In this document: positions 1-64,000 of the stretch, in pieces
Position numbering within the stretch: the stretch's first letter is position 1
Layout of the letters: the number at the start of each line of letters is the position of its first letter
Origin: Incurvaria masculella
Lineage: Eukaryota > Arthropoda > Insecta > Lepidoptera > Incurvariidae
Length of the DNA: 64,000 nucleotides
Direction of reading: 5' to 3'
NCBI GenBank assembly: GCA_946894095.1
Contig: OX335650.1
Span: forward strand, 9,920,001 to 9,984,000
Program-made: the position numbers and the translations under genes
The notes under the pieces: generated by a model
The model's input: only the letters and a program-made list of their open reading frames with translations
Told to the model about the DNA's origin: nothing
The model's database searches: none

Positions 1-489
1 TACAACATTATCGTGCACTCGCCGGCGATAACAAATCGAGGTGGTTAGCAGCAAGCAGACACTTACAAATTAAGTAAGTACGTTTCCACCTATCACCTGG
101 TATCTACCTTATAATTGGAATAGTATGTGTAAAGAGAAAGTATTTATAAACTTTATCCGCTGGACACCACACAGGAAAGTAAAACGAACCCAATGTTATC
201 GTGTTGGCTCCATGTTGGAATACTTGTGATTATAATCTACTCAAGTAGCCTGCGCGAACGTCACTCACCTGCTTAAAATCAATTTAAATTTGTATTGGAA
301 TCCAGCATAAGAACGACCCTCATTGGGCAACAAATAAATTGTCAACATTTAATTTTTGGCGGAAAATGGAAATGGATAACCACATTTAAGTTTACGCATT
401 TTTCACACACTGCACTTGAAAAAGTGTCTTATGTTACGCGCCAAGTTCCGAAGTTCAATGCCGTCTTATTCGATTTGGTTTTATTTTAA

Positions 490-840
490 ACTCTATTGAC
501 AAACCGCGCGCTGTCTGATTCGAGATCGCGCGAGGTATTCGCCGCGCGGACCGCGGTCCGACCGCTCTTCTCTCGCGACACTAGCGACTGAACCACCTCG
601 TCGCCGGCGTCTTGCCGCGACAGACGGCGAAATTGCCGGTTACACGATCAGTAAACATCTTATCGATAGCCAGAGTGGCCGATAAGATGCAACAAGCTGT
701 TGCCACCATCCCGTACTCGACGCAGTTGGCAACGCACGCGGGCGACGCGCGACGCTACGACGACATCGCTCGCCGTTGCGCGAAACCTACAAAAAAGCGT
801 ATCCTGTAGTTCTAGTTTTTCTCCTTGCTCTACATTTTTT
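490..840 (+). promoter_or_regulatory. GC-rich, promoter-like patch with a DRE-type motif
   Basis: CpG-rich sequence in AT-rich surroundings (CGCGCGGACCGCGGTCCG), followed by TATCGATA at 661-668, the insect DRE core promoter motif. A short open frame follows, with no sign that it is a gene. It could be the start region of gene A or of a gene on the other side; there is no direct evidence. Confidence 0.3.
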
Positions 841-3800
841 TACTTTTTGGACAAGGATGGCTAATACCAAATTGACCGTCAGAATTAGCCTAACACACTA
901 CATGGGAAGAGGACCTACAGCTTAACGTAGAATCCGAACCACGGCCAGCCTCAACGGTTGAAAATGGTCACCCATCCAAAACCCAACCGCGATCAGAGGT
1001 TCACCAAGCTTATCGAATCGCAGGGCGTCGCGCAACTGGGCTACCGAGGCCGAGAAATCTTAAGATTAATTTGAAAAAAAAAACATAAGGAAAAGCATTA
1101 CGCAGCAGGTTCTCCTTATGAACAAGTTAAGCGGAACAATAGATGTTGCAATAATAAACATTCCAAGGGTCCGACAGCGCCTACAGTCACTTTTAGAGAA
1201 AGAGGAATTCGGACAATACTGAAATCGGATGGGAGACGAGTATTTATTAAAGAATCGGTAAACTTCTTATTTTAATTGTCTATGCAATAAAGTTTCTAAT
1301 GTTTTCAGGAATTCAACTTATTTTCACAACCACCGAATAAATCCGTATGTACATAAAGGCATATATCAGGAAGCGGTTAAAGTAACAAACGAAATATAAG
1401 AATTGAAATGAAGGCCAAATAATAAATCCGGTGACCTAACGTGAATATAAAACCTATTCGCAAAAGCGATCGAAACATCGGAATTACATATATGTAAAAG
1501 TCGAGAACGATAAGCCACCAAAGAACCAACAGGCTAAAGAAACATTGTCAATGCCATTTTTATGACTCTATTTTATTTTACCACCGTTTACACACTGAAC
1601 ATTTCTTACAACGATAAGTAGTTTCCAGATATAGGAAACCAAAAATGTTGGCTCTATCTTTTGTTTAAGTTTTTTTTACATTACTATTTACCGCTGAGCT
1701 CCGCTCCGGATAATGTTGTTTCGGATAGATGTCGGACTGAACCTAACATTTTATGTTCTATGAGTTTCTATACAAGCTTTCATCCCCTTTTTCAACCCCC
1801 TTTTCGCCACAAAAGGTAGCATATGTCCTTTCCCAAGTTCCAGACTGTCTTTGTTCCAAATTTCATCAACATTGCGGTTTAGGCGTGAAAACGCAACAGA
1901 CAGACGGATATTTTTTATGCCCTGAGAGAAACCGGGTACATCAGCTAGTACCCAGCTTTTCTCGGGTCAATGTCATTTCGGACTGATGTAGGGGTGAACA
2001 TTATAAGTTTTTAATTCCCCATACAAACTTTCATCCCCGCTTTCACCCCCTTAGAGTATTTTTTTTTAATTTGCATTAACTTTTTCTTGTCTTAGGAAAG
2101 GATAAGTTCCTTTCCCGATGTCCAGACTCTCTCTATACGAAATTCCATCAGACCAAATTGGTTCAGCGGTTTAGGCGTGAAAACGTAACAGACAGACAGA
2201 GTTACTTTCGAATTTATAATATTGGTATGGATTAGTATGGATATGGATAGTGTGGATTGACCGGGACAACACATGGTAAATTAAACTGGATAAGTAGATA
2301 AAATATAGTCTTGTCATCTTTTCAATGCGGCATCAGTATGAGAGTGGGGATCAGCTACACACTTCACTCTGGCACAGGCCATACCCCCGTCTGGCATGAG
2401 TCTAGCGCGACAAGGCAGCGCGGGCGGCAGTGCCCGTGTCACGGCAGCACGTGGTGCCCTGAGCTAGTGCCACACATATTGGACCGGTTCTACGTGTGGG
2501 AGCGGTCAGGGCCTAGCGTGCCTCTGCACAAACCCGTTTAGCCACTAAGCACAAACTGCTAGGGAGCGGGACAGCGCTGAGGAGCTTCTTCAGTCATCTC
2601 TAACGTTGAGCACACTCGCATTGGAAGTGAAAACGACTGATTTTTTTTATGCAACTTGACATGATTGGTTTGCAGCACACCTACTGTCGTGATGTAGGGA
2701 TGTAGGCCCAACAAACCACATCGGAACTAGTTGCTAGTCCAGAACCTTTGTACTTTGTACCTATTGTACGGCTACATTGAACTTTATACAGCCCACATAA
2801 GTTGTAAGGTTGACGACGGATTTTACCAGAGAATACTTGCAAGACTATACATATTATTGTTTTATTGTTATTTAAGTAAGTTCTAATTCTAATCCATTTG
2901 CGCTGAGGGTGGCTGTTCCATCAAAAATTGTTTGGCAATAGCAATTAGATCTAAGTATGTATTTCATTACTGTGGACGGAAAACTCGTAAAGTTTCTTTG
3001 GGGATTCTTCTTTACAAAGTTGATCGAATCCGCAGATCATTAAATTTTTGACGTAACTTAGTGTACATAGTTTGACTACCAAAAAAGTTTAAATAAATGA
3101 CATGAAATGAACTGGTATATTTTCTTATTTATATGTGTTTCAGAACCGGCTCTCCTACTGCTCACTCACTTCTCCCCTAGAACCGCTCCTAATACAATCC
3201 TATCCTCATAGATTCAAGAGAAGCCACCTGCGTGAAACAAGAAGCGGACAACGCTGGAAGCTGCCCATCTATTTAACAATGCACGAATTATTAAAATTAT
3301 TATTTTTTTTTTTAAATTTCCTCTTATTTCCGACCATAAAAAATGAATATGAGCTACAGTATGCAGGCGTGAATCTAGGATACCGCTTGTCTCCATTGTA
3401 AAATAAGTAATGGTACTCACCTTCATATTTTTATTCAATCAATGTAACATAAATGTTCGCTTTTTTAATATTTAGAGGAACTTTAGAAACAACATGTTCG
3501 GACGATTTTTTATTTTTCTTCCTTTTTTTTCGAAGGCTTCGCGCACCAGGCCGGTTGGCCCTTTTGTCAATCACCCGTATGTCATCCATATTGCTGCCAG
3601 CGTCTTAAGGTGGCTTCAGACGGCGCGTGATATCACGACCTATGAGCAAGCACGCGCCTACGCGAGCCCGCGCGTTACCCGTTCTCACGGCGCGTAATAT
3701 CACGCGCCGCGCCGCCGCGCCCGAGCAAGCACGCGCCTAGGCGAGCCTGAAGCAGCACACCTGAAATGTCGTGTGAAACGAATTTCCACCTCCAGTCATG

Positions 3801-3888
3801 GAGAAACGTTTCTGAAGAAGAAGGTATCGCTGCTGCTTCAGTTATTTGAACTATTAGACTAAATTTTACGAATAAAAAATTTAACAAA

Positions 3889-4366
3889 AAAAATAACCGA
3901 CTTCAAAGAAAAAGCACTAAAAAGTTACAGAAATCGTAACTACAAAAATGGAAATTATTTTTTACTTTTTAGTGCTTTTTCTTTGAAGTCGGTTATTTTT
4001 TTTGTTAAATTTTTTTTATTTGTTTATTTTTAGTGAATCTGAAGTACACTTACTAATTTGTACACGTCCTTTCCAATAAAAAAAGAATCACCGAAATCGG
4101 TTGGCGTTATATTGAGTTATTCGTCCATTTGTCGCGCACATCTTAATACAAATTTAAGACTTTTATGATTTTCTCATGGATATCATTGTCAGAACTTAAC
4201 CAAATTAAAATGGGACCACTTGGGAAGTACTAGCTATCATTTTAAAAAATAATCATTAAAATCGGTTCACCCAGGCAAAAGTTATGAGGTAACAAACATA
4301 AAAAAAAAACAAAAAAAAACATACAGACGAATTGATAACCTCCTCCTTTTTTTGAAGTCGGTTAAA
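3889..4366 (+). mobile_element. Dispersed ~480-bp element ending TTTGAAGTCGGTT, copy 1
   Basis: Bounded by ACCGACTTCAAAG and TTTTTTTGAAGTCGGTT, with an inner hairpin (AAAGCACTAAAAAGT / ACTTTTTAGTGCTTT) and ATCACCGAAATCGGTTGGCG. No coding frame. It matches 59830-60260 over nearly its whole length. Class uncertain; non-autonomous. Confidence 0.8.
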
Positions 4367-4517
4367 AAAAAATTACAACAAGCATTATAAACAATTTAAA
4401 ACACATTATATGACAATGCATCTAATAACTGTAGTAACGGCATTTAATACATACGGTTCATCAGGGTTAGTAGCGTATTCAAGTTGGTGGGTAGAGCCGT
4501 TAAAATACACAAACAAA

Positions 4518-4868
4518 CCGGCCAAGTACGAGTCGGGCTCGCACACGAAGGGTTCCGTACCGTCGAACAAGATTTAACACAAAAAAAAACAGGTTTTTTG
4601 TATGGGGACCCCCTTTAATTCTTATTATTCTTAAATGTTACCTATTTTTTGTTATAGCGGCAAAAATAATACACACTCTGTGAAAATTTCAGCTGCCTAC
4701 CTATTACGGTTCATGAGATACAGCCCTGTGACAGACGGACGGACGGACGGACGGACGGACGGACGGACGGACGGACGGACGGACGGACGGACGGACGGAC
4801 GGACGGACGGACAGCGGAGGCTTAGTAATAGGGTTCCGTTTTCACCCTTTGGGTACGGAACCCTAAAA
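4518..4868 (+). mobile_element. Dispersed element bounded by GGGTTCCGTACC / GGTACGGAACCCT, with a (GGAC)n run
   Basis: Starts CCGGCCAAGTACGAGTCGG, holds the GGGTTCCGTACC end and a tetranucleotide run of about 19 GGAC units (4737-4812), and finishes TTTGGGTACGGAACCCTAAA. No coding frame. Other copies: 12326-12527, 22673-22955, 43874-44124 and, inverted, 56961-57232. Confidence 0.8.
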
Positions 4869-5727
4869 ATAACAAAAAAAGCAGAGAGAAGAAGCAGTTT
4901 ATTCTGTTTAAAAAAGGCGGTCTTTACTCTATGATCTGAAGTCAGTTCCGTTGAAATTGCGAAATGACAGTTTGGTAGCGAGAAAGCAGATTTTTAAATT
5001 TCAGTGATATGTATATTTTAAAACTTTCTGGACTCCTGAATCATGCATAAATAATATCAAATTAATTGGAAATAACATGGAAACAAAAAAAAATCCCCTC
5101 CTGACCTCAAAGACTTCAGGTAAATTTTTGGTACATCGATAATTACGAGCCCTGTCTTCGAGCCATGGAGGTGAAGAATGTAATTTCTTCACCTCCATTC
5201 TTCGAGCAGAACAAATCAATTCCTAGATTACTTATTCAATGCCAACATCGACATTAGCTACTTTATCTGGTTGAGTTGATGCCTTAGGACTGATTTTTAT
5301 AGTATTATTATAAAATAAGTCAAAGACTTATTCAGTGGATTTATTTCCATCCATCCGTAATAGTAAATACACATTTGTATTAGTTTAAAATTACAGTCAG
5401 ATAATTGTGAGAAGATATAATTTTCCGCTAAGTCTATCGGTCTATTGTAAAAACGTACATTTCTACTATCAGACTGTTAACTCTAATCCAATGCAATTAT
5501 AACTTAATACACAAATAGGCAGGTAGGTAATGAAAATCTATGATACTCAGGTGAAGGTTTTCCGTCCACGTGCTTCCACGAGCGCCAGTCAAGTCCTTCC
5601 CCGCTCGGTCCCCTCTCCCGTTCTCTCCTTCCCTCGCCGTCTCGCTTGCTCCTCCCCTTCCACCACGTGTCATGCATGCGCAGCAGCATCAGTGGATTGA
5701 TGTTTGTTGCCAGGCGATTACAAGACC

Positions 5728-5963
5728 ATGTCAGTCAGTCAGTGTGTTTGCGTCCACTGCTGGACATACGCCTCTCCAATCCTTCTCCAGTCCTCCCGGC
5801 CCTCAGCGGTACGGAACCACTGCTTTCCGCCGACGCACTTGATGTCCTCTTCCCACCTGGCGGGTGGTCTTCCCACACTCCGTTTGCCTGTCCACGGCCG
5901 CCAGTGTAGGACACGGTTACTCCAACGGTCGTCGTCTCTTCGGCTGACGTGATCAGACCATAA
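5728..5963 (-). mobile_element. LINE reverse transcriptase C-terminal fragment
   Basis: The minus strand reads WSDHVSRRDDDRWSNRVLHW, then KRSVGRPPARWEEDIK and DWRRIGEAYVQQWTQTH-stop. This is the usual C-terminal pattern of insect non-LTR retrotransposon polyproteins (KR..GRP..RW..DI, then W....EAYVQQW). It is open but cut off upstream. Confidence 0.85.
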
Positions 5964-5975
5964 AGATTTAAAAAC

Positions 5976-6190
5976 TACTTAGCTGATCCATCAAACAGTT
6001 GCAATACTCCAGGCAGGACCGTGTCTTCGCCTTGTAGAGAAGTAGTTTTTCGTCCTGCGTGAAATACTGGCGGTATCGAGGACTTGGCTCTATCCTTTGG
6101 CGCCTGAAGTTCAGGCCATGCGTCAGGTTGGCACCAAGAGTCCCAGTGCGGTCTTCATCAAACTGAGTTGTACGGACGCTAACGACCAAA
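5976..6190 (-). mobile_element. LINE reverse transcriptase fragment (palm/thumb)
   Basis: The minus strand encodes RYRQYFTQDEKLLLYKAKTR, then SCLEYCNCL, matching the LYKA..R...EYC..LW segment of jockey-like reverse transcriptases. The Trp after EYCNCL is replaced. Probably a different insertion from the neighbouring C-terminal piece. Confidence 0.75.
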
Positions 6191-6493
6191 CGTGAACACT
6201 GGAAAGAGAAAATATTCCAAAATTCCTTTTATTCTATGGAAGCTGCATTGAACGGTGTCCGCTTAGTAATAAATATTCATGGCTCTATCTTGCTCACAAT
6301 AAACGTGACAAAGATTCTGAAGACCGCATTGAAAAAAAAAATGTCAGGGTATTTTTGAGCGTAACTGGTGTACCTGGCTAGCACCCTAAATGCCACCCAG
6401 ATTGAGCCACTAATCTGAAGTTAATTAGCTAATTTATTTATTCATTTCTTTAATGAGCTGCTCACCACAATTTATTTCCCTTCTGCTTATCAG

Positions 6494-9400
6494 TGACAGC
6501 GACAGCGGCGTCGGCCACATCGATGCTTTCGAAGGTACCGAGCCGTCAATCGACGCCAACAGACATGCGCGGGCGCAGGCGTGGGGTCTATCCCTCCCCC
6601 GCGTCGCCGCTCGCCACCCGCGCTCCCGGCGACACCGTCGCCACGAACTCCACCGTGTCGCTGGACAAGCCGACCTTGCTGGTCAGCCCGCCGGCCGGAG
6701 GGCTCGGACGCTCCAAGGTCTCTGAGGCTTATCTTGTGAGGTTGTCAGTCACTTTTACCAAGGAATCGTCTTAATACAAACTAAATTCAACCGTTCTAAT
6801 AGAATTTTATCTATGTATGTTGACTTTTAGGGTCCCATCGCAAAAAAGCAAAAAAATGGGACCATTTTGGTATCTGTCCGTCAGCCGCATTGTTCTCCTA
6901 GTAGTTTGTAAATTGTGAAAAAAAAGTAGTAATATACTTTTCATAAGCTAAACTTATGTAGTTGTGCACGAACTAATTACTTTTATTCAAAACTTCATAG
7001 TTTTTGCGCAAATGTTGGGCTAATTTATTTCTTTCGCACTCTGTCTCGTAGTAATATTATGAACATGACCCATGTCCAGCAGTGATGGAACACGTTCACG
7101 CGTGAACTGGTTTTTTTTTTCGTTTACCTTTTAGGAATGTAATTTAGCTGTTATACTCTAGGAATAGAATAAAATAAAACCAAAACTAGTGTCTTTTTAG
7201 CCTTATTTGACAATTACTGCCGCTTTAATACTCTTTTGATCTTATTAAGTATTAAGAATGCTTTATTTAAAGATACATAGTTTCGCACTTACATATTTTA
7301 CAATTAATGCCGCTTTCATACTCTACCAAACGTATTTAGTTATAAGAAAAATATATTTCCAAATAAACATAGTTTCGCACTTACATATTTGACAATTAAT
7401 GCCGCTTTTATACTCTGCCAAACGTATTTAGTTATAAGAAAAATACATTTCCAAATAAACATAGTTTCGCACTTACATATTGGACAATTAATGCCGCTTT
7501 CTTACTCTACCAATCTGGAACAACGTGCCACCAGCAAGTACGGAAGATGACCTACTGTTTTACATTGATTCCGAACCATCAAGTGATCCGCATTTTCAAA
7601 TAAAATGCACATTACAATCTCGAATTAGATAGATCATTGCGCATCTGATCTGGGATTTGAACCCAAAAGGCCACAAGCTCTGACCCCCTGTCTATTGTTG
7701 CTACAACATTATGACGTTGTGCGTAATATGGGCGAATATATGTACAAGTATTTGGTAGTAAAAAAAATATGTAATATAGTTTGAGCTTTGAAAAAACCCT
7801 CTTCTAATTGGTTTTTCAGATCCCAATGAGCAGGCTAATGAGTCCTACTCGAAAGTCATCAGTGATAAAGGTACTTCTACTGAATCAAAATATGGATACG
7901 TCAGGTCTTGAAAACGATTATAGCCACAAATTGGCGCGCTGCTGCTAGAAAAAATATTATTGTTTTTGTTACCACGGTTGCCCGATTTATATGTATGTAA
8001 ATCAAGTGTAAACATCTAGGCACACTTCCTTCTGAGTTAGAGGCCATTACGACCAACCGGAACAAAGACGAACACCTAAGAATAGAAACGATCATTATGA
8101 ATAAATAAGTACGGTAAACTTTATTTGGAGAAAATTTAAAACTGTTATTGAAGAAGGCAACCTATTAGGTCGGATGGAAACAACGATGGGAATGTGTTGC
8201 AAATAAATAAAATAAATTGAGAGAATACTCATTTTGTTTAAAAGCAGACCCCAAAAAAGTGACGCAACAATTCCTAATTTATATATCTGATTTAATTAAT
8301 TGCGTGTTAATCTTGCTGACGAAGTAAACATAGGCATTCTGATTTTTCCACTCGTAGGCGGCGGCGTGGTAAACATGAATGAGATCTCTTCTAGAATTAT
8401 TAATTAATTTTATTGTTTAAATCAAAATGTCTGCCTGGTGGCCCCATATTAAAGACCCCGGAAATATGACGATATCTACATAAATACAGTGATCTTTACT
8501 GTATTGCAGTTGGCATTTGAACTAAAGTTTATCTTTTACCTCGTCCTTTTACACCAAATAATTCTTTGACGCTTGTGAATGTCACTGACCTCCCACTAAA
8601 CGGTTGGACTGATTTTGATTGAATTTTGGTGTGTTCGGGTGGGCCTCTGGATGGTTTAGATTATAATCAATTGACCCGGTAAGTGGCGTTGTTGTCGAGC
8701 TATCGAGCCGAGCGGAGCCGGAACTCTCCTCTTTAGCAAGTATGTTAGATGTTTGAGGCTTACTTATATCTAGGTAATTTAATTTGTTAACGGTAGGGCT
8801 GGTCCATTAAGACGAGCTCCGTGACGAACTCTATGTGGGAGACAACGGGACCGGCAGCGAGACCGGCGTCGGCGGCAAGGAAGCGCTCTGTTGCCCCCGT
8901 CAGTGCGGACTTCGCTGACGCTCTACTGCTGCAGAATGTTCCCAGTGACAGCGTCAAGTTGGGAGACGAAGGTATATGCCAAATTATCCTCGCGTAGCGT
9001 CCGTTTATTGCTGTAATCTGTGGTCTTACTCTTTTGTAATGTAACTGGACGTTGATGGCTCCACACCCACCGTCTTGATATGAGCCCCAACACATCGGGT
9101 TACTGTAGAAATGGTGTACGTCACCACTTTCCCTATACGAGCACGGCTTTGCCGCTTTGATTATCTTTTCAGCCAATGCGATGGGACTAACCTTGGCGGG
9201 TTTCTTTGGCGGATCCTCGGAAATCTTATCGCCTACTAGGAGAAGGGGACCTACTGCTTTACATTAAATTAACAAAAGTTTGAAAAATACAAATCAAAGA
9301 TAAAACAAAGTTAGACATAAAATGACGTAATAAATAATATTCGAAATAAAAAAAAGTCAATATGAAACATGACCTCTGGCATAAGAAACAGGGGCCTACG

Positions 9401-12400
9401 CTTGTCCATTGATGGGCGGATGGTCTCTCTCTCTGTTCTATTGCCTTTACTGTGGAGAATGCACGGAGCCGCATAACACTGCCCCTTCGTCCACTTTCTA
9501 CCTTCGTTCAACGCGGAACAGGCAGGGAATGCACCCATTCATAATCAGACGACTCATTCACAGTCTAGTTGAGGGGTCGGGACTCCTCGGGGTCGTCGTC
9601 AAAACGGATGGCTTGTCCCATATTTTTATCTCATTCCTTAGGTGGTCAAGAGCAAATTAACTAGCATATAGTCGAGGAGAAAAATCAGGCTATAGGCACG
9701 TGCTATAAACCGCATCATAATCGGGTAAGCTGTTCTCAAGTTATGTGTGTGGGTGGACTGATGGTCTCTCTCTGTGATCTATCGTCTTTCCCATGGAGAT
9801 CTGCATAACGCTGTCCCTACGTCCCCGTCTCCAGACAGAAATGCAGTTAAACTCCAGCCGTTAAATTTTGTTCAACTTTCATAGATTAGAAATCTCTGCT
9901 AAACAATTTACCAGTCAGCAAACAAGAGTTGTTACATTTTTTAAAAGGAACTTGATCGCAGTTCGGTAATATTGTACCTAATTGCAATTGGAAACGTATA
10001 CAAATTGTTACCCATCGAGCTTAAAGCTCTTTTGATTTCCGTGGATGCGTAAAACTATAACGGACGATATATTTGCGGGCTGAGAAACGTTAAATGAAAC
10101 GAATCGTGAGCTTTGCCTTCCACCGTCCGATTGAGTAATATTTTATTTGTATTTTATAAGTGGACTCACTGATAAGGAAACACCTAATCGCCTGCAAGCA
10201 GGCAATATTCAATCGACGCCTATGTCGAATGTGTGCACATTACATTTGTGTGCGCACGACAAACTAACTCCTCAGATAAGGTGTTCCTGTCGGCTGCCGG
10301 CGCTATAGACTTAGGCGAGGGAGACCGAAGGTGACGTGCGAAGACGTAAATTTTTTTTTATGTGACCTGACATGGATGTCTAATACCACACAACTACCGT
10401 TATGATACGCACGGCTACATTGAACTGGATGGAAAACACGGACAATTTTTCATTGCCGCTTCGACCATCTTTTCATCCAATCTAACCTACAACCTAGTAG
10501 GAGAAGGGGACCTACAGTTTTACATGGATTCCAAACCATGGAGCAGCTCGCATTCGTGACGAAATGGACTTATCGAACTCGGAAAGAGAAAGACAGTGGT
10601 GCATGTCGGAATTGAACCCAGGCCTCTGGTACGCTAGGCCAGTCCCCGCGCCACTAGGCTACGAACCGCTAAAAATGAAGAATGAAATGAAAATGGCTAT
10701 GAGACATGGTGTCATCTTTGAGAAGCAATATTCAATCAACACTTGTGTCGAATGATTTGATTATAGATATGGAGTTCCCGCTGCCCGCGCCGTATCCGAA
10801 CTCGCTGGCGTCGACTGTGTCTGCGAGCAGACCCCCGTCGAGGGCGACGTGCGGAGACGTCACCCCCGCAGCAAGGAAGATGGCGCACTTGTTAGCCTCG
10901 AGAAAGAGGGAATTTATGAAGACCAAACGAAACCTGGAGGCGCAGCAAGTATGAACATACACATTTTCAGAAGTAGAGCTTGGTTGGCCTAAGGAAGCCT
11001 GGGGTCTGTCACGTTGTATTTGTTTGTTTTTGTATGAATAGGTTTGGATTATGTTTAAAGTCAGGTCTTCTTATCACTATGTAGTTATTAAACTGGTGGT
11101 GGTACCAACCCTATCCGATTCGTAAAAAATCGGATTAAATTGTTTTGAAGCGGCAATTAAAACAAGCCTGGAATAAGTAGGGAGAGTTATGACATTTGAC
11201 GGCTTCAAGTCTGTTGAATTGTGTGTCGACGAGTATCTTTCCTCATTCCTATATTCTGGGGGCCTTCGAAAGTCGATGCTAAGCGAACGATTCTAGCAAA
11301 CTGAATAGCGCTACAATAGCCCGAAAATCTGCTGTTATGGTGCCTCGCTGAGCGTAATATCGCTAGATGATTCGGATTTTTCGGAATCTTTAAAACAAAA
11401 TTTCGCTATTTCTCAAACTCACTTCTCTGTCGCACCGCCAGGATATGGAACTGTCTAGCGGCGGATGCCTTTCCTCATGCCTATAACCTGGGAGTCTTCA
11501 AGCGTAATTTTAACAAGCTCGATAGCTCAGTCATTGTCCGCAAATCCGCTGGCATGGTGCCTCGCTGAGCGTGGTTTCGCGAGGCTCAGCACAGCCACCA
11601 TACCGGTTTTTTATTAAAAAAAGGAAAAAGTAATCAACATAACGTTTTAGTTTAAAATCATTTAGTATTTCAAAATCAATACCAAATAGATATACATTAT
11701 AGTCAAGTGCCTTACTTTCGTGGACGTTTTATCGCCTCGCTCTCATTTCATTATCTGTAAAATGTATCAAGATAGTTTTATCATTAATCCTTTAAAGGAC
11801 GATTGTGAGACTTCATGAAATATAAAAAAAAAATATTACGCCCCAAAGAAAAAATAGCTAGACATAAATGGCTAATACCACAGAGTATTAGCCCAAGCAC
11901 ATCACATTCCCGAAAGTATTCGTTTTTTTGGCATTTCTGAGCACCTTTGGTCCTCAGCACAGCTTTTCATGTTTTTCATGAAAAAAAAGCAGTGCCGGTA
12001 CAGTAAGGTTCTGGCGACAAAATGCTTCAACATTTTTTTAGAGAAAATGCCACCAAATGCCAGTCCAAAAGGAGTCTGAGCGGAGCTGGATACCTCAGCT
12101 AATGTCGGCATAAATAAATGTCGTGGTCAGTGAGTCGAAAAGGGGTCTCATTCATTTACTTTTAGAATGTCATGCACATTTATTTTTAACTGACATCAAA
12201 AAAAGGAGGAGGTTCTCAATTCGTCGGAATTCTTTTTTTGTTTATGTATGTTCACCGATTACTCAAAGACCCCTGGAGCGATTTGGAAAATTATTTTTTT
12301 GTTTCGATTTCGTGTTATATTCAAAACCGGTCAAGTGCTATTCAGACTCGCACACGAAGGGTGCCCCTTATATTTTTAAATTTTACCTATTTGTTGGTAT

Positions 12401-15400
12401 AGCGGCAAAATAAATACACACTCTATGAGAATTTCAGCTGCCTACCTTTTACGGTTCATGAGTTACAGCCCTGTGACAGACGGCCGGACGGACCCGTTGG
12501 CACCCTTTGGGTACGGAACCCTAAACAATGTGCTGCAGAAAGGCGTATTGGCGGAGTTCGCATCCGTGAAGGAGCTCGAGCGGAAGCTGCGCGAGTGCGG
12601 CGGCGGTTGCGGGGCGGCAGCGGGCGGCGGCGGTTGCGGCGCGGACGACGGAGCGCTCGGCGACATGCGCATCGTGGACGTGGGCAGGTGGGGCGGCTGC
12701 GACCTGCGCCTGCTCACGCGCGACCGCCTCGCGCCCGACATCCTCGCCGTTGGCAGCGAGCTCGGTACGGACCGGCGACGTGTGAAGGACGAGTTTACCC
12801 CATTTACCGAACGAAACTCATCCGTGTAACGGCCGTGTAGCGCCGGCCAGTCTGTTCGCTTACGATTTCGCTCACTCGTGATGTTCTCGAGTTCCAACGA
12901 CCTACGCAGAGAACTTGTACTCAGAGCGAACACGAAAAGTTTTTGCACCGACTAGCTGTCACCATCAATATGGAAAAAAATCGTACACAATGTTTCTATG
13001 GAAGACTACTAGCTGAGGTACCCGGCTCCGCTCGGGTCAATGTCGTTTTGGACTGATGTCGGGCTGAATTATTTCCTGGATATAATATGAGTTCCCCATA
13101 CACACATTAATCACCTACTTCACCCCCATCGAGTTTAATTTCTCCAAGTGTATTATCACTAATACGTGGCTACTATGCCGCCATACAAATAAGTTTCGGT
13201 CGCCATTGTTTCGCAAGCATTTCCTGTCCCAATTTCTAGAAGGCTTTTTATTTTAACTTGCCTACGGAGATCCCCGTAGTCGCTGTCGTCAATCGTACGC
13301 AAGTGACACTTCACATGTCAAAACTCTGCAAAACCGCTGTTTAAAATAAGTCACCGAATAAAAACACCTTATTTTCGTAAAACTTAACGTTAACTTCAAT
13401 ACTTTCACAAAAAAAAAGTAATCGGTCATTTTATTTTCAACCAGTGGCTGTACAATTCCCACTTATATTAAGACGATGTACTGACGCATTTTTTGTGGAT
13501 ACAATTCTAAATGGGCTTATCCACTTCTGGACTCCACTACCATACGACTTTCACAATGGAAGACTTTAGAATCAACAACCTTTATTCAATAGTCCATCTA
13601 AATAAGTTAATAAAAAAAAGATTCCTACTAATTGAGAACCTCGACCTTTTTTTGAAGTCGATTAAAAAGAAAAATCCAATTTCGTGCTTCCCCAAAATTA
13701 GAAACAAAAATTAAATAATTGAAAACTTTAAAGCATTTATAAATAGATGATGCGGCAGTTTCCGCCGATAAAAAATCACCAAAAGTTGGTCTGGCCGGCA
13801 CAGGTGGAAGCGTCTTGCAAGATTTGCGCCTTAGGCTACGCAGCATACCGGAGGACGTGCTGGCGCTGTGCAACCTGCTCGTCGACCAGCAGCTCGCGCT
13901 CGTGGAATGGTTCCGCATGCGTGTCAAGTCCGACAAGGTGAACCCATCATTCCCAGTAGTTTAGCTCAGTTAAAAGTTGACAATACACCGGACCGTTAGC
14001 AACTTCAAGTATCTGGGTCATATCCTCACCTCTACTAGGTAGGATGACATGGAGATTGAGAGGCAGAGGCGGTCGCTGTCTGTGGCCGTTAATATATGCT
14101 GCGATTACGATTCGGAAGAGGAGATGAAGCGGTTACAGGAGCAGATCGATTCTATACTATGCTTGTTCCCGTTTCAGCAAGCTTCGGTGGCCAATATCGC
14201 GGCCGCGGCCAAGAAGAAGCTGTGCCAGTTGGAAGATGAGATGGGGCGGCTGCACGAACAGGTGGACGGCGCCATAGCTGGACTGCGCGTCAAGATTGAC
14301 CAAGTGTTCGAGATCGTCAAGTTAGATAAACACCTCTCCAAATCAGATATTTTTTATGTCACTGGACATGGATAGGTTGTTCGCGAACAAACGGGTTAGA
14401 AGACCCGAGTCGTCTGTACTGAACGACCAAACGGGTATCTCATTCGCAAAGATTCGTGTGACCACACAGCACAGCACAAATTACGGAATATGCAGACAAA
14501 CGTTGCGTACAGAGTGGCACGTTAAACCCTACATAGTTGCTGGAACTGATGTATTAATTGTCAACAGTACAAGAATCCTAGCTGGTTTCTTGAGGGATTG
14601 CATGTTTGTGAAAAAATGTCTTGCAAGATTTGCGCCTTCGGCTACGTAGCATACCGGAGGACGTGCTGGCGCTGTGCAACCTGCTCGTTGACCAGCAGCT
14701 CGCGCTGGTTTCTGTACCCTACGAAAATTCTCCAGTAAGTTGAGCCCCAACAAATGAAGCTGTTCGGACAGGATCGCATGGATAGACCGCGACCAGCTGA
14801 TGAAGCGGCTGGAGAGAGCGCAGCGGGAGCTGCGGGTGACGCAGCGCCGCCTGGAAGAGGCGGGGGACGCCCGCACCGACGACAGGGACGTGGAGCAGCG
14901 GCAAGAGGTGGGCAACGCTGCGTCCGAGGTGGAATATAAATTTACTTTCGATGATCTCCATAAAATCCTGATATTATTATTATGTATGTTATAGGCTTCA
15001 ACTAACTTATACGTGTTTGCTTCAATTCATCTATGGGGGTACAATTTCAACGAATAAGGCTTGATGTAATCAGTTGCCGCTATTATTTCATCACATTTGT
15101 TCATAAAAATATGTGCCGCTACGCTGGCTCCGGCATTGTCAATTCACTCAGATATATTATACAATATATCTTTGGTCACCTAATGTTTTCCATCTGCTTA
15201 GAAGCAAGTTTAACGCCGGTTTTTTGCCGGGGCACATTTGTAAACGAAAAGTTTGGAGTACCTTGCATCATCCGGCTAGCGCAGGTGATAGGGCGGCGTG
15301 GTGTCCTGCCGGCGCTTCCTCTTCTTTGTTTGTTGGGCGCCTCAATAAAACTATGGTTTTCCCACACTTGTAGCACAACACTTCACTCTTCACATCAATG

Positions 15401-18400
15401 AAATTCTCTCAAGAAAACTAAACTTGTCCAAAATAGTCGTTAATATCTTCAGTCTCGTAGCTAGCAGGCAGTTCGGTCGCGCCCGCCACAAGAGTGTTTT
15501 TCTCTTTTCGTTTTTTTCGTCTTGAGGCCGAAAACTGTGGGTAGGTAGAATTAGAGGGAAATTGAAAATTAGTAAAACTCCTATGTACTCTGTACTGAAA
15601 TGACATCCGTTACAATACCCCGTTTCTAATTAAAAAAAATTGCACAACGAAAACCATTTTTTTTTAATGTAAATTCAAGAAAAAAACAAAATTAAATTAC
15701 TGGTAAAAAAAACCAACACACACATAATCAAAATATCTCGGAAATTAAGTCTTTTCACGTGATATTTTCCCGAAATTTTGCCAGTACATCTGATGTCTTG
15801 GGCGCAATTATATTTTTGACAAAACGAGGGGCTAACTTTTGACTAAAAAACTCAGTCGCTTTAGACTGCACAAAGTTTCGCCGCCAGACTCCGACATGAT
15901 AACTGACGTGACGTCTTCGCAGGTTATAATATTTGGCATTCTTTGCGAATCCCTTCAACAACGCATTTTGAACCTTATCGAAAATGACATTGAGTTCTAG
16001 AAGAGACTTCGTATACCCTTAACGATCAGCTATTTCGACCTCATCTTACGTTTTTGGTTTCGCAGATTGAAAACAGTGCCCGTTTAAAACTGGCTCCCGT
16101 CCAAACATTAAAAAGTAGGCAGTTTAACCATGAGCTAAATTAACGGTACAGTTCATAGCACAACAGATGGCAATCACAAAATTCGAGCAGGTCCGTTGAT
16201 CAGACTCTACATAGCATGAAAGTGCAGTTTCTAGAGTTTTATTATAACGCTCTATAGGATTATTTTGAGGAGCATAAAAATGATTATAGAATATTTTAGG
16301 AACTCTGAACTCATCCATTAGCTCCCGAAATTCGTTTGAAATAAACTAGCGACCATTGTCGCATAAAATTGTTTTGCAAATGCCGTATACCAAGAATATC
16401 CGCTTCTTAAAAAAATTCTGCAGTCTAGCAGTAGCCTGTTAAGTGGACAAAACCAGCAAAACTACGTAAAAACGTCGACGACAGTTAATATATAGCAAAA
16501 CCCATCGTAACTACGTGGAAGAGGTCCGATAAGTGCTCATGCATTCCTTAAAGTGGCAATCAGCAGGACGCCACGAAATTTTGAACCAACATTTTTGAAA
16601 ATATTATTTATTAGGTGTCTAATATTATTATTGCTCAAAATTACGCCTAACAGGCTTTCTCGCTCGAAGTGCACTAATTAAATGTATTAAGATACGCTAA
16701 AAATGTCATTGAATCAGTAGATTAGGGTAAAGAGTTGATTTTAGTAAGGCTATTGGTAAAGTAAATCACTGTATACTAGTCCAAAAACTAGTTTCATTTG
16801 GTAGGTATTCATGGAATTTAGTTGAAATGATTTATATTCTTTTTGTCACTCCGGATTTAATAAATGTTTTTGATGGAAATGGATTGCGTTGGTGTAAAGC
16901 TCCGGGGTTCCCAAGGTTCACATTTGGGACATGTTTTGTTTTTGATACAGGAATCAAAATTCAGAAATCAGTATTTATACTGAATTATAGTGAGACGCTC
17001 AGTGTAAGGAGCTCAACCTTGCGTGTTCATTGCGTGCAGGAGGCGCGCACACAGCAGGCCCGAGAACGCGCGGCGCGCGAGTCGCTGAAGGTGGTGGTGG
17101 CGAGCGCGGAGGGCACGCTGCGGGTGACGCGCCCGCATCGCTGACCTCGAGCGACAGCTCAAGGATTCGCAGGCCGAGACGGAACTAGCGAGGCGCAAGT
17201 GCAAGGAGCTCAACCTTGCGTGTTCATTACGTGCAGGAGGCGCGCACACAGCAGGCCCGAGAACGCGCGGCGCGCGAGTCGCTGAAGGTGGTGGTGGCGA
17301 GCGCGGAGGGCACGCTGCGGGTGACGCGCCCGCATCGCTGACCTCGAGCGACAGCTCATGGACTCGCAGGCCAAGACTAAACTAGCGAGGCGCAAGTGCA
17401 AGGAGCTCAACCTTGCGTGTTCATTGCGTGCAGGAGGCGCGCACACAGCAGGCCCGAGAGCACGCGGCGCGCGAGTCGCTGAAGGAGGTGGTGGCGAGCG
17501 CGGAAGGCACGCTGCGGGTGTCGCGCGCGCGCAACGCTGACCTCGAGCGACAGCTCAAGGACTCGCAGGCCGAGACGGAACTAGCGAGGCGCAAGTGCAA
17601 GGAGCTCAACCTTGCGTGTTCATTGCGTGCAGGAGGCGCGCACACAGCAGGCCCGAGAGCACGCGGCGCGCGAGTCGCTGAAGGAGGTGGTGGTGAGCGC
17701 GGAAGGCACGCTGCGGGTGTCGCGCGCGCGCAACGCTGACCTCGAGCGACAGCTCAAGGACTCGCAGGCCGAGACGGAACTAGCTAGGCGCAAGTGCAAG
17801 GAGCTTGAACTTCAGGTTATGATTTGATATTTTGTACCTTTTAGTAATCTTGCCTGAACCTGCGTTATTTGGATAAAATGCATGCTATGCATAATCTACA
17901 CAAAGCCTCCACCACCTGCTAGATGGCGCTGATTAAGCGTAACTATTAATCTTACGCAAAGGCAATCAGATTGCAATATTTGAGATATCAACATATTTGC
18001 TGTCGTCACCAATACCTAAATTTGTTTTGGTATCGGACACTACAGTCAAATCGGATTTGAATTAATGTTTCGTTCATAATTTTAGGTTAAACGGCGACAC
18101 CTACATGGAAGCTTGATTGAATCATTGTTATCATAATTTAAAAACGAGCGAAAAAATGTCATGAAGCAGTATTCGAACCTGCAACTTTGGGATTACATGC
18201 TCACTGCTCTGTAGGCTACATTTTATTTATTGGTCTATTTATGGATTAAACACCGTCTTAATAACAGCTATGTACCTATGTGCTCTCCACAGAGCCGACA
18301 CCGTGAGAGCAGTTTCGATGCGCGCAACAAAAAACTGAAGGAGGTCTCAAAGTGTGGAGAAGCCACCATCGAAACCCTAACCAAGCAGCGAGATGCTCTC

Positions 18401-21400
18401 GAGTTGAGGTGACCCTTTTTGCCATTGATTAGACAGACAAATAAAATTAATAGATAATCACTGGAACATCACTATGCACATCTCTTTCAATTTCTACAGT
18501 TGATGAAAACAGTTTCGAATACACGAACAAGATACACCTATTGAGAGCATGCCACTACAATCGATTCCATCCAGTAGCTCTACATAAACGTGCAAAATCC
18601 TGTTCAAAGATAAGAACGCATATTTACGAGCGTACTTAAATGATATTGGAAAGGTGATGTTATCTTCGTTATCATTTGGCAACAGTCCATACTATATACT
18701 GGGTCTGCAATCGATTGAACCACACATTTAAATGATATCATATCAGGCTGGAAAGTCGACTTCATTTTATGATTGCCTCATTGCAACAATGTGTTAATCT
18801 TATCGGGATTACAAACGAACGAGTAGTCCAAAAGATTATCTTGCTAGGTAATTGCATATTAGGCATACATTACTCGTGCCAGTGACTCGATACCCAAGAG
18901 AGACTAACGTAAATCATGGAATTATGCATGAATCAATTGAAATACAGTTATATACAGACTCCAAAACTAGCGAATAAAACTTTATTTAATTAAAGTCAGA
19001 AAGAAAAAGTCTTATGTTTATGTTATTAATGCAAAAATACAACCTGAAACTGCCTATATAACCTTCGGGGACAAATCCTACAAGGCCGCTTCGAGCTACA
19101 GAGACAGAAACCTCCGAACGATTCTCGTATTAGAGAGTTTATAAAACCGCTTTCTGCATCTGTAATCGGAGCCCAATATCGATATATATTTATTATTAGA
19201 GTATGTCTGAGTACTTAATTTCACATTTCAGCCATATTATGTTTATATAAATAATATACTTTATACAGTATATTGGAAAAAAATGATTTTTAAATACTTA
19301 TGAAATAGTATTGATTTTTTGCAGCGTGCATTTTATAATCAAGCATGTATATCAAGCTCAAAAAAAAACGAAACAAAATATAATCGTAAAAACATTTTTA
19401 AAAACAAGATTATATGTAAATGCTCTAAAAATAAGAACATAAACTTTAAATTAAATCAAACCCATCTATTTATGGGGGAACGGCAGAACGTCTAATATGC
19501 AGATCGTATAATGTCATATTTTAACAAAATTTTGAAACCATGCACAGCGTATGATCGGCAGATCGTATAATTTTATACGTAGTGCATGAAGAAGTTTAAA
19601 AAATAAAATTACTTTTTTCTCTATGCATAACGTATAATAGTCACAACGTATAATATTATGATCTTTATTTAACTAAAAAAGAAAACCATGCATATCATAT
19701 AATCCAAAAACTTTTCATACGATAAGCGCCCTTATGTATATACTTTTAAAGCGTATACTCGCACGTGACGTTTCGACCGTCTCAACTAGCGTAAGGTGGC
19801 CTTTCGAAATTGTAGCAAATATCGATTCGTAGCAATTTCAGCCTTAAATGTATCGTTATTAGGGCGCTTTATGCAGTGCTTCTTGGCATATTATAAGTTC
19901 TGCATGGTTTTCTTTTTTTGTGAATTCATGTTAGGAATATTATACGTTGTGACTATTATACGTTCTGCATGATGCGAAGAGTTGATTTTATTTTTAAACT
20001 TTATTCATGCACAACGTATAACATTATACGTTGTGAATATTATACGATATGCATGGTTTAATTTTTTTGGAAAAAAATACTATTATACGTTGTGAATATT
20101 ATACGTAGTGAATACGACTCCTATTTATTACCCGACTGCGCAAGAAATGCCTCCGAATGCGTTTGTGAACACTGATCATTCAAAACAGAAAAAATATTTA
20201 ATTTTCCCACATGTTTCTCTCTTTTCAGTTCATTTATTAAGTAAATTTAAAAATTTTAAGCTATATTTTTTTACGCTGTCGGATTTTTTATATTATAGAA
20301 TAGTTTTTTTTTAATCATCAAGTTACATGCAGTATCTTGTTTATTTACATGTTTGGAAGTACTTTTAAACCTGTATTCAGAGTGGGCGGACTAACTTTAA
20401 TCCGCCGGACTAAACCGGATTTTGTATGGTTAGTCCGGTGCCAATCTAGTACTAAGTTTTGACAGGTGATCTCTGAATACGATAATTATACATGAACTAA
20501 TCGTGACGGCCTCTCTAAAACCCGTGAGCTTAAATTTTAAGCCTGGCCACCTAGTAAATTGTAGTAGTACTTAGTGCATGTACTTATACCAATCAGATCA
20601 GCTTTTTGATGAATATTAGCTAGTGCTGGGCCGCTACTACGAACCCTATCGAGCAGGCGCTATCGAGGAGGCGATATCGCCTATCGAAAATATTGTATGC
20701 GTTTGACAGATGGTATCGACAGCGCTTTCGATATCAACTGTCAAACACATACAACATTTTTGACAGGCGATATCGCCTTCTCGTTAGCGCTTACGCGATA
20801 CCGTTCTAAGTAGGGCTCCTGAACCTCGCTGATTAGAGTACGCGAGCTGAACGAGCAGGCGAAGGCAGCGGGGGAGGCGGAGGAGCGGCGGCTCGCGGAG
20901 CAGGCGGCGCGCGCGGCAACACTGGAAGCGCGCGCGGTGCAGCGCCAGAGCGACGCGGTGGAGGCGGAGGCGCGCGCGGACGCGGCAGAGCGGCGCGCCG
21001 CCGACCTTGAGCGCGCAACCGAACAGATGCGCGAGCGCTGTCAGCAGCTCCTGCAGCTGCACGACGAGCGGCAGGCCGACCTGCTGCCGCCGACCACCGC
21101 GCAAGGTGATCTTTGACCTTTACTGAAAAGGAATGTACTTCTTATTTATTGTCGGCATTTCTAGGTGCACTATATTTACACAACTAACTATGCCCATAAT
21201 GGATAAGACCTATGTCGTACTTATTATGTGCCTATTTTGTATGTTTAACGCGGCATATGGCGTAGGCCAGGAACATGAACAGAACATGATTTTTCGAAAT
21301 TTCACATGCGCTGCGAAAACCATGCCGGCCGGCCAGGTGCTTTGAGGGAAATAACTCTGCAGGGAGTCGAGTCCATAGTTTACCGACCCTACGGATAGAT

Positions 21401-24400
21401 GATCTGGTCCTTATTTTCGGAATCTCGACAGCGAAAAGTGCTTGTTCCGCGTTGTGCGATGGTAGAAATGGGACGGAAGACAGCGTTATGCAGCTCCGAT
21501 GAGCATTCTCCATGGTAGAGACGATAGAACAAAGAGAGATACCTTGAACTCCTACGGAGTTGGAGGGTCTCTAAATTCAGGGCTACCTCGGGGTCGTCGA
21601 CGAGACGCACGACTTTAAACTGAGCCGTCCCACAAAAGCGAAGCCGGCTCTCTAGGATAACTTTCTGTATCTACACACGGTGTTTTGTACAGGTGGCGGC
21701 GGGAACACCAGCGCGCGCGAAGTGGGGCTGTGGGAGGAGCTGCATACTGCGCGGCTGGCGACGGCGCGAGCCAAGGAGGAGCTGCGACGTGTGCGCCGTG
21801 ACAAAGACGCCTTTCTCAGCCAGCTCTCTAGGATCACTCTCTGTATCTAAACACGGTGGTTTATGCAGGTGGCGGCGGGAGCACCAGCGCGCGCGAAGTG
21901 GGGCTGTGGGAAGAGCTGCAGACTGCGCGGCTGGCGACGGCGCGAGCCAAGGAGGAGCTGCGACGTGTGCGCCGTGACAAAGACGCCTTTCTCAGCCAGC
22001 TCTCTAGGATCACTCTCTGTATCTACACACGGTGGTTTGTACAGGTGGTGGCGGAAGCACCAGCGCCCGTGAGGTGGGGCTGTGGGAGGAGCTGCAGACA
22101 GCGCGGCTGGCGACGGCGCGCGCCAAGGAGGAACTGCGTCGTGCGCGCCGCGACAAAGACGCCTTTCTCAGCCAGCTCTCTAGGATCGCTGTTAGTCAGT
22201 TATCCTAAAATAACGGGTCATTTTAACAGCAGTCAATCCCTCAGTAGAGAACCTGAAATGAAGCAACATAAATATATACAATGAGCAAATATTTCCTGTT
22301 TCGGAGAAAAAAAAACGGATCCCACGAAAATATCCAAAATTTGAGAGTGTGAAAATTATCCAAAGTTTGAGAAATAGTGTGTGAAATTCCTCCGTAAGAT
22401 CACGTGACGCCTAGGGCTAGGTAAATAAACATCGCTGCGTTGCACGAAAGTTAGTTTCGTAAATGTTCCTAAATCGTTTTTTTTTTCAATTCCATATGAG
22501 ATTTTTTTATTTTAATGTTTTAAATTAAGGAAGTTGATTTGGTTTCAATACAAAAACACCCATAAAAGTATTTATACATTCACCTGTATGCGTCACCGTG
22601 CAAGCGAAGATCATCGTCCTCTAAGCTTTTATAATCAGCAGATTTAGGGCGGCATTTACAGAGTGGGTTCAAAAACCGGCCAAGTGCGAGTCGGACTCGC
22701 ACACGAAGGGTTCCGTACCATCGTACAAGATTGAACACAAAAAATCACGTCTTTATTTATTTATTTTTAGTTTACTAATTTGTTGTTACAACGGCAAAAT
22801 AAATACACACTCTGTGAAAAATTCAGCTGCCTACCTATTACGATAGATGAGATACAGCCCTGTAACAGACGAACGGACGGACGGACGGACGGATGGACAG
22901 CGGAGGCTTAGTAATAGGGTTCCGTTTTCACCCTTTGTGTACGGAACCCTAAAAAGCAATAATTATAATATTGGTCCCAAGATTTTGTATTAAATTACCT
23001 AATGTTTTCCTTAACAGCAGAAGGAAGATAATAACACCGTGCAAGACAATATGGCGCAGGAGCTTATAGAAAAAGAAAAGCGCAATTCTAAACTTCAGGA
23101 CGCAATTGCAGCCTTAGAAAAAAATGAAAAAATCAAGTTAGTCAAACATGCCACGTTCTTCCAATTTGAAAAGTAGAACTAAATGGAATTCAGTTTTAAA
23201 TATTTGAATACATATTTTTATATACGTGGTATGAAAACAATATCTACTTCAAAATATTTTCCTACTACATTAATTGGTTTGTAAGAGTGCGTTCACTGAC
23301 TAGGTTCGTACCATGAACGTGCGTGCGGTGAAGAAATCAGATTCTGAATGTGTAGGGTGTAGTTATATTGTTGTTCTTTATCTCAATTATAAACATAACT
23401 ATTAAAAATATCAACCGTAAATAGCGAACCGTAAAATTATGGTTATGTAAATCACAATGACTGATTTAGCGAAGAGCGTGCGTGTGAGTACGAGCGTCAG
23501 ATTTCGGAGCTACGGCTGCAGGTGACGGCCCTGCGGAACTATGACTGCAACACTAAACTCCCGCCACCGCCGCTCGACCAAATGCACATTGAGGTACGTT
23601 CTCGTATACAACCTTCCGTTTGTGCTTGAACAAATAGATAGGTGCAGAGAGCCGACTTCGGATACACGCTGTGGTAAGTACTTGCCGTTCTCGAATGCAA
23701 CATTCAAGGAGTTGCAGAGAAGTCCAAATGAGTAGATTCGGAAGTGACATTGACACGCAACTACGAGTTCGACAACAATCGTCGGGGTGCAAAGATCAGG
23801 CAGGCAGCCTAGAGCAAACATCTTTAGGTGAGGGGACCGGAACATTGGGAGCTACAGCTGCCGGTGTCGGCTCTGCGGAACTATGATTGCACCACCAAAG
23901 TCCTGCCACTATCACTGGGCCAATAGTTTGTACCTGTTCCCACTTAAATTATTCACCAATTTGCGAGTGAGTAGGTATGGTATGGCTGCAAAAGGCAACA
24001 TTACAAATCACAGTACACCACATCGTGTCTACCATGGAATTTTGGTGTTTACGGTGTACAGCACAGTCTACATTGTAGAAACGTAGTCTTCTACGCCACT
24101 ATAGCGGCTCGTAGCCTAGTGGCGCGGGGACTGGCCTAGCGTACTAGAGACCTGGGTTCAATACCGACATGCACCACTGTCTTTCTCTTTCCGAGTTCGA
24201 TAAGTGCATTTTCATCACGAATGCGAGCTGCTCCATGGTTCGGAATCCATGTAAAACTGTAGGTGGTAGGGTTTAAGCCCGCCCGGGTTGGTACCATCGC
24301 ATTGGATGAAAAGATGGTCGAAGCGGCAATGAAAAATTGTCCGTGTTTTCCATCCAGTTCAATGTAGCCGTGCTCATAAAGGGAAGGTCCTGGCATGGCA

Positions 24401-27030
24401 CCAAATTCCTTCGGGAATGTGGTGTATTGGGCTAATATCATAACGGTAGTTGTGTGGTATTAGCCATCCATGTCGGGTCGCATAAAAAAAAAACTATTTG
24501 ATTAGCTCAGCGATGGTATTTGGATTTGGGCCTTGATTCGGAAGGATTCGAAATTAATCTCATTGAAATGGTATTGGTTTGTAAAAGCTTCGAAAATACT
24601 CTGCGTCCAAACACGGCTGGACTTCCAGAAACGGTCAGAAACTTGCTTAACTTCATAGCTCATTGGCCAAGATCGTCGACCCCATAGAGCAAAAATATTA
24701 CAGTATTTAATGTTTATTTGTTCGAGTGCAATTTCCGTAACACTTTGAATGAATTAATACAACTTTTCTAAAATGACAAAAAGAAGAAGAAAGAGCAGCG
24801 CCTAAACTCTGAGAAATGTGTTGTGAATACCTGTTGAGAGTTATGTTTTATAAGTAATAAAACCGGCATACTTAAACCATTAGACTGGTCTAAAGCCATG
24901 TCCGTAACCCTTTGAACATGCATAGACTTTCAACCATCAAGATAATGGTGTGTGTAGGTATGCATTTATTAGGTAGTTATGTATTCACTTATCGAATGGC
25001 CCGGCATCGATAAGAAGCACGATTAGACACACAAATTGATACACTTAATGGATGTTCTAAGAATTATGTATTTAATAATTCGGTTTCTGGGTGGGTTCGG
25101 ACACTGGGCCCCACTGCACTTTTCCCCATGCAAGTCGTAAGAGGCGAGGGGTCCACCTTCTCTACTAGGCGTAGGGGTGATCCCGCCCGGGTTGGTACCA
25201 TAGCGTTGAAAGAACTATGGTTGAGGTAGCAATGAAAATTGTCCGTGCAATATAAGGAACGCCTGGAATGGCAGCTATCTCCCTTGAAGTAGGTTTTCAT
25301 GCATAAGTGTATTGTAGGAATGTATATTACTAAATAAAATGTACGTGGACAAAATATGTTGATAAAAACATATTATATATAATCTTTATTTACACAAGTA
25401 AAGTTTATTTGAGGGTTCTTCATCACTGAGTTAATCGAATCCTATCCTATCCTAAGATTCTTCTCCAGTCACTCCGCCCGTAATCATTACCTCCTAATAA
25501 CAGTTTACCTGCAAATGTGAAAATCGAACAATTAAAAATGTTGCGGTCGTCACCGAATTAATATTTAGCATAGGTCCAAGTAAAATATAATACAACCCAT
25601 ATACAGCTCGCGGTGTAGGGGCCAGATGACTTGCCTTTCAAGCGAGTGAGTGGTTATGGGTTCACATCCTTGCCGTTGTCTTGCACACTTTCTTTCTCTT
25701 CCTGAGTTGGACAAGTGCATTTCGTTACGAATTCGAGCGGTTCCATGGTTCGAACCCAATATAAAACTGTAGGTCCTCTTCCTCTCCGCCCGCATGGTTG
25801 ATTGGTTTATATTCATTCAAGATATGCAAAAATAACAAAATTATTAACTTTCAATTGCCATTTCTATTTGAAAGAAATATAATAATAATTAAAATAAAAT
25901 CGCCGTAAGTAGGTATAATTCAATAAATAAATTCGTAATCTCTTCGTTGTTATGAGATGCCGTGCCGTGCGCCCGCCAGATGACGGAGCTGCACGTGAGG
26001 GTGGCGACGCTGAGCGCGGAGCGCGCGGAGCTGCGCTCGGCGGTGGCGGCGCGCTCGCTCGAGCTCGAGCGGCACGAGCGCGCCGGCGAGCTGCAGCGGC
26101 GCGCCCTGCGCCTGCGCGACCAGCTCCGCGACCTGCTGCAGCGCCGCGCGCCGCTGCCTCGCGACTGCGACGAGCCGCACCTCGACCGGCAGCTGGTCGG
26201 TCTTTGCTCTACATTATCTTTATGATCTTTTATGGAAGCTGGCTTGGATGGCTAATACCACACAACTACCGTTATGATATTAGCCCACCGAATTCCCGAA
26301 AGAATTATGTGCCATACCTGGGTCAGCAAGAATGAGGCGGCGGCGCACTTCCAGCTGGCACGGTGCGCGTCGGCGGTGAGCGCGAGCGGTGCGGGCGGCG
26401 CGGGGACGTGGTCGGCGCTGCAGCGCGAGCGCGCGCGCGTGCATCGACTGGAGGGCGTGGTGCGCGCTCAGCACGGCCAGCTGCGGCGCGAGCAGGGCGA
26501 GCGCGCCCGGCTGGAGCAAGCGCGCGCGGAGCTCGAGAGGACGATCCAACAGCGCGCCAAGGTGGACAAACGTGCCAAGTCAGTTGAGCCTTCATCCCAT
26601 TAAGCTACATGACTCGGTGACATTCATCGCCGGCTTAGAATGGGGTCTAGACATCCGAGGTGCGACAATTAAGTTCCGGGATTTTTTTAAATAAAACACA
26701 AACGAATGGCCCTGTAGTAATCAAGCTGGCGATTGAGCTATTATCATATGTGTGATAGAAACATTTGCAACAAATTATAAAACAATAACGAATGAGGGCA
26801 GGGTTTTCAAAGGCATATGCCATATCCTTAAAATGTATTTTGTATGCAATATTATACATGCAATACGATTATATTTCTCTTCTTCACATTGTTGCACTCG
26901 TGCGATATGGGACTAGGAAGGTCTGTGTGAGTTTGAGAAGTCGAAATATTGGCGGTGGGGCATCCGCCAAAGAACCCGATGTGAAACCAATTTCTGAACG
27001 TATCTCTTTTGCAGGTACGCCTTGTTTTAA
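6494..27030 (+). CDS. Gene A: long coiled-coil protein, paralogue of B and C, family not recognised
   Basis: Spliced model with coding exons 6494-6717 (or to 6735), 7820-7870, 8797-8971, 10767-10948, 12539-12764, 13759-13937, 14178-14320, 14772-14928, 17633-17815, 18293-18408, 20837-21105, 22045-22190, 23018-23136, 23470-23593, 25980-26195, 26331-26578 and 27015-27030 (TAA). Phases join without a break; with a 37-nt first exon as in B and C the product would be about 936 aa. That first exon was not found and may lie before the window. The N-terminal third is low-complexity, rich in Ser, Pro, Arg and Ala (SRLMSPTRKSS). From about exon 7 on it is almost continuous heptad-like helix rich in Glu, Arg, Ala and Leu (KRLERAQRELRVTQRRLEEA). 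No signal peptide, membrane segment or enzyme motif is seen in the model. It ends with a 16-nt exon encoding YALF-stop, matched by KFLFF-stop in C. Two acceptors (12539, 26331) lie at the edge of repeats. A structural, cytoskeletal or centrosomal role is only a guess from the coiled coil. Donors of exons 1, 7 and 8 are the least certain. Confidence 0.8.
7200..7512 (+). repeat. Tandem repeat, period 90-92 bp, about 3.5 copies
   Basis: CAATTA(C/A)TGCCGCTTT recurs at 7211, 7301, 7393 and 7485, with CATAGTTTCGCACTTACATAT between. It lies in gene A intron 2. Copies 2-4 are closest to each other. Confidence 0.85.
10350..10670 (-). mobile_element. tRNA-derived SINE, reverse copy
   Basis: Reverse complement of the 24.1-kb SINE, from a T run at 10350 to CTAGGCTACGAACCGCT, with an internal gap. 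It lies about 100 bp before gene A exon 4. Confidence 0.8.
11160..11605 (+). mobile_element. LINE reverse transcriptase tail, two diverged pieces
   Basis: 11405-11600 can be read as WNCLAADAFPHAYNLGVFKR, then NFNKLDSS, the C-terminal pattern of a non-LTR reverse transcriptase, followed by GGTGCCTCGCTGAGCGTGG. The stretch just before (11160-11370) is a more worn relative. A third piece lies at 47890-48030. Confidence 0.7.
12326..12527 (+). mobile_element. Truncated GGTACGGAACCCT element ending at the acceptor of gene A exon 5
   Basis: Matches the 4.5-kb element from CAAGTGCTATTCAGACTCGC to TTTGGGTACGGAACCC, with a deletion after the GGAC part. Its end lies about 12 bp before the CTGCAG acceptor at 12538. 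Confidence 0.75.
13010..13140 (+). mobile_element. RTE-like LINE 3' tail fragment
   Basis: AGCTGAGGTACCCGGCTCCG, then CTCGGGTCAATGTCGTTTTGG, a dispersed tail also seen at 30567-30600 and, diverged, near 1945-2200. No coding frame. Confidence 0.5.
13985..14095 (+). mobile_element. LINE reverse transcriptase fragment before gene A exon 7
   Basis: Reads NFKYLGHILTSTR, then after a frame change DDMEIERQRRSLSVAVNI, matching the FKYLGH..T...DD.DIERERR.L pattern of insect LINE polymerases. It lies in the 240-bp intron between exons 6 and 7. Confidence 0.75.
14616..14708 (+). pseudogene. Partial copy of gene A exon 6 between exons 7 and 8
   Basis: About 90 nt repeat 13809-13899 almost exactly (GTCTTGCAAGATTTGCGCC through CTCGCGCTGG; peptide SIPEDVLALCNLLVDQQLA) 807 bp further on. 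It starts in mid-exon, has no acceptor, and stops before the last 13 residues of the exon. It is a partial duplicate that cannot replace the real exon. Confidence 0.85.
15745..16575 (-). mobile_element. Decayed Ty3/gypsy-type integrase
   Basis: On the minus strand, with stops and frame changes: GPLPRSYDGFCYILTVVDVF, TILCDNGR, EFRELMDEFRVPKIFYNHFY, APQNNPIERYNKTLETALSC, then YFLMFGREPVLNG. These follow the integrase core order (second Asp in CDNG, Glu in NPIER) and the YF.MFGREP tail. Only the integrase end is recognisable; no long terminal repeats were identified. Lies in gene A intron 8. Confidence 0.75.
17006..17815 (+). repeat. Tandem array of the 183-nt exon of gene A, four copies, only the last whole
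   Basis: The unit is the end of the intron plus exon 9. Exon starts are at 17040, 17237, 17434 and 17633; repeat periods are 197, 197, 199 and 199 bp. Every copy has an acceptor (GTGCAG|GAGGCG). Copies 1-3 run from AAGGAGCT straight into the next intron tail (CAACCTTGCG) and so have no donor. Copies 1 and 2 share a 2-nt deletion giving a stop (TRPHR-stop). Only copy 4 (17633-17815) reads through to CAG|GTTATG. The junction lies at a short match between intron (GTGTAAGGAGCT) and exon end (GTGCAAGGAGCT). Confidence 0.9.
19470..20115. repeat. AT-rich inverted cluster of TATACGTTGTG-type motifs
   Basis: Many copies of TATACGTTGTG, ATTATACG and CGTATAAT, with CATGCA spacers. CGTATAAT forms dominate on the left (19500-19690) and ATTATACG forms on the right (19860-20110), giving a large imperfect inverted repeat. 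AAAACCATGCATATCATATAAT on the left mirrors ATTATACGATATGCATGG on the right. No coding frame; probably a non-autonomous DNA element. Lies in gene A intron 10. Confidence 0.6.
20670..20777. repeat. 40-bp inverted repeat before gene A exon 11
   Basis: The left arm (20670-20709) starts GGCGATATCGCC and ends GTTTGACAG. The right arm (20738-20777) is its near reverse complement (CTGTCAAACACATACAACAT to GGCGATATCGCC), with a 28-bp loop. It ends 59 bp before exon 11. Confidence 0.85.
21647..22190 (+). repeat. Tandem array of gene A exon 12, three copies, only the last whole
   Basis: Exon starts follow acceptors at 21693, 21869 and 22045; periods are 177, 176 and 176 bp. Each copy encodes TSAREVGLWEEL...ARLATARAKEEL. 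Copies 1 and 2 pass from CTCTCTAGGATCAC into the next intron tail and have no donor; copy 3 ends at ATCGCT|GTTAGT. The junction sits in CTCTCTAGGAT, found both in the intron at 21647 and at the exon end. Starting at an upstream acceptor would shift the frame (176 and 352 nt are not multiples of 3). Confidence 0.9.
22673..22955 (+). mobile_element. GGTACGGAACCCT element in gene A intron 12
   Basis: Copy of the 4.5-kb element with a short (GGAC)n run and both ends recognisable (GGCCAAGTGCGAGTCGGAC to TGTGTACGGAACCC). Confidence 0.8.
23470..23935 (+). repeat. Gene A exon 14 and a worn copy downstream
   Basis: The working exon is 23470-23593 (YERQISELRLQVTALRNYDC). From about 23840 the text recurs as GGAGCTACAGCTGCCGGTGTC, then CTGCGGAACTATGATTGC, without an open frame or clear splice sites. 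It is an old duplicate exon. Confidence 0.75.
24103..24493 (+). mobile_element. tRNA-derived SINE, full length
   Basis: A tRNA-like head with A box TAGCCTAGTGG (24112-24122) and B box GGTTCAATACC (24155-24165), then a unique body (CTCTTTCCGAGTTCGATAAG; GTTTTCCATCCAGTTCAATG) and an A-rich tail, about 390 bp in all. The boxes would be an internal RNA polymerase III promoter. It is the best copy in the window; many others are partial. Confidence 0.82.
25060..25800 (+). mobile_element. Two worn SINE pieces in gene A intron 14
   Basis: 25080-25300 carries the body (CGCCCGGGTTGGTACCATAG), and 25600-25790 the tRNA-like half (GAGTGGTTATGGGTTCACATC; TTGGACAAGTGCATTTCG). Both diverged. Confidence 0.55.
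26247..26330 (-). mobile_element. SINE 3' fragment at the acceptor of gene A exon 16
   Basis: GGATGGCTAATACCACACAA, then ACCGTTATGATATTAGCCCA and CCATACCTGGGTCAGCAAG. The SINE-derived text runs up to the splice acceptor (CAAG|AATGAG). Confidence 0.7.
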
Positions 27031-27100
27031 AACCACTACGCGCAGCCAATCACACTAACATTAGGAAATACAATATGTAGTAAAAATCTTGATTAATGTA

Positions 27101-27128
27101 AATAAAAACATCCGTATATACAATAAAG
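27101..27128 (+). terminator. Poly(A) signals of gene A
   Basis: AATAAA occurs at 27101-27106 and 27123-27128, 71-98 nt after the TAA of gene A. Confidence 0.6.
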
Positions 27129-27476
27129 ATTTTTATTAGCGAAAGATTTCATTTTCACATAACAGTATTAGGAAACAGATTTCCCTGAATGCTAGTTATT
27201 TTTGTTAATAAACATGTTGGTAGAGAATGGGGGATTTTTAAATTTTTTGCTTCAATATTATTTCAAAATAAAGGTGCGGTATTTTTATTTTATCGAGGTC
27301 GACATGTAAATGTTGGCAGAAGCATGTAAGGACCTTCCTTGCTCGCTGTCTTGGATGCATAGGTGCATTTAAAATGAAGACTTTATTACAGTGACTTTAC
27401 GAGCAAGGAGCATTTGTCTCAAGCCACACCTAAACGAGTAATTAGCCGTTAAAACGAAAAGTTTTTTAGCGGGTTC

Positions 27477-27559
27477 TTTATTACTGACGTCAATCAGGCT
27501 AATGGTTTAAAGGTTTTTAGGTCAGCAGCGGCGCTTACCAAAATTGTTTTTTTTTTATT
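27477..27559 (-). terminator. Poly(A) signals of gene B
   Basis: TTTATT on + (AATAAA on -) at 27554-27559 and 27477-27482, 26 and about 100 nt after the gene B stop. With the gene A signals this leaves about 350 bp between the converging transcript ends. Confidence 0.5.
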
Positions 27560-27584
27560 ACAGCAACGGTGTTTTGGTTTGACA

Positions 27585-30500
27585 TTAGAAAACATTGAAA
27601 TTGGAAGAGAGGTAGGCAGCATTGTCGAGCTCGCGCTGACTGCGGTGGCTGCGTGGAGCCGCCAGCGTCATCAGGGGCCGCCGCAGAAGCAACTCGCGCG
27701 GAGCTCCCCCCTCCCCCGCCGGCCGCGCATGCGCACCGCCTCCGGGCGAGCGACCGCGCCCGCGCCCGCGCCCGAGCTCAATGTCCGTCCGAACCGCGTG
27801 GTAAACATTGACGTTGTTCTGCGGCCTTATCCAACCGTGATTATCGACGTTCGTCCCGTATCTATTCGGGTCACGGCTCGTGCTTCTTTCGCTCCCGCTC
27901 GCGCACGAAGACTCGCGTCCGGGATTTTTAAGCAGTCGCGATGACCTTTTCTTAATGAACTTGTGGTAGACCTCCCCGAGGCTGGAATCCGAGTCGCCCA
28001 GTTTTCTCCGTACAACGGAGGGATTAAATTTCTGCGCTCGACCGCCGCTATCCCTGCGATACGCCTTACCCGGTGCACAGACGGCCTCTGCCACGATCTC
28101 ATTGTAGTCAGATGTTCCTAACTCCTTTTCTAGGATGCTCATCAAGTAGCCTAGGCGGTCTGAGGGTACTTCATTTATTTTCATCGGAATCGGGCTCTCC
28201 ATAATCTTCCGCTCCAGGGTTACAATGTTTTCCTGCCTAATACTATTGGCCGCAATGGACTTGCCTAGCTCTTCTTGAAGCGTCAACACGATTTCCTCCA
28301 GCTGGAGAATGTCTTGCTTTCTTTTTTCGACATTCGTTGCCAACATTTCTACTTCTTCTGACTTCTCCGCAAACTTTTCTTTTAACTGAGAACATAAATA
28401 TCACAATCTAAGAAATATCGGAGAATTCTTCATTATTAAATGAAAGTACTTAGATTAGTTTCTTTCAGCAGAGAATATAATCTGGGCATGCAAAAACAAA
28501 GTTATAATTTTTCAGAAATTGTTTCTACGTTTAGGTATTTAGGTTTCGGATAAATTCTATATTTCCAATCATCTTAAATCAGCCTGAATCAATAACTACG
28601 GGTGTGCTAAGTATTTCCTCCTAACCCAAAAAATGCATACTTTTAACTCATTCTGCATGTTCACTTCGATATCGTGCTGGAGGCTATAGAGCGCGCGCGC
28701 CTGGTCCCGCTCGCGCACGTCGTGACGCGCGAGCGCGACGCGGTGCGCCTCTAGCGCGCGCGCGCGCTGCTCTAGCTCGCCGTCCTTCTCCTGTAGCGCC
28801 GCCGCCAGCTCGCCGTTTTGCCGCGTCGCTTCCAGCAGCTTCTTCCTCTGCCCCAGTATCTGAAATGTCACTCTGCTGGAGACGCTCGCGACAAGAGGGC
28901 CACTCGCCGGTTTTCTGCGTCGCTTCCAGCAGCTTCGTCCTCTGCCCCAGTATCTGAAATTACACTCTGCTGGAGACGCTCGCGACAAGCGGGCCACTCG
29001 CCGGTTTGTCGCGTCGTTTCCAGCAGCTTCGTCCTCTGCTCCAATATCTGAAATGACACTCTGCTGGAGACGCTCGCGACAAGAGGGCCACTCGCCGGTT
29101 TTCTGCGTCGCTTCCAGCAGCTTCGTCCTCTGCCCCAGTATCTGAAATTACACTCTGCTGGAGACGCTCGCGACAAGCGGGCCACTCGCCGGTTTGTCGC
29201 GTCGTTTCCAGCAGCTTCGTCCTCTGCTCCAATATCTGAAATGACACTCTGCTGGAGACGCTCGCGACAAGCGGGCCACTCGCCGGTTTGTCGCGTCGTT
29301 TCCAGCAGCGTCGTCCTCTGCTCCAATATCTGAAACGACACTCTGCTGAAGACGCTCGCGACAAGCGGGCTACTCGCCCGGTTTGCTGCGTCGCTTCCAG
29401 CAGCTTCGTCCTCTGCCCCAGTATCTGAAATGACACTCTGCTGGAGACGCTCGCGACAAGCGGGCCACTCGCCGTTATTTTCACACAATTGTTATTTTGC
29501 GCATGGCTGACATTATGTAAGTGCATAACTACGGAAGGAAAGGACACGATTGGAAAAAAACTATGGTCTGTTCTAAGAAAATTGTAATGTTCATTATGTC
29601 ATTTCGATTCGTGTATAAAAAAAAATGTTCATAGGGTTTTCGTACCAACTGGCGAAGCTCCGTGAAACAGTCCATCGACGCGTCCTCCTCGTCGTGTGGT
29701 ACGTAGCCCAAGTTGCTCTTCAGAGACTTCAGCTGGTGCTCGTAAAGCTCTACCTTTAATTCACTGAAACAGATGCTACACTTAACAATGGGGCGGGGAT
29801 CGAACCTGTGACCTCTGGCATAGAATGATCGTTTTCGCACCTCTGAGCCACGAGCCGCTCTCCTCTTATTTGTTCATGTAGGTATTTATCATCAGGGAAC
29901 ATAGTAATACATTCCCAAATAACACTCTAGCGATAATAAAAGCAATATAAGAGATGATTAGTGGTGGATTAAATAAGGTGAAGTTGTGTATCGGTGTTCA
30001 AAAATATATATGCTATATCGGTATAAAGCGATATATCTTGCTATAACTCCGATATACCCCCGAAAGAGGCCCATTCTTGTAAAGCTAAAGGTTTGATACA
30101 ACACCCATATTATGTAACATGATATAAACGATTTAGGTGTTACAGTAGCAGGCCTTACTTTAGAACTAACAGCATATATGGATATACGTAGTGATAAAAG
30201 AGCTAAGGTTAGCGCCGCTATAGAGTGAATGGCTTTTGTAATTCCTGATATAGAGCCTATTAAGATAAAGATATTCCACAAGATAGTAAGAGTTAATTTT
30301 CTCTAAGGTTAAAGTTGGAAGGCTATGCAGTACTGCGGTTGCTACTAGCGCGGCTATGCCACTCTAAGCGTTACTGCCATTTATATAACTTGAATCATTA
30401 GTTTCATTTCTTTTGTATATTGAAAAAAGTGATAAGTGGACCCTTTATAAGTCCTTTACATCACACTAAGTTATAAAACAAGCTAAAACTGTCCAACACA

Positions 30501-33500
30501 GTGGACAGTTTTAGCTGTTTGGCTATTATGCAAATCGGAATTTGGGAAGATTTATTTTTATTATGATAACTAGCTGAGGTACCCGGCTCCGCTCGGGTAA
30601 ATGTCGTTGCCTGCGTATCAATGTAAGCGGGAAAAATGTAATTATTTACGACATCTCATTAGAAACCTCAAAAATAACAGTATTTCTCCACTATTTAATG
30701 GATGTTATTCCTTAAACCTTCCTCCTCAATCACTCTATCGATTAAAAAAAACCGCATCAAAATTCGTTGCGTAGTTTTAAAGATTTAAGCATACATAGGG
30801 ATATAGGGACAGAGAAAGCGACTTTGTTTTATACGATGTAGTGATAAAGAAATAGACAAAAGGTGGTTCTGTTCTCTGTAAGTTCGGAAGAATATTTTGA
30901 CTTTAAAGTTATAGATAATGCCATGTATATAGAGCGCTTAGGATATAATAATATCTAGAAGAGAGGAAATTAATTAAACGCACCTTTCCCGCAACTCTTT
31001 TTCTACTTCCTCCATTTTCCTCATGAGCTCTGTAACGAGGTCTCCCTTAATCCGCAGTTCGTCAATGAGCTTAGTTTTAATTTCCATTATGCTCTCTTTT
31101 TTCTGCTCCAGCTCGACAAAAAGCTTTTGTTTCAATTCCTGGCAACAATTGTTTGTACATCAAGAAATTAATTTATTCTTTAATAAAAATGGAAATGGTT
31201 ACAAAATTATAATTACCTCAGCATCGCTCAGAGCTTTTTCTTTTACATTGACGATTCTATGCAAATCCTTAACTTCCAATTCGCACTTCTCTAGTGCTTT
31301 TTTCGTCTTTGTCAAGTCTTTTAGCTGAATGTCTTTGTTCTCTAAAATTGTATTATATTTGTTTAGTTTTTAGTATGCCAACAACATCATACACATAGCA
31401 ATTATGACACAGGTGTAATACACATAATAAGATATCAGAGTGTATAAGCCAATTAAAGGCCTACACAAGTTTCTTACAAGTTCTATCTGATTAATAGAAA
31501 ATACTTTTACATAATAAATATAATAATAATAATAATAGAGAAAAATCACTGAGTGAAATTTGACAACGTGAAAGAAACAGCGAAATAGAAGTAACAATAC
31601 CCAAAAAAAATATGATAACTATTTAAATAAAAGATATATTTTTTTATAAATCCACTAATGATATTAGATGCAGATCTTTTAATATTCTGAATGTATGAAT
31701 AAAAAAGTCTATAGAATTTCTATGCATGTTTTAATCGCAATGACAATTCGGTAAATTATTGTCAAAAAGAACATGCTTCGGAATTATCTCTTACAATAGA
31801 ACTAAGAATTATAAAATATCTTCGCCCGTAGAAAATGCGTACTACTAATACTTTTAAATAAGTATTTCTCCCTATAGGTATTTTTATTAATTAATTAGTA
31901 CTTGCTACACGGTCGATACATAGACAATGTACATTTTTTTTATGCGACCTGACATGGATGGCTAATCCCACACAACAACCGTTAAGATATTAGCCCAATA
32001 CACCAAATTCCCGAAGGAATTTGGTTCCATGCCAGGACCTTCCCTTTATGAGCACGGCTACATTGAACTGGATGGAAAACACGGATATTTTTTTTTCATT
32101 GCCGCTTCGACCATCTTTTCATCCAATGCGATGGTACCAAACCGGGCGGGCTTAAACCCTACCACCTAGTAGGGGGATTCCGAACCATGGAGCAGCTCGC
32201 ATAATGTACATTATCATATTTTACCAACATGCGATCGTTCCATCATATTAAGATCACGTAATTATTCGTAAATAGTGCAACAAAACTAATGTGACCTTAA
32301 ATCAACAGGTTAAAAGTCGTCAATTAAATACGTATAATCGAACCAAAAAAAGTAAGAAATTGTGCGGTTCACTCTATAGTGGAGCCGCCTGCAAGAGCTA
32401 ACCTTTAAAAGTTCATGTGAGTAACTGTACTCACCTAGCTGAATGGTCTTCTCTTCTAACCGTATGAGCAAATCCTTGTTCTCAGCTTCAAATATTTTGA
32501 TATTGCTAGCTGCAATTTTCAGCTCTGTGCCAACTTTGTTTTTTTCTTTTACAACTGCCTTCATTTGTATTTCTATTTCAACCAATTTACTTACAGTTGC
32601 GTCAATCTCGGATTTCATACATTTCGTCGTTTCGTTATATAGCTTGCAAGATTCTTCTAATTTTGTTTCAAGATCTTTTTTACTGAAAATTAAATGGAAA
32701 TAAATCTTTTTTTCAGTAATGAATAAAAATAAAAAGATAAAAATATAATAAAGTAAAAATTATCAGGCAGTACTTATTACTTTAAATTGAAATTCAATAA
32801 CTGGCTAACTTATAGAATGCCATTACAAATATAGATTGGCTAGAAACAATATGAAAAGATAAGAGGAAAGGGAACCAACGCAATGACAAGTTCCTCGCGG
32901 GCCTCAACGACCTCCTGGAACTCCATCATGTTCCTCTTCAACGACTCCGTCAGTTTGCTCAACTCGCCATCAAATCGAATTTGAATGTTCAGATTCTGAA
33001 ATATTCACGAAGCTATGTAGTCTGAGCACGAGGTGAATAGAACATACAGGGGTTTTCAATAGGAGTCTGAAGTAAGGTTAATCTTGAAATACACAGTATG
33101 ATGAAAGACTGCTTACACCGCTCTTACTTCAATTGGTCTTTACGCATAGGGAAGACATTTATAAGGTACCTGATTGATCCTGCAACTGGCGGACGGAGGT
33201 CCCAGCGCTCGCACCTCACTCTGTGCCTTCTCCAGTTCCGCCTTCAGCTCGCAGAAGCTCGCGTTTACCGCCTTGAATTGCGCGTACACCGCTCTTCCTT
33301 TAACTAATTTTCACGAATAGGGAAGACATTTGTAAGGTACCTGTTTCTGCAACTGGCGGACGGAGGTCTCCAGCGCGCGCACCTCACTCCGTGCTTTCTC
33401 CAACTCCACCACCAGCTGTCAGACGCCCATGTTTGCTGCCTTGAACTGCGCATACACAGCTCTTCCTTCAACTAGTTTTCACGCATAGGGAAGACATTTG

Positions 33501-36500
33501 TGAGTTACCTGATCCTGCAACTGGCGGACGGAGGCCTCCAGCGCGCCCACCTCACTTCGCGCCTTCTCCAGTTCCACCTCTAGCTCACAGACGCGCGTGT
33601 TCGCCGCCTTGACCAGAGCGTCGGAGCGCAACTGTCGCTCGCGCACAATAGATCGCTTACACCGCTCATCCTTCAACTCCTTTTCCAGTTCCTGCTCGTT
33701 AGACATTAGTAATATGTAAGAATTGTTTTCCCTTTACACGGATATTTCCTTGGCAGTAAAGGTTGGTTGGTTGGTAGGTTTAATGACCTCATATTGTCAA
33801 GTTTTGCACTGTTATTTTTTCGATAAAAATAACTGTTAGCCTGGTTTTCACCAAGTGCTGATTTATTTTAATCGACACTTAAAGGGCCTTTATTACTAAA
33901 GTGCTGATCATCATTATCATTAATAGTAATGATCCAATCTTCTAAATTACAAAAAAAATGCAATAAGATAAATCATCTAAGAAAGGATGTGAGTTCATGG
34001 GGCACTGAAGAGAAGCTTTTACGCATTTCTCAGATCTTATTTAAGTACCAATCAGAAAACTACACCGTACGTAACATAGGTAGATCTCGATGAGACCTTT
34101 CATTTCAATACCAAAATGATGGGTCTAGGACCTGAAGTTCCAAAGATATGACAATAATCTGACTCTTCTACGCCATGAGATCAAGTGTCACTATTTTTTT
34201 AGTCGAACTAAATGTTGAAATAACTCGGAAAATATAAAAGAATTTGGAGCGTTTGTTTTCTCGACGGTTCACTTTTTTTAAATTAAATTCCTATCCAAGA
34301 CGTCTCATCCGAAAGGAACGTACGTAAATTCAGCGTTGGACTTGCCGCGGCCTAGTGGCGGTAGATGCTTCACTTTTTATTCATAAAGTAAAGTGGCTTT
34401 ATAATATACATTAAATACAATAGAATAGATAAATAAGGTAAAAGTAACCAGAAGAAATGAAGTATCCGCAAATAAGATTTGCTACAGTAATATGAATAAA
34501 AATGGCTCTTCTTTCGTGCGTATCACGGTGAAAGCTACGGGTTATTACTTACGTATTGTACCTATTCATATGAGGTATATCTATAATACCTATTACTTAT
34601 TTTGTGGTCTGGGCGAAAGCTTTATGATAAAATGCACGTCCCACTAATTTGGTCTTTATCCAAAGCACTTGAACTTCAACTTTAAAGTACCTACCTCGAC
34701 CTTGAACTTATCCGCCCGAGTGTCCGCGGAGAGCAGCTGCTTGTGCAAGTCTCCGTTCTGTGAGGTCAACTCCGCCACCTCCACGCTCAGTCGCTCGGTC
34801 TCGCGCACGAGCAGCTCGCGCTCCGTCCACCCGCGTCTGTCATGGGATAAACAAACGGGAATTTATTTGGTGTCGATTTGTCTAACGGGGCGCAAACAGG
34901 CAACGCTGATGATGACTGGCGGTGAAAGAGCGTGTAGGATTTCCTATATTCCTTGCTCCAACAAAATATAGCGTAAGTTGAAGCTTGAAATAAGGTTCCA
35001 GCTTGCATTAATTCATAATATAATTTTTTATGTTTGCGTGGGTTATAATAAACCTATTTAGAGAGACCTTACAAAAAATATCATTGCATTTTGTTTTCAT
35101 CCTTTACCCATCGGTTACCTAATGAATAATTGTAATCAAAGATATATATAGTGCATGACGTACGTCAGGCCCTCACTTAAGAAGTACCGACGACGCCCAC
35201 GGGCTTTCGAACTTTCACGGGGGCTGCGGAAACCATGCCGGCCAGCCAGGTGCTTCTTCACGCCATTTTTAAAGGATCCCATGCTGTATTTTTAGGGAAA
35301 TACCTTGGGAAAGGGAAATACCATACATTCCACTGTCTGATCTAGAGGTTTGGTAAGTTCTTATATTTGGATTGTTGTTGGTGAATGCACGCATTTCCTG
35401 CTGTTCCGCTATGTGTGATGTTTGAAAGGGGGCGGAGGGATTGTGTTATGCAGGCCAGAAGAACATTAGCCGTGATGAAGACGATAAAACACAGAAAGAG
35501 ACACTCTCTTCGAAGTTAAATGGTCTCCAAATTGTCGTGCCCAAACATGAAATACTAAAATTACTTGCCAATTTATAACAGGTCCAGCGGCTACCACAAA
35601 AATGTCATCACCAATCGAGATAGAAGAGCATATTGTATTTTTCTGGTATACATAAACAGCGGTGACAGGTACACTTGTGGCCACCATTGGGAGCCATTAA
35701 ATAGTTGTTTTAATCTCCACGTTTGACGAAACTAAGCGTTCAATGAAAATTCAATTATTTTATAAATAATAATATGATTGTTACCTTATTATATTGACGG
35801 CCGTGCTGAGCTTGTCCGTGAACTTCGCTTTGGTGGCGTCAAGGGTCGCGGCCAGCCCAGCGTGAGCCTGCGCGAACTCGTTCACCTTCTTCATGAGGTC
35901 TTGCTTAAATATTCCCTAAAAGCAGTTTCACTTACTTAACAGAGTTTTAAAGGAAAACCTCGACCTAACCAATCGCATTGACTGCGGCCAGAATTTACGG
36001 GGCACACCACCACTACTCTTCCAAGTGTGTCAGTAATCTAAGGCTGGAGTGCATATTCTCTGGTTGGTATTATAGTTATGGTTATTACAGATATATATTC
36101 TTTAGGCGAAACATAAGGAGGGATATATTTTAATTTTAAAACTATCACTAACGAGAGATGGTGCACGCCACTTAAGATATTGTACCTTATCCTTGGAAGT
36201 GACAAGGGAGTTCAGCCAACGCACGACTTCCTGCTGGCCGCCCAGTGCTGCGTCACAGCAACACACTAGGCTGTTAGGCAGAAGCACCACTGAGTCCAGC
36301 GCTCCCTCTGAAAGTCGAGACGCAGATATAGCAACAATATGCACCCTTTTGAGCAACGAGTTTTCACAATTCATCCAGAATCATCCACCAAATGGATGCT
36401 GTTAGGGTTTTTCGAAATCGAACAGCAGCGAGCGCTTCGCAAGCCTCGCTCGCCTTTTTTTATCCAGTAGCAAGTTAGGTTTTACACAGACCCCCAGCGC

Positions 36501-39500
36501 CACCGCTCGGCGGGGGCGTACGAGTGGGCTGTCAGGTATTGTCTCGTAATTCGAAGTGTGATCGTATCGTTACCGATGTCGTGATCTCCGTCCATAAACA
36601 CCGCACCGGCACAAGCGACCTCGTGTGCGCCCGGCAGTTCCTTCGCTGCAGCCGCGTCGCCCCCCAGCGCCTCCAGGCGGCTGTGGGCAACTTTCATCTC
36701 CGCCAGCAACTCCATCATTGTTTTCTACGAATCACTGGACAGCTATTATTGCAGCCCATTGCATGTGCATTTGAATACTTTCTTATAGGCCTCAGTTAGC
36801 CTAGCCTCGGTAAACTTTTCTCTAAATATGTGTCTTTCCAAGCTTGTAACTGGTGACATACACACACTCTCCCTCGCCCTCACACACAAATAACACATAG
36901 CATTACATCACATTGTTATCATACTCATATTAGTATCGCTAAGGTCACGTACGGTGTATGTAACCAACACACCACACGTCATCGTAGCAAAAGCCTAAAT
37001 AAATAAAATAAAATAAATGAAAATAAATATAATAAACACAGAGATAAAATTATGAATGTGTCCCTGTTGAAATGTACAAAAGTGACACATTTTTTCTGTG
37101 ACAATATTCTATAACCACATCACAAAAGTAAATAAAGGACAAGTTAATTAGTTAGAAATAATGAGCATAAAAAAAACATTAAAGTAACAATGTGTTTTTA
37201 AGTAACACTGGGCGCTATTGGATCTTAGATGGGTGACCGTTCGACAGTTTAGGCTGACCATGGTTCAGATTACATAAAAAAACACAGTGGGGACCTACTG
37301 GCTACGAAGTGGTAGGACTAAGTTAAGGAAGTTAGTACCATCGTAATGAAAGTTTTCCGTAATTTCCATCTAGTTCAATGAGCCGTGCTATGTCAAAAGG
37401 TCCTGGCATGGCACCTAATTGCAAGTGGCATATCGTGAGGGTTATGTGGTATTGGCCATATGTGACCAGTTCCTTAAATAAAGGTAAGTACACATGTGTA
37501 AGAGACATATATTTTCTTTACCTTACCTGCTTTGATTTGAGCTCGGAATTCAGAGTATTGAAGTCGGTCTTTTTCTCTTTAAGTTTTTTCTTCAGTTGAT
37601 CGATAGAATCAGTTATCGACGCCATGGACTCTGAAAGAAGTTAATATTTTAAAGTTTTTGAAAAGCATTTGAATACAGATTTATTGAATTATTGTTATAG
37701 ATATAATATTGAGTGTGTACGTTGAATTATTAAATTGACTGGGTTCAAATCCGCGATTTTCTTCGAACTATAAAATTATTCTCACTTGATTGCTATAGAC
37801 CAATTTTCTGCTCATTTTCAAAACCTAATTTGTAAACTTAATGAAGATGTCGAATAGGACGCGGTCTCCAACAAACGATAAATGTATCCCCACCCAGAGA
37901 AGGTGGGTCCGCCATCTTAATTAAAACTGAATTCGCTGAGCAGTCCGATCGGGGAAAGTGCTGGCTTCTCATTTTCTCGAGTTTTCCCTTTGTCTTCTGC
38001 AAATAGTCACACAAAAGTTAAAATTGTTTGACACTTTCAAATACTATATTAATTAAAACAGAAGGGCTCGTGTTTATCAAGATGTAAATAATACGGAAAT
38101 TGTAATATTTCCTGCCTGTTCAAAAAAAATAGGAAAAATACTCACTCCCGTCTGAGCAGGAATCACGTCTTTCTCCTTATTGACATGAAATATGAGATTT
38201 TCGTACATTTTCCTCGGTACCTTTGATTTCTAGAAATAAGAATTAATAGTTACAGGACCACATGCTTGTATGTATTGTCAGAACCGGGATGCCTGCTTTG
38301 CGGTCTTATCATGTCGATGGGTCCTATAGACGGCACTTGCCCGTGCGCGTAACTGGAACAAATCTAACTAGGTACGTATATGCAAAACTACAAAAGGCAA
38401 GGCTTATGTCATATATTATGCTTATCAACCGGCAAAAGTTAGAGACCACAAAAGATAAAGGAAGGAATAGTGTTATGTGGGCGCCGCCGCGGACTACGCA
38501 TTTTGTGCTAAACAATCCAACAATCACCAACGCGCGCGAATGTGCTCCCGAAATGGGTTATCCAAGTCAGTTTCCACCAACACAAAACCACTGATGATCC
38601 AGTTAGAAAGGACCTTCGTAACTTGATGCCTCCAATATATCTGCGACTATATTTGCGTATAAGGTTTGGAAAAATTGGAGACAGCGGGTCTCATTAAAGC
38701 CGTGCTAGATGGGGGCGTGTCGCAAGCCGATAGCCCAGGGGGGGGGGGGGGGGGGGAAACGTATGAATTGTAGGTACAGAAGAGAGGGGCAGCTGATGCT
38801 CCCCGCTGGCGACGCCCCTGGACACATCTACTTCCATTTTTAGATTCAACTAGGTACAAACCTTGTCCACCGTGTAGTTAAGACGGTCGAAGTGGGCGCT
38901 GCGCGCCGAGGCCGGCGCGGGCGGCTGCGGAGGGGTCGGCGGCAGGGCGCGACGCGCGCCCGAGCCCGCGCCCGAGCCCGCGCCCGCGCCTGCCGCGCAT
39001 CCCGCGCCCGGCGCGCACAGCCCGGCGGCGGCGCGGCCGAGGGCGCGGAATCGCTGCTACGTCAAACAATCACTATCCATTTGTGCAACGAAGAAAGGTT
39101 TTTCAAAAACAAAAAGAACCTGTGGAGACAGGTACCATGTCAGGACCTATCCTTTATGAGCACAGCTACATTGACCTGAAAGGACAACACTGACAATTTT
39201 ACATTGCCGCTTCGACCATATTTTCAACCAATTCGATGGTAGGTATCAACAGGCTTCACCCTACCACCTAGTGGGTAGAGGAAGAGGACCTACAAATTTA
39301 CATGGATTCGGAACCACGGAACAGCTCGCATTTGTAAGGCCATGACCTCTGGCATAGAAAGAAAGTTCCCGCGCCCCTGGACTAAATACGTGCCGTACCG
39401 CTCAGGTAGATTTGATATATGTATCAACTGCCACATATCTATAAGCTATGAATTTTCTTGATGCCTACGACTCCGTCGCGGGGAAGAAAATACCTAGTCG

Positions 39501-40921
39501 GTTTTCCCCGATCTAAGTTTAGCTCTAGCATTTGTTGGGCTAACAAAAGCCCAACAAATGCTGGAGCTAAACTTAGATACAATTCGCATCAAAATCATGT
39601 AAATAGTTCTCAAGTTATAAGCGGAAAGACAGACAGACAACAGATTTAGAGCGTTTAACCACGAAGTTTTCAAAAAAAAAATCACTAGTGTCTACCTCAT
39701 CCTGGCTGCGGGATCGCAGGTTTATTTTAGCCGAGTTTCTTTGCCCTTCGTGTCGAAACTTCTGTAACATCAAACACATCCACTAAATAATATAAATCGT
39801 CTAGAAAACTAGTATCACAGAACAATTAGGAGGACTAGTACTATTACCATCGACGACACAAATCCTAAATGTGATGTTGCTTGCGCTGATATACCAAGTT
39901 ACGTTTGGGGACACAAAGAGGCACATAACATGCAACCGTACCGTGGCATTAGCATCGTGAGAGGACTTGGCTACCGGCCGTGAAGCGAGCGTGGGCCGGT
40001 TCGCCGCGGCCGCTGCGGGGCTGCGCCGCGGTATCCGGCAGACGTGCTGACCTCTGTGTTCGTCGTACCTATAACCTGGATCACAAACTTGGAGCACTTG
40101 AGGCAAGAGCATTTAAAGAGACGGGACATCACGTCCGATTTACTACATTAACTACGCTGACCAACGTCGCCTAGCTTGCGGGGAACGGAGCGCAGGATCG
40201 GATTCATTTTAAACAGGAACTCAAGCAGCTCAAGTCTGGAGGTGTTTTGTGTAGAATCAAAGTTTTGGTTTTCTTATATTCTTATTTATTAAATTGATGT
40301 AAAATATCACTGCGGGTTAGGCTGACGGCAGGCAAGCTGACGGCGCTGGCGCTGGGCGGACTGGCGGTGAGTGAGCTCCCAGGATAGCGGAAAGGAAGAA
40401 TGCGGGATAGTTGCCCCCACAAAAGGGGCAATATCATGTCGCAACGCGTCCCCATATGTTCTCATACTTGAAGAAAACTTATTATTATATTTATTGTCTC
40501 AATAATGAAAGGTATTCACTTTGTTTTGTCAGGACCCTTCTATTCGATGCCGAAGTTAATTCTGACTGTTGTTATACTACATATACAGGTACTGTGTTAT
40601 GTAAAAAACCTCAAAATTAAATAAACTTAAAACTTTAAATTATAGTTAATGCTCATATAGAAATCACACTGTTCCACATTTCCCCTATAAGAACCAACCG
40701 ATACGTATTTATTAGATACTATTTGCCGATATTGTAGATATCTTCTTCTGTGGTCACTTCTGTGAAATACATTCCCTGCCGAGGATTTTCCTCCAAAAAC
40801 GAAATGTAAAGAAGCAGGCTCCGAAAAAATCACTTAATTAGTACTATGGACAAATAAAAAAATTAAGGACAGGAAAAAAAATACCGTCAAGGGAAGGAGA
40901 ATCAGGATTCTCTCGAGACAT
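27585..40921 (-). CDS. Gene B: long coiled-coil protein, inverted paralogue of A and C, with a long basic C-terminal tail
   Basis: Exons in transcript order: 40921-40885 (ATG, MSRENPDSPSLD), 40051-39942, 39761-39696, 39053-38862, 38229-38146, 37996-37894, 37630-37527, 36724-36574, 36307-36186, 35915-35785, 34836-34695, 33691-33509, 32995-32880, 32682-32435, 31341-31217, 31138-30984, 29763-29646, 28859-28641 and 28385-27585. The sum is divisible by three and gives about 1068 aa. Matches to paralogues include RGWTEREL against RVWSERGT in C and AWIDRDQL in A, VELYEHQL against VEQYERHL in C, and ERKIMES against EHELADV in C. Unlike A and C, the last exon does not splice after the final coil. It runs on for about 200 residues of basic, Ser/Arg/Gly-rich, probably disordered chain (RGRGRGR) to a stop at 27585. 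Exons at 31.0-33.0 kb are richer in A/T and Lys than those of A and C. Exon 6 and the donor of exon 8 are the weakest calls. Function unknown. Confidence 0.8.
28641..29480 (-). repeat. 94-bp tandem array of gene B exon 18 start, seven copies
   Basis: On the minus strand the unit is an intron tail ending TTTCAG, then the first ~40 nt of the exon (ATACTGGGGCAGAGG...). Exon starts are at 28859 (working copy, full 219-nt exon to 28641), 28953, 29047, 29141, 29235, 29329 and 29424: periods of 94, the last 95. Copies 2 and 4 match one variant and 3 and 5 another, so a 188-bp pair was itself duplicated. The junction lies at GGCGAG, shared by exon (AACGGCGAGCTGGC) and intron (AACGGCGAGTGGC). The long frames crossing this block are by-products of the 94-bp period. 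Confidence 0.9.
30567..30840 (+). mobile_element. RTE-like LINE 3' tail fragment in gene B intron
   Basis: AGCTGAGGTACCCGGCTCCG, CTCGGGTAAATGTCG, then ACCGCATCAAAATTCGTTGC. Same dispersed tail as at 13.0 kb. Confidence 0.5.
31937..32206 (-). mobile_element. SINE copy without tRNA head, in gene B intron 14
   Basis: Same family as 24.1 kb, reverse strand. The body and tail are kept (CCTGACATGGATGGCTAATC; CCATGCCAGGACCTTCCC); the tRNA part is lost at CATGGAGCAGCTCGC. Confidence 0.78.
33140..33691 (-). repeat. Tandem array of the 183-nt exon of gene B, three copies
   Basis: The first copy in transcript order (33691-33509) is the whole exon (VCELEVELEKARSEV) with acceptor and donor. Two later copies follow at 168-171 bp, each with a donor (CAG|GTACCT) but with the exon start replaced by intron (TCTTCCCTATGCGTGAAAAC). 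The junction lies in AGTTGAAGGA, matched by CAATTGAAGTAAGAGCGG in the intron beyond. This is the same exon position as the arrays at 17.0 kb (A) and 49.6 kb (C), but here the copies lie on the donor side. The copy-2 donor would add 168 nt in frame, but that extension meets TGA. Confidence 0.88.
37240..37482 (+). mobile_element. Worn SINE piece next to gene B exon 7
   Basis: Forward fragment with GAAAGTTTTCCGTAATTTCC, AGGTCCTGGCATGGCACC and GGTATTGGCCATATGTG; about 45 bp from the exon end. Confidence 0.6.
39124..39400 (-). mobile_element. SINE copy in gene B intron 3
   Basis: Diverged reverse copy (ACCATGTCAGGACCTATCC; CATTGCCGCTTCGACCATA), ending in the tRNA-like part near GGACTAAATACGTGCCG. 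Confidence 0.7.
39511..39578. repeat. 30-bp inverted repeat (hairpin)
   Basis: Arms 39511-39540 and 39549-39578 (ATCTAAGTTTAGCTCTAGC... / ...GCTGGAGCTAAACTTAGAT) with one mismatch and an 8-nt loop, in gene B intron 3. Confidence 0.9.
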
Positions 40922-41636
40922 ATTTTCTAAATCATTGCTTGGTTCTAAATTAATGATAAATATCTTGAATTAAATTTCTTGAAAAAACTGAAATTTAAGG
41001 TTATTTTTTGACAGTTTATCTAAAACGTGAAAACATAGGTTTTTGTTTTTATCCCAAACTGGTCAAGTTTTTGCACTTTTAAGGATTTTTGCAATTCTAA
41101 GGATACCACGTCAATTACGTTATTGTATGTAACTGTATACTTTTATTACCACAGTTTTACTGTGGGCGAGTTTAAGCAGTGTTTAGAAAGTAGTAGTACT
41201 TCCTACGTACTTACTTTGGATTAGAATCACATTTTGCTACAGAAATAAACGCGAAATCAACGCCATCTGTGTACACACGAAAGTGACATGGTGTCAGAAA
41301 ATAAGCGATACATTCGTTATCTCGGTAGCTCAGTTGGTTAGAAGATCGGAAAAGTTGATATTTTATAAATAAAAAACCCCTGTCTACCCGGACAGGATTT
41401 TCACCCGGAAGATCACTTTAGTTCCATTTGTTACTGGCTCAAAATAATAATTTGACGATTTTTTTGTAAAAGGAATTAGGGATTGACGTTTTACTCATGT
41501 TGTTTGTAATGTGAGATGGGAGATTTTAGAAAGTAATTTAATTAATTTATCTAGACCTTATTATTACAAACGAATGGTTATTTAGGGGCAAAATTGGGAA
41601 TGTTTTAGAACCAAGAGTTAAATTTTCTAGTGAACA
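40922..41636. promoter_or_regulatory. Divergent B/C intergenic region, likely two-way promoter
   Basis: Only 715 bp separate the start codons of B (-) and C (+). Both proposed 5' leaders carry TTTAGAACCAAG: at 41604-41615 on + before C, and as its reverse complement at 40938-40949 before B. Each lies within about 25-30 nt of its ATG. This supports both start choices and suggests that duplication copied the transcription start region as well as the coding sequence. No clear TATA box was picked out. Transcription start sites are inferred, not seen. Confidence 0.5.
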
Positions 41637-44600
41637 ATGTCTCTGCCCTCAAAACCGTCCAAGGAGAAAACCGGTGAGTATGATGAACTACAAATAAACA
41701 TTTCGCATAAATTGAAGGTGAGAGCTATAGGAAAAATATCATGAATTGGATCGAAATAATAAAAATAGCATAGAAAATAGAAACAAACTATGGTTCGTGT
41801 AAACAGTGTATCAGCACTGCCGGAATCTATGATTTTTATTTTAAATGCATTCACATTATTTGAATGCACCTAAAATGAATACAAGTGGTCCCACTTCATT
41901 TTTATTTGAGAAACTCACAATACAATCTATGATAATACGAATTCATGAATGCAATGGATTGGATTGTTTATAAAATTGTGATGATCCTGGATGAACCGGA
42001 TTCCTGGTTTCATGTCTCCCAATTTGTATCACTAACGGATTGTTGTTGTTTCTACCTACCTACTATTATGATATGATCATGCCAGGACCATCCCTGTATG
42101 AGCCACATGAGCACGGCTACTTCAATGCTGTTTCGACCATCTTTTAATCAAATGCGATATCACCACCTAGTAGGGGAAAGGGGCCTAGACTTTTACATGG
42201 ATTCTAGCGGGAAAAGCTCGCATTCGTAACTAAATTGATTTTTCATGGATTCTTAAATAAGGAAAAGCTCGCGTTCGTAACGAAATGCACTTGTCCAACT
42301 CAGAAAGAGAAAGAAATTGGTACATGACCCGGGCGAGGATTTAACCCGTAACCTCTCGCATGAAAGGCAAGTCCTTTAGCCCATATACCACGAGCTGGAA
42401 AGACATACCATGTAAAGCCAAAGCCATCATAGATCGCGCTTTCGAAATGCAGACGTGTTGAACAGTTCCCAGGATACAGCCCCGGCAGACCGCCACGTCG
42501 ACGGCACGAGCCAACAAACCGCCGGCGACGAAGCCCACAGCTTTTGGCGGCAAGAGCCCTGCGTGCGCCCCGCTGCCGCCGCCGCAGCCGCGCCGCGCCC
42601 CGCTCGCCTCCCGCTCGCCCCCTCCGCCGCCGCCGCCCGCCCAACCGCTGCCGCCTTCTCCGCCGCCCTCCGCCGCCGCTCATGTGCAGGTCGGGCCTTC
42701 GAATTCATGGGATTTTTTTCATGTATTTATTGAAAGGAAAACTTACAGCTAACAAAACATCAAACAAAAATGACAGTAAACAAATTATAAATAAAAGCAA
42801 TATACCAAAATGTATCTCACTGGCAACTCTTAGCCCCGATTGCACGGAGACACGGCTGAGTTAATCAATGTTCAAACACGTCACTTTTAGTTAATCAATG
42901 TTCGAACACGTCGCTTTTACAGATTTCCTTCCGTACTTTACATACAAAGTGACGTGTTTAATCACTGAAGTTTAATCATACGTTGATGTTGATTTTGATT
43001 GTTTGTCCTTTCGCACACTCGACTCTTACTCGTATAAAATCTAACGTCAGTGGTCTGTTTGTAAAATTATAACTCGAGATCCGCTTACCCGATTTTGATG
43101 CGATTTATACCTACGTATCTGTTGAATGTTTCCGTAGCTTATAGGTTCGATTAGATCACGCTAACGTTACCTATCTAAGGGATGAGCAGGAGGCGTAAAT
43201 GCTGGCGAATAGGCTAGAAAATAGACTGTTTCTTAATTGACTTTTCTCGCAGAACCGCGGGCAAGGCAAATAATGCACCAATACTGTATTGGTGCATTAT
43301 TTGCACATTTCCCAAGGGTGAACTAACCGATCCTGCAGGTCCTTCAATAGAGTCACTAAACTATAGAGTTCACTCCCTGTTCCGAAGTACAAAATACCTG
43401 AAACGTGAAATAAATCGGAAGCCTGTCTGGCCTACTCCATATGTCACGTGGTATACAGAAAACATATATAAGCACGTGTTTTTAGACGCTAGAGCCATCT
43501 GGTCCAGTGTTTTTATTAAAACTTTTAATTAGTGAATCCGTAAAATTATTTGTTACTTTGGAAAAGCACATATTTTTGGTGTCTAACTACTATTTCTAAT
43601 TTTACAGAAAGCCAGATTAAGACCGCAAAGTGCCCCTAAATATTCCGCAATTAGGAATGTAATCATTTGTGAAAAGGTAAGTGTGCAGCAGGTCTATTCC
43701 TGGCATTCAGTGATCAGGAATCAGGAATCTTGAGTCTATAAAACCGCTTTTATAGCGATTTTTATACAGAGGTTGCGGCTTGAACAGCAATCCAGACGAT
43801 GGGGCGGTGGTGCGGAGGCGATTTTCACACGATTCGTTGTGATATTTGTATCTTCAGTGGCTGAGAAAATTATAAAACCGACCAAGTGCGAATCGGACTC
43901 GCACACGAAGGGTTCCGCACCATCGTACAAGATTTAACACAAAAAATAAGTTTTTTATGATTTTTTTACTTTACCTATTTGTTGTTTTAGCGGCAAAATA
44001 AATATACACTCTGTAAAAATTCAGCTGCCTACCTATTACGGATCATGAGATACAACCCTGTGACAGACGGACGGACGTACGGACGGACGACGGAGGCTTA
44101 GTAATAGGGGGCCGTTAGTACCCTCTACGACACAGTAGGCATTGGCTTATGCCAGTAAAACGTATACGTGTGGCGTCGAGGGTTATGCCGTTGTACACGT
44201 TCAGCCACAGTTGGTCTTCCGTCGGTAACATCATTCGTACGGTTTTATTTAAAACATTCATTCATCTCATTATATTGACAATCTCCTGCGTAACTCGTCG
44301 ATCTTGAATGAGTTGAAGCCTTTTAATCGAATGTAATTGAGGACAATGTAGCCTCGAAGGATGTGAGGATCTTCGGTCAAATCGTAATTATGTCTTCGAT
44401 GACTGAAGTATGGACATCGAAGGCGCAATTTACCTCTCGAAGTTGGAGATTGTTTGTTCGATGCTGGCCTCAATAGCATAATATAATGAAGTGAACACAA
44501 CACGAGCAAAGCAATATTCAAGAGTTGTTCACCGTTCGGCCTTTTGGTTGATAAGCTGCTCACTTAATGTTCACTGGATGACTTTCCAGACGAGTCGCAA

Positions 44601-47600
44601 GACGCTGTCGCCGACTTCCTCCGTTAACAAGTGCACCATACTTATCTCTGACGAACAACAGCCACCAGAGTTGGATCTGGTGAGTTGAAATGAATAGCTT
44701 TGAGTTTTATAAAGCTTTTTACTTCTACTTAACTAATTTAAGATTATTAAAAAAATATTTGTTAGTCGGCAAAGTAGTTTGACATTTACATGGCTTCAAT
44801 GCTCGCCCCGTTGATGTACTACTTCCTTTGTATTAAATACAATTGCACTTATCCAACTTATAAATAGTTATTGGTTGGATAAGTGCATGCGTGGTTAGGT
44901 AGGTACCATCGCATGGGATGAAGAGATGGTCGTTCGGCAATGAAACATTTCCATCTACTTCAATGTTGGCGTTCTCATAAATGGCAGCAGCAAATCGTAG
45001 CAGGAGTGGTATAGTCACACATTCCTAGTTACCAAAAAAGGTTGAATAATTGGTAAATTTTGGCAATGTTGAGTGTTTTCTTTTTTTATCCCCGGTCATT
45101 GTAGCCGACTTTTTGGATTGTTTTTTTTTCGTTTTTATGAAAATGCAACGGAAAACCTTTTCCTTGGATGTACGTAGGTAACAGAGTCGGAGACATCGGT
45201 GCTGAAAGCAGGGCAGCAGTTGGAGATAAATATGCCAGCGGCCGCGTCAGCTGCAGATGACAACGAGCAGACTACAAATCCCGGTCACATACCTCTCTCC
45301 CTCTACGACACATACCTCATACTCGTGTTGAATGAGAAGAACATTGCATAAGTGTGGTAATAAAGTAACATTGTTGTTTGAACATAGGCAGTTTGGTTGT
45401 CCGACTAACGCAAAAGATGGCCTCGGTGGCCCAGTGGCGCGACGCATTGCGATTCGATAAGCTGAGTTAAGCACCTCAGCGCGGCCAACCGCGGTGAAAA
45501 TGGTCACCCATCCAGAACCCAAGTTCTGGATGGGTGACCATTTTCAACCGTTGAGACTGATCGTGGTTCGGATTCCACGTAAATCTGTAGGTCTGTAATA
45601 AACAGAGGCTGTGCTTCTTCACACCATGTTTGGAGGACCCCGGATTGTACTTGGAGAAAAATACTTCGGCAGGTTGCGTACAGTTTAGCGTAGATGATCT
45701 AGAATCTCGATAATCGAAAACAGATACGTCGCGTCACTGGGTTAACAAGGCTGACACTTTTTCAGACAGACAGGCTCCGTAGATTTTTCGAAGAGTATGC
45801 TCATTACGAAATATTATGTCCAATAGATATAGAAACAATCGCAGAAGCTGGAGAAGACTCTCTCGATGTTCCAGCGGAAATTTCGCTCGCTGAGAAACGG
45901 AAAATGTTTCACCAGATGAAGAAGGAACTTGATCTGAAGCAAGTACGGCATTTTAAAATGCTTTCAATAATATCAATCTATATTATTTTATCTTCATAAA
46001 TATAAGATCTGCCCCCTTTTGATGGATGCTTTTATATCGTTTATCGGTGAGATATAGAAAAACAAAAAAGCATGTTACATAGCTAAAACAAAGTTTACAA
46101 CTATATGGCACCTGTAACTTTCACTCGAGGTTTTGCACATATCTTTGAATAATCAAATTTATGCATTAAATAATATTCTCCTTGGATTCCGCGGTCGATA
46201 TTGACAGATATTTTGGCGCAAAAATCGCCCTATCACTAAGGGCGAAGAAAGGCAAATCTGGCACGCGGGAAGAATACCTAAGGAATCCAAAGTGGAGTCG
46301 GAGTAATCGTGCCGTGTTATGGTTTTAAAATGTATGCCTGGGTTTTATGGAAGATCTTGTAAAGAAACAAAGTGCTATAAATATCAGCCCCTTATATCAA
46401 CATTAACTTATTAGTTAGGTTCTTTACCATATAAGGATTCAGACGCTATGATAAAAATAAAAATTGTGTTGTTTATAAAACAAGCTGAGCGGTTAAAGAG
46501 CCATACAATTTTGGCGATTTCTGCCCGTTCGGACGTAGGAGCAGCTGGTGAATCTGTACGCGTCGCTGAAGCAAGGCGGCGAGGGTGCGGGAGTGGGTGC
46601 TGAAGGCGGCGGCGGTGCGGTCGACGTGGACGGTGGAGGCGGGGAGGCGGGCGAGGAGCGCGGGGAGCCCACCGAGCTGCTGCTGCTGAACGTGACCGAC
46701 TGGACCGCCGACGAGCTGGCGCAGCTCTGGCGGAACTCCGTCGCCGACCAGTGCACCGACGTTTGCAACTACTCCGTCCAACCGGGTTCGTGGTTACACC
46801 TGTAGCGCGAAGCGAATGCGGCCATGATACCGCCCTAAATTTTAAGAATCACACCCAGGCGCTGATCCAGGATTTCGCTCGGGGGACGGTAGGGAAAAGT
46901 CTGGCAATTTTCAAGCAAAACAAGTTTGTGCAGACATTTTCTATGAAATGACGTTAAAATTTTAGTTGAACAAAAAAAAGTAGTCTAATGTATTCCACAA
47001 AAAAAGGTCGTCCCGGCTTTCCCAACTTAGCAACACCTCGCGGCACACACAGCATTACTAGGTTATTATGTTATAACCTTGGTTATCCAGCGGCGAAACC
47101 TGCATTCCTTGCGAAATCAATCCGTCGACGCTCGGTAGGAACACCGATAAGCGACAGGAGGAAGAAATAGACTTTACCCCTTTCTCGTACTGCATCTCTC
47201 CGTCTATTTGCGGGAAGCCAGCAGAGGCTTTTTCACGAGCAGACGACGTGCTTTCAGACGACAACTACCTGGTTGAACTGCAAAATCGGCTGAGCGAGGT
47301 GCCGTCTTTCATGGTTGAATTTTGTCAGCAGACGCTTTCCAACCATGGCAGCGTGCTCGACTGGGTGCGTGGTTTGTTCGTGGATAACCAGGTATCTCTC
47401 CTTTTTTCCTATAAGCCTTATCGTCATCTCATTATTTTGATCCTTAAGGAGCGTTCGTGGTCTAGTGTATTGGGTCGCGCTTCTCGATCTTGAAGCGTGG
47501 ATTCGATACCCGGTTAGTTGCACTACTTTCTAGTTCAAGATGTGATAAGTGTATTATTCAGGCTGAATTTTTCAATTATGCCTTTATGGCCAAATCTGAA

Positions 47601-50600
47601 ATATTATTATTGTTTATGATTTCCTTACGAATGGGAAAAGGGAAGGTCGTCCTGATATGGCACCTAATTCCTTTCGAAATGTGGTATATTGGGCTTATAT
47701 CATCATGGTTATTAGCCATCCATGTCAAGTTGAGTAAAAAAAGCGCAGCCTACTTCTTTTAAGTCATTGAGATGGACGTTGCTCTGTGGAACTTGCATCC
47801 CTCATTCCTTCCCATCCTACCTATATCTGGAGCACCCGCCGCAGAGAATCAGAGCACCCCCTTGTGGTTGACATTGGGCTTTTGAGAACGAAACGTTTCT
47901 CAAACTCATTTCTCTGCCGCAGGTGCCTTTCCTCATACCTATAACCTGGGAGTCTTCAAGCGTAATTTGAACAAGCTCGATAGACCGTAAATCCGCTGGC
48001 ATGGTGCCTCGCTGAGCGTGGTTTCGCGAGGCGAGGGGTTTTTAAATTTTCAGAGCATCTTTGGTCCTCAGCACAGCCACCCATACCGGTTTTTTCATAA
48101 AAATAAATTTCAAAAAGTCGACAAAGATTTTGCAGTCAGAATGTTAAGAAGCGGCTCGGGCCTTGCTTCACAGCTGTTTCATGATTCAGAATCCATGCAC
48201 ATCTGTAGGTCCCTGAAAGCATCTGTGTCATGAAAGTAGTTAGTGTTATTTAGCCATCATCCATGTCCAGTTACATAAAAATTAAGGCAACTGTAGTTTG
48301 GGGTTTCATCATCGAAGAATATGCGAAACCATACCAATTTGAAACGTTTCAGGAAATATCCGACGATAACATAACGAAGTTAAATCACTTCTCCGCTGAA
48401 GGGCAGTCTCTGATGGAGTTGCTCGTCAAAATGAAGACTAAAGCCGACATTAACGTGGACTCGGCCGTCGAACTCTCTAAGTACGAAAATTTCCTCTCGG
48501 ATTCTAAAGTGTTTATTACCATGTATAGCTGGACAGATAGAGGAGATATAACTCAGCTCACTCCAGCTTTTCAGTTTGGTTGGAGCAACCGAAGTTATAA
48601 TTTGGCAAAAAAACTAACAAATTGGCACAATTTACAGATGTATGCCGGCGATTCGTGAGATGTGCGAGTATGAGATTTAGAAAAAAAAATGTCAATAACA
48701 ACTAAGTGAGAGAAAGACTCATTGGAAATTTCAATGGTTCAATAAATGATGATAAGATGATACCTACAAGTCTTTTTAGTAGCCCCATACAGGTCAGATT
48801 TATGTACCTACCTCCGTGATTACTGTACCTATCACGGAGGTACAGGTCCTGGCAGCTAATCAAAAATCAATTGGGTCGCATCGATGGTCACAGACAGTCG
48901 CGGTACGTGCTGAGCTAAAGTCACTGACTCAGTTGCATGATAATGGACGACCTCGGATCAGCAATGCTCCAGCGGCGGGATAGTTCCGCGGTTCATGAGT
49001 ATGTATGTGCAAGCGTATTGTGTGTCGCGGCCGGCAGGCGGGTGTGGTCGGAGCGTGGCACGCTGGCGGCGGTGGGGCAGTCCCTGGTGCGCGATGTGGC
49101 GAAGCAGCGCGCGCGCGTCGACGAGCTGCAGGGGCAGCTGGACGCCGCGCCGCCGCCGCAACCACCCGCCGCTCCGGGCTCGCTTCAGGTATGCAGCAGC
49201 CCATTCAACAACACGTCGATGCTAGCAGGAAGCACCTAGAAGACAACCAAAAAAAAAATATTTTAGTTGGAATTAAACGTGCGTAATAGAGCGAATAGGG
49301 GACGCGACCTCCATACTTCCTTACATTCCAGAAGCGAGTCCTTTCAATACTCACTCGATTTCATAAATATTGAACCCCATCTTTTTTCGCGATGGAAAAT
49401 ATACTCCAAAACCAATCAATGATACTTAGGTACAGCGTATTCAAGTGGGTTCCCGTATTTCCTTGCTTGCTGGTGGCATACGCGGTCGGCTTCCCATACA
49501 CAATTTTGTCATACGGCATCGACTAGCTAGAGTAACCTGACACGTTCCCTTCCTTTTCTATTCTGTGGAACCGCCACATTTGTGGTACAGGAGGTGACGC
49601 GGTCGCTAGCTACGGAGCGCGCGCAGGCGGCGGCGCTGCGGGAGAAGCTAGCTGCGTCGGAGTCGCAGCTCCGAGCTGCTCGTGCGCGCATTAACAAGCT
49701 CGACCGGCAGCTGAAGGAAGCCGAAATGAGCATCGCCACTCTCGGCTCCACCGTCAAGTCGATGGATGACCAGGTAAGACAGGGGGTGAAGATGTCGCTG
49801 GTTGCGGAGCGCGCGCAGGCAGCAGCGCTGCGGCAAGCTCAACCGGCAGCTGGAGAAAGCCTAAACCCCAGAATAATTAGTAATAGAGCCACCGCCTAGC
49901 TTGGTTCTACTGTCAAACCGATAGATAGCTAGGGACGTTACCATGGACAATTAACTGGCCGGGTGAACAGGCAAGTGAGTGCATTTCTTATCATAATAAC
50001 CATCATACGAAGTTTTATCCGTCCAAGTAAACTGAAATTTACCATCTAGCATGGTATAAAATGCAACTAAACGTCAGATTTAGCCCCGGTTGCACGAAGA
50101 GACGGCCGAGTTAATCAATGTTCAAACACGTCACTTTTAGTGATCCGCATAGAGTTCCTTCCATACAGTCCACCCAAAGTGACGTGTTTGATCATACTTT
50201 GACGTTGATTTTGATGTTTTGTCCTTTTGTGCACTCGGCCCTTAATCGCTTACAAGACTGTTCATTTTGTGAGTAAATGTACCATATTAACACCCCAGGT
50301 AGGCAGACAAGTACAAAGGCTTTGTGTTAGTTTGAGGAAGCTGTCCTTTAGTGTACGTTGAATCCGTAGAACGAGGCTATTTTGCTTGTATTGTGGGTAT
50401 TATAGTAGCATAGTTTACCTGGCTGTACCTGTGTGTTGGACTGATTTCATAGGTGTGGTATTAGCCATCCATGACCAGAAACGAATATCAATGAAAGGGC
50501 ACGCCCAAACTTCGTACCCGATAATTGTTGTAATTGTTTTAACCGTGCTTTGATGGTTACAGAACCGTCAGCGCGACGTGCAGCTGGAGAGCCGCGCGCG

Positions 50601-53600
50601 CAAGGTGCGCGACGCGCTGAAGACCAGCGAGCTCAGCGTCAGCCAGCTCACGCACGAGCGCGACTCGCTGGAGCAACGGTACCTTCCGATGGGCTACACA
50701 CACCAACCGAGCTATCCCGACAATTACGTCAGCCAACGAATTTCTCGATAATATTAGAATCGATAAAGAGCTTCCCCTATCTAATTAGGTTGATATCTCT
50801 ATCATTTTAGTAAACCTTAGCGGGGCCATGCGAAGCAGCGCCACCTATTGGTAGATAGATGGTGAAGCATTGTGTAGATTCGATTATAATCGAGAAATTC
50901 GTTAGGTGATGTGATCGTCGGATATTTCAAAATATAATCCAAAGCTTGCAAAAACATAATTGGACCACCTAACACTTCTTCTTTTTTTCTCTTCTGGGGT
51001 TTGTAATAACCATAAACACGCAAGGTGTTTGTTCATTTCATGCATTTTTATTCAATAATGGTGTCGATCTTTAGGTTAAGCAACACTGAGCGCAGGTCGG
51101 GTTCTGGATGGATGACCATTCGACCGTTGATGTTGGCCGTGCATCAGATTCCGCGTCTAGAGGTGTTGTTCTCTAACTCACTCCTAATCCCGCCCACGTT
51201 GGTACCACCGCATTGAATGAACGATGGTCTAAAAATTAAATTGGCACCTAGTTTCCAACGAGATCTTACCTTTTCATAAACTTTTCTTAGTTCAGTTAAA
51301 AAAGTAAACCAAATCACATTAAAATAACAAACAAAAACATTAAACAAAAGGGGTCGTTCAGGATCGCGGATATGACGGAGGAGCAGCGCGCACTGAGCGA
51401 GAAGCACGAAGCGGAGGCAGCAGCTCTTCACACGCAGCTGGCGTCGCTCGCCGAGCAGGTGGAGGAGCGGTCGCAAGCTGTCGAGCGCGAGGGCGAGCTG
51501 CGCCGCCAGGCAGAGCAGGGTCGGGCCGCCGCCGCCGATCTCGTGCGCGAGCTGCGTGACAAGCTCGTCGAGCTCGAGCGGCAGCTGCCAGATCCTGGTG
51601 AGCCGGTTTAGGATCGCGGATATAACGGAGGAGCAGCGCGCACTGAGCAAGAAGCCACTCTGCACACGCAGCTGGCGTCGCTCGCCGAGCAGCTGGAGGA
51701 GCGGTCGCAAGCCGTCGAGCGCGAGGGCGAGCTGCGCCCGCCAGGCCGAGCACCACTAATGTTCCAGACAAGATAAGTGGTAAATACTTACCTTGCTTTG
51801 GCGTCAAACAACTATGAAAAAAAAGGTAACATTTTACAGCATCGAGCTCCACTTCAAGTAAGTTAAGTGGGTCTCAACGTCGGATTGACGAAGTACTGCA
51901 GGTATCTCACCCGTTTTTTCATTTTTCCAAACCATTTATCCATTTTTCCCCCGTAATCTTAGAGCATGCATACATGTACATCACAGTAAACTGGGCATTT
52001 GTAAGTTAACTGTACGCGGGTCGAAGTTATAATGTGGCGGTAACCGTGACGGCGAACGATGTTCACGGTGGGTGCACGCGTATTTGCAGATGTGCCGACG
52101 ATGCGCGAGGTGGATGCGCGCGCGCAGCTGCACGTGGTGCAGGAGGCGCTTCGGTTGGCCGAGGAACAGCTCGCGGCCTCCGTCAGGGACAAGATGCGTT
52201 ATGTCGAGACACTCGCCATGATCGCGGTTAGTCGATAGCAGCCGTTAATTGTCGCATTCATTCCATCACAGAATTGGGAATGGGCTATGGAATGGGATCA
52301 CTTCACTACCACGCGCTTGTCGACGTACTCGAAATCCATGCTACTTAATTGATTACGTCGGCCGCACGACGGCTAGTAATCATCTTACGTGCAGATACGG
52401 TTTTTCTTTAAATGCTACATAGGTACTACTTACTACTAATAGTGACCGTGAAAACTTCAAGGCAGAGGAAAGGATTAATGCAGCCCAGAAGTACCTAAGT
52501 ATGAGTTTTGTAACGGAGACAACCGCGCGCTTATGATGCGAGAGGATTTCCCCAACTTTGAGGCTACAATATACTTGTTTATGTACTTATATGTACATTG
52601 GGACCGAGCGACCATGGACGTACATCCTCTCTGATTTTTATATCTCAATTATTTTGTTCTAATAGGCAGTATTTAAGCCTGAAGGTCGTGATCGATGCTT
52701 TACTACCAACCTCGAAACTTCATAACCGGAGTCTTGTATTCTATCTACATAAATACTCAATACGTGTTTTACAAATACACGGATGGTGCGTTATTTTAAA
52801 ACCACAGTTTAATTCGATATTCTGTAGTGTGACGAGGTAGACCGTTTTATTACAGGAACCCACCGGCGAGGTGACGGCGCATCACAAGCTGGCGGTGGAG
52901 CTGCTCTCCAAGGAGGAACTCATTGGGAAAATGCAAGTTCAAATGCGGGAATTGACCAGAAGCTGTAACTTAAAGTTAGTATGGGAATAGTATGGGTGTG
53001 CTGAGGTGCTGAGGTGCGTGCTCTGTTCTGCATGTTTCTACTATTAAATACATTCATTATATTTAAATATAAACATATTCAGGGTTGGCTTTAGATAGGG
53101 TTGCCATCCGTGGGGGTTTCCCCGGATTTGTCCTAGTTTAGAGGGCATCCGGGGAGCGTCCGGGCGGAGCTGCTTTTGTAGTCCGAGTTAAAAAATTCTA
53201 ACTGATTTGTAAAACAAATAGTAACAAACTGTAATAATATTCTGTTTTATTAGGTAAGTACATTTAAAATGATGATAAAAGTTCACTAAATTTAATTATA
53301 AGGTCTGAAAATAATTAAAAAGGTGATTAATGATGTTTCAACTGTTTTTTTTTTACACTGACTGTTTAAAAAATCCTGTTGACGTGTCCGGGTTCTGGGC
53401 TCTAAGATCCGGGGTTTTCACGCGTATTTTCACGCCTTGTCCTGGTTGCCAAATTTTAGAGGTGGCCACCCTAGCTTTAGAATGTTCGAAATGTGTAATG
53501 TATTATTCGTACAGCTGGTGGTGAAAGGGCCCGAGGACTTGCCTTTCATGCAAGAGGCTTCAAATCCTCTCTCCGGTCATGTACCACTTTCTTTCTCATT

Positions 53601-56600
53601 TGAGTTGGATAAGTGCATTTCGTTACAAATGCGACCTGTACGATTGTTCGTGGTTCGACACCCATATCATGTAAAACTGTACGTCCCCTTGCCCTACTAA
53701 TTGGTAGGTAAGGGTAAATATGATTAATTTACCCTTATACTCATATTAATATTTTATGCAGGGTCGTCGCTAGGGGAACATGTAGGGGCAGCAGCTGCCC
53801 TCCCCCCCCCCCCCCTTAGATTTTCATTTGCCTATAAACTACCTATAAATCATACTTACATACAGAAACTGAAACTGAAATGGTCTGGAACAGTCTGGAA
53901 CCTCCTTCCCTACTAACCAGTTAGGTTAGTATAAAAGAGCTCGCGCGGGTTGGTGCATTAAACGAACAAGGATCGTTACATTTTAGTATAATTCCAAAAC
54001 AATGTTATTCCTCCGGGTTCCTAATATTTTCGGCACTGACCTGAAAAATAAAGTAATTTGTAAATTGTCTAACATATATTGCACAGGTTTGAAAACTTAG
54101 GGCTTTTCACGCTGCGGGTGGTAGCCGCTACGTTCGTACAGTCGGCTGCTGCGTACGGACGTAACGGCCGCCTCCTTAACAACGGGCTGAACCACTTGAT
54201 CAGTGGGCTGAACCACAGAACAATTAGGGGGTCAATATTCCGTGGGCTGAACGATCAGCTCGAAACGTCGGAGAATGTCTCCTCCCGCGGCGTGAAAAGC
54301 CGCAAGTTTTCAAACATGTTCAACGACCGCGGTAATCTCTAATGTATCATATATTGCACAGCTTTATTGAACTGCGGCCCATATACAATAAAAATAGATA
54401 TAAAAATCCATTGACGGGCGATTTGGTGTATTCCTCAAATGCCTGCCCTAAGGCTCAACGAAATTTCGATAAGTATAAGTAATAATTTCGATCGTAATAT
54501 GACTCTGGTCGGAAAAACGAACAATTTTATACTGATGCTTCGACCATAGTTGGATGAACCCTACCACCTAGTAAGTAAGGACTAAGTTTTATGTAGAATC
54601 CGAGCCACGAACAATCATTCGGATCATACGACATGCACTGGAAGAAATTCAGTGGGACCACTTGTGTTATTTTTAAATACCGGAACCCAAACAGCACTAA
54701 ACAACTTATTCTGATATTTTAAACATACTTGCCATTGTGTAGCGAAAGCAAGGTGGAGCAGTACGAGCGTCACCTCAGCGAAATGCAGCTGCAGAGCGCC
54801 ATCGCGACTGGCAACACCGCTGGGCTCTCACCTGCCGACTTCTGCGAGCTACAGCAGGAGGTTATAGAGGACCCCTATTATACCAAGTCTCTCACTCAAT
54901 TCGGGCGGGACAAGAACATCATTGTTTTGGCTGTTCACGGCATTCATATACATATAGCAGTCATCTGTGTTGTTTGGTTTAAGTCTATTTCAATTATGTA
55001 CGTCAATATGCTACTTCTCTGTTCCACCCTGTCCTTGGATGGCCTGCAAAATTAATCACGAAAGATTCAATAATACTACCAACTAATATTATATTTGGGA
55101 AAATGTGTCGGTTGGCTTGGCCTTCTTTCACGCAGAAACGGAACAATGGATGGACAGTTCGAAATGCATGGATCGGAGAGTGGCTAGCATAGACATTTTT
55201 TTTTTTCGAAAATAAAATTTGATATTTTCCGGAGCCAGGTACCGCAACTCATTTGCTATAAAATAGCCTCATATTAAATATCTTTGGTCGAAAAGGCTTT
55301 TAAATCCACCCATATGCAGTCGTTCGCCCACCAACAGCAAAATGTTGCAGGAAATTTACAGAAAATATATAGTATCCTTCCAGTAAAAAAGGATAATTTC
55401 TAATCAAAACTTACATTCCTACTTTCATCATATCCTCACAATTTAACTTCTTATCGTCTGACCAACTCAAAATATATGTTTTGGACGTAGAACAACATAT
55501 TGTCCTATAAATCTCATCAAACAAAAGTTTGATATTTTCAAATATTGTACGAATTTATTAAAAGTCCAAAACATTTTGAATAGGAGAGATTAGACGAAGG
55601 ATTTTATATTCAAATCATAAATTGTGAGCAGGTTATAGGTAAACGAAAAAATAATGTTTTTACAAATAAAGAAGTTGATGGAAGGGCGAGGATGAGGCGA
55701 TGATCAATGAGGTTTGTTTGTGGAGTCGCTACACGCACCCCATCGCGCCAACGTTCCGAATGGTCCATGGGGATGCCGAATGTTTCCCATGTTGCTCAGA
55801 TTATGAACCTCCGTATGAGCCTGCTGGAGATGGCACACCATAACGAAGAGCTGACGTCGGACCTGCGCCAGAAAGAACTGGCGCTGGAGCAGCAGTCGCG
55901 GACGGCACACTCGCAGACCAAGCTCATTAAGGTGCGTATAGTTTTAACTATGATAATTAATAATGAATTTCCGCATGAACCTGGTGGGCATGCCCAACAA
56001 CAGCGAAGAGCTGACGTTAGAGCTACTCCAGAGGGAACTGGCACTGAAGCAGTCGCAGACGGCACACTCGCAGACCAAGCTCATTAAGGTGCGTATAGTT
56101 TTAACTATGAGCATTAATAATGAATTTCCGCATGAACCTGGTGGGCATGCCCCACAAGAGCGAAGAGCTGACGCTAGAGCTAATCCAGAGGGGACTGGCG
56201 CTGAAGCAGTCGAGGACGGAACACTCGCAGACCAAGATCATTAAGGTGCCATTCGCATGAACCGGCTGGAGATTCAGTACAGTTCTAACAGTTCCGCATA
56301 AACCCGGCGGAGATGGCGCACCGCAGCGAGGAGGTGACAGTTGAGTGGCAGATTCACCGAAGGAAGCTGGTGCTGGAGCAGCAAGCGCACTCGTAATAAA
56401 AGCCCAGCACGGTGCATCTAGTTCGATGACCTCAGATATTCTTGTGTTTGATTTTTTTTAAAACACTAGTGCAGACGGTGACCCCATCGAAAGTCGAGCT
56501 TTGTGTTCGAGTGCTTACTATAGATAGCGGTGATTATAGAGGCCAAAATTAACTACTTCATCTTTTTCCATTTAATCTCCTTAGCTCTTTAAAATGACTT

Positions 56601-58437
56601 TTTGTGTATCGATTCACCTCTCAAAGATATAGTACGACTCACCGATAGTCACCTATCTGCAAAATAAAAATTTAAAAAAAATTTTGATTATCAAATAATT
56701 ATTGTGGTGGATGTTGGTAAAGGTTCGCGAAGAACTCATCAATTTGCTACAGAACAAGGAAACGGAGCAGAACCATGCACTAGAAGCGATGCAGCGCGAC
56801 CTGGAGTATCGCATGCAGATTGTCGACGATGTGAGTATTCTCCTTTACACCTAAAGAGGTGCACCTAAAGGACGGTTTTGGTGTAGTATTTCAACCTAAT
56901 AGCCGACCTACAGAGGTAGTCTTCGCGTATCCTTTAGTTTAATCGTGTACTCCGTACTTTTTAGGGTTTCGTACCCAAAGGGTGCCAACGTAACCCTATT
57001 ACTAAGCCTCCGTTTGTCACAGGGCTGTATCTCATGAACCGTAATAGATAGGCAGCTGAAATTTTCACAGAGTGTGTATTTATTTTGCCGCTATAATAAC
57101 AAATAGGTAACATTAAAAAATTTTCAGAATTAAAGGGGTCCCCAAACAAAAAACGTTTTTTCGTGTTAAAACTTGTTCGATGGTACGAAACCCTTCGTGT
57201 GCGAGCCCGACTCGCACTTGGCCGATTTTTTCCTGCGGGCACGAGCCTCAGCAGGGCCTCAAAATGAAGGGCCCCCAGCCTGACAGGATCCTCGAAATCC
57301 CCCCCTCCCTTCCGCAATCAGGCTTCGAAACGTCGTCATCCATCGTTGTATTTTTTTTTTTCTAAAGAGCTCAAAACTCTTGTTTACCCAAAACCCCTAC
57401 GTGGCCAACGACAACCCTGCGTGCATAATTACAGTATTTATCATTTTGCCGTTCTTATATATTAGCGAAGTAATATATAAGTCAATGGTACTTACCCACA
57501 GAACCTACATGTTGGAAAGGACCATCAACGTTTGGCACAACCCGAGACACGTGCTACCATTGCTCGCAGGTGAACCAGCAGATAGCGTCAAAGGCGGAGG
57601 AAATTCACAGCCTGTTCTCGACGCTGGACAACAAGCAACAGGAGATCCACCGGCGAGAGAAGATCATCCTGGCGCTGGAGGAGCAGCTGCGGCGTGCGCA
57701 GGCGCAGCGCACGCGCCAGGAGGAGAAGATCGCGACGCTCGAGCACGAACTCGCCGACGTCGCGGATCGACGACGCGCGCAGGACAAGTAATCTGCTCCA
57801 TTATGTTTTTAAGTAACTGAAAATTGATGGCTAAAACCATACCCAACACTGCGCTTTCGCGATAGTATAGGAATTATATTTCATAATTAAAACCATGGCT
57901 GCCTTTACTTTAAATATCTAAGACGGCTGCCGTATGGAAAACACGGACAATTTAATCATCCAAATTCTACATACATTTGAAAACGCCAGTCGATCGGTTT
58001 GGCGTAAACGATAATTTAGGTGATGTCAGACTAGGGGCTCAGAATAACCGCTTTAGGGCCGAGTCTCTGACGACTAGTAGCTGACAGCTGTGCATCTTTG
58101 TATAAGTATAATTTGTTTCAGGGTATTCTGTGTATCTTATATAAGAACTTATCTCTGCCTACAGAACCAATATTATAAATAAATAAGGAAAACAGCTAAT
58201 CCGGCTAATCCATGGGCGCGGATAGAGACGGCGGCGCGGGACACAAGAGGGGGCGTTCAGCTACATACAACAAGATTAGCTGTTTCCCTTATTTATTTAT
58301 AATATTGGTTCTGTAGGCAGACATAATATTAATAACAACGATTGTTGTTTTTGTGTTTGTTACCATAACCATAACCATAACCAGTTATATAAGAACAATA
58401 TGTCAATTTTTGTTTCAGGAAATTCCTATTCTTCTGA
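41637..58437 (+). CDS. Gene C: long coiled-coil protein, paralogue of A and B
   Basis: Exons: 41637-41673 (ATG, MSLPSKPSKEKT), 42466-42689, 43608-43676, 44590-44679, 45178-45283, 45770-45942, 46539-46785, 47165-47391, 48353-48480, 49038-49188, 49591-49773, 50563-50678, 51362-51597, 52090-52226, 52856-52974, 54743-54860, 55800-55931, 56723-56830, 57570-57787 and 58419-58437 (TGA). The sum is divisible by three and gives about 945 aa. Exon 2 is a Pro/Ala-rich, presumably disordered segment. Exons 7-9 hold a conserved non-coil block (DWTADELAQLWRNSV; VPSFMVEFCQQTL). From exon 10 on the chain is heptad-like coil (QLRRAQAQRTRQEEKIATLE). The last exon adds only KFLFF. The region that is one exon in A (216 nt) and B (219 nt) is two exons here (132 + 108 nt), and the extra intron coincides with a tandem array. 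Boundaries of exons 5-8 rest partly on matching phases with A and B. AATAAA lies 98 nt after the stop. Function unknown. Confidence 0.82.
42060..42400 (-). mobile_element. SINE copy before gene C exon 2
   Basis: Reverse copy with body (ATGCCAGGACCATCCCTGTA) and head (TAACCCGTAACCTCTCGCAT), ending about 65 bp before the exon acceptor. A short internal stretch (ATGGATTCT..., AAAGCTCGC...TCGTAAC) is duplicated. Confidence 0.7.
42828..43030 (+). mobile_element. MITE-like element, copy 1
   Basis: TAGCCCCGATTGCACGGAGA to TTTCGCACACTCGACTC, with GTTAATCAATGTTC and inner arms CACGTCACTTT / AAAGTGACGTG. No coding frame. It matches 50076-50245; part of the left arm is doubled here. Confidence 0.65.
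43266..43304. repeat. 18-bp perfect inverted repeat
   Basis: GCAAATAATGCACCAATA, loop CTG, TATTGGTGCATTATTTGC, in gene C intron 2. Confidence 0.85.
43874..44124 (+). mobile_element. GGTACGGAACCCT element in gene C intron 3
   Basis: Copy with an intact left part (CCAAGTGCGAATCGGACTCG) and a damaged right end. Confidence 0.75.
45496..45545. repeat. 23-bp perfect inverted repeat in a repeat-derived stretch
   Basis: GAAAATGGTCACCCATCC... (45496-45518) and its exact reverse complement (45523-45545), with loop CCAA. The surrounding sequence (GTGGCCCAGTGGCGCGACGC) is another dispersed repeat, in gene C intron 5. Confidence 0.9.
47455..47735 (+). mobile_element. SINE copy in gene C intron 8
   Basis: Forward, diverged: tRNA-like head (GTGGTCTAGTGTATTGGG, GGATTCGATACCCGG), then body (TATGGCACCTAATTCCTTTC) and GTTATTAGCCATCCATG. 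It begins about 65 bp after the exon 8 donor. Confidence 0.65.
47890..48030 (+). mobile_element. LINE reverse transcriptase tail piece
   Basis: CCTATAACCTGGGAGTCTTC and GGTGCCTCGCTGAGCGTGG repeat the 11.5-kb fragment; short and interrupted. Confidence 0.65.
49591..49925 (+). repeat. 183-nt exon of gene C plus a decayed downstream copy
   Basis: The working exon is 49591-49773 (SLATERAQAAALREKLAA). After CAG|GTAAGACAG a second copy starts at once (GGGGTGAAGATGTCGCTGG), keeping ERAQAAALR. It then jumps by a deletion between two AAGCT repeats and degenerates (RINKL and later parts lost, stop codons). Only nine bases separate the first exon end from the copy, so this is head-to-tail duplication followed by decay. 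Confidence 0.85.
50076..50245 (+). mobile_element. MITE-like element, copy 2
   Basis: TTAGCCCCGGTTGCACGAAG to TTTTGTGCACTCGGCCC, the same family as 42.8 kb. The ends are imperfect inverted repeats. Lies in gene C intron 11. Confidence 0.65.
51362..51765 (+). repeat. Gene C exon 13 plus a decayed tandem copy behind a 14-bp gap
   Basis: The whole exon is 51362-51597 (EEQRALSEKHEAEAAALHTQ), ending CCTG|GTGAGC. After GTGAGCCGGTTTAG the exon begins again (GATCGCGGATATAACGGAGG). It carries a deletion of about 16 nt after ALSKK and a later 1-nt insertion, so it is frameshifted and ends early near 51765. The copies are otherwise very alike, so the event is recent. Confidence 0.85.
53505..53700 (+). 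mobile_element. SINE tRNA-like half in gene C intron 15
   Basis: Forward fragment (CAGCTGGTGGTGAAAGGGCC; TTCAAATCCTCTC as B-box remnant; GAGTTGGATAAGTGCATTTC). Confidence 0.65.
55800..56395 (+). repeat. Tandem array of gene C exon 17, four copies, only the first with an acceptor
   Basis: Copy 1 is 55800-55931 (EELTSDLRQKELALEQQS), with acceptor GCTCAG and donor AAG|GTGCGT. Copies 2 and 3 end at donors at 56089 and 56246 (period 157 bp) and begin inside ATTAATAATGAATTTCCGC without an acceptor. Copy 4 (from about 56282) is worn and carries stops. The junction is a loose match between the exon start (ATTATGAACCTCCGTATGA) and the intron (ATAATGAATTTCCGCATGA). Using a later donor would shift the frame. 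Confidence 0.88.
56961..57232 (-). mobile_element. GGTACGGAACCCT element, inverted, in gene C intron 18
   Basis: Reverse-strand copy: begins TTTAGGGTTTCGTACCCAAA and ends GCCCGACTCGCACTTGGCC. The GGAC run is missing. Confidence 0.78.
58155..58320. repeat. 46-bp inverted repeat in the last intron of gene C
   Basis: Arms 58155-58200 (CTGCCTACAGAACCAATATT...) and 58275-58320 (...AATATTGGTTCTGTAGGCAG), nearly perfect, with a 74-bp GC-richer spacer. Looks like a small foldback DNA element; it ends about 100 bp before the final exon. Confidence 0.88.
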
Positions 58438-58534
58438 AAAGTGCCCATGGATGGGTGCCGTTTTCGTAGTTTGCATTGATAGTTTTTACGAAGATTAAAT
58501 TAAATTATGTGCCTTTGTAAAATGTAAGCATTGA

Positions 58535-58540
58535 AATAAA
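58535..58540 (+). terminator. Poly(A) signal of gene C
   Basis: AATAAA, 98 nt after the TGA of gene C. Confidence 0.65.
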
Positions 58541-59829
58541 ATTATTTAGCAGGACAATTTTTATTCCTTGGAATCAGTAGAGTTTTTTATGGGTAAATAG
58601 AGAAAATGTGTTAAGATATTTTGTGTTTGCTTCCCTTCTTATTTTCTCACATTTTACGCCTGACAATGAACGGACCAGGAGAGACATTTACGGACTTTTC
58701 GCAAATTTCCCGTATTGTCCGCTATCAAATGGTATTCTACAAAAAGACCAATCCGGGTGCGACGCTGCTACCGAAAAGTAGTGTAAGTGTCGGCAAACGC
58801 ACGCTAGAGATGTCTTCTGTCACTCGTCAATACCAATTTGCGAATTTCACGTTAACTTGTGCCTGCATTTGCGTAAGCTACCGTTTTACGCAAAAAGTCC
58901 GTGAATGCCTGTCCAGGTACCCTTGGCGTAAGATGGTGAAGCGTTAAAAACAGGGTTTGAAAAGTAAAACTGATTAGTCATTGGTGACTCATCAGTAAGT
59001 CTGATGATCACAGACGAATTTAAATTTAATGATTAAGCCCCATTAGACCCACTGGTGGCTGTGCCATTACTAGGGGTCTAATCATGAAAGCGAAAGCGAG
59101 AAGTTCTCGTTTTCGCTTCTGTCAAACTCTACGTAGAAAAAAAGTAAGCATATTTGTAAAGTGGCACGCTCATCTTTTAAGCGGTATGTGACTCGGCACA
59201 GTGTATTGATATTCAAGTGGCGTTCATCTTGAAATTCAATTCGTGTTCTCTCCATTAGTACAAGAGCAGGCAGGATTATCACATTATGTATCAGGCTAAT
59301 ATCGTGACAATGGGTGTGGTATTAGCCATTCATGTCCATTAAATGTTCATTACGTACATTAAAACAACGTGCAAAAAATATACTTCCCGTATGTTTCAAT
59401 AGCATACCATTAACTCTACAATTATATTTATAAAACGATGGAATGCAAAGATCCGATTGGAAAATCTTTTTCTGATTAAAGTTGATTTTGGGAAGGCTGT
59501 AATTTGCTGCTTTCTTAAATTGGGATAATTAGTTGCAATCAAAGAAGTAACGAAAAGTAATACCAACATGTGTTAAAAGTGATATTTCGGCCAAACAAAT
59601 TGTGTCAAGCGATGAAAGAAACTACATAAAGATTCACAGAAACTGTCACAAGATGTTCTGGCGTTCGCTTCCATGAGTAGATAAGCTGATTTACTTTGTT
59701 GATGAGATTCATAGTCGTTACTCGTACTTGGCTGAGCCATCAATAAATGCCATACATAAAATGTATGGACCAAATGTCAAATTTGACAGTCGGAAGTCAT
59801 ACTTTGGCTCAGCACCGTACACCGACTCA

Positions 59830-60260
59830 AAAAATAACAGAAATCGTAACTACAAAAATGGAAATTATTTTTTACTTTTTAATGCTTTTTCTTTGAAGTC
59901 GGTTTTTTTTTTATTTGTTTATTTTTAGTGAATCTGAAGTACACTTACTAATTTGTACACGTCCTTTCCAATAAAATAAGAATCACCGAAATCGGTTGGC
60001 GTCATATTGAGTTATTCGTCCATTTGTCGCGCACATCTTAATACAAATTTAAGACTTTTATGATTTTCTCATGGATATCATTGTCAGAACTTAACCAAAT
60101 TAAAATGGGACCACTTAGGAAGCACTAGCTATCATTTAAAAAAATAATCATCATAATCTATTCACCCAGGCAAAAGTTATGAGGTAACAAGCATAAAAAT
60201 AAAGCAAAAAAAAAACATACAGGCGAATTGATAACCTCCTCCTTTTTTTGAAGTCGGTTA
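59830..60260 (+). mobile_element. Dispersed ~480-bp element ending TTTGAAGTCGGTT, copy 2
   Basis: Same sequence and orientation as 3889-4366, with small differences and a slightly shorter 5' side. The two copies lie on either side of the three-gene cluster. Confidence 0.8.
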
Positions 60261-60398
60261 AAAACTACACATAAACTCGCTTAATGACAGCCATTTAACA
60301 TCGTACACAGCGCACGTGCGATCTTTGTAAAATCTGTGTAAATATAAACAATTCGAAACGGTCATGTATGCGTACACCGTTGCAATCTGTGCAATAAT

Positions 60399-60436
60399 AC
60401 AGGGTGTCCCAAAAGTCATGGTCCAAACGAACTGGG
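60399..60436 (+). mobile_element. Left terminal end of the mariner-type element
   Basis: TACAGGGTGTCCCAAAAGTC begins here, the usual kind of end (TA then CAGGGTGTCCC) for this transposon type, about 500 bp from the transposase stop. The reverse complement was not found between 61961 and 62134, so the right end is missing or eroded. Confidence 0.65.
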
Positions 60437-60931
60437 GTGATAGAGGAGCTTATTTGCTATCATAATCACCAGGGATGTAGTTACCGCATTCTTAGTAGTT
60501 TAGAAGTTAGAGCACTTTTTACTGATTTATTAATATAAGCTCCAATTCAAAGAAAAAAAATATTTAAAAAATACAACATTGTGTATATCTATTTTTTGTT
60601 TTCTGTGCTGTCCTAAATAGTGATGTGTCTTTTTATTAAAAAAAATTCCACTAAGATAGCTTTCATATTGTTCTTGTAGCAAATACATTTTAAACAACCA
60701 ATATTAAATCCATAAAAAATATCTGAATTTCGAATGAAGATTATAAAAAAAAAATGTTCTACCGAAAAGTGAACCGATGCTGAAAAAACTTCTGCTATTT
60801 ATGCCGATTCTAACAAGGTATAATTTGTTAATAATTCTCTGACACATGGACAGTAATTGAAGTAAATTACCTTCAAAAGAAAAAAAATTAAAAAATGCGG
60901 GTTCAGTGTGATCAGTTTATTTCATTATTTT

Positions 60932-61960
60932 TTACAGTAAATGCTCAAAATGCCGGCCACCAGCCCTGATACACAAACGGCATCGCCTTAAAAAGTTTCT
61001 TTTTAATAGTCTCATGCCTCGATGATTGTTCCGAACTATCTCTGCGGCAGCTTGTAGCTTGTCCCGAAGCTGATGTATGTTTGCGTTTTCCTTACTGTAG
61101 GCAATTTCTTTGTAGTATCCCCAAACATAGAAGTCGAGTGGGTTAAGGTCTGGTGAGCGCGCTGGCCAGTGGATTGTCCCCCCTCTCCCTATCCACTGAT
61201 TTGGGTATGCATTGTTAAGGTGGTCTTGAACGATGCGTGTGTAATGCGCTGGTGCCCCGTCGTGCTGCAACCACATTCTCTCCTGTTGCTCAGGCAGGAT
61301 ATCTTGCAGAAGTTCACCCAGGTCTCGCTGCAGGAACTGCAGGTACCGTCGACCATTGAGCCTCGGCGGTAGCTCAAACGGCCCAATGAGCCTTCCACCT
61401 AGTATGCCTGCCCAGAGGTTTACTCCGAAGTGGTGTTGGAAGCGGTCGTTTCTTATTATTCTTGGATTTACTACTGCCCAAGAGTGAAGATTGTGAATAT
61501 TGAAGATCCCAAGCCGTTTAAATGTTGATTCATCGCTCCACAAAATGTTGTCGAAGAACTGTGCATCCTCTCGCGACTTCCGAAGCATTTCTCTGCAAAA
61601 CGCCACCCTATGAGCGTAGTCAGCGGGCAGGAGGGCTTGCACACGTTGCACGTGGTAGGGATGTAGACGGTTCCTTCTCAACATCCGTTGTACTGTAGAC
61701 TTTGGAACGCCACTACGTCGTGAGATGGTTCGTATGCTTATAGTCGGGTCCTCCCGAACCATGGCAAGCACTGCTTCTTCCCCGTCGACCACAGGTCGTC
61801 CTTCTCGGCGTGGAGCACCAGGTATTTCGCCTTGCATGTAAGCGTTATGCACACGTATGAATACTCGGTGATCGGGGTAACGTTGGCGATTCGGAAATCG
61901 ATTTTGGTATTCTCTTGCAGCACGTCGAGCGTTGCCATCACAGAACCCATAAACGTGGAG
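60932..61960 (-). CDS. Tc1/mariner-superfamily transposase, start codon lost
   Basis: An open frame of about 342 codons without a Met start: the frame opens just after a stop at 61961-61963 and reads YGFCDGNARRAAREY, the N-terminal helix-turn-helix region. A second helix-turn-helix follows (TISIRTISRRSGVPKSTVQR). Catalytic motifs are in order: WSDESTF (first Asp), LQHDGAPAHY (second Asp) and WPARSPDLNPLDFYVWG (third Asp). By my count 41 residues separate the last two Asp (D,D41D spacing). This is a cut-and-paste DNA transposase of the DDE type. The reading frame is otherwise intact, so the insertion is fairly young, but missing N-terminal codons and no matching right terminal repeat suggest the copy is not autonomous. 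Confidence 0.88.
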   Translation of the reverse strand, partial: LHVYGFCDGNARRAAREYQNRFPNRQRYPDHRVFIRVHNAYMQGEIPGAPRREGRPVVDGEEAVLAMVREDPTISIRTISRRSGVPKSTVQRMLRRNRLHPYHVQRVQALLPADYAHRVAFCREMLRKSREDAQFFDNILWSDESTFKRLGIFNIHNLHSWAVVNPRIIRNDRFQHHFGVNLWAGILGGRLIGPFELPPRLNGRRYLQFLQRDLGELLQDILPEQQERMWLQHDGAPAHYTRIVQDHLNNAYPNQWIGRGGTIHWPARSPDLNPLDFYVWGYYKEIAYSKENANIHQLRDKLQAAAEIVRNNHRGMRLLKRNFLRRCRLCIRAGGRHFEHLL

Positions 61961-61963
61961 TCA

Positions 61964-62134
61964 ATAAATAGTCAGGATCAGTATTATATTCTGTGGGCTG
62001 GATTCATTCTGTGGTTGTGTTCATAGTATTATATTCTGTGGTTGTGTTGTGCCCTGATTAGTCTGTGGTGTTGTGTGTGTATTGCCCCTTTGATTTTCCC
62101 GGTTTATTTGTTTGCTGATGATTTGCTGCTGAAA
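61964..62134 (+). promoter_or_regulatory. Presumed EXOSC8 upstream region with a 45-bp direct repeat
   Basis: This 171-bp strip between the transposase frame and the EXOSC8 ATG should hold the promoter and 5' leader. AGTATTATATTCTGTGG occurs at 61980 and again at 62025, a 45-bp direct duplication. No TATA box is obvious. The transposase frame is antisense to, and almost touches, this promoter. Confidence 0.4.
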
Positions 62135-62548
62135 ATGGCAGAAATTTACAAGTAAGTATCTTTACTCTTGTGCCAAATTATGGTTGCTTCACTGGAATGA
62201 ACATTCTTCGGTGATTCTTATGTTATTGGAATCGGTAGTAGCTGAACTAACAAAGTAGGGTTAAGTTAAATAAACATTAGAATATTTTTAAATATTTTGT
62301 ACGAAAACAAGCAAAGTAGTGAATATTAAGTTATGCCGAATTAAGCGCACCAAAATAATATTTTTGTTTTCAGAGTAATACATCCTGCCAAATACTACAG
62401 TCACTACGTGTCGTTGAATGTCCGCCCAGATGACAGGCCGTTCGATGGCTTTCGTCCGGTGATCGTCAATTTGGGTTCTATCAAAACTGCTGATGCTTCA
62501 TCGCTCGTTAAGTTTGGAAACACAGCGGTTGTCTGTGGAATCAAGCTG
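62135..62548 (+). CDS. EXOSC8: Exosome complex component RRP43 (EXOSC8), 5' part
   Basis: Two exons are visible: 62135-62151 (ATG, MAEIY plus two bases of Lys) and 62374-62548, joined at TTTTCAG and ending at CTG|GTAAGT. The 64 residues include NVRPDDRPFDGFRPVIVNLG, then SIKTADASSLVKFGNTAVVC. That is the RNase PH-fold N-terminus typical of EXOSC8 (human form: RPDGR..[32 protein letters not shown], recalled, not searched). EXOSC8 is a catalytically inactive ring subunit of the RNA exosome, which degrades and processes RNA 3' to 5' in nucleus and cytoplasm. The gene continues past the window; no third exon was found in 62549-64000. It lies in the same direction as gene C, with a transposon between them, and looks unrelated to the coiled-coil cluster. 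Confidence 0.93.
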
Positions 62549-64000
62549 GTAAGTGCCTAATAACCAATTCATGCAGCACAATCTACAAGGGCCTGTAAAA
62601 CAGGAGGGCTAGGATGACACATAATTGTACCTAAAGTAAAATTTATCAGACCATCTTATCTTAGTGGAAAGTTACTGGACTTGACAACAGCGCCATTTAT
62701 GCTTTGTGACACCAACCACAATGTCATTAAATACCTACTTTCGACCCTAGGTGGCGGTACCATCACTGCATTTACAGTAATGCATGGTAATGCCAAATAT
62801 TTACTGTCGGGTAAGGTAAGTTATTTTTCTATTTAGAAGAACAAAATATAAAAAATCTTATACATTTCAGCCATAACGAAGTACACATCCCCCTTGCTGT
62901 TAAAAATCTTGTAAATACAGGAAATTCACAAAATTATACTAGTCGTTCGGGAAACGAGTGTTCTTGCTGGTTTTTGGAGCGGGGATGGAGCGCGCGAAAC
63001 GTGCGTACCCTTCCACTGACATGATGGCACTGGCTTTATTTTACTTTACTTTACGCTAGGGTATATAGGCGCCTTAAAAAAATTGCTCATTTATGTGAAA
63101 ACAATGAAAATGATCAATTTAACAGTCACAGATTTGTAGATGTAGGTGTTAAGAAGTTATTTATACATTTTAATAACAACGCATTTTAAATAAATAAAAA
63201 TTACTTTACAGCTTATAGTGGAAATGCGTGCTTAAGCTTGCGGCGGGATACATGTACTACATCGTTACATCGTTCAAAAACAAGCGTTATTAAAAAAGAA
63301 AATCTTTAGAAGTCTGCTTTTTTTATTCAGGAGATTTGGGCTGTAGGGCACCATCTCTGGTTAGTGCTTAAAATTAAAATTTATTTTATTTTTAAGCACT
63401 AACTAGAGATGTTATAAAAATTCAAATATTTTTCGCCTGAAGAAGAAAGAAGATAAATCTATAATAACCTTAACCATAATACCAACCATGTCAATTGGTA
63501 AAATTGGTTTGAACTGTGAATATAAAAAGGTTAGAAATGGCTGTGTGTACTCAAGTTAGCTACTAGAATGTTTGCAAAACATGCTTGTAATAATTATAAG
63601 TTTTTTTTTTTTTAAGATGGTTCATTTATGAGTAGGTAGGTAACGGTAACTTTAGGAAGTCTCAAGCAATTGATTTTTTACAGGCAGCGACAAACGTAAC
63701 TTTCTAGCCCCTTAGCTTATGTCTGGTTGATATTGTCGGACTTTTTGGCACCTAAATATGACTTACTGCAAACCGATGTAAGGTTTGACAGAATGTTTGT
63801 ACAAAAAATGCCATAAGTAGGACAAATCTGGTATGAGGGACAAATAGCTAAAGAATCAAAGAAAAAATAACTTGAAGTAATGGATACATAATTTTTTAAG
63901 TGTACTTGGGCAATTAATGTCTCAAATAAAAAATAAATAGATGGGTAGAATTACTAGGTCCTTTTCCTTTAGTTTTTGTTTATAGCAGCATCTACTGTAT
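62549..64000 (+). other. EXOSC8 intron, no further exon seen
   Basis: AT-rich, no exon matching the next part of EXOSC8. It contains a foldback near 63350-63408 (TTAGTGCTTAAAAT / ATTTTTAAGCACTAA). Nothing else is recognised. Confidence 0.6.

Follow-up and report, generated by a model that had tools for sequence, protein, structure and literature searches.

The extra exon copies found in the three paralogous genes A, B and C of Incurvaria masculella (hereafter, the trio) are probably tandem arrays that straddle one splice junction each, of a kind that occurs in unrelated genes elsewhere in the genome; they likely grew through commonplace tandem duplication of local sequence and through unequal exchange, and purifying selection has likely left in place those cases in which one fully spliceable copy of the exon was retained. 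The trio arrays likely reflect ordinary local repeat growth that selection tolerated, and not a peculiarity of the trio.

Within the window, i.e., the whole 64-kb stretch of DNA that was analyzed, repeat finders and base-by-base reading located extra copies at all nine of the sites (9/9) that the initial annotation had listed, comprising five true arrays, two single partial copies and two stray pieces. It is to be noted that the exon limits in the trio are predictions, made by sequence reading and by a home-made exon scorer, part of whose training set was read in the wrong frame (the 1198 codons included 14 stops). In gene A (+ strand), intact exon 9 (17633..17815; 183 nt, with acceptor and donor) has upstream of it an array (17000..17632) of three acceptor-only copies with a 197/199-nt unit, the acceptors of which lie before 17040, 17237 and 17434; an exon-end-like stretch from 17000 precedes these copies. 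Intact exon 12 of the same gene (22045..22190) is likewise preceded by an array (21642..22044) of two acceptor-only copies (from 21693 and 21869) with a 176-nt unit. The third acceptor-only array belongs to gene B (- strand), where six copies of a 94-nt unit (28861..29474) are followed by the intact exon 18 (28641..28860), making seven acceptors in total; this array shows 92% matches internally and a 188-nt dimer pattern. The two donor-only arrays are those of exon 12 of B (intact at 33509..33691, 183 nt) and exon 17 of C (+ strand; intact at 55800..55931). The former (33114..33508, - strand) lies 3' of the intact exon and holds two copies with a 168-nt unit, the exon parts of which (33341-33480 and 33170-33312) have a 37-nt internal deletion; the latter (55932..56420) consists of two copies (55960-56088 and 56117-56245) with a 157-nt unit and a decayed third. 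Thus, acceptor-only arrays are situated at 17.0, 21.7 and 28.8 kb, and donor-only arrays at 33.1 and 55.8 kb.

The remaining four sites are simpler. The single copies at 49.8 and 51.6 kb, both in gene C, possess the acceptor AG and no donor: that of exon 11 (intact at 49591..49773, 183 nt) starts 9 nt past the real exon end (49783..49935) and covers the exon, with internal deletions and a mutated donor, while that of exon 13 (intact at 51363..51597, 235 nt, its start taken from sequence reading) starts 14 nt past the exon end (51612..51757) and corresponds to about the first 145 of the 235 nt, lacking the 3' part and the donor. The stray pieces at 14.6 and 23.8 kb, both on the + strand of gene A, have no splice site at all; one is a 92-nt copy of the interior of exon 6 (intact at 13804..13937 by scorer and reading), located 806 nt downstream (14618..14709), and the other a decayed copy (23843..23923) located 342 nt away from exon 14 (predicted by reading at 23501..23592). 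The description of most copies as one-sided therefore applies to the five arrays and, as regards the AG alone, to the two single copies, but not to the two stray pieces. Identity of the copies to their own exon was 76-99% over 81-159 nt (B exon 18 being outside that table), which is not attributable to chance.

None of the copies in the five arrays is bounded by both an acceptor and a donor, and the initial view that they cannot act as normal cassette exons is borne out for all five; mutually exclusive use fails on the same ground. The one-sidedness is explained by the geometry of viable duplication placements, which predicts such copies in 0.90-1.00 of those placements. The decoy sites score close to the real ones, the decoy acceptors of A exon 9 reaching 5.1, 5.3 and 5.1 against 5.1 for the real one, and the decoy donors 6.3 against 6.3 in C exon 17 and 4.4 against 6.3 in B exon 12. 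A functional reading, in which the extra splice sites are decoys or a source of longer isoforms maintained by selection, appears unlikely, although several sequence features are in its favor. The copies in the five arrays have retained intact splice signals; yet such signals are also explicable by homogenization of the arrays without selection. Use of the B exon 18 acceptor located three units upstream would lengthen the exon by 94 codons and leave it open and in frame, and an array in a kinase gene (L089) has a 150-nt unit within a 398-amino acid open frame. The copies of A exon 12 also appear constrained, since 22 of their 25 mismatches to the real exon fall at third codon positions (the two copies not being independent), which is not as neutral decay predicts; with all copies pooled, mismatches likewise lean toward third positions (106 of 214). 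Against function, 14 of the 15 composite exons that the five arrays could form either lose the reading frame or run into a stop, the three B exon 18 units being the sole exception, and none of the unit lengths of 94, 157, 176, 197 and 239 nt is divisible by three. The copies undergo decay, their gaps not being multiples of three in 10 of 13 cases, counted per copy such that shared deletions count twice.

Homology of the duplicated exons was established by mutual alignment and by alignment to a Bicyclus protein, and it agreed with the earlier statements that the same 183-nt exon was duplicated in A, B and C, and that the exons at 28.8 kb (B) and 55.8 kb (C) are the same. The joined exons of gene C (492 amino acids) matched a Bicyclus protein with E=8.6e-89 over 98% of the query, and by homology along the protein, C is predicted to be a lepidopteran 'FHAD1-like' coiled-coil protein. 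A scan of four C fragments, all lying downstream of the N-terminal exons, gave no match to the FHA domain, and no Pfam domain is listed for the four homologues; for gene B, no homologue was found at E<=0.001 among 8000 scored candidates. If the 183-nt exon had been duplicated only once, in the ancestor of the three genes, and its copies had then been homogenized in each array, the presence of the duplication in A, B and C would be explained, and several arrays indeed show homogenization. Nonetheless, the breakpoints and sides differ among the paralogs, as had been noted initially, identical breakpoints (the observation named at that time as contradicting independent hits) were not found, and the copies are far closer to the exon of their own gene than to those of the paralogs, making this scenario quite unlikely. 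Concerted evolution within each array could, however, mask an older shared event, such that independence in A, B and C is not proven. In simulation, duplication of one exon in all three genes had a chance probability of 0.07-0.17, and the same together with a second exon common to two genes, 0.04-0.12; recurrence at the same exon, not being rare, was dropped as evidence of a special cause.

Arrays of the same kind were found outside the trio at nine other exons, nearby as well as on other chromosomes. Near the trio, they affect a spondin-like exon (L004) and a zinc-transporter-like exon (L006). The kinase genes, on other chromosomes, contributed four exon arrays (L027/L089, L028/L068/L090, L057/L091 and L032), a decayed array (L081) and a junction-only array at a further exon (L066/L092), and an ABC-transporter exon has 6.6 units of 239 nt that are 99% alike (L093+L103). 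The near-identical donors in a row numbered seven in L089, seven in L090, eight in L092 and at least six in L093+L103. Three other repeats (L041, L073 and L100) were looked at and left uncounted, being intronic or unclear. Since the same arrays exist in unrelated genes, a pattern special to these paralogs is not supported, and paralog-specific fragility as the sole cause is weakened. The recurrence in independent loci also makes an assembly artefact very improbable; the ABC array, 99% alike, speaks for one, but copies in most arrays differ by several percent to a quarter of their sequence and have private indels, which argues against an artefact for most of them.

The frequency of such copies was estimated on kinase and ABC exons drawn by score rank, 70 in all, each self-compared within 350 nt. 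Copies were found at 5 of the 70 (kinase, 4/60; ABC, 1/10), two of the five being decayed and 72-75% alike, as against 8 of 38 predicted trio exons (p=0.059). The kinase sample included L068, known beforehand but ranking inside the 60, left out L027/L089 as outside the open-frame filter, and did not count L066, which overlaps the match by 7 nt only; the ABC sample of 10 did not include seven further eligible exons. In the trio, a ninth match was dropped as a simple repeat inside an exon (the raw count being 9/38 vs 4/60, p=0.03), and the A exon 6 copy, beyond 350 nt, was not counted. The trio rate, at borderline significance, leaves room for a locus effect. Tandem repeats were also more frequent in the surrounding 120 kb, at 11 of 120 tiles, than in eight other loci, a small baseline, at 1 of 80 tiles (p=0.03), which makes a regional component possible. 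Local fragility, whereby short segments of this chromosome stretch or gene family are duplicated at an unusually high rate with the same exons as weak points, draws on these two comparisons and on the one exon duplicated in all three genes; but with the small baseline, the same arrays on other chromosomes and a shared-exon coincidence that is not rare, we regard it as less probable, though a serious contender. The initial suggestion of local fragility or a selective cause is supported insofar as the neighborhood is repeat-rich. Within the window, eight duplication events touch trio exons and five do not, with trio exons occupying 6.2 kb of the 64 kb; the probability of at least 8 of 13 was 0.0002-0.018 for expected exon shares of 0.15-0.30, where the events were grouped by the analyst and the 6.2 kb omits exons of other genes and the upstream exons of A and C. 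Twelve repeat rows had been labeled purely non-exonic, two of which are really the A exon 9 and B exon 18 arrays, and the remaining ten derive from five repeats. Exons outside the region were not significantly richer than the other-locus tiles (5/70 vs 1/80, p=0.10) or all tiles pooled (5/70 vs 12/200, p=0.78), and the exon effect is thus demonstrated within the window only.

For growth by local tandem duplication, the following course is envisaged. The unit would be a segment of roughly 60-240 nt across a single splice junction, bounded by an exonic and an intronic breakpoint, leaving a complete exon at the edge of the array; the spliceosome could then use the innermost pair of sites, the remaining array being treated as intron. 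Most of the unit may be supplied by the GC-rich exons, and short imperfect homology of decayed older copies may start the next unequal exchange. The intronic share of the unit, judged by eye, had a median of 0.18 and was below one half in 10 of 11 arrays (KS p=0.006), L032, L081 and L093 not being among the 11. Several arrays are flanked by a short, imperfectly matching stretch (14/18 for the 99%-alike ABC array). The arrays are internally homogeneous, with higher-order dimers in two of them.

Minisatellites are built from units, tens to hundreds of bases long, that are joined head to tail, homogenized and organized in higher-order dimers. The arrays share these traits, their units being head to tail and more than 70% alike, but the unit is pinned to the splice junction of a coding exon; the units derive from the neighboring exon and the intron border, with no sequence or ends of a mobile element. 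Repair-mediated duplications, in the relevant passages of Pace et al. 2009 (PMC2671141), are short and closely linked, some with exon pieces and splice sites, have 2-9-nt microhomology or filler at the breakpoints, and in human only 4 of 824 had partial exon/intron donors. The units here, about 60-239 nt and adjacent, fall within the linkage of <=619 bp of that class, but form head-to-tail arrays, whereas the passages describe donor-copy pairs. Tandem duplicated and mutually exclusive exons, as described in PMC9013439, likewise have copies close to the exon of origin, and many of these copies lack annotation, but the classic ones are usable as exons, unlike the five arrays. By the method used there, exonic nucleotides with an 80%-identical in-gene copy reach 0.08% in D. 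melanogaster as against some 2% in human; those with a copy within 350 nt amounted to 15.7% in the trio (89 of 972 nt being a simple repeat) and 2.8% in the kinase and ABC exons, the methods differing such that the figures serve for orientation only. Intron gain through tandem duplication also involves a duplicated segment with a splice or proto-splice site (PMC2891723; PMC4974935), but yields a new intron (PMC2891723), whereas the present arrays remain in an existing one. The dual-specific splice-site arrays of polyubiquitin (PMC10809524) are likewise tied to a repeated coding unit, but delimit ubiquitin monomers and function in splicing, unlike the use proposed here. Duplicated butterfly exons, some copies with nonsense mutations, are reported from Bicyclus BACs (PMC3166123), the relevant passages of which contain no description of arrays or one-sidedness. 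A literature search for a class of exon-end tandem arrays found no description among the matches listed.

We tentatively propose, with confidence close to but short of an even balance, that exon-end minisatellites are a class of features found throughout the genome in this lepidopteran lineage, affecting about one coding exon in fourteen and presenting one splice signal as 2 to 8 tandem, near-identical copies. On this proposal, the arrays would amount to a natural collection of competing splice sites and to a lasting supply of extended exons and replaced splice sites. If the arrays are real in RNA, conserved genes such as kinases and an ABC transporter would tolerate six to eight near-identical donors consecutively, and whether splice sites are chosen by proximity or by exon length would become directly testable in nature. 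On the same condition, such copies can create false exons in gene models, a caution for annotation, and the arrays would suggest a substrate from which splice sites could migrate and exons could lengthen.

The window (C10:9,920,001-9,984,000, in a 552-Mb assembly of 31 contigs) contains three divergent paralogues, A (+), B (-) and C (+), with an exon plan common to all three; their 38 exons are predictions based on exon scoring, protein matches and reading of the sequence. Gene C is the conserved member of the trio. Its joined exons (492 aa) matched four Lepidoptera proteins, the match to the Bicyclus 'forkhead-associated domain-containing protein 1-like' reaching E=8.6e-89, and on these grounds the genome is probably lepidopteran. 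A search of the whole genome with the Bicyclus protein placed all five matches at E<=0.001 within gene C. For gene B (27588-36724), no homologue was retrieved at E<=0.001 among 8000 scored candidates, and this gene would seem to be fast-evolving or young. Elsewhere in the window, a stop-free Tc1/mariner-like transposase frame of 342 codons was found at 60935-61960 (HTH_Tnp_Tc3_2, 33.1 bits, above the cut-off; DDE_3 under the cut-off), as were an AT-rich (27% GC) tandem array of 92 nt x 3.4 at 7204-7513, not in trio exons, and a GACG x 20.8 microsatellite at 4730-4812.

Five arrays were delineated by Tandem Repeats Finder: at exon 9 of gene A (A9; 17001-17805, 197 nt x 4.1), A12 (21642-22187, 176 nt x 3.1), B18 (28804-29474, 94 nt x 7.1), B12 (33114-33612, 168 nt x 3.0) and C17 (55844-56249, 157 nt x 2.6). 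Alignment revealed that in A9, A12 and B18 the intact exon is preceded upstream by acceptor-only copies, and that in B12 and C17 it comes first, followed downstream by donor-only copies. As judged by eye from the alignments, the exonic breakpoint lies at most about 16 nt from the opposite exon edge in four of the five arrays, B18 being the exception. Exons C11 and C13 each have a single partial copy, starting 9 and 14 nt, respectively, past the end of the real exon, with an acceptor AG and no donor. All nine places listed in the initial annotation do carry extra copies; these are one-sided in the five arrays and, with an acceptor AG alone, in C11 and C13, but the stray copies of A6 and A14 lack any splice site.

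When the two ends of a duplicated segment fall in an intron and an exon, tandem duplication would leave exactly one exon with both splice sites, positioned at one end of the array. Given the observed unit and exon lengths, this geometry yields one-sidedness in 0.90-1.00 of viable placements, and the one-sided pattern therefore needs no special cause. One exon is indeed affected in all three genes, as had been claimed; but with 4, 2 and 3 affected exons in A, B and C over 12-18 shared positions, chance would produce some such exon with a probability of 0.07-0.16 (0.17 when length-weighted), and such an exon plus a second one common to two genes with 0.04-0.12; the recurrence is suggestive at most.

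The arrays are not limited to the paralogues. In comparison DNA (120 kb flanking the window, plus a total of 80 kb at eight loci elsewhere), the 3' part of a spondin-like exon (L004; Spond_N, E=1.8e-23) is present in four donor-only copies, making five donors with the real one, and a zinc-transporter-like exon (L006; ZT_dimer, 23.6 bits, under the 26.7 cut-off) has one donor-only copy. A kinase search of the genome gave 137 matches, with overlapping matches at two sites, both donor-only arrays; the kinase arrays are L089 (C5:21867301-21868700, local 247-1396; 150 nt x 7.8) and L090 on contig C7 (139 nt x 5.9). In L089, whose match lies in an open frame of 398 aa, about seven 150-nt units follow the kinase exon, the unit being a multiple of three, and read-through of the donors could yield repeated catalytic-loop segments. 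An ABC-transporter exon (L093+L103; C20:5584639-5586614) bears a donor-only array of 239-nt units, at least 6.6 including the real exon, which are 99% matched and run to the end of the fetched stretch; this array looks young.

Frequency was estimated on the first 60 kinase matches by score with an open frame of <=200 aa, +-350 nt, counting copies that overlap the match by >=20 nt. Copies were found in 4/60 (L032, L057, L068, L081), those of L032 and L081 being decayed (75% and 72% alike); L068 is the C7 array, known before sampling yet ranking inside the 60, and L066, whose 61-nt units form an array showing a 120-nt dimer, was left out, its overlap with the match being 7 nt. One of 10 ABC exons (the first 10 of 17 eligible matches) had copies (L093), for a combined 5/70 (95% interval 0.02-0.16); the identical test gave 9/38 trio exons, or 8/38 after dropping one simple repeat. 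By the author's grouping, eight duplication events in the window touch trio exons and five do not, a larger proportion than expected from the exon share. The exon rate outside the window showed no significant excess over tiles from the other loci (5/70 vs 1/80, p=0.10) or over all tiles (5/70 vs 12/200, p=0.78), and an exon bias is therefore demonstrated for the window alone. The proposed local fragility found partial support: 950-nt tiles with copies were commoner in the flanks (11/120, some of them exonic, e.g., L004 and L006) than at the eight other loci (1/80, p=0.03), which makes a regional excess possible on this small baseline, but arrays also occur in unrelated genes.

The units are mostly exonic, the intronic share having a median of 0.18 over 11 arrays (by eye). 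In L089 and C17, interior units resemble each other more than the edge units; B18 (28861-29474) is 97% alike at two-unit spacing and 92-93% at one or three, i.e., a 188-nt dimer, and L092, likewise a higher-order repeat of alternating unit types, has a 120-nt dimer. Homogeneous interior units and dimers are typical of unequal exchange. Bordering the 99%-alike ABC array is a stretch that agrees with the exon at 14/18 bases; it may have seeded the new array, whether as the decayed remnant of an earlier copy or through chance similarity, and we infer a possible cycle of duplication, decay and reseeding.

Copies compared (B18 left out) were 76-99% identical to the real exon. Gap lengths were not multiples of three in 10/13, counted per copy, so that shared deletions of 2 nt (A9 copies 1 and 2) and 37 nt (B12 copies) enter twice. 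Mismatches at codon positions 1, 2 and 3 totaled 53, 55 and 106, a lean that fits, but does not prove, a constrained exon compared with freely changing copies. The A12 copies (21693-22190) differ from the real exon by 0/2/11 and 0/1/11, i.e., 22/25 at the third position, although the two are not independent; this is unexpected for dead copies and looks as if both were constrained. Of the 15 composite exons possible if outer sites in the five arrays were used, 14 were out of frame or stop-containing. In B18, three units (open frame 28599-29147) are open and in frame with the real exon, and their acceptor, if used, would add 94 aa. The predicted decoy splice sites score close to the real ones, those of B12 lower.

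Among human repair-mediated duplications, one report lists partial exon/intron donors in 4/824 (PMC2671141), and in butterfly BACs exon duplicates are described, some with nonsense mutations (PMC3166123). In a survey of tandem exon duplication, bases duplicated at 80% identity within their own gene make up 0.08% of exonic sequence in fly and about 2% in human (PMC9013439), against which, by a different method, the trio reached 15.7% and the kinase and ABC exons 2.8%. Among the papers listed in our literature searches, we found no description of one-sided exon-end arrays as a class. Overall, the pattern is real, unusual and broader than had been supposed. Judged from sequence, these arrays would constitute a kind of minisatellite pinned to splice junctions in many genes of one genome, and they are probably neutral.
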